Shown piece after piece: positions 1 through 34,120 of a DNA stretch of 34,120 nucleotides; the first letter of the stretch is position 1, and every line of letters starts with the position of its first letter. The translations under genes and the position numbers were made by a program. The DNA is taken from positions 1 to 34,120 of the forward strand of contig JAAFIG010000044.1 of the NCBI GenBank assembly GCA_013298595.1. Direction: 5' to 3'. The notes beneath the pieces were generated by a model. That model had not been told where the DNA came from and made no database searches. It saw nothing but the letters and a program-made list of their open reading frames with translations. This stretch comes from Deinococcales bacterium (GTDB taxonomy: Bacteria; Deinococcota; Deinococci; Deinococcales; JAAFIG01).

Positions 1-1
1 G

Positions 2-106
2 AAAGCTGTTGTGGAGAAGTGGTTACTTGATTTTTCTGGTGATGTTGAACGGGTTAAACGGTTGTGTGGGTGGGATTGGATCAAAGAGAATTTATGTCTT
101 ACTTAA
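2..106 (+). CDS. 3' end of an unknown protein (partial, start outside window)
   Basis: An open frame enters from the left edge and ends at TAA 104-106, giving the last 34 residues, which include WLLDFSGDVERVKRLCGWDW. The composition (charged, Trp-rich, no low complexity) looks like real protein. It converges on the next gene, 17 bp away. I do not recognise the family. The alternative is a chance open frame, since only about 100 bp are visible and it contains no CTCGAG copy. Confidence 0.45.
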   Translation, partial: KAVVEKWLLDFSGDVERVKRLCGWDWIKENLCLT

Positions 107-123
107 ATGCCAATTTGGTATAA

Positions 124-1167
124 CTACCCTATTTGGGTGCTACGTATTTGGTCACGTCCACTTTTCTTTGCCGAAAATAACGCCACATCAACGCGAGCTA
201 AGGTCTGCTCGAGTGTTTCATTGGTTTTACGGCTGGCTAATCCAATACTGACTGTAATCCGAATCCCACCAGGGTTAGCTTCGAGAATCCCTTTGCGTAA
301 ACGTTCAGCTAGTTCTTGGGCTTGCTCGAGACTTGTATTGTTGGCAAGTACAAGGAATTCTTCGCCTCCCCAACGAGCAACATGGTCACCATGCCGAGTT
401 AAATTGCTTAGACAAAATGCGAGTTCACGCAGTACAATATCGCCAAAAGGATGTCCATAATGATCGTTGACACTCTTGAAATGATCCACATCAAGCATGA
501 TTAGTACATAAGGTGTGTTGCTGTTATGGATTTGCTCGAGGTGTTGCTGCATGGCTCGGCGATTTTCGATGTTGGTTAAGGCATCTGTATGGGCTTGGCG
601 TTGTACTACATTGAATTGTTGCTGCATTCTGCCAAAAAAAGTAATCAGGGTTAGGATTGACAGATTTGCAGCATGAAATTGTAGAACTGAATTAAATTGT
701 GCTTGGCTGATACCAGTGCGGAAGTGCCAAAACGAAATAAGCAGCGCAATGGCATTGTAAAATATGCCGAATCTGAGGGCGTTATGTGGTTGTAATCCAA
801 GGTAAGCCAGTATTGTGCCAAGCGAAAACCACGGAATACCCGCACCAAAACGGTCTTCGCTGAGGTCGCGTGGCAACCCTGTGGCGTGTAGATCGAACAG
901 CATATAGGTTGCACCAACCAGCAAAATACAGAGTTGAATGCTATTGACGCTTTCTTGATGGGTGATTAACCAAAGACCTGCCAGCATAAATGTTAGGCAA
1001 ATAATTGGTAAACCATACTGATCGGTGGCTGTGACAGTGGGTAAAGTATGAATCAGTAACCATGAAACAGCCGCTGCTACGGCACCAAGACACAGGATGA
1101 GCAGAGTCCCCCAGAAACGAAATTGACTTACTGAAATGTTAAACCGAAATAATTGCCTCAGAGGCAT
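124..1167 (-). CDS. Membrane-bound diguanylate cyclase (GGDEF domain)
   Basis: Predicted to make the second messenger c-di-GMP from two GTP. Residues 1-180 are largely hydrophobic and look like about six membrane helices; residues 185-340 form a GGDEF domain facing the cytoplasm. The active-site loop reads GGEEF (267-271), an active variant, and the metal-binding motif DVDHFKSVND begins at 226. An intact product-inhibition I-site, RHGD (258-261), sits at the canonical distance before GGEEF. The start is taken at ATG 1167; a GTG lies one codon upstream at 1170. The membrane part is not a sensor I can name. It is the last gene of a minus-strand pair with the stalk-domain gene, 57 bp downstream of that stop. 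The transmembrane region holds the longest CTCGAG-free stretch in the window. Confidence 0.9.
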   Translation of the reverse strand: MPLRQLFRFNISVSQFRFWGTLLILCLGAVAAAVSWLLIHTLPTVTATDQYGLPIICLTFMLAGLWLITHQESVNSIQLCILLVGATYMLFDLHATGLPRDLSEDRFGAGIPWFSLGTILAYLGLQPHNALRFGIFYNAIALLISFWHFRTGISQAQFNSVLQFHAANLSILTLITFFGRMQQQFNVVQRQAHTDALTNIENRRAMQQHLEQIHNSNTPYVLIMLDVDHFKSVNDHYGHPFGDIVLRELAFCLSNLTRHGDHVARWGGEEFLVLANNTSLEQAQELAERLRKGILEANPGGIRITVSIGLASRKTNETLEQTLARVDVALFSAKKSGRDQIRSTQIG

Positions 1168-1224
1168 CACCTACGAAGTTCAGCATAACAAGAATAAGCT
1201 GCAAAGTGTTGTTGCTACACTCGA

Positions 1225-3006
1225 TTATTTGCCACTGACATTGAGTAACCGAGCTTCTGGGCGGTAATAAATAAAATTAATTGGCAAGTACGAACCACTG
1301 GCGGGTACAATTTCAATTTCGATGCGGTCACGGTCGTTACTGCGATAAACCACCACAGGTAAATCGTTACGGTACAAGGTGCCACTATCGGGTAAAGCAG
1401 TGTAAACCCCATTGATTTTCATTGCTCCAGCATACGGACCACCTCGTGGCACCAGAGCACCAACAGTTCCCCTGGCATTCTCGAGCACAATCGAGTAAGT
1501 CACACCAAAGTTGCCTTTGAGGTTCATTTGATCGTTGGTTAAGGCATCGCGTCCAATGACATTTGGGTCGTAATTGCCATCGCCAATGATTTGCCGCACA
1601 GCATTGCCTGTGGTCACTTGTGATAAATCCACACGAATACGGCGCACAGCACCGTAGAACGTGCCTCGTTGATGGATGCCATCGCGGTCTAGTGCCGATA
1701 AACTGCGTAAGGTCGAAAGCATTAACGCCCCAGCTAAATCACCAAGGCTTGGCGTAACCAAGGCTTCCTCGAGATAAAACACAGAAATTTGGATTCGGGC
1801 ACTAGATTCAAGATCAAACATCAGATTTAAACCTTCGCCTGGGTCTAGCGGATTGGAAATATACAAAGGTGCAGCTTTGTTTGGTTCAAGCGAAAGGGTT
1901 TCTAAACCACTCGAGGTTAAGAAATCCAGTAAACTGGCACGCCCCAGTGTTGCCACCACAGTTGTGGCACTGGTCACACCAAAACGCGAAACTTTGACCG
2001 AAACAGGGATTGTCTCGAGGTTTGACACCCAGACCAGTAATCGTCCTGGGGTGTTCATACCATTAGTATGGTACGCCATTAAACGAGCTGGACCATTGAC
2101 GACTTCTTCGTAGAGCAAACCACTTTTTTCGGGTTCTTCGGGTGAATCCGAGAAAATCAGTGGTATGGCATCATCATCGCGGTTAATTTGAGCTTGGGCG
2201 TAACTAAGTACATCCGAATCTGGAAATGTTCGTCCAACAGGAACAAAACGTAAACCATATTCTTTAGCGGTGTACAAAACTTCTTTGGTAACTTTGATAT
2301 TGACCGAAAAAGGTTCAGAAACCAAATTATTTTTATTGGTGACTGTTAAAGAAATGGTTTTTAAACCTGCTACAAAATAGGCTTCTTCACGTCCAGAGAA
2401 ACGCTCAATGGTGATTGGAACACCATTTGGGTCGTAACTGTACTCAATAATGCGAACAGGTTCACCAATTTTGTACTCTTTTTTATCAGTTGCAAAACGC
2501 GCAATTGGCAAGCTGGCATCTGCGCCTCGATCCCTCGAGATGGTAATACTAATAATGCGTTGCACTGCATCGAATACCACCGAAGCATTGAGGGCTTTAT
2601 CTAAAATACGTGCCACCACAAACATATTGCCATCTAAAATAGTTGCTACATCCGATAATGGTACTTGTACGCCACTTAAACGAGCTAAACGCGAACTGGG
2701 GTAAATCTCGAGTTTGCCAAACCGAACACCATCTGGAACATCTTTAATGGCTTCAATTGGCACAGCCAAAATGCGTCCAAGTTCCCGCAATGGCAGCACT
2801 GTCCGACCATCCACAGTTCTGGCACTAGCAGCGAATTGCACTTTGACCCCATTTAAGAAACCAAAATTGGCATCCAAAGGCCAGACCAACTGACGAGTAA
2901 TTAACTTTGTTGTCGGACGCGGGGGTTGCGCGGTCTGAGCCAAAGCAAAAGCACAAAAGAAAAGCGCGAGCGGGATAAAACCTCGCGCGAAGATAGACAA
3001 CTTCAC
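1225..3006 (-). CDS. Secreted protein with copper-amine-oxidase-type stalk domain
   Basis: 593 residues. Residues 1-25 are a signal peptide (hydrophobic core then FALAQ), so the protein is exported. Residues 45-155 resemble the copper amine oxidase N-terminal (stalk) domain, a non-catalytic fold common in secreted proteins of Firmicutes and Deinococcota, with the typical RTVLPLRELGRIL stretch. Residues 175-250 look like a PKD/Ig-like beta domain. The rest (250-593) is beta-rich, without catalytic motifs I recognise. The start is GTG 3006, seven bases after TATCGT on the minus strand (3014-3019), matching the leaderless pattern used elsewhere here. A surface, envelope or cell-wall binding role is inference. 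It is divergent from the helicase gene. Confidence 0.75.
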   Translation of the reverse strand: MKLSIFARGFIPLALFFCAFALAQTAQPPRPTTKLITRQLVWPLDANFGFLNGVKVQFAASARTVDGRTVLPLRELGRILAVPIEAIKDVPDGVRFGKLEIYPSSRLARLSGVQVPLSDVATILDGNMFVVARILDKALNASVVFDAVQRIISITISRDRGADASLPIARFATDKKEYKIGEPVRIIEYSYDPNGVPITIERFSGREEAYFVAGLKTISLTVTNKNNLVSEPFSVNIKVTKEVLYTAKEYGLRFVPVGRTFPDSDVLSYAQAQINRDDDAIPLIFSDSPEEPEKSGLLYEEVVNGPARLMAYHTNGMNTPGRLLVWVSNLETIPVSVKVSRFGVTSATTVVATLGRASLLDFLTSSGLETLSLEPNKAAPLYISNPLDPGEGLNLMFDLESSARIQISVFYLEEALVTPSLGDLAGALMLSTLRSLSALDRDGIHQRGTFYGAVRRIRVDLSQVTTGNAVRQIIGDGNYDPNVIGRDALTNDQMNLKGNFGVTYSIVLENARGTVGALVPRGGPYAGAMKINGVYTALPDSGTLYRNDLPVVVYRSNDRDRIEIEIVPASGSYLPINFIYYRPEARLLNVSGK

Positions 3007-3057
3007 GTAAGATACGATAACAACTTTATTGCTGAAAAAAAAGGGCGAATGCCCAAA

Positions 3058-3086
3058 TTGACATTTACACTGTCAGGCTCGAGAAT
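3058..3086 (+). promoter_or_regulatory. Promoter of the helicase gene, leaderless type
   Basis: A perfect TTGACA (3058-3063), a 17-base spacer and GAGAAT (3081-3086) are followed by only five bases before ATG 3092. This places the transcription start at or next to the start codon. No Shine-Dalgarno sequence is present. A CTCGAG copy (3080-3085) overlaps the -10 box. Confidence 0.75.
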
Positions 3087-3091
3087 ACAGT

Positions 3092-4540
3092 ATGGCAAAG
3101 GTGACACCGCGTTTAACATTTGATCGGGGCACTTTGCTGCTGCACCCACCACCCTCGAGTGGAGCCTGGGCAGGCATTGCCGAATGGGATGACCGCATCG
3201 AACGCTTACGCGCCCCAGCGTGGCAGTACCGCCGCTTACTAGAAGGATTACAGCGCGATAACGTGCCACTCGAGGATAAAGCCAAAGCCTTCGAGAACCT
3301 GCATTTACAACTGGCATTAACCCAAGAACCTTTTGAACACCAAAGCGCAGCCCTCGAGGCATGGATAACAACAGGGCGGCAAGGTGTGATTATTTTGCCA
3401 ACGGGTGCAGGCAAAACCTTTGTTGCCATGCTTGCTATGCAACGAACCCAACGCAGCACCCTGATATGCGTACCAACCCTAGACTTGATGCACCAATGGT
3501 ACGCCAATTTGCAAGCCGCTTTTCCAGATACCGAAATTGGTTTACATGGCGGCGGTTCAAAAGACCTCTCGAGCATCCTGATTAGTACTTACGACAGCGC
3601 TCACCGCTTAATCGAACACAACGGCAACCGTTGGGGCTTACTAATTTTTGACGAAGTGCACCATTTAGCAGGCGATCTTTACAAAACCATTGCCGAGTAC
3701 AGCCTCGCCCCGTACCGCCTCGGCTTAACCGCCACCCTCGAGCGACCCGACGGCAGACACTCGAGTATCCTTGGTTTAGTCGGACAAGTGGTTTACCGCG
3801 CTCGCCCAGAAGATTTAGCAGGCAATGCCTTAGCCCCATACGACTTGGTACGAATCAGCGTGGACTTGTCGGTTGCCGAACGCGAAGAGTACAACGCACA
3901 CCTCGAGACGCGCAGTACATTTTTGAAAAAACGCAACATTCGTTTATCCAGTTTAGAAGGCTGGTCAAGATTTATCCGCGAAAGTGCCAAAAGCCAAGAA
4001 GGCAGACGAGCCATGCTGGCACACCGCGAACTCAAACGCCTCTCCAAAGCCAGCGATGCCAAACTTCGCACTTTAGACGAACTGCTGCAAAGCCATCTCG
4101 AGGAACGCACTTTAATTTTTACCGACGATAACGAAACAGTCTACGACATCTCGAGAAAACTCTTAATCCCAGCTATCACCCACCAAACAGCCGTCAAAGA
4201 ACGTCACAGCATCCTCGAAAATTTCCGCAACGGCACATACCCTGTACTGGTTGCCTCTCGCGTGCTTAACGAAGGCGTGGACGTACCCGAAGCCAGCCTC
4301 GCTATTGTCCTCAGTGGCACAGGTAGTCACCGCGAACATGTGCAACGCCTCGGACGTATCCTCAGAGCCAGACCAAACAAACGCGCCAAATTGATCGAAG
4401 TGATCTCCAAAGACACCCTCGAGGAAGGCACAGCCAAACGTCGCCACGAAAAACTCGAGCCAATAGAAAACAAGCAACCCCGCGAGGGACTCGAGAAAAT
4501 TCAAGAAGCCCTGAGTTTTGATGACTTACTGAACTTATAA
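3092..4540 (+). CDS. SF2 DNA helicase, XPB/ERCC3-like
   Basis: 482 residues with the full SF2 motif set: Walker A LPTGAGKT (102-109), motif II DEVHH (187-191), motif III region TATLERPDG (213-221), motif V VLNEGVDVPE (391-400) and motif VI QRLGRILR (418-425). The layout (short N-terminal domain, then RecA1, an insert and RecA2) matches bacterial and archaeal XPB-like helicases, which translocate on DNA and act in repair or transcription-linked processes. Archaeal XPB often sits beside the nuclease Bax1; no such gene is seen here. The gene stands alone, with its own leaderless promoter and 277 bp of non-coding DNA after it. It carries many CTCGAG copies; 8 of 11 Leu-Glu pairs are CTC-GAG. Confidence 0.88.
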   Translation: MAKVTPRLTFDRGTLLLHPPPSSGAWAGIAEWDDRIERLRAPAWQYRRLLEGLQRDNVPLEDKAKAFENLHLQLALTQEPFEHQSAALEAWITTGRQGVIILPTGAGKTFVAMLAMQRTQRSTLICVPTLDLMHQWYANLQAAFPDTEIGLHGGGSKDLSSILISTYDSAHRLIEHNGNRWGLLIFDEVHHLAGDLYKTIAEYSLAPYRLGLTATLERPDGRHSSILGLVGQVVYRARPEDLAGNALAPYDLVRISVDLSVAEREEYNAHLETRSTFLKKRNIRLSSLEGWSRFIRESAKSQEGRRAMLAHRELKRLSKASDAKLRTLDELLQSHLEERTLIFTDDNETVYDISRKLLIPAITHQTAVKERHSILENFRNGTYPVLVASRVLNEGVDVPEASLAIVLSGTGSHREHVQRLGRILRARPNKRAKLIEVISKDTLEEGTAKRRHEKLEPIENKQPREGLEKIQEALSFDDLLNL

Positions 4541-4817
4541 AAACGGTGACTCGAGATGGCTGGGAATCTCAAAACTGCAAAGCTAACCCATGAGCAAATC
4601 GCAAGTAGCGCGTTTAAACTTTAAAGAACTTGAATGACAAAGGATTTTACACCCGAGCCTCGATCTAAACTTAAAGGCTTGAGAAAACATTCCAATAGCT
4701 TCAAACACGAGTTATGAAAAACTACCCCAGTATCTCGAGGCAATAGAACCCTGTGGATTTTGCCTGCTTAGACGATCTATAAACGGTTTCAACTTGAATT
4801 TTGTATGATGACCCGCG

Positions 4818-6788
4818 ATGAATGAAATTTTAGCCACCAATACGCTCCGCGCCCTCGCTCTTGATGCGATCTGCAAAGCCAAAGAAGGTCACCCCGGCGC
4901 TCCGCTAGGCATGGCAAGCATGGCGTATGTGCTGTGGACAAAAATCATGCGCTACAACCCTAAAAACCCAGCTTGGATTGGCAGAGATCGCTTTGTGCTC
5001 AGCGCAGGGCACGGCAGCATGTTGCAATACGCTGCACTGCACTTAACGGGTTACGATTTACCACTCGAGCAAATCAAAGCCTTTCGACAATGGGGTAGTA
5101 GCACCGCAGGACACCCCGAAGTAGGTCATACTGCAGGTGTCGAAACCACCACAGGACCACTCGGACAAGGTTTTGCCAATGCGGTTGGTATGGCATTGGG
5201 GTTGCATCATTTGGCAGCGCGGTACAACCAACCTGATCTCGAGATTTTTAATAATGTTGTTTACGGCATTTGTTCCGATGGCGATTTACAAGAAGGTATT
5301 TCCCACGAAACTGCCAGCCTTGCAGGGCATTTGGGTTTAGGCAAATTAGTGATGTTGTACGACGATAACAACATTCAACTCGATGGTCCAACCGAATGGG
5401 CATTTTCTGAAGATGTTACCAAACGCTTTGAATCCTATGGTTGGCAAGTGCTCGAGATTACGAATGGCGACACTGATTTTGCAGGTTTAGAAGCGGCTAT
5501 ACTAAACGCCAAAGCCGACCCACGCCCCAGTTTAATTCGTGTTAAAACCACCATTGGGTATGGTTTACCAAAAGCAGGACTTGCTGATGTGCATGGCAAA
5601 GCGCCAAGTACCGACGATGTGATATTTGCCAAAAAACAATATGGTTTTACCAACCTCGAGCCATTTTATATAGACCCAGACGGAGCCAAACCTTGGCAAG
5701 AAGCAGGTGCCAAAGGCGCAGCACTCGAGGCAGCTTGGCAAAATCAATTCCAAGTGTATGCCGATACATTCCCAGTCGAGCACGGTGAAATAGTGAGTAT
5801 TGTAGAAAATTATGCCACACATATTTCGCTCGAGCACATGCCCAAATACGAAACTGGGAAAATGGTTCGTACTCGCAACGCAGGTGGCGACAGCATCAAC
5901 ACCCTCGCTAAACTCGAGCCGCGTTTAATCGGTGGTAGTGCCGATTTAAGCAGCAGCAACATGACCACCATCAAAAGCGAAGCTGCCATGACTCGAGATC
6001 AACTGGCAGCAAAAAACATTAACTTTGGTGTGCGCGAATTCGGTATGGCAGGAATTGCCAACGGCATGGCATTGATTGGTTTACGCCCATTTGTTGCCAC
6101 GTTTTTTACTTTCTCTGATTACATGAAAAATGCTATTCGTATGGCAGCCCTGATGCACCAACCCGTCATATTTGTGTTTACTCACGACAGTATTGGCGTA
6201 GGCACAGACGGACCAACGCATCAACCCATCGAACACTTAGCAGCCTTACGTGCCATCCCAAACCTCAGTGTGATCCGCCCAGCCGATGCCAACGAAACCA
6301 GTGTCGCATGGAAAACAGCTCTCGAGCAACAACACAAACCAACTGCTATTATCCTCAGTCGCCAAGATTTACCAGTCCTCGAGAGTAACGCAAACGCACA
6401 AAAAGGCGGCTACATTGCTAAAGATTGCGAAGGCACACCCGACGTAATTTTAATTGCCACAGGCAGCGAAGTGAGCCTCGCCCTCACAGCCCAAAAAGCC
6501 TTACTCGAGCAAAACAAAAAAGCTCGAGTGGTCAGTTTATTATCATGGGACATTTTCTCGAGCCAAACAACCGAGTACAAAGAAAGTGTTCTACCTAACA
6601 ACATCCGCGCTCGAGTTGCCATCGAAGCAGGCTCGAGCCTAGGCTGGGAACGGTTTGTGGGCTTAGACGGCGGTACGGTGACACTCGACAGGTACGGCGC
6701 AAGTGCGCCAGATGCGGTGGTGTTTGAAAAGCTAGGATTTAATGTGGAGAATGTGGTTAAGGTTGTCCTCGAGACATTGGGGAAGTGA
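4818..6788 (+). CDS. tkt: Transketolase
   Basis: 656 residues, full length for the family. It transfers two-carbon ketol units in the non-oxidative pentose phosphate pathway using thiamine diphosphate and a divalent metal. Visible hallmarks are GHPG (24-27), the thiamine-diphosphate/metal motif SDGD (153-156) with N185, [15 protein letters not shown] in the pyrimidine domain, and the C-terminal [12 protein letters not shown]. The start ATG follows TATGAT (4804-4809) by eight bases with no clear Shine-Dalgarno sequence. The upstream spacer 4541-4817 holds two CTCGAG copies (4550-4555, 4734-4739) and nothing else I can identify. The gene has 16 CTCGAG copies: 11 as Leu-Glu, three as X-Arg-X and two as Ser-Ser. 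Confidence 0.97.
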
Positions 6789-6794
6789 GTTGAT

Positions 6795-7445
6795 GTGTCT
6801 TCACAATTAACTTTAGAAAATAGTCTGGTTCAGAGTATCGCATCATCAGACCTTAAAGATGTCATGCCTGACCTAGTTGAACTTGGAATGGATAGTGTTC
6901 TTAAAGATGGTATTTTTAAAGAAGTGCCAGTTATCAGTACATTACTAGGCTTGTATAGTGCTGGGCGTGGAATCCGTGACTATCTATTTACAAAAAAAGT
7001 GATCAAATTTTTAATGGAACTTGATAGAATACCCTACCTTGAGAGGCTCAAATTTATTGAAGAAATTAATGGAGCTTCTAAACAAACTCAATTAGGAGAA
7101 ACACTTTTATTATTGCTTGAGAGGCTAGATGATTTTGGTAAATCTGAAATTTTGGCACGCTTTTTTTCTTGCCATATTAGAGGCGAAATTGATTTTACTA
7201 TGTTTAGAAAATTATCAACTGCGTTAGAGAAACTTCCGATAGATTATATTACTTCTCTTCATGATTTTTATTCATCTACAGATGTAAAACAAATACATCG
7301 AGATTCTACGTCACTGCTAATTGCTGGACTTGTAGATATTATATTTATACCACTGCCTTTTAGCGATACTCGTGGACAATATTATAAAAATGAATTAGGT
7401 AGAATTTTTTTGGAAAAATATCAAGCTAAACCTACAGAAATGTAA
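6795..7445 (+). CDS. AT-rich conserved unknown, probably imported
   Basis: 216 residues from GTG 6795, the earliest possible start because a stop (the tkt TGA) lies in frame just upstream. No Shine-Dalgarno sequence or TANNNT box is visible, so it may be read through from tkt, 6 bp away. Mostly helical; a central segment GLYSAGRGIRDYLFTKKVIK (about 53-72) is followed by charged helices. I have an impression of similar unannotated proteins in accessory regions of other bacteria but cannot name a family. GC counted over 6841-7440 is 194/600, about 32%, far below the neighbours. It contains no CTCGAG, and none of its five Leu-Glu pairs uses CTC-GAG. Both signs point to recent acquisition. Function unknown. 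Confidence 0.75.
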   Translation: MSSQLTLENSLVQSIASSDLKDVMPDLVELGMDSVLKDGIFKEVPVISTLLGLYSAGRGIRDYLFTKKVIKFLMELDRIPYLERLKFIEEINGASKQTQLGETLLLLLERLDDFGKSEILARFFSCHIRGEIDFTMFRKLSTALEKLPIDYITSLHDFYSSTDVKQIHRDSTSLLIAGLVDIIFIPLPFSDTRGQYYKNELGRIFLEKYQAKPTEM

Positions 7446-7530
7446 AAATTCAGTGGTACTGTGGAGATAACGCTAACATCATCACTTCTATACTCGAGGC
7501 AACTGACCAAAAAAACGTAATTTCTCACGC

Positions 7531-7707
7531 ACTCCCCCTCGCTTCGCTCGACCCCTCATTTGAGGGGTTCAAAAGTCAAAAGCCACCACCAAACCCTCTC
7601 CCCGCGAAACGACCATGCCCGAAGGTGCGTGTATATGGTCAAGAAGCGGTGTTTTGGGAGAGGGTGACGAGCCTAAGCGAGTCGGGAGAGGGGCTTTCTG
7701 ACCATAT
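7531..7707. repeat. GC-rich structured intergenic repeat (REP/MITE-like)
   Basis: Nested inverted repeats fill this spacer. ACCCCTCA-TT-TGAGGGGT (7551-7568) is a perfect hairpin. ACCCTCTCCC (7593-7602) pairs with GGGAGAGGGT (7656-7665), and a related GGGAGAGGGG lies at 7684-7693. ATATGGTCA (7633-7641) pairs with TGACCATAT (7699-7707). CTCGCTTCGCTCG (7538-7550) is an imperfect inverse of 7668-7681. No open frame of note. The local GC is well above that of the gene upstream. The rest of the 7446-7818 spacer holds CTCGAG copies at 7493 and 7731 and the promoter below. Whether copies exist elsewhere in the genome cannot be seen here. Confidence 0.6.
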
Positions 7708-7784
7708 TTTGTCTTGTGCTAGCAAGGTTTCTCGAGCCTGTAGCATTGGCAGTTTGGTGTGTCCTAAGTCCTCGGGTTAAATGG

Positions 7785-7812
7785 TTGACAATTCAAGTAA
7801 ATCCCGTACACT
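7785..7812 (+). promoter_or_regulatory. Promoter of the toxin-antitoxin pair, leaderless type
   Basis: TTGACA (7785-7790), a 16-base spacer and TACACT (7807-7812), then six bases to ATG 7819. The CTCGAG copy at 7811-7816 overlaps the end of the -10 box. No Shine-Dalgarno sequence. Confidence 0.75.
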
Positions 7813-7818
7813 CGAGAT

Positions 7819-8049
7819 ATGGAAATTGCTCTTTCAGAAAATGCTGTTAAACGCATGGAAAAATTGCGTCGTAGCTTGAGAACCTCTCGAGCTGATGTGG
7901 TTGAACAGGCTTTAGTTGATTTGGAGCGTCGCGCTGCAAATTTTAGAGCGATTCTCGAGGATGATGCTGTCAATCATGATCTGAGTGAAGCTGAGGGTGT
8001 GGCGTTGGCGTTGGAAGCTCAACGTGCTGTTAGGGCTAATCGTCGTTGA
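7819..8049 (+). CDS. Ribbon-helix-helix antitoxin (CopG-like)
   Basis: 76 residues. The first 45 have the ribbon-helix-helix pattern: a short beta strand (MEIALSENAV) and two helices rich in Arg/Lys and Glu. The C-terminal half, acidic at first, would be the toxin-binding tail. Such proteins bind their own promoter as dimers and neutralise the partner toxin. Its stop TGA (8047-8049) overlaps the ATG of the PIN gene (8049-8051) by one base, the usual coupling in toxin-antitoxin operons. Family assignment is from pattern only. Confidence 0.75.
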   Translation: MEIALSENAVKRMEKLRRSLRTSRADVVEQALVDLERRAANFRAILEDDAVNHDLSEAEGVALALEAQRAVRANRR

Positions 8050-8489
8050 TGCTTCGCGTGGTTTTGGATACGAATGTTTTCATTAGTGCCATGCTGCATC
8101 CTTTGGGGATTTGTGGACAGATTCTCAGTGCTTGGGAGGATCGTTTATTTGTTGTTTTGTATAACTTTGAATTACTCGAGGAAATAAAACTGGTTTGCGC
8201 TTATTCACGACTTAAAAAACGTTTGAAACGAAAACGAATTGGAGATTTAATCAATCAGTTAAGTCATGATGGTTTATATATTCGAGGGAATCGTAATTCA
8301 ACGTCTTCAAAGGATCCAAAGGATGATTTTCTGATTGCTATAACTGAACTTGGTCAAGCAGATGCTCTTGTCAGTAGTGATAATATTGGTGTTTTGGAAC
8401 TAGAACAAGTTGGAAAAGCTATTTTGTTGACACCTGCTGAGTTCTTAGATTTTTTGCGTAAAAGGCAGTTGCTGCCTTTGGTATCATAG
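8049..8489 (+). CDS. PIN-domain toxin, VapC-like ribonuclease
   Basis: 146 residues. It opens with the PIN signature RVVLDTNVF (first catalytic Asp) and later has the acidic cluster SKDPKDDFLIA and the ALVSSDNIGVL strand with the final Asp. This matches the group annotated as putative toxin, PIN family, metal-dependent RNases that cut specific RNAs when released from the antitoxin. ATG 8049 is chosen because it overlaps the antitoxin stop; a TTG one codon upstream is possible. It carries the usual local codon style and a CTCGAG copy, so the pair has been resident longer than the 6795 gene. Confidence 0.85.
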   Translation: MLRVVLDTNVFISAMLHPLGICGQILSAWEDRLFVVLYNFELLEEIKLVCAYSRLKKRLKRKRIGDLINQLSHDGLYIRGNRNSTSSKDPKDDFLIAITELGQADALVSSDNIGVLELEQVGKAILLTPAEFLDFLRKRQLLPLVS

Positions 8490-8503
8490 ATTTTAAAAAT
8501 ACT

Positions 8504-9025
8504 TTACACTGGTAAAACAATGGCAAATACATAGCTTGGTGTAAACTCTGGTGCGGTATTTTCTTGTCCTGTTGGAATACCTGTGGTGTCTTCGTAGCAT
8601 GAAATTAAACCAAGCCGCTTAGTTTTTGGTAACCAGAATTTCCGCATTTTTGATTGGCGAATGGTAGCTATACTCGAGCAATTTTTGCGAATATCAAATG
8701 CAATTTTTTGATTGGTTGCCATTTGCATTAGGGCTTCAAGGGTGCGAATTTTTTCTGGGCTGAGAGTAATTTTTGGCTCGAGGTCTACGAATAAACCACC
8801 AACGTGTTGGCAGCATGGGTCGAGTTTGATTTGGATACCATTGGCAAGTTTAAATACGGAGTAATATTCGCTTTTTGGTTGTTTAATACATTTGAATGTT
8901 TTGCAAAAAACTGATCGGGTAAAGGCTGTCTCCAAGGTGCTTCGTTTGCCAGTGACGCTGAGAAATGGTGTTGCTAAAGCTGCCCCTGATAACAGTGCGT
9001 AGAGTATCCAGAGGTGATGTTTCAT
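8504..9025 (-). CDS. Secreted Cys-rich protein of unknown function
   Basis: 173 residues with an N-terminal signal peptide (about 1-19, ending LATPF), so probably exported. Six cysteines follow (FCKTFKC, DPCC, KNCSS, ISCYED), which would suit disulfides outside the cytoplasm. No family recognised. ATG 9025 follows TAAAAT (minus strand, 9032-9037) by exactly six bases, matching the leaderless start pattern. It converges on the PIN gene, 14 bp away. Confidence 0.7.
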   Translation of the reverse strand: MKHHLWILYALLSGAALATPFLSVTGKRSTLETAFTRSVFCKTFKCIKQPKSEYYSVFKLANGIQIKLDPCCQHVGGLFVDLEPKITLSPEKIRTLEALMQMATNQKIAFDIRKNCSSIATIRQSKMRKFWLPKTKRLGLISCYEDTTGIPTGQENTAPEFTPSYVFAIVLPV

Positions 9026-9137
9026 GTTTGGATTTTACTGTTTGCAAATGAGTTCTGTACTAGCCTTTCGTAGAAGACAAATATGAATGCTGTGTTTGTG
9101 TGTTGCGCTCGAGGATAATTTTTCGTTAACATCTTTT

Positions 9138-11369
9138 ATGCCAAAACCCTCGAGTTTACTGGGCTTTCCTGTACTGGGAGCGCTGAGTGTTTTGTTAGGT
9201 GTTTTACTCGAGCGGGCGGGCTTGCGTTTTTGGTTTGTTTTTGTAGTGGCAGTGGCAGCTGTGCCGTTATGGTTTTTGCGTGTTCCGCAAGCGGTGCGTA
9301 TTGCTTTGGTGGTGGCATTGTTGTGTTGTCCTTTGGCGTGGTGGCGAAGTCATACCAGCCATAGTGCGGATAATCTCGAGCCTTTTCTGGGAAAAACCGT
9401 GGTTTTAGAGGGTGATTTTGATGGGCGTTTTTTAACGTCGGCTTCGGGTCGGGTGTTGTTGCGCTCGAGAAAAGATTTAGCAATGGGTGCGTATCGAATC
9501 AGTGGTAAGCTCGAGAAACCGCAGTGGTACAGAAATCCTGGGGCGTTTGATGTTGGTGCTTGGTTAGCGGCTCGGGATGTGCGTTATGTGTTGCGGGTCA
9601 AAAGCGCTGAGGCTTTACCAAATAGTTTTTTGAATACTGTGCGGACTTGGGTGCGAACAGGGGTCAGAACTGGTTTGCAACCTCGAGAAGCGGCTTTGAT
9701 GACAGGTATTGCTCTTGGTGATGCCGATGAACTCAACGGTTTAGCTGTTTCTGAATCTGAAAGTTGGCGGGATATTTTTGCCAAAAGCGGTTTGGCGCAC
9801 ATCATGGCATTGTCGGGGCAACAAGTGACCATTTTGATTGTGGCATTATCGTGGTTGTTGCGTGGGTTGCTGCTTTGGCGGTTCCCTGCTCTGATGATGT
9901 TGCTGGTTGCGTATTGGGCTGTGGTGGGTACAGCACCGAGTGTCTCTCGAGCTGTGGTGATGGGTTTAGCGGTACTTTTGGTGGGTTGGCTTGGGCGGGG
10001 TAAACTCGAGGCATTACCTGCATTGGGGTTAAGTGCGATTTTTACATTGTTGTTGCAACCCAGTTGGGTGGCGGATATTGGTTGGATGCTTTCGTATTTA
10101 GCGGTGCTGGGTATGATTTTTTTTGTTCCTCTGTTGCTCGAGCGGTTAGGTTTACAACAACCAGATTCCGATCAACCAATATGGATTCGGGTGCGTTACT
10201 GGGCAACTGCGTTAATCATTGCAACTGTCGCAGCACAAACACTAACCTTACCTTTAACCGCTAGTGGGTTTGGCATGATTCCAGTAGTTTCGCCAATTTC
10301 TAATGTATTTGCCGAGGTGCTGGTCACACCCTTGGTTATTCTTAGTTTTTTTGCAGGTTTACTGGGGCAATTTAGTTTACCAATTAATTTTGTTGTGCAA
10401 TTCGTGGCTTTTGCCTTACTCGAGATTGCGAAATTCTTTGCCCAAGCACCCATTCTCGAGTGGGGAACAATTGGTGTACTGGGTTTTGTGGCGTATTACA
10501 GCAGTATGACAGCCTTGTATTGTTGGCTGTTGCGTTGGATTCGTCCGTATCAGATGTTGGCGGTTTTATTAGCTGCTGTGCTGATTACTGCTTTAGCAAA
10601 ACGTTCTCGAGCAGAAATTATTTACTTTGATGTTGGTCAGGGCGATGCCACCTTAATTCGTTTACCTGTAGGCGATATTTTGATTGATGGTGGTGGTACA
10701 CCACAAACAGATTTTGACATTGGGCGACGTGTGATGATTCCTGCTTTACGCAGTTTAGGTGTTAAAAACCTAACTGTAATTGCCACTCACGCCGATGCCG
10801 ATCATGTTGAAGGTTTAACCCCTGTATTGCAACATTTTGCTATCTCGAGTCTGATTATTGGGCATGATAAAACCACTGGTGAAGATGCTGTTTGGGATGT
10901 GGTCATGGCAGCGGCTCGAGCTAAGAATATTCCTGTTCGGGCAGTGCAAAACGGTATGGATTGGCAGTTAGGCGAAGCAAAAATTCATTTTTTTAACCCT
11001 CAACCCAATCCATTACCCGAAGACAATGCTAATTCGGTGGCGTTCAGTCTCGAGTATCTGGGTAAGCGCTTTTTATTTCTTGGGGATGTGCCAAGTGACA
11101 TCGAGGACACCATGAACCCAGGAGCATTGGATGTACTCAAATTAGCTCATCATGGCTCGAGGTTTTCGACTGGTGAAACGTTAATGCGTCGCACACAACC
11201 CAAAGCAGTGGTTGTTTCCAGTGGGCTTGGCAATACATATGGGCATCCAAGTCAAGTGGTGCTTGAACGAGTCAAACGTTACCGTAGCCAAGTGTTTCGT
11301 ACCGATTTACAAGGTGCAATTATTTATAACTTTAGTACAGGTCAGTTTGTAACCTTGACCGCACCTTGA
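9138..11369 (+). CDS. comEC: ComEC, DNA uptake channel with metallo-beta-lactamase domain
   Basis: 743 residues from ATG 9138. ComEC carries single-stranded DNA across the inner membrane during natural transformation. The N-terminal part has membrane helices and the DUF4131-like soluble segment; the middle is the Competence domain with ALSGQQVTIL; the C-terminal part (about 490-743) is a metallo-beta-lactamase-like domain with DVGQGD (starting at 498) and the metal motif HADADH (551-556), associated with processing of the non-transported strand. ATG 9138 is preferred over the upstream in-frame ATG 9087 because TAACAT (9127-9132) lies five bases before it and the protein then starts at the first hydrophobic segment. 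Its presence suggests the organism may be transformable; comEA is not adjacent. Confidence 0.92.
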   Translation: MPKPSSLLGFPVLGALSVLLGVLLERAGLRFWFVFVVAVAAVPLWFLRVPQAVRIALVVALLCCPLAWWRSHTSHSADNLEPFLGKTVVLEGDFDGRFLTSASGRVLLRSRKDLAMGAYRISGKLEKPQWYRNPGAFDVGAWLAARDVRYVLRVKSAEALPNSFLNTVRTWVRTGVRTGLQPREAALMTGIALGDADELNGLAVSESESWRDIFAKSGLAHIMALSGQQVTILIVALSWLLRGLLLWRFPALMMLLVAYWAVVGTAPSVSRAVVMGLAVLLVGWLGRGKLEALPALGLSAIFTLLLQPSWVADIGWMLSYLAVLGMIFFVPLLLERLGLQQPDSDQPIWIRVRYWATALIIATVAAQTLTLPLTASGFGMIPVVSPISNVFAEVLVTPLVILSFFAGLLGQFSLPINFVVQFVAFALLEIAKFFAQAPILEWGTIGVLGFVAYYSSMTALYCWLLRWIRPYQMLAVLLAAVLITALAKRSRAEIIYFDVGQGDATLIRLPVGDILIDGGGTPQTDFDIGRRVMIPALRSLGVKNLTVIATHADADHVEGLTPVLQHFAISSLIIGHDKTTGEDAVWDVVMAAARAKNIPVRAVQNGMDWQLGEAKIHFFNPQPNPLPEDNANSVAFSLEYLGKRFLFLGDVPSDIEDTMNPGALDVLKLAHHGSRFSTGETLMRRTQPKAVVVSSGLGNTYGHPSQVVLERVKRYRSQVFRTDLQGAIIYNFSTGQFVTLTAP

Positions 11370-11395
11370 AGGTTGACAAGGTGTATTCTGATGCT

Positions 11396-11821
11396 ATGAA
11401 GCCCGTTGTAACTTGTTTAATGTTGCTGGCTGTTTTAGCAGCTTGTGCTCCTGCGGTGTCTAATGACCCGCAGAGTATTTTCCCCATTAAAACAGGTGAA
11501 ACTTGGATTGCTCAGTTTAATAAAAGTGCAGAAACCACTCGAGTGGATTTTACCCTTAGCACTGCCCCTGTCGAAGATACAGATCGTTGGATTTATGCTG
11601 ATTTCAAAACCAGCGAACCCATTGTCACAGGCAATGGTGCCATTCCAGATGATCGTAAATCGTTGATTGTGGTTTTTGCCTTGGATCCAAAAATCACTCA
11701 GCAATTGGTTTGTGTTGTACCACTGAATATAGATTTTAGAGCAGCTACCAAAGGTTCAGGCATGTTGTTTGAAAAAGATCGAAAACTAGCCGAATTTCCG
11801 TGTAGTTTGACACGGAAATAA
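11396..11821 (+). CDS. Small lipoprotein of unknown function
   Basis: 141 residues from ATG 11396. The N-terminus is a lipoprotein signal with lipobox LAAC (Cys17), so the mature protein should be lipid-anchored outside the cytoplasmic membrane. The remaining residues are beta-rich with no motif I recognise. ATG 11396 is chosen over the upstream TTG (11366) because it puts the lipobox at the right distance and TATTCT (11384-11389) lies six bases before it. It ends directly against the convergent chrA stop codon (TAA at 11819-11821, TTA at 11822-11824, no gap). Confidence 0.75.
   Translation: MKPVVTCLMLLAVLAACAPAVSNDPQSIFPIKTGETWIAQFNKSAETTRVDFTLSTAPVEDTDRWIYADFKTSEPIVTGNGAIPDDRKSLIVVFALDPKITQQLVCVVPLNIDFRAATKGSGMLFEKDRKLAEFPCSLTRK
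11795..11818. terminator. Hairpin at convergent gene ends, possible bidirectional terminator
   Basis: A perfect nine-base stem TTTCCGTGT (11795-11803) and ACACGGAAA (11810-11818) with a six-base loop lies inside the last codons of the lipoprotein gene, just before its stop. The stem ends in T or A runs of only three bases, so this is a weak candidate for intrinsic termination in both directions. Confidence 0.4.
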
Positions 11822-12880
11822 TTACACCAAGATCACACCAATAAGTGCACCAAAAGTAATCAACCAAGTCGAATTGATTTGAAATCGCACCAATCCCACG
11901 CTCGAGATAATCAGAATTAGAGCGGTGGGTACATTTTGAATCGCATCTCGAAAAAGTAAAGCAGTTACAGCACACATCAACCCAATTGTAATGGCATTAA
12001 AACTATCAAGTACTCGAGCCGTCCAAGCTAAAGTACGTAATCGTTGTACTAGAGGATTGGTTAGCCAAACCAATACAAAGGCTGGTAAAAAAATGCCCAG
12101 TGTAGCAACGAGTGCTCCTGAAAAACCTGCAATTTGATAACCAACAAAAGTTGCACTCGAGAACACAGGACCTGGTGTTAATTGACCAATGGCAACAGCT
12201 GTGAGTAATTGCGATTCACTCAGCCAACCTCGAGTGAGAAATTCGTTTTTCAGGTAAGCTATTAACACATAGCCGCTACCATATAGGGTTGCACCTATTT
12301 TTAGAAATAATAAAAATAATATACCTGTGCTGATTGGCTCGAGGGTAAGCAATTTTTTATACCATGACCACAGTAAAAATACTGCTGTTAAAACGAGTAA
12401 CAACACTAATTCGTTAATACCACTTAAATAACCAAGAAAAGCCAGTATTGCTAAACCACTGTGGTTTGAGGTTTTCAGGGCAGGGCGCAATAAACCAGAA
12501 ATAGCTTGGATAATGACGGCAATTACCACAGGTTTAATACCCATTAGAATACCTTTGGCAATAGCTGTCGTACCAAATTGTTGGTATAGCACAGCGAACC
12601 CTAGTGTAATACTGGCGGCGGGCACAATAAAAGCTGCACCCCCAAGCCACAGACCACGCCAACCAGCTTGCTTTAAGGCAACGTGCATCACAAGTTCGGT
12701 ACTGTTTGGACCGGGTATCAGTTGGACAATGGCAAGATAATCCAGAAATTCTTGATCACTCAGCCATTTTCGTTTGATTACAACGGCTTGACGAAGCATA
12801 GCAATATGGGCAGCAGGACCACCAAATGCAGTACAACCTAACCAGAACATCAGTCGCAACACCTCGAGTAAAGCAGTCAT
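11822..12880 (-). CDS. chrA: Chromate transporter family protein (ChrA-like)
   Basis: 352 residues of multi-spanning membrane protein built from two homologous CHR domains. The first has FGGPAAHIAML and LIPGPNSTEL; the second has GSGYVLIAYL and the matching AIGQLTPGPVF. ChrA proteins export chromate, possibly by exchange; other members may carry other anions, so substrate is family-level inference. The start ATG 12880 has a Shine-Dalgarno sequence GAGGA five bases upstream, unlike the leaderless neighbours. Two hairpins lie in its upstream region. Confidence 0.88.
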   Translation of the reverse strand: MTALLEVLRLMFWLGCTAFGGPAAHIAMLRQAVVIKRKWLSDQEFLDYLAIVQLIPGPNSTELVMHVALKQAGWRGLWLGGAAFIVPAASITLGFAVLYQQFGTTAIAKGILMGIKPVVIAVIIQAISGLLRPALKTSNHSGLAILAFLGYLSGINELVLLLVLTAVFLLWSWYKKLLTLEPISTGILFLLFLKIGATLYGSGYVLIAYLKNEFLTRGWLSESQLLTAVAIGQLTPGPVFSSATFVGYQIAGFSGALVATLGIFLPAFVLVWLTNPLVQRLRTLAWTARVLDSFNAITIGLMCAVTALLFRDAIQNVPTALILIISSVGLVRFQINSTWLITFGALIGVILV

Positions 12881-12914
12881 ATATTCCTCAAAAAGTGATG
12901 GTACTTGTTGTTAA

Positions 12915-12985
12915 GTATCTGCCATTACAGCGGTAGATACGTTGTCTGGTCGGAAATGTTTTAGCATTTTTTGCTAAAACATTTC
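12915..12985. promoter_or_regulatory. Two hairpins between the HD-GYP and chrA genes
   Basis: Hairpin one: GTATCTGCC (12915-12923) and GGTAGATAC (12932-12940), one mismatched or wobble pair, eight-base loop. Hairpin two: a perfect 14-base stem GAAATGTTTTAGCA (12953-12966) with its complement (12972-12985) and a five-T loop. Both lie downstream of the HD-GYP stop and upstream of chrA on the same strand. They could terminate the first gene, act as a chrA leader element, or be operators. No long U run follows on either strand. Confidence 0.5.
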
Positions 12986-13003
12986 AAGGAGGTTTAGTAA
13001 GTC

Positions 13004-14077
13004 TTAATTTGTTGGAAATAAACTACCTTGTTGTAATTCTCGAGTGGCTTTTTGTTGCTTTAACACAGCCTCGAGTTTAGCCACCATTTCGGGGTCGTAT
13101 TGTGTACCAGCACCAGCTTTCAGGCGAGCTAAGGCATCAGTGTTGTTTAACTCGTCGCCTCGATCTGAGGTCAGCATATCAAAAGCATTTGCTACTGCCA
13201 CAATCTTTGATAAAATTGGAATCGAAGTGCCCAGTAAACCTTTAGGACCACCTGTGCCATCAAAGCGCTCATGGGTATGCAGAATTGCTAAACGCGAAGA
13301 TTCTAATTCCGAAACACGCTCGAGTAAGTTATAACCAAGGCTGGCAATGGTCACATCATCAGCATCGGCATCCGAAAGCCGTCCGAGATCGTGCAGCATC
13401 GAAGCAAACCACAAATCGTTTTGTTCAAGCGAAGTTAAACCCAACTCTCGAGCGATTGCCATTGCATAACTGGTGACTCGTACAGCATGACCTAATTGAT
13501 TAAATTCTTGGGCTTCGATGGCTTCAACAAAGGTTAGGGTTAAATTCCAAGCCAAGGAGCGCTGCTTGGACATGTCCATAAAACCGCCAAGTACAGCTGT
13601 AACAATGCCGCTCCAACGGGTTAAATTTTCGAGTGCCGAAGAAGCAAAAGTATCAGGTCCGAAATTATCTAACATCATTGCGCCACGAACACCAACGCTG
13701 CGGTCTCGAAAAGGAATAATTAAACTTTGTTTGTACTCACGTAAACCCATACTCGAAAGTTTGGCTCGAGCTTCAGGTAAGTTTGGGTTAAAAAAATCGC
13801 CATTGGCATTACTCGAGATCCGTGGTGTGCCATCGTTCCAAGGTCCAACCAATTCTACCCCTAAGAATTCATTACCGTAGCCTTTGACCGCTGCGATTTT
13901 ATCGGTACCTTCAGAACGAATTACTGCCCAGCAACGGGTTGCTGCTGGTGCAATGGTCATGGCGCTGGTCATGGCGCTTTCAAGCAAACCACGCAAAGTT
14001 CGGGCAGTTAATAATTCTTGAGCGGCTCTTACATAATCAAAGCTTTCTGCGATATCAGGGGTTTTTCGTCGAAACAT
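13004..14077 (-). CDS. GAF-like plus degenerate HD-GYP domain protein
   Basis: 357 residues. Residues 15-165 look like a GAF-type sensor domain; residues 185-345 form an HD-GYP-type domain, the family that degrades c-di-GMP. H197 and the MLHDLGR motif (HD at 229-230) are present, as is HERFDGTGGP (269-278). However, the GYP triad reads GGP, and the late metal-binding Asp of the usual VADAFD is Asn (VANAFD, N297). The protein may therefore be a c-di-GMP receptor or an altered enzyme. Start ATG 14077 lies eight bases after TATACT. It is a natural counterpart to the diguanylate cyclase at the left end, but they are not linked in an operon. Confidence 0.8.
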   Translation of the reverse strand: MFRRKTPDIAESFDYVRAAQELLTARTLRGLLESAMTSAMTIAPAATRCWAVIRSEGTDKIAAVKGYGNEFLGVELVGPWNDGTPRISSNANGDFFNPNLPEARAKLSSMGLREYKQSLIIPFRDRSVGVRGAMMLDNFGPDTFASSALENLTRWSGIVTAVLGGFMDMSKQRSLAWNLTLTFVEAIEAQEFNQLGHAVRVTSYAMAIARELGLTSLEQNDLWFASMLHDLGRLSDADADDVTIASLGYNLLERVSELESSRLAILHTHERFDGTGGPKGLLGTSIPILSKIVAVANAFDMLTSDRGDELNNTDALARLKAGAGTQYDPEMVAKLEAVLKQQKATRELQQGSLFPTN

Positions 14078-14130
14078 AATAAGTAAGTATACAGCGATAA
14101 AGCGATGAGCTATGTAACTTTGCTTAGATC

Positions 14131-14144
14131 AGTTGTGCACAACT
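14131..14144. promoter_or_regulatory. Perfect 14-bp palindrome upstream of the HD-GYP gene
   Basis: AGTTGTGCACAACT is perfectly palindromic and sits 54 bp upstream of the HD-GYP start codon, a typical place for a dimeric regulator site. No regulator gene is nearby. Confidence 0.4.
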
Positions 14145-14161
14145 TTAAGTAAATAGCTTTC

Positions 14162-14377
14162 ATACGGAATTAACTTAATCACTCTCGTTTGACCATCTTG
14201 ACCCTGAAAGCAGCACCTAACGGGCTTGGGTCGCAAAAAGCGGTCAAACTGTCATTCTTGCTCACAAGACAGCACCTTACGGGCTGTTCGCGCTTCAAAC
14301 GTTAATTCCGTGTCGTTGTTACTCCTTTTAGTCGGTTAATCAGTCAAAATACACGACTGATTAACACAATTCCGTAT
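14162..14377. repeat. 216-bp structured element with inverted ends (MITE-like)
   Basis: The ends are imperfect inverted repeats of about 23 bases: ATACGGAATT, three variable bases, TTAATCA, one variable base, TC (19 of 23 match). Inside are two 16-base direct repeats CAGCACCTAACGGGCT (14211-14226) and its one-mismatch copy (14270-14285), an internal copy of the end motif at 14301-14311, an 11-base stem hairpin (14335-14345 with 14355-14365), and GTTTGACC/GGTCAAAC (14187-14194, 14242-14249). No target-site duplication is evident. The right end overlaps the acetyltransferase stop codon. No CTCGAG inside. It could be a small mobile element or a structured RNA. The rest of this gene-free stretch (14078-14161) holds the HD-GYP promoter and the palindrome. 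Confidence 0.55.
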
Positions 14378-14829
14378 CACATAATCTCGAGATGATAGCG
14401 TTTACCAAGTTCAGCAAAACCAAATCCTTCCAAAGCACCTTTATCAACAGTGCTTTCTGGTGTTAAAACCAAATCCACGCTGGCACAACCCATCCCTTGG
14501 CATGCACCTAGGGCTTGCTCGAGTAATGCACTGGAAACACTGCTTTCACGCACACTAGGGCGCACAACAATACGATCTATTAAGCCATTTGGGGTTTGAT
14601 CAAAAACACCCCAACGCACCCACAGAGAAGCAAAACCAAGAATCGCACCATTGGGCGCTTCGGCAACCAACAGTGTAGCCCCTGGGGTTTGTAATAAACG
14701 CAGCATATTGGTATTTAAAGCAGCAATCACACCTTCCTCGAGTTGAGGTTGGCGTAGTAATTCAGCTAAGATTGGGGCTAAACCACTTGCATCTGATGGA
14801 GCGCCAACGCGTACAGAAAATTCTCGCAT
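14377..14829 (-). CDS. GNAT family N-acetyltransferase
   Basis: 150 residues. The order of elements suits the GNAT fold: a short N-terminal strand and helices, LLVAEAPNGAILGFASLWV (beta 2-3), IDRIVVRPSVRESSVSSALL (acetyl-CoA-binding motif A region, although the classical Q/RxxGxG/A loop is degenerate) and a C-terminal GFGFAELGKRYHLE. Such enzymes move acetyl from acetyl-CoA to amines; the substrate cannot be told. ATG 14829 follows TAGACT by six bases. It is divergent from crcB with only 35 bases between the two start codons. Confidence 0.75.
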   Translation of the reverse strand: MREFSVRVGAPSDASGLAPILAELLRQPQLEEGVIAALNTNMLRLLQTPGATLLVAEAPNGAILGFASLWVRWGVFDQTPNGLIDRIVVRPSVRESSVSSALLEQALGACQGMGCASVDLVLTPESTVDKGALEGFGFAELGKRYHLEIM

Positions 14830-14835
14830 AAAATC

Positions 14836-14858
14836 AGTCTACTTAATCTGGGTAAACT
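14836..14858. promoter_or_regulatory. Compact divergent leaderless promoter pair
   Basis: On the minus strand TAGACT (14836-14841) lies six bases before ATG 14829; on the plus strand TAAACT (14853-14858) lies six bases before ATG 14865. Both -10 boxes fit in the 35-base gap, so the -35 regions must extend into the opposite gene or its start. No clear TTGACA is seen for either. Confidence 0.6.
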
Positions 14859-14864
14859 AAATGA

Positions 14865-15236
14865 ATGCACTTGGTTTACATTGCTATTTTTGGCGCACTC
14901 GGTAGTTTAGCTCGGTACGGCGTGGGAATCTGGGCAAAAACGGCTTTTGGTGTGGTATTTCCGTGGGGCACGTTATTGGTCAATATCCTTGGCAGTTTTA
15001 TTCTGGCATTTATCACCACACTCGCCCTCGAGAACCGTGTTTCTGAGCAAGTGCGCTTAGCCATTGCCATTGGTTTTTGTGGTGCTTTCACCACATTTTC
15101 AACTTTTGAACTCGAAATTTTGAACACAATACTCGAGGGACGCAGCTGGGTGGCTGTGCTGTACATTCTCTCGAGTATTGTCTTAGGGTTTATTGCAGTG
15201 CTTGTTGGGCGTGGTTTGGCATTACTGATTATTTAG
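14865..15236 (+). CDS. crcB: Fluoride ion channel CrcB/FluC
   Basis: 123 residues, normal length, four membrane helices. Visible family signatures are GALGSLARYGVG near the N-terminus, FPWGTLLVNILGSFILAF and GFCGAFTTFSTFELE (the TTFSTF fluoride track motif). The protein works as a dual-topology dimer that lets toxic fluoride out. ATG 14865 is chosen over the out-of-frame ATG 14861. The short upstream gap leaves no room for a fluoride riboswitch. Its last eight bases overlap the convergent signal peptidase gene. Confidence 0.93.
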   Translation: MHLVYIAIFGALGSLARYGVGIWAKTAFGVVFPWGTLLVNILGSFILAFITTLALENRVSEQVRLAIAIGFCGAFTTFSTFELEILNTILEGRSWVAVLYILSSIVLGFIAVLVGRGLALLII

Positions 15237-16131
15237 GTTGTGGTTGATTGCTGTTCAAAGCTTCGTAAGCAGCAGGGCGCGGTAAGCTACGCAAATTCAA
15301 AACCAATTGCTGTGTTTTTTCATCACGGCGTACCAAAGGCCACCAAACAAAAGTGGCACGCCCCGCTAATTCCTCGAGTGTGACAGGTCCAAAGGCACGT
15401 CCATCTTCTGAACCGCCTGGGCTGCGATTATCGCCCATAACAAGGTACTGACTGTTTTTCAAGGTAAATGGTGTAATTTTATAAAGCGGGTTGGGTTTAC
15501 CATCGGCACAAGGGCTTTCTGGGCGCAATTTGTTTTTTTCAGCGGCTTTATTAAAATTCCAGAAATCAGAATTCGATAAGTAACTGCAATCATCAAAACT
15601 TTGTTTTTCTTTCCAGTATTTGACGGTATGTGTCTCGTTTATTTTTGTACCATTCACTGTCACAATGCCACGCTCCATCGAGACTGTATCGCCACCTACT
15701 GCCACAATGCGTTTAATATAAAATGGTTTATAGGTTAAGTTTTGAAAAACATTGCCCAGCAAAGGAATAGGTTGGACTCGTCCAGCGTCTTTTGGTGGTT
15801 TTAAAACCACTAAATCGCCACGTTTAAAACTCATGATGCCCATACGAGCAAGCCACATTTCGTACTTAGGCACAAACACGCGTTCACCATCGTTGATGTT
15901 TGGTAAATCACTCGAGCCGCTAATAGCCACTGTGGTAAAAACAAAAGTGGTAATAACCACAGCAATAACGACTGCTTCGCCAATCGGTCGCACCCATTCA
16001 CGCCAAATGTAATCGCCAAAATTACGAAAAGTTTTTTTACTTTTGCCTTTGGGTTGTGGCGATGGTTCAACGGTAGATTCTACGACGGCTGTCTCGAGGG
16101 TATTTTGTTGCTTATTTGGGTCAGGGTTCAT
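15229..16131 (-). CDS. lepB: Signal peptidase I
   Basis: 300 residues. It cleaves signal peptides on the outer face of the membrane by a Ser-Lys dyad. After a charged N-terminus (Lys-rich at 28-33), one membrane helix (about 50-71) leads to GSSDLP, where S74 is the expected nucleophile; K140 in YIKRIVAVGGD is the general base; MGDNR marks box E. The nucleophile is followed by Asp, not the usual Met. ATG 16131 is preferred over the upstream ATG 16155 because GGAG lies five bases before it. A promoter can be read on the minus strand: TTGCCT (16179-16184), an 18-base spacer, TACTTT (16155-16160). It serves the many exported proteins seen in this window. Confidence 0.9.
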   Translation of the reverse strand: MNPDPNKQQNTLETAVVESTVEPSPQPKGKSKKTFRNFGDYIWREWVRPIGEAVVIAVVITTFVFTTVAISGSSDLPNINDGERVFVPKYEMWLARMGIMSFKRGDLVVLKPPKDAGRVQPIPLLGNVFQNLTYKPFYIKRIVAVGGDTVSMERGIVTVNGTKINETHTVKYWKEKQSFDDCSYLSNSDFWNFNKAAEKNKLRPESPCADGKPNPLYKITPFTLKNSQYLVMGDNRSPGGSEDGRAFGPVTLEELAGRATFVWWPLVRRDEKTQQLVLNLRSLPRPAAYEALNSNQPQPK

Positions 16132-16149
16132 AAAAACTCCAATTTCAAT

Positions 16150-16180
16150 ACACAAAAGTATTTGTGTGCAATTTGTACAG
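16150..16180 (-). promoter_or_regulatory. Palindromes overlapping the lepB promoter
   Basis: GTGTGCAATTTGTACAG (16164-16180) fills the spacer between the -35 and -10 boxes of lepB, and ACACAAA-AGTA-TTTGTGT (16150-16167) covers the -10. The first matches 15 of 17 bases of a perfect palindrome at 24880-24896, suggesting a shared repressor. Confidence 0.5.
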
Positions 16181-16240
16181 GCAAAAACTTGCTTGACCTA
16201 GAACTCGAGCCTAAAGTGGCGAGTTAACAATGGTTGTAAT

Positions 16241-16570
16241 TTACAGGCGTTGTGGGGGTGCAAGTGCATCAAAGCTTCGCAACACCACAGCAACACAAAG
16301 CACGTTGAACTGCATAACTATGGATTCAACTTGTACTTGCAGCTCAAGCGACATTGCCCGACTGTTTGCCACAGCAGATTCAAGCTGCACAGGAACAGGT
16401 TGGCGTACCTCGAGTGTGACAGCTTTCACCTCTGGGTCTTGGTGGCGATGTTCTATTGGTGCAAAATGCGTCTCGATTTCTTGTGCTACTGCTCGAGCCA
16501 GTGCGCCGCCACTGACAAATAATGTCAGTGCCAGTAAGCGCAAAAGCCAAGTTTGCAACGGGAAACGCAT
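16241..16570 (-). CDS. Small membrane-anchored or secreted unknown
   Basis: 109 residues. Residues 7-29 are hydrophobic (LLRLLALTLFVSGGALARAV), either a signal peptide or an anchor; the rest is soluble with no family I recognise. The start ATG 16570 lies six bases after TATACT (minus strand, 16577-16582), the strongest sign that this strand is the coding one. CTCGAG copies here read as Ala-Arg-Ala and Leu-Glu in this frame, as in other genes. An overlapping plus-strand open frame is rejected. It is divergent from the esterase gene. Confidence 0.65.
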   Translation of the reverse strand: MRFPLQTWLLRLLALTLFVSGGALARAVAQEIETHFAPIEHRHQDPEVKAVTLEVRQPVPVQLESAVANSRAMSLELQVQVESIVMQFNVLCVAVVLRSFDALAPPQRL

Positions 16571-16626
16571 ACGCAGAGTATACCTGCGTTTTTCTGAGAA
16601 AATTGTCCACAAGGTAAAATGTGGTC

Positions 16627-17520
16627 ATGGCTCGAGTTTGGTTATTCCTGTGTGTATGTTTAATTGGTTGTGTTCCGACCAATATTCCACGTTCTGAAGC
16701 GGGTAGTGCTTTGTACTTGTTATCTAACCTAAGTGGTTTGGAGGGCATTACTCGAGTATCAAGAAGTTATGGTTTGCACCCTCGGCAAGTACTGGATATT
16801 TACACACCTAACCAAGCATCAAGCACAACTCGAGGTGCCATTATTTTTGGTTATGGTGGTGGTTACAAAGATGGTAACCGCGATGAGTACCGCTTTATTG
16901 GTGAAACTTTCTCGAGTTTAGGTTTTGTCACCATTATTTACGATTACCGCTTATACCCCGAAGTACAATTCCCAACCTATCTCGAGGATGCTGCCAGTGT
17001 GATGCGTTGGGTTTTTGACCATGCAGCCGAATATAGGCTTAACTTAGAGCGTCTGATTCTGGCTGGACATAGCGCAGGTGCCCATATTGCTGCGATGCTG
17101 GCAACCAACCCTACATATCTCGAGCGAGTTAACTTAAAACCTCGAGCTATTGCTTTGGTTGTTTGTTTAGCGGGTGGTTATGATTTTTGGAACGAACAAA
17201 CAGGGTTTATTTCCGCAGACATAGCCGCAGTCATGCAAGGTGCGCCACCCGCTGCTACCCAACCGATTCGGTTTTTAACAGGTGCAGAACCGCCAATGCT
17301 TTTGATGCACGGACAAGCCGATACGATTTTACCCATTGCCCAAGCTCGCGTTTTCGCTCAACGAGCCAAACGCCTTGGCATGGATATCACCATGTTCGAG
17401 TACAGCGGCGACCATGCCAGTACAGTCATTGATTTAGCTGCACCACTGCGTTTTCGCTCGAGTCAATACCGAGATTTTATCAAGTTTTTGCAAACGAAGG
17501 GTTTGTTACAGACCAAATAA
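16627..17520 (+). CDS. Lipoprotein alpha/beta-hydrolase (esterase)
   Basis: 297 residues. A lipobox LIGC (Cys15) predicts a lipid-anchored protein on the outside. The alpha/beta-hydrolase core has the nucleophile elbow GHSAG (S149), acid HGQAD (D232) and base GDHAS (H263), and FGYGGGY (74-80) in the oxyanion-hole place of the HGGG of the hormone-sensitive-lipase group. It resembles carboxylesterases and BD-FAE-like enzymes; substrate unknown. ATG 16627 follows TAAAAT (16615-16620) by six bases; the GTG at 16621 is less likely. The 3' end overlaps the convergent Uma2 pseudogene by 41 bases. Confidence 0.85.
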   Translation: MARVWLFLCVCLIGCVPTNIPRSEAGSALYLLSNLSGLEGITRVSRSYGLHPRQVLDIYTPNQASSTTRGAIIFGYGGGYKDGNRDEYRFIGETFSSLGFVTIIYDYRLYPEVQFPTYLEDAASVMRWVFDHAAEYRLNLERLILAGHSAGAHIAAMLATNPTYLERVNLKPRAIALVVCLAGGYDFWNEQTGFISADIAAVMQGAPPAATQPIRFLTGAEPPMLLMHGQADTILPIAQARVFAQRAKRLGMDITMFEYSGDHASTVIDLAAPLRFRSSQYRDFIKFLQTKGLLQTK

Positions 17521-18024
17521 TTGGGTCGTTTGGGAACGCCAAACAAGCAGTTGGTGCCGCATCTTTGACAGTAAAACTTGTGGCATACCGAGTGCCATCA
17601 GGGTCGCGGTACACCTCGAGCTGCATTTGCTCGAGGTTCAAAATCCAGTATTCGATAATGTTATCTCGGGCGTACAAAGCTAGTTTGGTTTCACGGTCTC
17701 GAGCCAAAATGCTGTTGGACACTTCGATGATTAAATGAATGTCTTCTGGTAGTGGTAATCGAGTGCGTGGCGTACCGAGTTTAAGCAAAGCAATATCTGG
17801 GTCTGGTCTGCCATCTTGAGGTAATTGGATAGTGTTTTGCGAAATTGTCACAGCTCGAGTTTGAAATAAAGCATTGATTGTGTCGTATAAATCTTTTATA
17901 AATGTGGTGGGTTCGTGTCTGATTTCCTCATAATTTGACCATCAAGTAATTCGACCCGATCCTCGGGCGTTAAAAACCCATTGCGCCAGAGTTCGTCGTA
18001 ACGCGCCCCTGAAAAACGTATCAT
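17480..18024 (-). pseudogene. Uma2 family endonuclease, broken by a frameshift
   Basis: Uma2 (DUF820) proteins have a restriction-endonuclease-like fold and occur in many copies in some phyla. The N-terminal part starts at ATG 18024 with MIRFSGARYDELWRNGFL followed by VELLDG, then hits a stop (17896-17898). The C-terminal part continues in another frame: FIKDLYDTINALFQTRAV, then GRPDPDIALL, LIIEVS, KLALYAR and LEVYRDP, all family landmarks. Joining the two needs a one-base shift around 17899-17935. Either a real pseudogene or a sequencing error. A CTCGAG copy (18025-18030) directly abuts the start codon. It overlaps the end of the convergent esterase gene. Confidence 0.7.
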
Positions 18025-18126
18025 CTCGAGTTGTGCAGCTGCCTTTGTGGTGGCTCGAGTATGGCTGTCATAACGAAAGCATAGGCACTTTGCTTGGTTT
18101 TTGCCAGCTCAGTGTAAGCTCCCCTC

Positions 18127-18155
18127 TTGACATGGAAGCGCTTCCTCGACAAACT
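18127..18155 (+). promoter_or_regulatory. Pullulanase promoter with LacI-type operator in its spacer
   Basis: TTGACA (18127-18132), a 17-base spacer and a weak -10 CAAACT (18150-18155). Inside the spacer is the perfect palindrome GGAAGCGCTTCC (18134-18145), which in context TGGAAGCGCTTCCT is close to the sites bound by LacI-family sugar regulators (central CG, cre/MalR-like). A repressor there would block polymerase, which fits a glucan-degrading enzyme. The regulator gene is not in the window. Confidence 0.6.
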
Positions 18156-18182
18156 AGAGCATCCTCAGTCAACCCCACAGCG

Positions 18183-18223
18183 CTCGAGTTCAACTCGAGG
18201 GTTTTGACTCGAGTTATTGGAGG
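18183..18223 (+). promoter_or_regulatory. Pullulanase leader with three CTCGAG copies and Shine-Dalgarno
   Basis: Three CTCGAG copies within 31 bases (18183, 18194, 18208) precede GGAGG (18219-18223), three bases before ATG. In RNA, copies one and two can pair (6 bp, 5-base loop), or copies two and three can pair as AACTCGAG/CTCGAGTT (8 bp, 8-base loop). The two structures exclude each other and lie just before the ribosome site. Confidence 0.45.
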
Positions 18224-18226
18224 CGT

Positions 18227-21200
18227 ATGAAAAAATTGATAGTCGTTTTAGCGTTCTTGGTTGGTTTGGCACTGGCATTTACCAGTGCTCAGAGCAACCG
18301 AATTGTGACTTTGCCAGGCACAATTCAAAAAGTTTTAGGTGGTAAAGATTGGACTCCGTCGGATGAAACTACCCGTATGACCGAAGTCAGTGCCGATGTA
18401 TACGAATTTGTAGCAGCTTTCCCCAAAGGCAAGTACGAATACAAAGTCGCCATTAATGGCACTTGGGACGAAAACTACGGCAAAAATGGTGAAAAAGGCG
18501 GCGGAAATTTAACACTTGATGTTCCAGATGACAATACTATTGTCAAATTTGTGTTTAACTACGCAACAAAGAAAATTATGGACAGCCTAAACAACCCCAC
18601 TGAAGTTACTGCACCAACCACTGTGCCACCTCGAGCTACCGCAGCATCGGCTCTGATTGCCGAAGGTACCACCCGGTTTATTGTGCATTACAAACGCACC
18701 AGAGGCGATTACGAAAATTGGAATTTATGGGTCTGGGCTGATGGCGCAGATGGTAAATCCTATAAATTTAATAGCAGTGACGATTTTGGTCAGGTTGCCA
18801 CTTTGGATTTACCCGTGGCTGTGGCAAAAGTGAATTTCATTGTTCGACTTGGCGATTGGCAAGCCAAAGATGTCGAAGTAGATCGTTTTGCCGAAGTCAG
18901 CAATGGCAAAGCCGAAATTTGGTTACTGCAAGGTAACAAAGAAGTATTTAACTCCCGAGCTAAAGTAGATGCCTTTGCTGCCAGCGCAGCCCCACCAAGG
19001 GGCGAACCTGCTTTCTTGGATAGCCCAAGTGTCATCCGAGCTTGGATTCCAAAAGCCGCTGACCCAGCCAGTTTTAATGGCAAAATTGCAATCACCATGA
19101 ACGGCAAACCACTCGCTATCAAATCAATTGGTGCAGGTAGCGCCCCTGTGTTGGCAAACACCGATAGCGTAGACCCAACTAAAGTGGTATTGCCAGGCAC
19201 AATCCAAGGTGCATTGGGCGGCTCCGATTGGAACCCCAATGGCGATATCACCCGAATGACCGAAATCTCGAGTGGCGTTTTTGAATTTGTGGCAGCTTTC
19301 CCCAAAGGCAATTATGAGTACAAAGTCGCTAGGGGTGGCGCTTGGACAGAAAATTACGGTGCAGACTTTGCCCCAGACGGTGGCAACATCACCTTAACTG
19401 TTCCAACCGATGGTACCATTGTGCGTTTTGTGGTGGATTTCAACAAAAAAACCATCAAAGATAGCCTTAATAACAAAGAAATTACCGCACCAACCACCGT
19501 ACCAGCTCGAGCCGCTGTGGCAGCCAAACCAACCACAGGACCTGTGCAAGTACTGGCAATTAATCTCGAGAAACCCATCACCCCTAAAGACATTAATCAA
19601 TTTATCGAAATGAAAATCGAAGGCGATTTGCCACGCACCGTGTACGCTCGAGAAGTGCTGGACAGCAAAGATTACCAATACACCAAAGATGACCTTGGAA
19701 ATCGGTATAGCAAAAACCAAACTGTGTTTAAGGTTTGGAGTCCTGTGGCAAAAAGTGCTGAACTCTTTATTTTTGATAACTTAATAGACGGACCATCGGA
19801 AATTATTGACATGCAACGCGGCGCAAACGGAGTTTGGTTCTCTACAGTCAAAGGCGATTTGCACGGCAAATACTACCAATACCGTTTTAAGAGCTACAAC
19901 GAAACAAGAGTGGCTGCCGATGTTAATTCCTACGCTGCCAGTGCCGACTCCACCCGTAGTATGGTCGTGGATTTAAGCCGCACCAACCCCAAAAATTGGA
20001 CATTGCCCAAACCAATCCAACGCCCACAAACCGAGAGCATTCTCTACGAATTACATGTCCGCGATTTAACTTCCGATGCCTCGAGTGGCGTTCCAGAAAA
20101 TCTGCGCGGCAAATACTTAGGCTTTGCTCGCACAGGCACAAAAACCTCGAGCGGTGCCAGCACAGGTTTGGATTACCTGAAAAACCTTGGTGTCACCGAT
20201 TTGCACATCCTGCCAATTCAGAATTTCAACCCAAAAAACAGCGGTGTATATAACTGGGGTTACGAAACCAATTTGTTCAACATGCCCGAAGAACAATACA
20301 GCACCGATCCAAACGACCCAGTCAAAACCATTGTTGAAACCAAAACCATGTTCCAAGCCATTCGTAATGCAGGTATGCGTGTGGTCATGGATGTTGTCTA
20401 TAACCACACTGTACCCGCCAAAGGCGAAGAAAGTGCCTTCTGGGAGACCGTGCCGTACTATTACTTCCGCACCAACGACCAAGGACAAGTCCTTAACGAA
20501 TCTGGCGTTGGCAACGCCCTGCACGACGACCGCCCAATGGTTCGCAAATACATCCGCGACAGCGTTGTTTTCTGGACGAAAGAATACGGCGTAGATGGTT
20601 TTCGATTCGACCTGATTGGTATGTTCACCAAAGGCACCGTCGAAGATTTCACCAAAGCCCTTCGCAACATCCGCCCAGACATCGTACTTTACGGCGAACC
20701 TTGGACGGGTGGCGGACCGACCCGTTTTGGCAAAGGCAGCCAACGCGGCACCGAATTTGCTGTTTTCAACGATAACATCCGTAACGCCATGCGCGGCGAC
20801 CTCGACGGTACCAAAGCAGGTTTTGTCATGGGTGGTTTAACCAGCCTGACCAGCATCAAAAAAGGCATTGTTGGCAGCATCAACTACGGTGACAACATCT
20901 CCGATTTCACCGACAGCCCACTCGAGACCATCAACTACATCTCGGCTCATGACAACTTAACCCTCTGGGATAAACTCGACAAAACCATGACCGACGCACC
21001 AGGCAGCCTCAAAGCTCGAGCTGTACAACTTGGCGGCGCAATTGTACTCACCAGCCAAGGCGTGCCATTCCTCGAGGGTGGTGTCGAAATTGGACGCACC
21101 AAAGGCGGCAACAATAACAGTTACAACGCAGGCGACGGAGCCAACAAATACGATTGGACAAGAGCCGCCAGTTTCAAACCCGTCGAAAATTATTACAAAG

Positions 21201-21520
21201 GCTTAATTGCTATTCGTAAAGCCCACCCAGCGTTCAAAATGAGCAGCGCTGATATGATCCGCAAGCACCTCAAATTCTTACCAGACTCGAGCTTACCCAA
21301 TGGCGTAGTCGCATACACCCTCGATGGCGCAGCTGCCAAAGACAGTTGGAAACGCATCGTGGTTATATTGCACGGCACAAAGAATGAACAAACCATGCAA
21401 TTACCAGCAGGCACATGGAACATCGCCGCTAACGGCACACAAGCCAGCAACGGCAGCTTAGGCAAAGTATCAGGAAGCCTGAAACTCGAGCCATTAAGCG
21501 CGTACATTCTTTACCAATAA
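18227..21520 (+). CDS. pulA: Secreted type I pullulanase, multidomain
   Basis: 1097 residues. It should cut alpha-1,6 links in pullulan and branched starch outside the cell. Order: signal peptide (1-21, ending TSAQS); X25-like starch domain (about 25-115); CBM41-like domain (about 145-250); a beta segment (about 260-310); a second X25-like copy (about 318-410); CBM48 (about 490-570); GH13 barrel with the pullulanase motif YNWGY (675-679), nucleophile D795 in GFRFD, acid E824 in YGEPW and D909 in AHDN; C-terminal beta domain. The two X25-like copies look roughly two-thirds identical by eye. The gene has its own LacI-type promoter, leader and terminator. The GH31 gene at 25.8 kb would finish the products. 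Confidence 0.95.
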   Translation: MKKLIVVLAFLVGLALAFTSAQSNRIVTLPGTIQKVLGGKDWTPSDETTRMTEVSADVYEFVAAFPKGKYEYKVAINGTWDENYGKNGEKGGGNLTLDVPDDNTIVKFVFNYATKKIMDSLNNPTEVTAPTTVPPRATAASALIAEGTTRFIVHYKRTRGDYENWNLWVWADGADGKSYKFNSSDDFGQVATLDLPVAVAKVNFIVRLGDWQAKDVEVDRFAEVSNGKAEIWLLQGNKEVFNSRAKVDAFAASAAPPRGEPAFLDSPSVIRAWIPKAADPASFNGKIAITMNGKPLAIKSIGAGSAPVLANTDSVDPTKVVLPGTIQGALGGSDWNPNGDITRMTEISSGVFEFVAAFPKGNYEYKVARGGAWTENYGADFAPDGGNITLTVPTDGTIVRFVVDFNKKTIKDSLNNKEITAPTTVPARAAVAAKPTTGPVQVLAINLEKPITPKDINQFIEMKIEGDLPRTVYAREVLDSKDYQYTKDDLGNRYSKNQTVFKVWSPVAKSAELFIFDNLIDGPSEIIDMQRGANGVWFSTVKGDLHGKYYQYRFKSYNETRVAADVNSYAASADSTRSMVVDLSRTNPKNWTLPKPIQRPQTESILYELHVRDLTSDASSGVPENLRGKYLGFARTGTKTSSGASTGLDYLKNLGVTDLHILPIQNFNPKNSGVYNWGYETNLFNMPEEQYSTDPNDPVKTIVETKTMFQAIRNAGMRVVMDVVYNHTVPAKGEESAFWETVPYYYFRTNDQGQVLNESGVGNALHDDRPMVRKYIRDSVVFWTKEYGVDGFRFDLIGMFTKGTVEDFTKALRNIRPDIVLYGEPWTGGGPTRFGKGSQRGTEFAVFNDNIRNAMRGDLDGTKAGFVMGGLTSLTSIKKGIVGSINYGDNISDFTDSPLETINYISAHDNLTLWDKLDKTMTDAPGSLKARAVQLGGAIVLTSQGVPFLEGGVEIGRTKGGNNNSYNAGDGANKYDWTRAASFKPVENYYKGLIAIRKAHPAFKMSSADMIRKHLKFLPDSSLPNGVVAYTLDGAAAKDSWKRIVVILHGTKNEQTMQLPAGTWNIAANGTQASNGSLGKVSGSLKLEPLSAYILYQ

Positions 21521-21533
21521 GATTTCAAACATT

Positions 21534-21566
21534 GAGGAGCACAGCAATGGCTGTGCTCCTCTTTTT
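21534..21566 (+). terminator. Rho-independent terminator of pulA
   Basis: A perfect 12-base stem GAGGAGCACAGC (21534-21545) and GCTGTGCTCCTC (21550-21561), loop AATG, followed by five T, 13 bases after the pulA stop. Confidence 0.95.
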
Positions 21567-21611
21567 AGAGTTCTTGAATCAGTTTTTGTCCACTAATGTC
21601 TCTGGGTATTT

Positions 21612-21830
21612 TCACGCTGCCCTGACCAGCATTAATTCGTCTTTGACATAGTGCATTTGTACCAATTTTGGCTGTTCTTCGACAGTATCAAAAAAGCAAT
21701 CTATCGCCTCACGAATATTATCTTTTAGTTTTTCCCAAGAATCAGCTTGTGTGAAAATAGCATGACCTAGCGCTCGAGCGTTAAAACCGCCTTCTTCAGC
21801 ATCTCGAATTTCAAAAATAAGTTCGCGCAC
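21612..21830 (-). CDS. HicB-like small protein (orphan)
   Basis: 72 residues. The pattern MRELIFEIRDAEEGGFNARA followed by ALGHAIFTQADSWEKLKDNI and a DCFFD tail matches the short HicB-like group often mislabelled 2-oxoisovalerate dehydrogenase. HicB proteins are antitoxins to the RNase HicA; no HicA frame is found on either side, so this may act alone or with a distant partner. The start is GTG 21830, seven bases after TAAACT (minus strand 21838-21843). Confidence 0.7.
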   Translation of the reverse strand: MRELIFEIRDAEEGGFNARALGHAIFTQADSWEKLKDNIREAIDCFFDTVEEQPKLVQMHYVKDELMLVRAA

Positions 21831-21897
21831 GACAAGTAGTTTAGCTTCTTTTATAAGGCTTGTAAAATCTCGAGGATAAAACCAGCAATGACATTAA

Positions 21898-22596
21898 CTA
21901 AGCTAAAAGCTGTTCTGCCAAAGACAACGCCTCGAGATCAACCGCGTTACTAACTTGGTAAAATGCCTTTTCAAAAGCAATTCGAGTTTCAGGTTCTTGC
22001 AAGAATTGCAGAATACTTGGTATCACATTTTTTGGTACAAACGAATTAAAACCCTTGCCAAGGGCGATCATTGTTAAATGTCTATTCACAAAACTAGCTA
22101 AAGTAACAGGTTGTACATCTCGCCAAAGCACTAAAAAATCCCGAGGATTGATTTGGGTACAGCATATGGCTGCAAAAACCGTTTCAGGATCATTGTTTTG
22201 TTGTAATTCGAGCTGCCACCAAGTTTGTAAAAAGACTTCGATTGCCTCCTTTTCCTCGAGTTGCCAATTAAACCAATCAGCAGAACTGAGTTTACCTAAA
22301 ATTGTTTCATAATCTGGGAATTCCCACTGGTGTTGAGCAACCAATTCAAGTAAGCGTGGTAAGACAAATTGAAAATCTTTACTTTCACCACAGGTCAATA
22401 AAACATGGGAGGCAAAAGGTTGCAGTTCCTTAGCAGTTAAATCCCGCAGTGCTTTTTGTCCAAGAATATCTAATTCTAATTGATCCATACAATGCGGAAT
22501 GCAGCAAGGCATTTGTGCATTAAAGCAATATTTTGAAAACACACTGTATAAATTCTCGAGTGCACTATCTAACTTGTTTTGTCCATATTTCATCAT
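21898..22596 (-). CDS. Conserved unknown with CCxxxC cluster
   Basis: 232 residues, mainly helical. Near the N-terminus a Cys-rich patch FNAQMPCCIPHC (about 25-36) is followed by LRDLTAKELQPFASHVLLTC and DFQFVLPRLLEL. I recall uncharacterised proteins of many bacteria with this order but know no function. A metal site from CCxxxC is possible. The start is ATG 22596 or the next ATG (22593); TATGCT lies nine bases upstream. Divergent from the next gene, 76 bases apart. Confidence 0.65.
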   Translation of the reverse strand: MMKYGQNKLDSALENLYSVFSKYCFNAQMPCCIPHCMDQLELDILGQKALRDLTAKELQPFASHVLLTCGESKDFQFVLPRLLELVAQHQWEFPDYETILGKLSSADWFNWQLEEKEAIEVFLQTWWQLELQQNNDPETVFAAICCTQINPRDFLVLWRDVQPVTLASFVNRHLTMIALGKGFNSFVPKNVIPSILQFLQEPETRIAFEKAFYQVSNAVDLEALSLAEQLLA

Positions 22597-22672
22597 TGCT
22601 GGAGTAGCATAAACTTAGTATGGTGTCTTGTCATACGTACAATAGCAGAGTGTTTCTTGTTAAATTCTATAT

Positions 22673-23293
22673 ATGAATTCTTATGCCGCCCATCGCCTCG
22701 AAGTGCTCGAGAAATTTGCTCAAGCTGTGCAACTCGAGGATGCCGCCGAGGTTTTTGTTTCCCCTTCTGGTTTGTATCAACTCGAGGTAACCAAGTTTTC
22801 AACTGGCGCAGATACATGGAATTATTCTCGAGGTGTGGTGTCTCGAGTTGAGGATGGTGTGCTAATCGCGGATATCAAACGCAATTACGGGGCGTTTTGG
22901 CATTCTTGGGTGGTGCAACCTAATGGTCTCGAGTTTTTATTGTGTGGCGAGGATTATCAGGGTTATAACGTGATTGCTCTAAACACCGCCGAGAATCATG
23001 GTTTCTTTTCGGCTGAAGGACTCGAGGGACGAGGTTTTTGCTGGGCGGCAGTGCATCCTTCGCCTGATGGTTTGACCTTAGCGGTTGAGGGTTGTTACTG
23101 GGCGTGCCCATATGAGCTGGTGTTTTACGATTTTGCTTATCCGACGGTGTTGCCGCTGCCTGAATTAGCTCGACCTGAACTATCAGAAGATGATTTTTTT
23201 GTTGTCACTGGTTGGCAGGATAACCAAACATTTGAGTTCACTGTTGGTCAATCTCAAGCCGAGCAGAAACCACAAATTTGGCAACGCGATTAA
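22673..23293 (+). CDS. Conserved unknown, Trp/Tyr-rich beta protein
   Basis: 206 residues, no signal peptide, beta-rich. Conspicuous stretches are NYGAFWHSWV, FLLCGEDYQGYNV, GFCWAAVHPSPDG and GCYWACPYELVFYDF, which resemble a recurring unannotated protein family with repeat-like strands (a WD40-like blade pattern is possible). Function unknown. ATG 22673 follows TAAATT (22661-22666) by six bases. It ends four bases from the convergent protease gene. The first 60 codons hold five CTCGAG copies, one of the densest coding stretches here. Confidence 0.65.
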   Translation: MNSYAAHRLEVLEKFAQAVQLEDAAEVFVSPSGLYQLEVTKFSTGADTWNYSRGVVSRVEDGVLIADIKRNYGAFWHSWVVQPNGLEFLLCGEDYQGYNVIALNTAENHGFFSAEGLEGRGFCWAAVHPSPDGLTLAVEGCYWACPYELVFYDFAYPTVLPLPELARPELSEDDFFVVTGWQDNQTFEFTVGQSQAEQKPQIWQRD

Positions 23294-23297
23294 ATCT

Positions 23298-24380
23298 TTA
23301 TTGTGTCACACGGTTGAGTACAAATTTCAGTTCGACGGGGCGTTTGTTGCGCCAGACACTGAGTGTGACCGTATCGCCCGGGCGACGTTTTGCTACTTGT
23401 TGAATCACGTCGTAGCGCCCTTGGACAGTGGTGTTACCCACTTTGAGAATGATGTCGCCTAAACGAGTGACTCGTCCGTCACGGTCGCGTTCAGAGCCAC
23501 GTAAACCTGCTCGAGCGGCGGCACTACCTGGGTTGACATCAAGTACCAGTGCGCCTTTGCTCGAGTTTAAACCCACTTCTTTAACAGCAAAAGGCTCGAG
23601 TTCGGAGACATCGCGCAAGTCTGCTCCCAGTTTGCCACGTTGTGAAACACCAAATTTCTCGAGATCTGAGAGACTTTGTTGCACCAAGGGTGCAGGAATA
23701 GCCAGTCCGATTTTGCCTGTGGCAGTAAGGCTGCTTTCTAAGTTGGCATCCACCACACCGATTAAGAAACCTTTGCTGTCCAGTACAGGTCCGCCGCTGT
23801 TCCCACTTTCAATATTAGCATCGGTCAGCATCATCTCGGGGATTTCAATGCCAATTTCATCAGGGAATTCTTCGATGCGGTTAAAACTCGAGACCACACC
23901 TGTGGAAATATTATTGGGTTTGCGTTGTGGGCTGCCTAGGACAATGGTTTTTTGTCCAGAGAGCACTTCGGGATTGCTCGAGAATTTAATGATGGCTGGT
24001 GCGGTGATGCCTTGGACTGTCAGTACGGCGATGTCAATGCCACTGTCGTAAGCTTGGATTTCGGCACGGAATTGTCTGCCATCCCAAAGTCGAATTTGCA
24101 CACTAACAGGGTTGTTATTGATGGCATGGTAATTGGTCACGATTTTATTAGCAGTGTAAAAAAATCCTGTTGAGTACACATTGGCATCTTCGCCTTGCTG
24201 TACCGATTCGGGTGCACCTTTAGAAATAACAGTTACAACTGCCTTGATGTTACGGCTTTTCACTTCAACGTTATTAATTTCGTCTGGGGTAACCAGCCGA
24301 GATTGCGCTGCGGTGAAGCCAGAATAATAGCCAATACCGACTGCCAAAATAAATGCTAGAAGTACACCAAGTCGCCACAC
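23298..24380 (-). CDS. Trypsin-like serine protease with PDZ domain (HtrA/DegP type)
   Basis: 360 residues. Residues 1-25 are a signal peptide or membrane anchor. The protease domain (about 40-240) has the triad H85 (TNYHAI), D116 (GIDIAVL) and S195 (SGNSGGP). A PDZ domain fills about 255-355 (VNPGSAAARAGL, GDIILKVGNTTV). HtrA proteins degrade misfolded exported proteins. The start is GTG 24380, six bases after TACACT (minus strand 24387-24392), again leaderless type. A member of the two-domain (one PDZ) group. Confidence 0.92.
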   Translation of the reverse strand: MWRLGVLLAFILAVGIGYYSGFTAAQSRLVTPDEINNVEVKSRNIKAVVTVISKGAPESVQQGEDANVYSTGFFYTANKIVTNYHAINNNPVSVQIRLWDGRQFRAEIQAYDSGIDIAVLTVQGITAPAIIKFSSNPEVLSGQKTIVLGSPQRKPNNISTGVVSSFNRIEEFPDEIGIEIPEMMLTDANIESGNSGGPVLDSKGFLIGVVDANLESSLTATGKIGLAIPAPLVQQSLSDLEKFGVSQRGKLGADLRDVSELEPFAVKEVGLNSSKGALVLDVNPGSAAARAGLRGSERDRDGRVTRLGDIILKVGNTTVQGRYDVIQQVAKRRPGDTVTLSVWRNKRPVELKFVLNRVTQ

Positions 24381-24445
24381 TGGGTTAGTGTACTGCTTCT
24401 TGGTAAATCATTGCACAAGGGCAGATGAGACCAAAGCAATAAGCT

Positions 24446-24799
24446 TTAAGGTTGCCCCTCGAGTTGAGTTGTGCCGTCTTGGGTAATGCAGGAGAACGGT
24501 TCGCTTCGGGGTTTATTGGCAGTGTCTTTGTAGTTTACAGTGCCTTTCCAAGCAAAAGTTGTGCTACTCAGGGTTTGTACGGTTTTACTACTCGGGAATT
24601 CTGCTGTTGCTGGGGCGGCTAAACCTGTTTTGACGAGGTCTTCGCATTGCTGTACAAAAACGTAAGAATCGTAGGCAATGTCGTTACTCGAGGCATTGCC
24701 ACGTAATAAGAAAAAGGCGATTGCGCCAATAACAACAAGACCTACAATAACTAAAGTGATTTGATTGGTTTTATTATTTGCTACACTGGGTTGACTCAT
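24446..24799 (-). CDS. Small single-pass membrane protein, unknown
   Basis: 117 residues. Residues 14-33 are one hydrophobic helix; about 80 residues would lie outside, with two cysteines. The C-terminal part (FAWKGTVNYKDTANKPRSEPF, then SCITQDG) resembles small conserved extracytoplasmic domains but I cannot name one. A strong Shine-Dalgarno sequence AGGAGGT lies eight bases before ATG 24799. A 17-bp palindrome shared with lepB lies 81 bp upstream. Confidence 0.65.
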   Translation of the reverse strand: MSQPSVANNKTNQITLVIVGLVVIGAIAFFLLRGNASSNDIAYDSYVFVQQCEDLVKTGLAAPATAEFPSSKTVQTLSSTTFAWKGTVNYKDTANKPRSEPFSCITQDGTTQLEGQP

Positions 24800-24879
24800 G
24801 TTTGTGGACCTCCTGATGGGTTCGGGGATGTTATATTTTTTGCCGATTATCGGACTCTACCAGAGGTTTAACTGGGAGG

Positions 24880-24896
24880 GTGTGCAATTTGCACAC
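24880..24896. promoter_or_regulatory. Perfect 17-bp palindrome, operator-like
   Basis: GTGTGCAA-T-TTGCACAC lies in the 174-bp gap between divergent genes (starts 24799 and 24974). It matches the site in the lepB promoter at 15 of 17 positions. Confidence 0.5.
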
Positions 24897-24973
24897 GAGT
24901 ACCCAAATTGTGCTTCTCGAGTCTGGGTATTTACGTATCTTGATTTGATTTTTAGTGTGATACATTCAAGAAT

Positions 24974-25339
24974 ATGTACATGAAAAGATTTTTTCTAACA
25001 ATAGTGGTTTTGCTGAGTACAAGTTTGGCTGCTGTACCACTCGAGCAATCATGGCAACAAAAGAATGGACTGGCAAGGCTGGTTTTTGCGGCTGGTAAGC
25101 TCAGTGGTCATGCTGGGTGTAATGCTCTTTTTGCAAGTTATCAAACCAATGGCTCGAGTATTGAAATTTCTGGTGTTGCTACGACCAAAATTGCTTGTGA
25201 AAAAACCCGAATGAGCCAAGAAGCCATATTCTTAACAGCTCTGGATGGTGTAAAACGCTTTTTTGTCAGTTCGGATGGTCAGCGTTTAACGTTGCTTGGA
25301 AAAAGTGCATTGCGTTTTGTTATAAAAAGTAACCCATGA
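24974..25339 (+). CDS. META-domain protein (HslJ-like), secreted
   Basis: 121 residues with a signal peptide (about 1-20, LLSTSLAAVP). The rest is a META domain: LSGHAGCNALFASYQTNG, then TTKIACEKTRMSQE and FLTALDGVKRF, matching the family pattern GxxGCNxxxGxY and T-x-MACxxxxMxxE. HslJ-type proteins are envelope-associated and linked to stress; mechanism unknown. Start ATG 24974 (TACATT seven bases upstream) or ATG 24980. Its stop overlaps the next ATG (25336), so the two are translationally coupled. Confidence 0.8.
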   Translation: MYMKRFFLTIVVLLSTSLAAVPLEQSWQQKNGLARLVFAAGKLSGHAGCNALFASYQTNGSSIEISGVATTKIACEKTRMSQEAIFLTALDGVKRFFVSSDGQRLTLLGKSALRFVIKSNP

Positions 25340-25749
25340 TTGAAGAGTCAGCGGGTTGCGTTCTCCTACAAGCCTCGAGCCATTCTCTGTTGGCATTGGT
25401 AATTCGGGTTAGACAACAGGGGTTTGAAATTCCTAAAGGGCATATTGAAGCTGGAGAAACTCGAGAACAAGCTGCTATCCGCGAATTACAGGAAGAAACA
25501 GGGCTGGTAACTTCTGTGCAAGTACATAAAAGCATTGGGTTTCTGGCGTATCGTTTTGAGAAAAACAATGACACCATCGAAAAAATAGTACATTATTTTG
25601 CAGCAACCACAGCAACCCCACTTGAATTTGCCGCAAAACCTCGCAATACTCGAGAGTTACGCTGGATCACAGCTACTGAACTCGAGACATTACCGCTGGT
25701 GAACGAAGATTTACGGAGCATTTTGCAAACAGCTTTTCAGGGGCTTTGA
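25336..25749 (+). CDS. Nudix hydrolase (first of two)
   Basis: 137 residues. The Nudix box is intact: GHIEAGETREQAAIRELQEE followed by TGL, in the form GX5EX7REUXEEXGU. These enzymes hydrolyse nucleoside diphosphates linked to another group; the substrate (oxidised nucleotides, Ap4A, RNA caps or sugars) cannot be told from sequence alone. It begins inside the stop codon of the META gene (ATGA overlap), with no separate promoter seen. Confidence 0.9.
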   Translation: MIEESAGCVLLQASSHSLLALVIRVRQQGFEIPKGHIEAGETREQAAIRELQEETGLVTSVQVHKSIGFLAYRFEKNNDTIEKIVHYFAATTATPLEFAAKPRNTRELRWITATELETLPLVNEDLRSILQTAFQGL

Positions 25750-25782
25750 GGTTAGCTTTTCACAAAGCTGTAGAATGTTGTC

Positions 25783-28167
25783 ATGGCATACACCCATCAT
25801 CAATTAACTGCCCAAAGTGCTTTGCTCTGGTCACACAGCGCCAGCCTCGAGATCAGCGCCCCACTCGAAGGGGTGATTCGTGCTCGGTTTGCGCCGTTAG
25901 CTCGGGAATCAAGTTTAATTTTTCCGCGCTTAGCCACAAAAACATCCTTTGCCGTGGTGCATCAAGGTGTTTTACCTGTGGATACAATGCTCGAGGACGG
26001 GATTTTATCACTTGAGGCTGGTGGGGTGCATTTTGAACTGGATTTACCCAGTGGCGAATGGAAATTCTTTGATGCCGACTCGAGGTTATTATGCCGTGGT
26101 TTTGAAGCTGTTGGTGGGGTGAAACGCCAATTTCCGAACGATGCACAATTCTCGAGTTTGACTTTACGTGCCCCTCCACAAGAAGCCTATTTGGGGTTTG
26201 GTGAAAAGGTCGGTATGCTTGATAAGCGTGGTATGCACCTGACTTTTTGGAATACCGATGTTGTACCGCATTTTCCTGATACTGATCCGTTGTACCAAAG
26301 TATTCCTTTTTTTATTGGCTTACGTGATGGTGTGGCGTGGGGGTTTTTCTTAAACGAATCGTGGCGTGCCGAAGTGGATATTGCCAAAGCTAACCCTGAA
26401 CGGTTGACTTGGCAATCCAGTGGTGCCGAAATAGATTGTTATTTAATTGCTGGTCCAACAATTCAAACGATTCTCGAGCGCTATACCGCTTTGACGGGGC
26501 GGCAACCACTTGCGCCACTGTGGGCATTAGGTGCACAGCAATCGCGTTGGGGTTACGAAAACGAAGCGGATGTTCGCAATGTGATCGAAGCCTATAAGCA
26601 ACACAATTTACCACTCGATGTGATCAGCACCGATATTGATTACCAAGATGCCTTTAAGGTTTGGACATGGGATAAAAGCCGCTACCCAAATCCTAAAAAA
26701 CTCTGTGAGGAAGCCGCCAAAGAAGGTATTAAACTGGTACCAATTATCGATCCGGGCGTTAAACTCGAGCCTGGTTATAAAGTTTACGATGAAGCCAAAG
26801 CCAATGATTACTTAGTCCGCTTTGAACGTGGCGATACTTTGGTAGGCGAAGTCTGGCCTCGTCCAGCGGTTTTTCCCGATTTCACTCGAGCCGAAGTCCG
26901 AGATTGGTGGGCAGATCAACACAAAGACATGCTCGAGACAGGTATTGCTGGTTTTTGGAATGATATGAACGAACCAAGTAGTTTTAGTTTACAAAACAGT
27001 ACTGGTGGTTTTACCGATGATGGCAATTTATCTGGTGGGATGGGACAAGTCGAAGGTAAAACACTGCCTTACGATGCACGGCATGGCACACGACGACACC
27101 TCGAGATGCACAATGTGTATGGTTTAACCATGTGCGCTGCCACTCGAGCTGCCTTAGAACGCTTTGGTCAGGGCAAACGCGGATTTGTTTTAACTCGAGC
27201 GGGTTCGGCAGGGATTCAGCGCTACAGCGCTGTCTGGACGGGCGATAACAGTTCTTATTGGGAACACTTAGCCCTGAGTATCCCGATGTTATTGGGTTTG
27301 GGTTTAAGTGGTGTGGCATTTACAGGTGCCGATATTCCTGGTTTTGCTGCCCATGCCACTGGCGAATTACTGGCACGTTGGTATCAATTGGGGGCGTTTT
27401 ACCCTTTAATGCGAAACCACAGTGCTAAAGGCACAACCATGCAAGAACCTTGGCGTTTTGGTGAGCCATACCTCAGCATGGCTCGAGCTGCGCTCGAGAT
27501 GCGTTACCGTTTGTTACCAACCCTGTACACCCTGATGTATAACGCTTCGCAGAACGGTTCACCTGTGCTGCGTTCCTTAATCATGCTTGATCCAACCGAC
27601 CCAGAATGCCTCAATGCGAATCATCAATTGATGTTCGGTGATGCCCTGATGGTTTCACCAATTGTGGTTGCCAAAAGTACTAAACGGGTTACGTACTTAC
27701 CTGCTGGGCAATGGCTCGAGTTTCATCACTTAACAGCTGGTAAGACCCTCGAAGCAGGTCACACCATCTCCAATGCACCGCTCGAGTGTATACCACTGTA
27801 CTTACGAGCGGGTCATGCACTGGCACTAACCCAAGCGGCTAAGCACACCACCACTGCCAATTGGACGAGTCTCGAGTGGCATATTTTACTTGCCCCAAAA
27901 ATCCAAGGCGAACTCTACGAAGACGCAGGCGATGGTTTTGGTGCACACCGTTACACTGTTTTGCACGGCGAACTCGAGAACAATGTACTGGTGCTCGAGA
28001 AAACCAGTGCTGGCACATTAGCTTTTGAACGCCAGCAAGAAAGCATTATTGTTTATGGTGTCAGTAATGTACAAAGTGTTTCAGGTGCAAATACATATCG
28101 TACAGAGCAAAACACTTTACATATCGAAATCAATTCAGATTGGACGCGTCTCGAGATTCGATTATAA
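25783..28167 (+). CDS. GH31 alpha-glucosidase
   Basis: 794 residues, typical GH31 length and order: N-terminal beta-sandwich, (beta/alpha)8 barrel and C-terminal beta domains. The nucleophile is D394 in GFWNDMNEPSSF and the acid/base is D488 in SAVWTGDNSS. No signal peptide, so cytoplasmic. It would release glucose from maltose and maltodextrins; other GH31 activities (alpha-xylosidase) are possible. ATG 25783 lies six bases after TAGAAT (25771-25776). Together with the secreted pullulanase it suggests alpha-glucan use, though transporters are not in the window. Confidence 0.95.
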   Translation: MAYTHHQLTAQSALLWSHSASLEISAPLEGVIRARFAPLARESSLIFPRLATKTSFAVVHQGVLPVDTMLEDGILSLEAGGVHFELDLPSGEWKFFDADSRLLCRGFEAVGGVKRQFPNDAQFSSLTLRAPPQEAYLGFGEKVGMLDKRGMHLTFWNTDVVPHFPDTDPLYQSIPFFIGLRDGVAWGFFLNESWRAEVDIAKANPERLTWQSSGAEIDCYLIAGPTIQTILERYTALTGRQPLAPLWALGAQQSRWGYENEADVRNVIEAYKQHNLPLDVISTDIDYQDAFKVWTWDKSRYPNPKKLCEEAAKEGIKLVPIIDPGVKLEPGYKVYDEAKANDYLVRFERGDTLVGEVWPRPAVFPDFTRAEVRDWWADQHKDMLETGIAGFWNDMNEPSSFSLQNSTGGFTDDGNLSGGMGQVEGKTLPYDARHGTRRHLEMHNVYGLTMCAATRAALERFGQGKRGFVLTRAGSAGIQRYSAVWTGDNSSYWEHLALSIPMLLGLGLSGVAFTGADIPGFAAHATGELLARWYQLGAFYPLMRNHSAKGTTMQEPWRFGEPYLSMARAALEMRYRLLPTLYTLMYNASQNGSPVLRSLIMLDPTDPECLNANHQLMFGDALMVSPIVVAKSTKRVTYLPAGQWLEFHHLTAGKTLEAGHTISNAPLECIPLYLRAGHALALTQAAKHTTTANWTSLEWHILLAPKIQGELYEDAGDGFGAHRYTVLHGELENNVLVLEKTSAGTLAFERQQESIIVYGVSNVQSVSGANTYRTEQNTLHIEINSDWTRLEIRL

Positions 28168-28192
28168 ATCCCCTGCCGCAGGAGTGTTTTTC
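28168..28192 (+). terminator. Weak candidate terminator after the alpha-glucosidase
   Basis: A short CCTG-CCG-CAGG stem just after the stop is followed a few bases later by five T (28186-28190 region). The stem is only four to five pairs, so this is weak. Confidence 0.3.
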
Positions 28193-28220
28193 TCACCGAT
28201 AATCCGATATGCTCAGCAAC

Positions 28221-28871
28221 ATGAAGATCGTCAGTATCAACATCGCCTCACCGCAAAAAATGCAGATTGGTGAGCAAAATATCAGCACAGGGATTTATAA
28301 AACCCCTGTGCAAGATGCTGAACTGACCGAACAAGGTATCCAAGGTGATTACATCGGCAATCTGAGATACCACGGTGGAGAAGACCAAGCTGTCTATATT
28401 TACACCACCGAAGATTACGATTGGTGGATAGACACCCTCGGACGCGAATTGCCACCGGGTACATTTGGTGAAAATTTAACCCTCAGTGGTTTTGAAAGTG
28501 CCAGTTTACACGTAGGCGACCGAATTCTGATTGGTGATACCACCCTCGAGACTGCACCAATGATGCTCGAAGTAACTGCGCCACGTATTCCGTGCAGCAC
28601 TTTATCTACCCGTATGGAAATAAGTAACTTTGTTAAACACTTTGCCGTAGCCGAACGTCCAGGCGCGTATTGCCGTGTACTCGAGACTGGTGCTATTCAT
28701 ACAGGACAAGATATTTCTTTGCAGCCGTGGATGAATGGCAGTGTCACACTGATTGAATTGATGCGCTGGCACTATGGTAAACCCACTGATCGTGACCTGA
28801 AACGCGCCCTGACCACACCACTTGCCGAACGTTGGCGCAAAATGCTTGAAGAAGAAATGGTTGGCTCGTAA
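28221..28871 (+). CDS. MOSC domain protein (YiiM-like)
   Basis: 216 residues from ATG 28221. The order GIQGDYIGNLRYHGGEDQAV, GTFGENL, VGDRILIG and APRIPCSTL (C125 conserved) is that of stand-alone MOSC proteins such as E. coli YiiM, which reduce N-hydroxylated bases such as 6-N-hydroxylaminopurine with a molybdenum cofactor. ATG 28221 (MKIVSIN, seven bases after TATGCT at 28208-28213) is preferred over ATG 28209. It converges on the TauE gene, five bases away. Confidence 0.88.
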   Translation: MKIVSINIASPQKMQIGEQNISTGIYKTPVQDAELTEQGIQGDYIGNLRYHGGEDQAVYIYTTEDYDWWIDTLGRELPPGTFGENLTLSGFESASLHVGDRILIGDTTLETAPMMLEVTAPRIPCSTLSTRMEISNFVKHFAVAERPGAYCRVLETGAIHTGQDISLQPWMNGSVTLIELMRWHYGKPTDRDLKRALTTPLAERWRKMLEEEMVGS

Positions 28872-28876
28872 GCATT

Positions 28877-29611
28877 TTAGAAAAACAGTAATTTAATACC
28901 ACCCACTAAAGCAAACCCCAGTGCCAAACGATCAAACCAGACTTGATTGATTCGGTGTAACAAAAACTGTCCTAATGCCGCTCCAACCAACACACAAGGC
29001 ACCAATAACAAATCAAACCACAAACTGCCCCAGTTAATAATGCCAATACCCACGGCAAACGGCACTTTAAATACATTGACCACCAAAAAAAACCAAGCTG
29101 TGGTACCAACAAACTCGAGCTTAGGTAAACGCATTGCCAACAAATAGATATTCATAATCGAACCAGCCGCATTTGCCAGCATGGTGGTAGTACCCGCACT
29201 AACACCGACCAATGCCGCCACTCGAGGATTTTTTGGCGGCTCGAGCTGACCACGCCAAACACGAATTATTTGTAGTATTGCAATCAGTAAAATACTCGAA
29301 CCAATCAAACGATTGACCAGACCACCATCTAAACGTCCAAGCAGCAAAGTACCAATGACCACACCCAACGCAGCCCAAGGAAAAATTCGCCAAAGCTGCT
29401 GCCAATTGGCATGATGACGAAATAAAAATACACCAATAATATCACCCAGAATCAGCAGTGGTAATGCCGCACCTGTCGCTACTCGAGGTGATAAAAGTAA
29501 TGCCATGCCAACTGTGCCAAGTATACCAATACCAGCTAAACCTGTTTTGGAAACACCAATAACAACCGCGCAAAAAGCAGCGAAAAACCAACCCCAAGAA
29601 TCTAATTGCAC
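28877..29611 (-). CDS. TauE/SafE family permease
   Basis: 244 residues, about seven or eight membrane helices in two similar halves (ISKTGLAGIGILGTVGMALL and GVSAGTTTMLANAAGSIMNI), the TauE/SafE pattern. Members export sulfite or organosulfonates or are of unknown use. The start is GTG 29611, seven bases after TAAACT (minus strand 29619-29624), so it likely has its own leaderless promoter although it follows the nucleotidyltransferase gene by only 17 bases. Confidence 0.85.
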   Translation of the reverse strand: MQLDSWGWFFAAFCAVVIGVSKTGLAGIGILGTVGMALLLSPRVATGAALPLLILGDIIGVFLFRHHANWQQLWRIFPWAALGVVIGTLLLGRLDGGLVNRLIGSSILLIAILQIIRVWRGQLEPPKNPRVAALVGVSAGTTTMLANAAGSIMNIYLLAMRLPKLEFVGTTAWFFLVVNVFKVPFAVGIGIINWGSLWFDLLLVPCVLVGAALGQFLLHRINQVWFDRLALGFALVGGIKLLFF

Positions 29612-29628
29612 TGGTTTGAGTTTAACAC

Positions 29629-30372
29629 TTACAGGATTTTATCCAAGGCATCCCGAAGTCGTTCTCGTATCTCGAGCAAAGATAAATCCATCTCGAGACC
29701 TTGTTTTTTCAAAAAAGACCGCCATTTGCGCCCAGTCGAAATACTTGTACCCCACGAGTCGCGCTGGCGAAAATCTTCAAGATCGGAGAGCAAAGCACCG
29801 TGACTCGAGAAAGCCAGTTCGATTTCTGGGCATAACAATGCCGGATTCATTGGCACATTGCGCCAGAGTAAATCCAAATCGAATAAATCTTTGGCACGCC
29901 AACGCCCTAATCCAAATTCAACCAGTCCATGTAATTTCCAAGCAAACAATGTTTCTGCTGCACTCGAGAGGAATAAACCAACCTCTGGTATATGCGTAGC
30001 TCGAGGCTGAAGCAATATTGGTTCGTGAAATGCAAAATCTATTTGCAGGGTTTGCGGCTCATTATTTTCTACGGTGCCACTACAAAAAACTCGAACACCC
30101 GGAAATGGTGTACCAGCCCAAATTGCATTGGTAGACTCGAGAAAGAGTGTAGTTGTGGCATCGGGTAGCACAACAATTTCTCGAGCTAGTTGAACAGTAG
30201 CAGCTTCATCAAATTCTCCTCGTACCAAAAAATCCACATCATGAGCAGCTCGAGCATTTTGGCATAAAGCATTGGTTAAAAGACTGCCACGTAAAATGAC
30301 ATCCGAAGCTCGAGGGTGCTGGTTAGCACGCCGTAACACACCCGCTAAAAGTGCGTAGTTGGCTTCTTCCAT
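29629..30372 (-). CDS. AbiEii-type nucleotidyltransferase
   Basis: 247 residues from ATG 30372. The NTase-fold signature is visible: LRGSLLTNAL (GS at 29-30) then HDVDFLV (D45, D47 acidic pair), and later LFAWKLHGLVEF and RWRAKDLFDLDLL, typical of the DUF1814/AbiEii family. AbiEii is the toxin of a type IV abortive-infection system and related enzymes add nucleotides to tRNA ends. No AbiEi antitoxin precedes it; instead its start overlaps the RNA ligase gene by 28 bases. A longer frame upstream to 30729 is a shadow over the ligase gene. Last gene of the operon. Confidence 0.8.
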   Translation of the reverse strand: MEEANYALLAGVLRRANQHPRASDVILRGSLLTNALCQNARAAHDVDFLVRGEFDEAATVQLAREIVVLPDATTTLFLESTNAIWAGTPFPGVRVFCSGTVENNEPQTLQIDFAFHEPILLQPRATHIPEVGLFLSSAAETLFAWKLHGLVEFGLGRWRAKDLFDLDLLWRNVPMNPALLCPEIELAFSSHGALLSDLEDFRQRDSWGTSISTGRKWRSFLKKQGLEMDLSLLEIRERLRDALDKIL

Positions 30373-31040
30373 GAATTCATCACCGCCTCGAGTCCTATGT
30401 GATCGGCAAGGTATAACCCATCTTGTTTGCCGTGTCGTACATATTTTGCTAATAACAAAACCTGTTCGTTGCGCTCGAGACGATAGACCACACCCTCGGC
30501 AGGTTCCAGTGCGCCATGATGCCCATATTGCCCCAGCAGCCTTAGTGCTTGCTCGAGCGGTAAGGCACTGCCAGCGTGCAAAACTCGAGGTACTGGTAAG
30601 GCAACAGGAGCAATTTTCTCGAGCAATGCTGCATGGGTTAAACGCGTACCATCGGTTGTGAAAAAATCCAATGCCACCACAGGTTCGTGTGGTAAAGCAT
30701 AACGTGTGCCATGCGTTACCGCTAACCATTCAAGTGCCAGCCGTTCTGATTCCTCGAGCCAAGTAAAACGTATTGCATTTTCGCTGAGCCAAGCGGCAAA
30801 CGCAGTTCTCAGTGGATTTCTCGAGTTTGCACAAGCTTTCCCATCACGCCCCAATGCCACTAAAACACCGTTTTGCCGAGTAACAATCACATTTGAACCA
30901 TCAAGTTTTTCTTGCACAATTACTCGTTCGAGAGGGTTGCAAAGCTCGAGTAAACGTTTTGCTGCTACCAGACCAATATGCCGATCTGCCTGACCCGTTC
31001 TCGAGCCAGGTAAATGGGGAATTTTTGCGTACAACTTCAT
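30345..31040 (-). CDS. RNA ligase family protein (ATP-dependent)
   Basis: 231 residues. Covalent nucleotidyltransferase motifs are present: motif I EKLDGSN with the adenylated lysine K45; a later VALDFFT strand; motif IV AEGVVYR; motif V LLAKYVRHGKQ. This matches the RNA ligase (Rnl2/T4-like) domain without an added OB or phosphatase domain. It would seal RNA 3'-OH and 5'-P ends after AMP activation. ATG 31040 overlaps the stop of the upstream gene as ATGA, indicating coupling. The GTG at 31049 is less likely. The substrate is unknown; its partners suggest RNA end repair. Confidence 0.85.
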   Translation of the reverse strand: MKLYAKIPHLPGSRTGQADRHIGLVAAKRLLELCNPLERVIVQEKLDGSNVIVTRQNGVLVALGRDGKACANSRNPLRTAFAAWLSENAIRFTWLEESERLALEWLAVTHGTRYALPHEPVVALDFFTTDGTRLTHAALLEKIAPVALPVPRVLHAGSALPLEQALRLLGQYGHHGALEPAEGVVYRLERNEQVLLLAKYVRHGKQDGLYLADHIGLEAVMNSWKKPTTHF

Positions 31041-31711
31041 GACCCCCACGCACCATCTAACTCGAGATGCGAATCGAACACACAGAACTCGGCAATGCTA
31101 TCCTCAACCACAAAACCAGCCAAACGCAAATGTAATAGCAACTCATCAAACAACTTTTGCGCCACACCTCGAGACACACCATACGCTCGGCGTGTCACAA
31201 AACGCTGCGAGAAACCCGCCCCGAGTTGCTTAAACGCATTACTGGAAAGATGCGCCTTGTGCAAAGTCGCAATCCGCTCGAGACGAGTGATATTTGCAAC
31301 ACTGGGCAAAACCAGTTTGGCATGATGCTCGAAGTACTCGGCAATATTCTCAGGAGCCACATTTTGTGGCACATGTGAATTCCACGGAGCCGCCTCGAGT
31401 TTACGCCGCGTCACCACAAAACCATTGGTTTCCAGCAAATCACGAACACGATTCACCTCGAGTAATGCCTGTGCCAGCGAACCCGTAAACCTCGAGCAAG
31501 TCATAATTTGCACAGGTGTGTTATCGGAAAAATCAATTTGCAAAGCCTTTAAGCGCAACTCGAGACAAAGTTTTTTGAACCGCTCGAGTTCAGAACCTTG
31601 CAGCGGAGCCACCGTGACATGAAGTTCAAAGGCATCCTCGGCTGCACTGGCAACACGATTCACAGCAAAGAAACAAGGTTGAACATTTTCCAGTAAGCAC
31701 AACGGATTCAT
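31037..31711 (-). CDS. Unknown protein heading the RNA ligase operon
   Basis: 224 residues from ATG 31711. The N-terminal part (FELHVTVAPLQGSELERFKK, QIMTCSRFTG and the stretch GFVVTRRKLEAAPWN) looks like a conserved alpha/beta domain with a possible HVTV motif reminiscent of 2H phosphoesterases, but only one clear HxT/S-type motif is seen, so this is not claimed. The C-terminal half (VTRRAYGVSRGVAQKLFDEL) is basic. ATG 31711 is chosen because AAGGAGGTGAT sits at the right distance (AGGAGGT ends seven bases before it). Its end overlaps the ligase ATG. Function unknown; by position a partner of the ligase. Confidence 0.7.
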   Translation of the reverse strand: MNPLCLLENVQPCFFAVNRVASAAEDAFELHVTVAPLQGSELERFKKLCLELRLKALQIDFSDNTPVQIMTCSRFTGSLAQALLEVNRVRDLLETNGFVVTRRKLEAAPWNSHVPQNVAPENIAEYFEHHAKLVLPSVANITRLERIATLHKAHLSSNAFKQLGAGFSQRFVTRRAYGVSRGVAQKLFDELLLHLRLAGFVVEDSIAEFCVFDSHLELDGAWGS

Positions 31712-31712
31712 T

Positions 31713-31735
31713 GACATCACCTCCTTGGTGATATC
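31713..31735 (-). promoter_or_regulatory. Perfect Shine-Dalgarno sequence held in a hairpin
   Basis: On the minus strand AAGGAGGTGAT (31716-31726) is a full complement to the 16S 3' end. It lies in a hairpin: GATATCACC (31727-31735) pairs with GGTGATGTC (31713-31721), nine pairs with one wobble, loop AAGGA. The left arm imitates the anti-Shine-Dalgarno sequence and would hide the site. Upstream, TTGGTT, 17 bases and CAGAAT form a plausible promoter. Confidence 0.65.
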
Positions 31736-31845
31736 AACATTCTGGCAGTAAATAACCAATAAACCAAGCGTGTAATAACGTAGTTGACCTAAGCCACTCG
31801 AGTTAGTTGGTCTATTTCTGATGCTCAATTGCGTTAGAATTCCGT

Positions 31846-32979
31846 ATGAAAAACTGGCAAGCACTGGCACAAACCGTTCTGCAAGAACTTTGGGGTAAGG
31901 AAGTAACCTGCATCACCACCGATGAATTTCGTAACGAAGGACGAAACCGCGTTTATCGCTTGGCACTTACCAATGCACCCGTCTCGAGTGCAATCTTAAA
32001 AGCATCAGTTGGAGATGAACAAAACCCGTACACCATTGGTGATACTAACCCACGCAGCGCATTCTCGCGTTTTTGTAACGAATGGGCAGGTTGCCAAATG
32101 CTAGCGCCATTAGGATTAGGCGCGAAAGCCTATGTAGGTAGTGTCGAACATGGTTTTTTTATCATGGAAGATTTAGGCGAAGGTATCAGTTTGGCAGATA
32201 AACTCACCAGCAACAAACCCGCAGAAGCCACCGATGCTTTGTTTTTATATGCCAGAAGTCTTGGTCAACTCCACGCTGCAACTCAGAACCAAGTAGCCCA
32301 TTGGCAAGAGCTTCGCAATCAACTCGGAGCAACCAACCAATCATCAAATCTCGAGACTTGGGCAAATGAAACACAGCAATTTACCAGCATTTGTCAGCGT
32401 CTATCTATCAATATTCCCGAACCATTCAACCTCGAGATGAAAACCATTCAAACGGCACTCGAGCATCCTAATGATTATCTGGTTTTCACACCCACAGATT
32501 GCTGCCCTGACAACCATTATTTGCAAAACGAATCCCTGATTTTCTTTGATTGCGAATGGGCAACCATGCGTCATGCGCTGTTGGATGTGGCATACATGCT
32601 GGTGCCATTTCCAACATGTTGGTGCATGAGTGCGATACCAAAAGATTTGACGCAACAATTGATTGAAACTTACCGAAAAGAATTCAATGGAAGTCCAGAT
32701 TTTGAAGACCAATTAACACTAGCAATGGCTTACTGGACTATCAATACTCTCACTTGGAAATGGGCTGGGGATTGGGAAGAAACCGACCATACTTGGGGTT
32801 TGGTGACATTGCGCCAACGACACTTGCATCGGTTAGAAAATTTGTTAGCTCGAGAAAATCTGTTCACACTCCTGCCAAGCTTTAACCAAGTGGCTCGAGA
32901 TTTACACAGTGCTTTGCAAATGCAATGGAAAGATTTAATACGAATACCACTTTATCCTGCTTTTAGCAAAACAGATTAA
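31846..32979 (+). CDS. Aminoglycoside-phosphotransferase-like kinase
   Basis: 377 residues of the APH/choline-kinase-like fold. Visible parts are AILKASVG (ATP-binding strand and Lys), ARSLGQLHAATQ, the catalytic loop TDCCPDNHYL (D...N pattern) and the metal Asp in FFDCEWA. The usual HGD of the Brenner motif is replaced by PTD. The natural substrate is unknown and resistance should not be assumed. ATG 31846 lies five bases after TAGAAT (31835-31840). Confidence 0.75.
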   Translation: MKNWQALAQTVLQELWGKEVTCITTDEFRNEGRNRVYRLALTNAPVSSAILKASVGDEQNPYTIGDTNPRSAFSRFCNEWAGCQMLAPLGLGAKAYVGSVEHGFFIMEDLGEGISLADKLTSNKPAEATDALFLYARSLGQLHAATQNQVAHWQELRNQLGATNQSSNLETWANETQQFTSICQRLSINIPEPFNLEMKTIQTALEHPNDYLVFTPTDCCPDNHYLQNESLIFFDCEWATMRHALLDVAYMLVPFPTCWCMSAIPKDLTQQLIETYRKEFNGSPDFEDQLTLAMAYWTINTLTWKWAGDWEETDHTWGLVTLRQRHLHRLENLLARENLFTLLPSFNQVARDLHSALQMQWKDLIRIPLYPAFSKTD

Positions 32980-33067
32980 CGTAGTATTTCGCATACTTCT
33001 GGTCTCGAATAAATCTTGACCGAACTGAAATGGATGCTTTGCGCTTAAAAAGACGTACAATCCTTGA

Positions 33068-33502
33068 GTGAACCAACCCTTTCTTCTCAATGTCAGCGTG
33101 TTTGTTTTAATCCAACAAGGCTCAAGTATTTTGCTTTTGCACCGCAAAAATACGGGTTGGCAAGATAACAAATGGAGTTTGCCCGCAGGGCGACACGATG
33201 GTGCTGAACCACTACCAAATGCTGCTGCAAGGGAATTACTCGAGGAAACTGGTTTAGTTGTACAACCAGAAAACCTCGAGTTGGTTCATGTTCAACACCA
33301 TAAAATTGGACGAGATGGCAAAGAATGGCTTGGAGTGTTTTTTAGCGCGTCACATTGGACTGGTACACCAACCCTGCTCGAGCCAGACAAGCACGATGCT
33401 TTACAGTGGCATGAAACCCTGCCCGATACAATGGTGAATTATGTGCGTGAAGCAGTAGAAAAAATTGCTGTGGGTCAACGATTCTCAAGTGTTGGTTGGT
33501 AA
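33068..33502 (+). CDS. Nudix hydrolase (second)
   Basis: 144 residues. Nudix box GRHDGAEPLPNAAARELLEE then TGL is complete. Surrounding parts (LLHRKNTGWQDNKWSLPAGR; the region around EWLGVFFSA) resemble ADP-ribose or (d)NTP pyrophosphatases of the MutT type. The start is GTG 33068, six bases after TACAAT (33056-33061). Its last 28 bases overlap the convergent phosphatase-like gene. Confidence 0.88.
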   Translation: MNQPFLLNVSVFVLIQQGSSILLLHRKNTGWQDNKWSLPAGRHDGAEPLPNAAARELLEETGLVVQPENLELVHVQHHKIGRDGKEWLGVFFSASHWTGTPTLLEPDKHDALQWHETLPDTMVNYVREAVEKIAVGQRFSSVGW

Positions 33503-33897
33503 GTATTTGTCAGTTCTAGCATGAGAACCTCTAAGTGCTGCACAATCGAATCTCGGCAAACTTGGACATTCACACTGGCGGGTGGAACATCTGTCCAATC
33601 TCGGCGTTTATGTTCTGGTACACCCAAAGTAATTAAATCACAACCCATGGTGATGACCATATCTGCTGTGTTTAATTCAGTCGTGGTGACAAGCCGAGGA
33701 CGATGCCCTGTTACGTTAAACCCTTCTGAATCGAGAAAATCGGCAACGACAGGCATGATTGTGGCATCTGGTTCTGTGCCAGCACTGAGGATGGTTAATT
33801 CAAAGTGGTGCTGTTCAGCTAAACGCTTGGCGTAAGCCTCGGCAATCACACTTTTAGCGGCATGGTGCGGGCAAAGAAATAAAATAGTTTGAGGCAT
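33475..33897 (-). CDS. LMW protein-tyrosine-phosphatase/ArsC-like protein, altered P-loop
   Basis: 140 residues with the fold and length of low-molecular-weight phosphatases and thioredoxin-type arsenate reductases. The N-terminal loop reads CPHHAAKS (C9 to S16), CX5K, where active members have CX5R and usually Asn in the middle. A possible acid loop DWTDVPPAS is present. With Lys at position 15, phosphate binding may be altered, so the protein may have another activity. A Shine-Dalgarno sequence AAGGAG lies five bases before ATG 33897. It follows the truncated gene upstream by 11 bases, probably in one operon. Confidence 0.75.
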   Translation of the reverse strand: MPQTILFLCPHHAAKSVIAEAYAKRLAEQHHFELTILSAGTEPDATIMPVVADFLDSEGFNVTGHRPRLVTTTELNTADMVITMGCDLITLGVPEHKRRDWTDVPPASVNVQVCRDSIVQHLEVLMLELTNTYQPTLENR

Positions 33898-33908
33898 GGT
33901 GTCTCCTT

Positions 33909-34120
33909 TTAACTCAGTTCGGTATACAGGGCTTCAAAGATCAGGTGGCTTTGTTCAAGGGCGGCATGGTCGGTTTTGCAATTGCGTCGAATGCCTCGGC
34001 AGATGGTGTCTAAACCAATCGCTATTGGCTCGAGGTTAATTTCATGGATTTCATCAGCTTCGTTGATGATTCGGGCGATACGCCAAAGGGTTTGATCGGT
34101 CAGGTTGTATTCTTCTAAGA
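33909..34120 (-). CDS. 3' end of an unknown protein (partial)
   Basis: An open frame runs in from the right edge and stops at TAA (33909-33911), giving about 69 residues: LEEYNLTDQTLWRIARIINE, then LEPIAIGLDTICRGIRRNC and LIFEALYTELS. It looks helical. A CTCGAG copy (34031-34036) reads Leu-Glu in this frame, supporting that it is coding. No family recognised. It lies 11 bases upstream of the phosphatase-like gene. Confidence 0.6.
   Translation of the reverse strand, partial: LEEYNLTDQTLWRIARIINEADEIHEINLEPIAIGLDTICRGIRRNCKTDHAALEQSHLIFEALYTELS

Follow-up and report, generated by a model that had tools for sequence, protein, structure and literature searches.

Why does the palindrome CTCGAG recur throughout a 34,120-bp stretch of a Deinococcales genome (the whole of which is called the window here), and is this a property of the locus or of the lineage? 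An earlier note, made from the sequence, had arrived by hand count at approximately 208 copies against approximately 7 expected, an excess of some 30-fold. The exact count is also 208, where base composition would give 6.8 copies and a first-order model 3.2. The excess is borne out and is in fact stronger than noted; against base composition it stands at approximately 30 times expectation both in the window and in genome samples. No other 6-bp palindrome in the window exceeds 2.3-fold and several have no copies at all. As had been claimed, the copies lie in all coding phases (99, 43 and 38) and in non-coding DNA (28). With the two individual copies that had been cited, the one at 7811-7816 is exact while that given as 3080-3085 was misplaced (Table 1).

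Table 1. Coordinates of features in the window.
Feature	Position	Strand	Remark
208 CTCGAG palindromes	1..34120	.	exact count; gap median 113 bp, range 11-945
Longest CTCGAG-free interval, 945 bp	535..1480	.	within diguanylate cyclase gene region
CTCGAG between divergent genes	3078..3083	.	corrected position of the copy cited at 3080
XPB-like helicase gene	3092-4540		with damage-recognition domain
Transketolase gene	4818..6788	+	orthologue anchor across the order
CTCGAG adjoining promoter-like sequence	7811..7816	.	cited in the earlier note
comEC-like competence gene	9087..11369	+	present in window

The excess is not local. The whole genome, a Deinococcales MAG of 4.58 Mb in 68 contigs from an uncultured organism related to Deinococcus and Thermus, has 27,159 copies of CTCGAG (5.9/kb), this being one per 169 bp and approximately 3.6% of all bases. 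The effect was to be regarded as local or compositional if the genome had CTCGAG near expectation or if isomers such as GAGCTC were equally enriched; neither is the case, because these 27,159 copies compare with just 15 of GAGCTC, none of them in the window. Statistics other than these whole-genome totals come from stretches that total 874 kb, or 19% of the genome, with genes defined by simple longest-ORF calls rather than curated annotation. Around gene starts the density of CTCGAG is flat except that it drops at the start codon itself, and no other special placement was found there; the overlap with promoter boxes is not a feature in its own right. The excess is confined to the six bases themselves, and the three genomes examined for flanking extension of the motif have no preference in common. 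Most other palindromes are strongly avoided in genome samples (L037-L056, 434 kb), with GGCC occurring 17 times and CCGG 102 times (1,119 expected in each case) and AGGCCT, GACGTC and GGGCCC having 0 copies. This avoidance varies between relatives, as GGCC is not avoided in G012, a genome of the sister family.

Codon usage, dipeptide composition or an assembly artefact could be proposed as the source of the pattern, and the commonest phase is that in which CTC GAG encodes Leu-Glu. However, a codon-preserving shuffle of the window genes, as the earlier note had advised, gave 17.7 +/- 3.5 coding copies against the 180 observed (z 46). Over the 874 kb of this genome (G000), CTCGAG occurs at 5.66/kb in coding and 5.76/kb in non-coding DNA. 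Of 3,823 Leu-Glu dipeptides, 64.7% are written CTCGAG compared with 5.3% expected from codon usage, while in the other two frames the motif fills 63% and 37% of the places permitted by the protein. Leu-Glu itself is 2.3 times commoner in G000 than its residues predict (2.2-2.4 in the other dense genomes), and the Leu-Glu pattern is similar in G001-G003 and G012/G016. If these fractions represent mutation-selection balance, a simple calculation gives a scaled coefficient of approximately 3.5 per site. The excess is not codon usage; that explanation, to which we would assign practically no probability, is refuted by the shuffle, the presence in all phases, the equal non-coding density, the near absence of GAGCTC and the recurrence of the pattern in independent MAGs from other projects.

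The CTCGAG excess is real, genome-wide and lineage-wide. Judged by the transketolase, the nearest named relatives are two MAGs, 87% and 68% identical, that carry the label Deinococcales. Comparison of related genomes, another check that had been advised, gave 26,600-28,200 copies in each of the four genomes of the same family (G000-G003, MAGs 91-94% complete), and these together with two genomes of a sister-family genus (G012 and G016) possess 6-8 copies/kb, the value for G016 being 7.7/kb. The density is steady over sampled G+C contents from 45% (G000) to 59% (G002). Also in the sister family, G008 has 3.6 copies/kb and G004 has only 683 copies, fewer than its GAGCTC. The genus g7 of the order, with many genomes of 2.0-2.4 Mb, has no CTCGAG excess, and g13, a genus of the same family as g7 with genomes of approximately 3 Mb, has mostly about 2-3 copies/kb. 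Two distant genomes of the order have CTCGAG/GAGCTC counts of 12,737/802 (G104) and 11,982/257 (G068), and these may be independent intensifications of the motif.

CTCGAG sites exclude one another below approximately 20 bp, an effect which fades by approximately 50 bp and which is new here. With the nearest site at 6-12 bp, 17% of the places permitted by the protein are occupied, rising to 30% at 12-18 bp, 42% at 18-24 bp, 51% at 24-36 bp and 71% at 72-96 bp, with about 70% beyond 72 bp. No comparable trend was found with control distances (frequent hexamers, GCGC, one-off motifs and unoccupied places), the scarcest control, TTGCAA, falling to 0.82-0.88 with some 50 places. When all pairs of five genome sets are combined, pair density relative to a null of independent occupancy is 0.36, 0.35, 0.34, 0.53, 0.54, 0.78 and 0.81 for the consecutive 3-bp bins between 6 and 27 bp, or more broadly 0.35 at 6-15 bp, 0.53 at 15-21 bp, 0.8 at 21-30 bp and about 1 beyond 70 bp; these data give no sign of a 10.5-bp helical phasing of pair distances. 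The exclusion is not absolute, since close sites are still occupied above the codon-usage baseline (17% compared with 5%). G000 and G003 show it more strongly than G001 and G002, and the moderately enriched G008 and G006 have no clear exclusion.

Later work on the palindrome HIP1 (GCGATCGC) has found it conserved at orthologous positions beyond chance. The same applies to CTCGAG, for which this check had been advised: over the 50 kb of alignment from 44 orthologue pairs of G000 and G001, which are 69% identical in nucleotides, the shared fraction of the sites is 56% and 50%, against 15.6% for hexamers generally. Part of this sharing arises because occupancy is high in both genomes: at places with Leu-Glu in both, 82% of the sites in G000 have a counterpart, and G001 carries CTCGAG at 74% of all these places. 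Sites present in G000 only and in G001 only lie 6-24 bp apart 30 times compared with 15.5 expected, and shared sites have fewer neighbours of that kind than expected. Lost CTCGAG sites are replaced within 24 bp, and it is the presence of a site nearby that is conserved, rather than its exact base.

Long stretches poor in CTCGAG carry acquired-looking genes, these being a HEPN/GmrSD/methyltransferase module, an E2/ThiF/JAB module and an integrase-core gene, so that incoming DNA seems to acquire the motif slowly. The first module (L039:7963-11089), apparently a recently acquired defence island, has genes for HEPN (RiboL-PSP), GmrSD_N and a divergent beta methyltransferase with zero copies among them, while the CTCGAG-poor stretch of the second encodes a protein with prokaryotic E2, ThiF and JAB domains (L044:9159-11378). 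Recently acquired defence islands are without CTCGAG. Among the matches listed, the viral contigs L319, L263, L316 and L278 have more than 3 copies of CTCGAG per kb and no GAGCTC; they could be phages of CTCGAG-rich hosts, or simply of high-G+C hosts.

HIP1 had been put forward as the established precedent, and the comparison is a sound one. Like HIP1 and the alternate HIPs of cyanobacteria (Elhai, 2015; PMC4390886), CTCGAG is a palindrome with an excess of tens of fold across the genome, present in every phase and outside genes as well, and it is the dominant over-represented oligomer of its genome, as the class requires. HIP1 is scarce in genomes where an alternate palindrome dominates, and here it is near absent (4 copies in 4.58 Mb). 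In contrast to the HIPs, the host belongs to the Deinococcota and not to the cyanobacteria, and the density of 5.9/kb, or 7.7/kb in G016, exceeds the 1-2/kb that is typical of HIPs without strictly defining them. The motif is 67% G+C compared with 75-100% for replacement HIPs, no shared cognate methyltransferase was found among the four family genomes in the four enzyme families searched, and an exclusion below approximately 20 bp is not described for HIPs in the text consulted. Nor is CTCGAG among the HIPs in Elhai (2015). No earlier report of CTCGAG as an iterated palindrome was found in the literature searched, within which the original statement that no equivalent had been described still holds. 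The sequence is identical to the recognition sequence of XhoI/PaeR7I-type restriction-modification systems. Restriction sites are normally avoided in genomes, whereas CTCGAG is enriched here, and a search for an XhoI-family endonuclease gave no match in 11 genomes and was also silent in control genomes.

The explanation which we favour, at a probability of approximately 0.45, is that CTCGAG is a HIP-like palindrome maintained by selection for its recognition by a putative resident, sequence-specific DNA-binding factor. Selection appears to maintain the spread of the copies, and CTCGAG is therefore probably read by a protein along the whole chromosome. The function of the motif, and every functional step in the following, we infer. 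The putative factor, probably a dimer on the palindrome, would bind CTCGAG, the exclusion distance with its step at approximately 20 bp would be the footprint of the bound protein, and the benefit would lie in covering the chromosome evenly, with a site every 170 bp or so, in the manner of an architectural or nucleoid protein. The factor would probably be architectural in role, and of the roles proposed in the earlier note chromosome organisation fits best, with DNA uptake disfavoured. Within the same model the protein might modify the site and not only bind it, and the deficit of close sites could reflect diminishing returns with no footprint, a weaker form of the footprint reading.

The main rival to a binding factor, possible although on balance unlikely, is that CTCGAG is a methylated mark, with its sites created and kept by methyl-directed repair or self-recognition. 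Such an origin was proposed for HIPs by Elhai (2015; PMC4390886), in whose study every HIP genome had a matching methyltransferase. In Halorubrum, CTCGAG is the target of an m5C enzyme (PMC8112702), and a short-range repair patch could also yield the spacing rule. For METHYLTRANSFERASES, the genome itself has a single m5C enzyme, a weak match to D12 and a DrmMI of DISARM-like type; of its other enzymes, one beta enzyme adjoins a NotI-like endonuclease gene, a second beta enzyme lies in the CTCGAG-free island, and a gamma enzyme adjoins a restriction gene. The DISARM-like DrmMI methyltransferase gene (L041:7499-11224) has a 37% identical copy in G012 (L073). The best candidate for a resident enzyme is the m5C gene G000:C15:67907, which has CTCGAG at normal density, matches an orphan-methyltransferase model and has orthologues in the distant G105 and, with identities as expected under vertical descent, in G001 and G012. 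However, its distribution over 111 genomes is patchy, with no orthologue in the equally rich G002 and G003, in G016 and G008, or in most other enriched genomes. The orphan methyltransferase common to CTCGAG-rich genomes that had been suggested was sought, and none common to all four family genomes was found among PF00145, PF01555, PF02384 and PF02086 (m5C, beta, gamma and D12). The hallmark seen by Elhai in the HIP genomes was therefore not found here as far as tested; a shared enzyme may lie outside the searched families or be missing from the MAGs. In addition, the mismatch-repair model of that paper predicts approximately 1 site/kb, whereas there are 6/kb here.

Two further rivals fare worse against the spacing and sequence data. 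A DNA-uptake or transformation signal, accumulating via biased uptake and recombination (molecular drive), is very improbable. Naturally competent genera occur in the phylum, a comEC-like gene is present in the window, and recently acquired DNA is without the motif. The uptake sequences of Pasteurellaceae and Neisseriaceae are likewise very frequent short motifs whose even spacing has been discussed (PMC1939737). However, they are non-palindromic and longer, with approximately 1,500-2,000 copies per genome, whereas CTCGAG is palindromic with 27,159 copies, some 6-7 times as dense as the signals of Haemophilus or Neisseria by the counts in PMC1939737. Taken together, its single-mismatch forms show no enrichment (1,190 observed compared with approximately 1,516 expected), and the spacing effect extends over tens of bases and not over the length of a transforming fragment. 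A functionless bias of mutation or repair, for example short-patch repair turning near-matches into CTCGAG, could affect coding and non-coding DNA alike, and most transversion one-off forms are below expectation in G000. It is nevertheless improbable, as it predicts neither site exclusion, local compensation nor the enrichment of Leu-Glu. Very-short-patch repair would be expected to leave fewer of the transition products CTTGAG and TTCGAG, but neither is below expectation in any of the four genomes tabulated, and this signature was rejected.

For the preferred reading, that of a resident DNA-binding factor, a more far-reaching form would be a chromatin-like system, which we consider doubtful. 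In it, a sequence-specific architectural protein would sit on a 6-bp palindrome approximately every 170 bp over the entire chromosome, with about 20 bp per bound unit, strong enough in its effect to reshape codon choice and the dipeptides of the proteome and marking self versus recently acquired DNA. The function of HIP1 is still unsettled in the literature searched, and CTCGAG provides an independent case that is several-fold denser and comes from a different phylum. Its spacing rule is measurable, and neutral repair and kb-scale models do not predict it. An exclusion below approximately 20 bp, compensation within at most 24 bp and a steady 6 copies/kb across G+C contents of 45-59% give a quantitative handle, which is applicable to cyanobacterial HIP genomes and to the cultivable genera of the order with a moderate CTCGAG excess.

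Follow-up and report, generated by a model that had tools for sequence, protein, structure and literature searches.

CTCGAG as a probable HIP-like highly iterated palindrome of a Deinococcales lineage, with effects on Leu-Glu codon pairs

The window, i.e. the whole stretch of 34,120 nt which was analysed, contains genes for a transketolase (tkt), an XPB-like helicase, a ComEC-like competence protein and a GH31 glycosidase (Table 1). It belongs to the genome designated G000; all genomes compared are incomplete MAGs. On the minus strand of the window, a protein with an AbiEii-type toxin domain and a frame with an RNA-ligase domain are found at 29629-31049, overlapping at 30345-30729.

Table 1. 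Genes and CTCGAG sites considered in the window
Feature	Position	Strand	Details
Whole window	1..34120		CTCGAG 208, GAGCTC 0; part of a uniformly motif-bearing genome (G000:C39)
XPB-like helicase, 482 aa	3092..4540	+	Pfam PF18458, PF04851, PF00271
tkt, transketolase, 656 aa	4818..6788	+	Pfam PF00456/PF02779/PF22613; 16 CTCGAG sites
In-phase CTC-GAG sites of tkt, n=11	first 5064..5069; further starts 5238, 5451, 5655, 5724, 5829, 5913, 6321, 6378, 6504, 6768		frame from 4818
tkt CTCGAG, phase xCT-CGA-Gxx, giving codon CGA (Arg)	5992..5997; also 6523, 6610		frame from 4818
tkt CTCGAG, phase xxC-TCG-AGx, giving Ser-Ser	6557..6562; also 6632		positions and translation
ComEC-like competence protein, 760 aa	9087..11369	+	Pfam PF03772, PF00753; CTCGAG in 9/11 Leu-Glu pairs
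GH31 glycosidase, 794 aa	25783..28167	+	Pfam PF01055; CTCGAG in 13/17 Leu-Glu pairs

The Leu-Glu pairs of tkt are encoded by CTC-GAG in 11 of 12 cases and by TTA-GAA in the remaining one. With p = 0.06 taken from the genome codon frequencies, the probability of finding at least 11 of the 12 pairs as CTC-GAG by chance is 4e-13. For the helicase, the corresponding fraction is 8 of 11. Both fractions had been given in the original prediction and were obtained again on recount, and the codons CGA and TCG-AG (Ser-Ser), which according to it are brought in by the hexamer in the other phases, were located at three and two sites of tkt, respectively.

Within the 4.58 Mb of G000, CTCGAG occurs 27,159 times (1 per 169 b) and GAGCTC, which has the letters of CTCGAG reversed, 15 times. 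For the window, 2.7 copies are predicted from trinucleotides, compared to the 208 observed. When the sites are masked before a trinucleotide model is fitted, the ratio of observed to expected copies (O/E) is 72 in 474 kb, and the excess over the base-composition prediction is about 60 to 70-fold. No 4-kb stretch in 1.33 Mb has a density below 1.25/kb. The pressure is genome-, genus- and family-wide, and nothing about it is peculiar to tkt. Other 6-base palindromes are mostly avoided, as determined in a G000 sample of 434 kb (L055-L074 and the window). Eight 6-mers have zero copies there (AGGCCT, CCGCGG, CGGCCG, CTTAAG, GACGTC, GAGCTC, GGGCCC and TTCGAA), GGCC was observed 14 times with about 1,100 copies expected, and CCGG reaches 0.10 of expectation. 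CTCGAG is the great exception to this general avoidance. Its palindromic 8-mer extensions are below expectation and the flanking bases give no longer consensus. Six stretches were searched for Rfam matches and contained none. Viral contigs with clustered CTCGAG were rejected as candidates; the densest are G+C-rich and do not have the palindrome profile of G000.

The density of CTCGAG is 5.9/kb in coding DNA and 5.5/kb in DNA without any ORF of 60 codons (referred to as ORF-free DNA), where O/E is 59. Of the coding sites in 1.33 Mb, 3684 (56%) are in phase 0, which is read as CTC-GAG, 1617 are in the CGA phase and 1290 in the TCG-AG phase. The original prediction stated that the pressure shapes codon-pair use, and this is borne out on the larger scale: CTCGAG encodes 3684 of the 5511 Leu-Glu pairs in 1.33 Mb (67%), whereas about 6% are expected from codon use, and 1252 of the 1818 pairs in 434 kb, whereas 107 are expected. 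An independent abundance of CTC and GAG, which had been named as the finding that would speak against the prediction, was not observed, since outside the pair CTC makes up 9.5% of the Leu codons and GAG 18% of the Glu codons (434 kb). The choice depends on the neighbouring residue (1.33 Mb). CTC has a share of 73% among Leu codons ahead of Glu, 16% ahead of Asp and 3-8% ahead of Ala, Gly or Val, and GAG has a share of 75% among Glu codons following Leu and 12-28% following the other tabulated residues. Because the density is equal in ORF-free DNA, all three phases are used and GAGCTC is nearly absent, the pressure acts on DNA and not on codons. The codon-pair rule at Leu-Glu is best explained as a by-product of CTCGAG iteration.

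The pressure had been described as acting on DNA, not protein. This agrees with the evidence above, with the amendment that the pressure does extend to the proteins, in which the Leu-Glu dipeptide is more than doubled. Its O/E is 2.37 in G000 (rank 2 of 400) compared to 0.97 for Glu-Leu. Tripeptides fitting the CGA phase, [SPTA]R[VADEG], have a ratio of 1.39, and the reversed order has 0.86. For Leu-Glu, the sister genomes give 2.23 (G001), 2.47 (G002) and 2.38 (G003), i.e. 2.2-2.6 overall, genomes with a middling motif density 1.83 (G008) and 1.62 (G059), and genomes without the motif 0.95-1.14. The pressure is not purely synonymous, and amino-acid replacements toward Leu-Glu are driven by it. 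New Leu-Glu pairs would have been created by CTCGAG sites, and an alignment to the motif-free G004, which has Leu-Glu at only 7 of 28 Leu-Glu sites of G000, agrees with this, albeit with small numbers.

The four family genomes (G000, G001, G002 and G003) contain 5,900-6,500 CTCGAG per Mb and the neighbouring genus g11 contains 6,200-7,700 per Mb. G008 has 3,600 per Mb and the remaining phylum is lower than the family and g11; in the g7 genomes (about 2.2 Mb), CTCGAG is little or not in excess over GAGCTC. Among these Deinococcales MAGs, hyperabundance is common to all genomes of the family and to one genus next to it, and in other parts of the phylum the excess is weaker and graded. Genomes from separate assembly projects agree, which makes an artefact of assembly improbable. 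Sites also persist: conserved Leu-Glu pairs are still CTCGAG in 62 of 76 cases within the same genus and in 40 of 46 cases in another genus, whereas other conserved codon pairs kept their identity with fractions of 0.35 and 0.23, respectively, in an ortholog set which is small (10,244 codons against G001).

CTCGAG exceeds each of its one-letter neighbours by 3.6 to 5.0 log-odds. The transition neighbours at positions 1, 2 and 3 are found at 2.02, 2.04 and 1.93 times the expected number, and words one transition off are about twofold enriched in genes and in ORF-free DNA alike. An efficient directed correction of near-miss words is disfavoured, because this class is enriched and not emptied. 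Under a strict mutation-selection balance in which mutation is reversible, one-off words should not be in excess; hence, this balance may not be complete, or the sites may be hypermutable. Sites less than 40 bases apart are too few overall, a shortage which is absent for pairs of other hexamers. Intergenic sites show no clear repulsion, although gaps of 25-40 b are slightly low (41 versus 57 expected). Short-range repulsion as a local function was rejected, as intergenic sites give no clear sign of it outside this bin, and the shortage of close sites was ascribed to protein constraint for the same reason. CTCGAG sites appear to act about independently of one another.

G000 and its sister genomes encode many methyltransferases. 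Among the loci of PF02384, PF00145, PF01555, PF07669 and PF02086 in these incomplete MAGs, no methyltransferase orthologue common to all four family genomes was found. The m5C methyltransferase L115 is present in G000, G001 and G012; G002 and G003 gave no close match. Two kinds of enzyme adjoin XhoI-type nucleases in the phylum, an XhoI-linked one in Oceanithermus-type genomes and a PaeR7I-like one in G009, and to these only weak similarity was detected in the family among the loci compared, D12-type loci being left out. A cognate methyltransferase may come from a protein family outside those sampled or may have been lost in MAG gaps. At L178:6312-8736, a 307-aa protein of no known family adjoins an Eco57I-type adenine methyltransferase; the two resemble a restriction-modification pair found in G000 alone.

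The XhoI/PaeR7I nuclease (PF04555) is absent from the family genomes and present in 4 of 111 genomes of the phylum. Three genomes of genus g10 carry an apparently intact XhoI gene beside a PF01555-type (N6/N4) methyltransferase (L388, L389 and L390) and have few CTCGAG (1390-1947 compared to 3640-4718 in their sisters). In G009 (L391 and L392), the XhoI-type gene is broken by stops, whereas the PaeR7I-like methyltransferase frame next to it is intact; CTCGAG occurs 6704 times in the 3.3 Mb of G009. Vsr (PF03852) was found neither in the four family genomes nor in G012, and the single match among 12 genomes is in G008.

We consider CTCGAG to be a HIP-like highly iterated palindrome of this Deinococcales lineage, under a weak fixation advantage per site with log-odds of about 4 (probability of roughly 0.68). 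Irrespective of its location, in genes in any phase as well as in ORF-free DNA, each CTCGAG is favoured as DNA. Its apparent advantage over each one-letter neighbour, about 3.6-5 log-odds, is enough to set the codon choice at Leu-Glu and to drive replacements toward this pair. This advantage may consist in weak selection per site or in a conversion bias with a scaled coefficient of about 4, mediated by a putative protein which reads the double-stranded palindrome. In case of selection, a scaled coefficient near 4 should suffice, which in a large population means a weak effect on each individual. Within the family the trait is probably old, and over the phylum as a whole it is graded.

Elhai's proposal for HIP1, a methylation-coupled mismatch-repair ratchet, assumes that a CTCGAG methyltransferase marks the site-bearing strand from which repair copies the site, so that gains are kept and losses undone. 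Each cyanobacterial HIP is accompanied by a methyltransferase for that HIP (PMC4390886), and the many methyltransferases of G000 and its sisters would also fit. However, no orthologue occurs in all four family genomes among the loci from five families, no close XhoI-linked or PaeR7I-like relative was seen in the loci compared (D12-type loci left out), and there is no depletion of one-off words, whose deviation is the same at every position, unlike the outer-position bias of HIP1. We regard such a ratchet as unlikely here. A DNA uptake signal, by which competent cells would import kin DNA with CTCGAG and recombination would spread the sites, is distinctly improbable. The window does encode a predicted ComEC-like uptake protein, and the uptake sequences of Neisseria and Haemophilus are likewise short signals repeated through the genome of competent bacteria, which spread irrespective of reading frame. 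Those sequences are longer, non-palindromic and occur about once per kb, whereas CTCGAG is a short palindrome without extended consensus, and with 1 site per 169 b its density greatly exceeds what one site on each imported fragment would require.

Directed mutation or a Vsr-like short-patch repair, turning near-miss words into CTCGAG, could work in any reading frame as well as outside genes. No vsr gene was found in the family genomes or in G012, and the depletion of neighbours which characterizes such repair was not observed, the three transition neighbours being about twofold enriched. We hold this explanation to be very unlikely. Protection against an own restriction enzyme could be connected with the avoidance of most other palindromes in G000, but restriction yields avoidance and not excess, the nuclease gene of an XhoI restriction-modification system is missing from the family and the XhoI-bearing g10 genomes have fewer sites, which leaves it hardly credible. 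A codon-pair or translational preference for CTC-GAG would account for the majority of coding sites being in phase 0. It is refuted by the equal density in ORF-free DNA, the enrichment of the other phases and the low usage of CTC and GAG elsewhere, and almost certainly does not apply.

The highly iterated palindrome under a weak advantage, which we prefer, was compared to known systems. The nearest of these are the HIP1 palindrome (GCGATCGC) and the alternate HIPs described in cyanobacteria (Elhai 2015, PMC4390886). They are likewise single palindromes far over expectation genome-wide, and they are lineage-wide, yet some related genomes do not have the motif. The O/E values are of the same order (about 60-70 for CTCGAG and 55-228 for HIP1, PMC4390886), with null models that differ. 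CTCGAG also resembles the cyanobacterial class in being distributed alike over coding and non-coding DNA (5.9/kb and 5.5/kb). It differs from HIP1 in its host, a member of the Deinococcales and not a cyanobacterium, in being a 6-mer without palindromic 8-mer extension, and in its density (5.9/kb compared to 0.3-2.7/kb, PMC4390886). One-off deviations are even over positions 1-3 for CTCGAG and biased to the outer positions for HIP1. Furthermore, a strong effect on dipeptide content was shown here for CTCGAG, and no common or close cognate methyltransferase was found among the loci compared in the incomplete MAGs. In Nocardia, a different phylum, orphan methylation of the same hexamer clusters at dnaA (PMC4752239); there, a local cluster at the origin and a methyltransferase are found, in contrast to the genome-wide saturation in the Deinococcales. 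With respect to restriction-site avoidance, CTCGAG goes the opposite way to the many other palindromes which are almost fully avoided in G000.

A literature search on highly iterated or hyperabundant palindromes and CTCGAG returned the cyanobacterial HIP papers and no account of the motif in Deinococcota. Tentatively, and with considerable doubt, CTCGAG may represent a highly iterated palindrome that does not depend on methylation and is, in the literature searched, the first from outside cyanobacteria, with a family-wide DNA-reading system which would impose the word on every kilobase and thereby rewrite amino-acid pairs proteome-wide. With regard to the purpose of HIPs, an independent second lineage whose word differs, whose density is higher and in which a common methyltransferase is not evident would allow the methylation model to be tested in nature. 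The DNA-level pressure found here is also strong enough to change protein composition, and analyses of codon pairs, dipeptides and protein evolution in the clade would be distorted by it.
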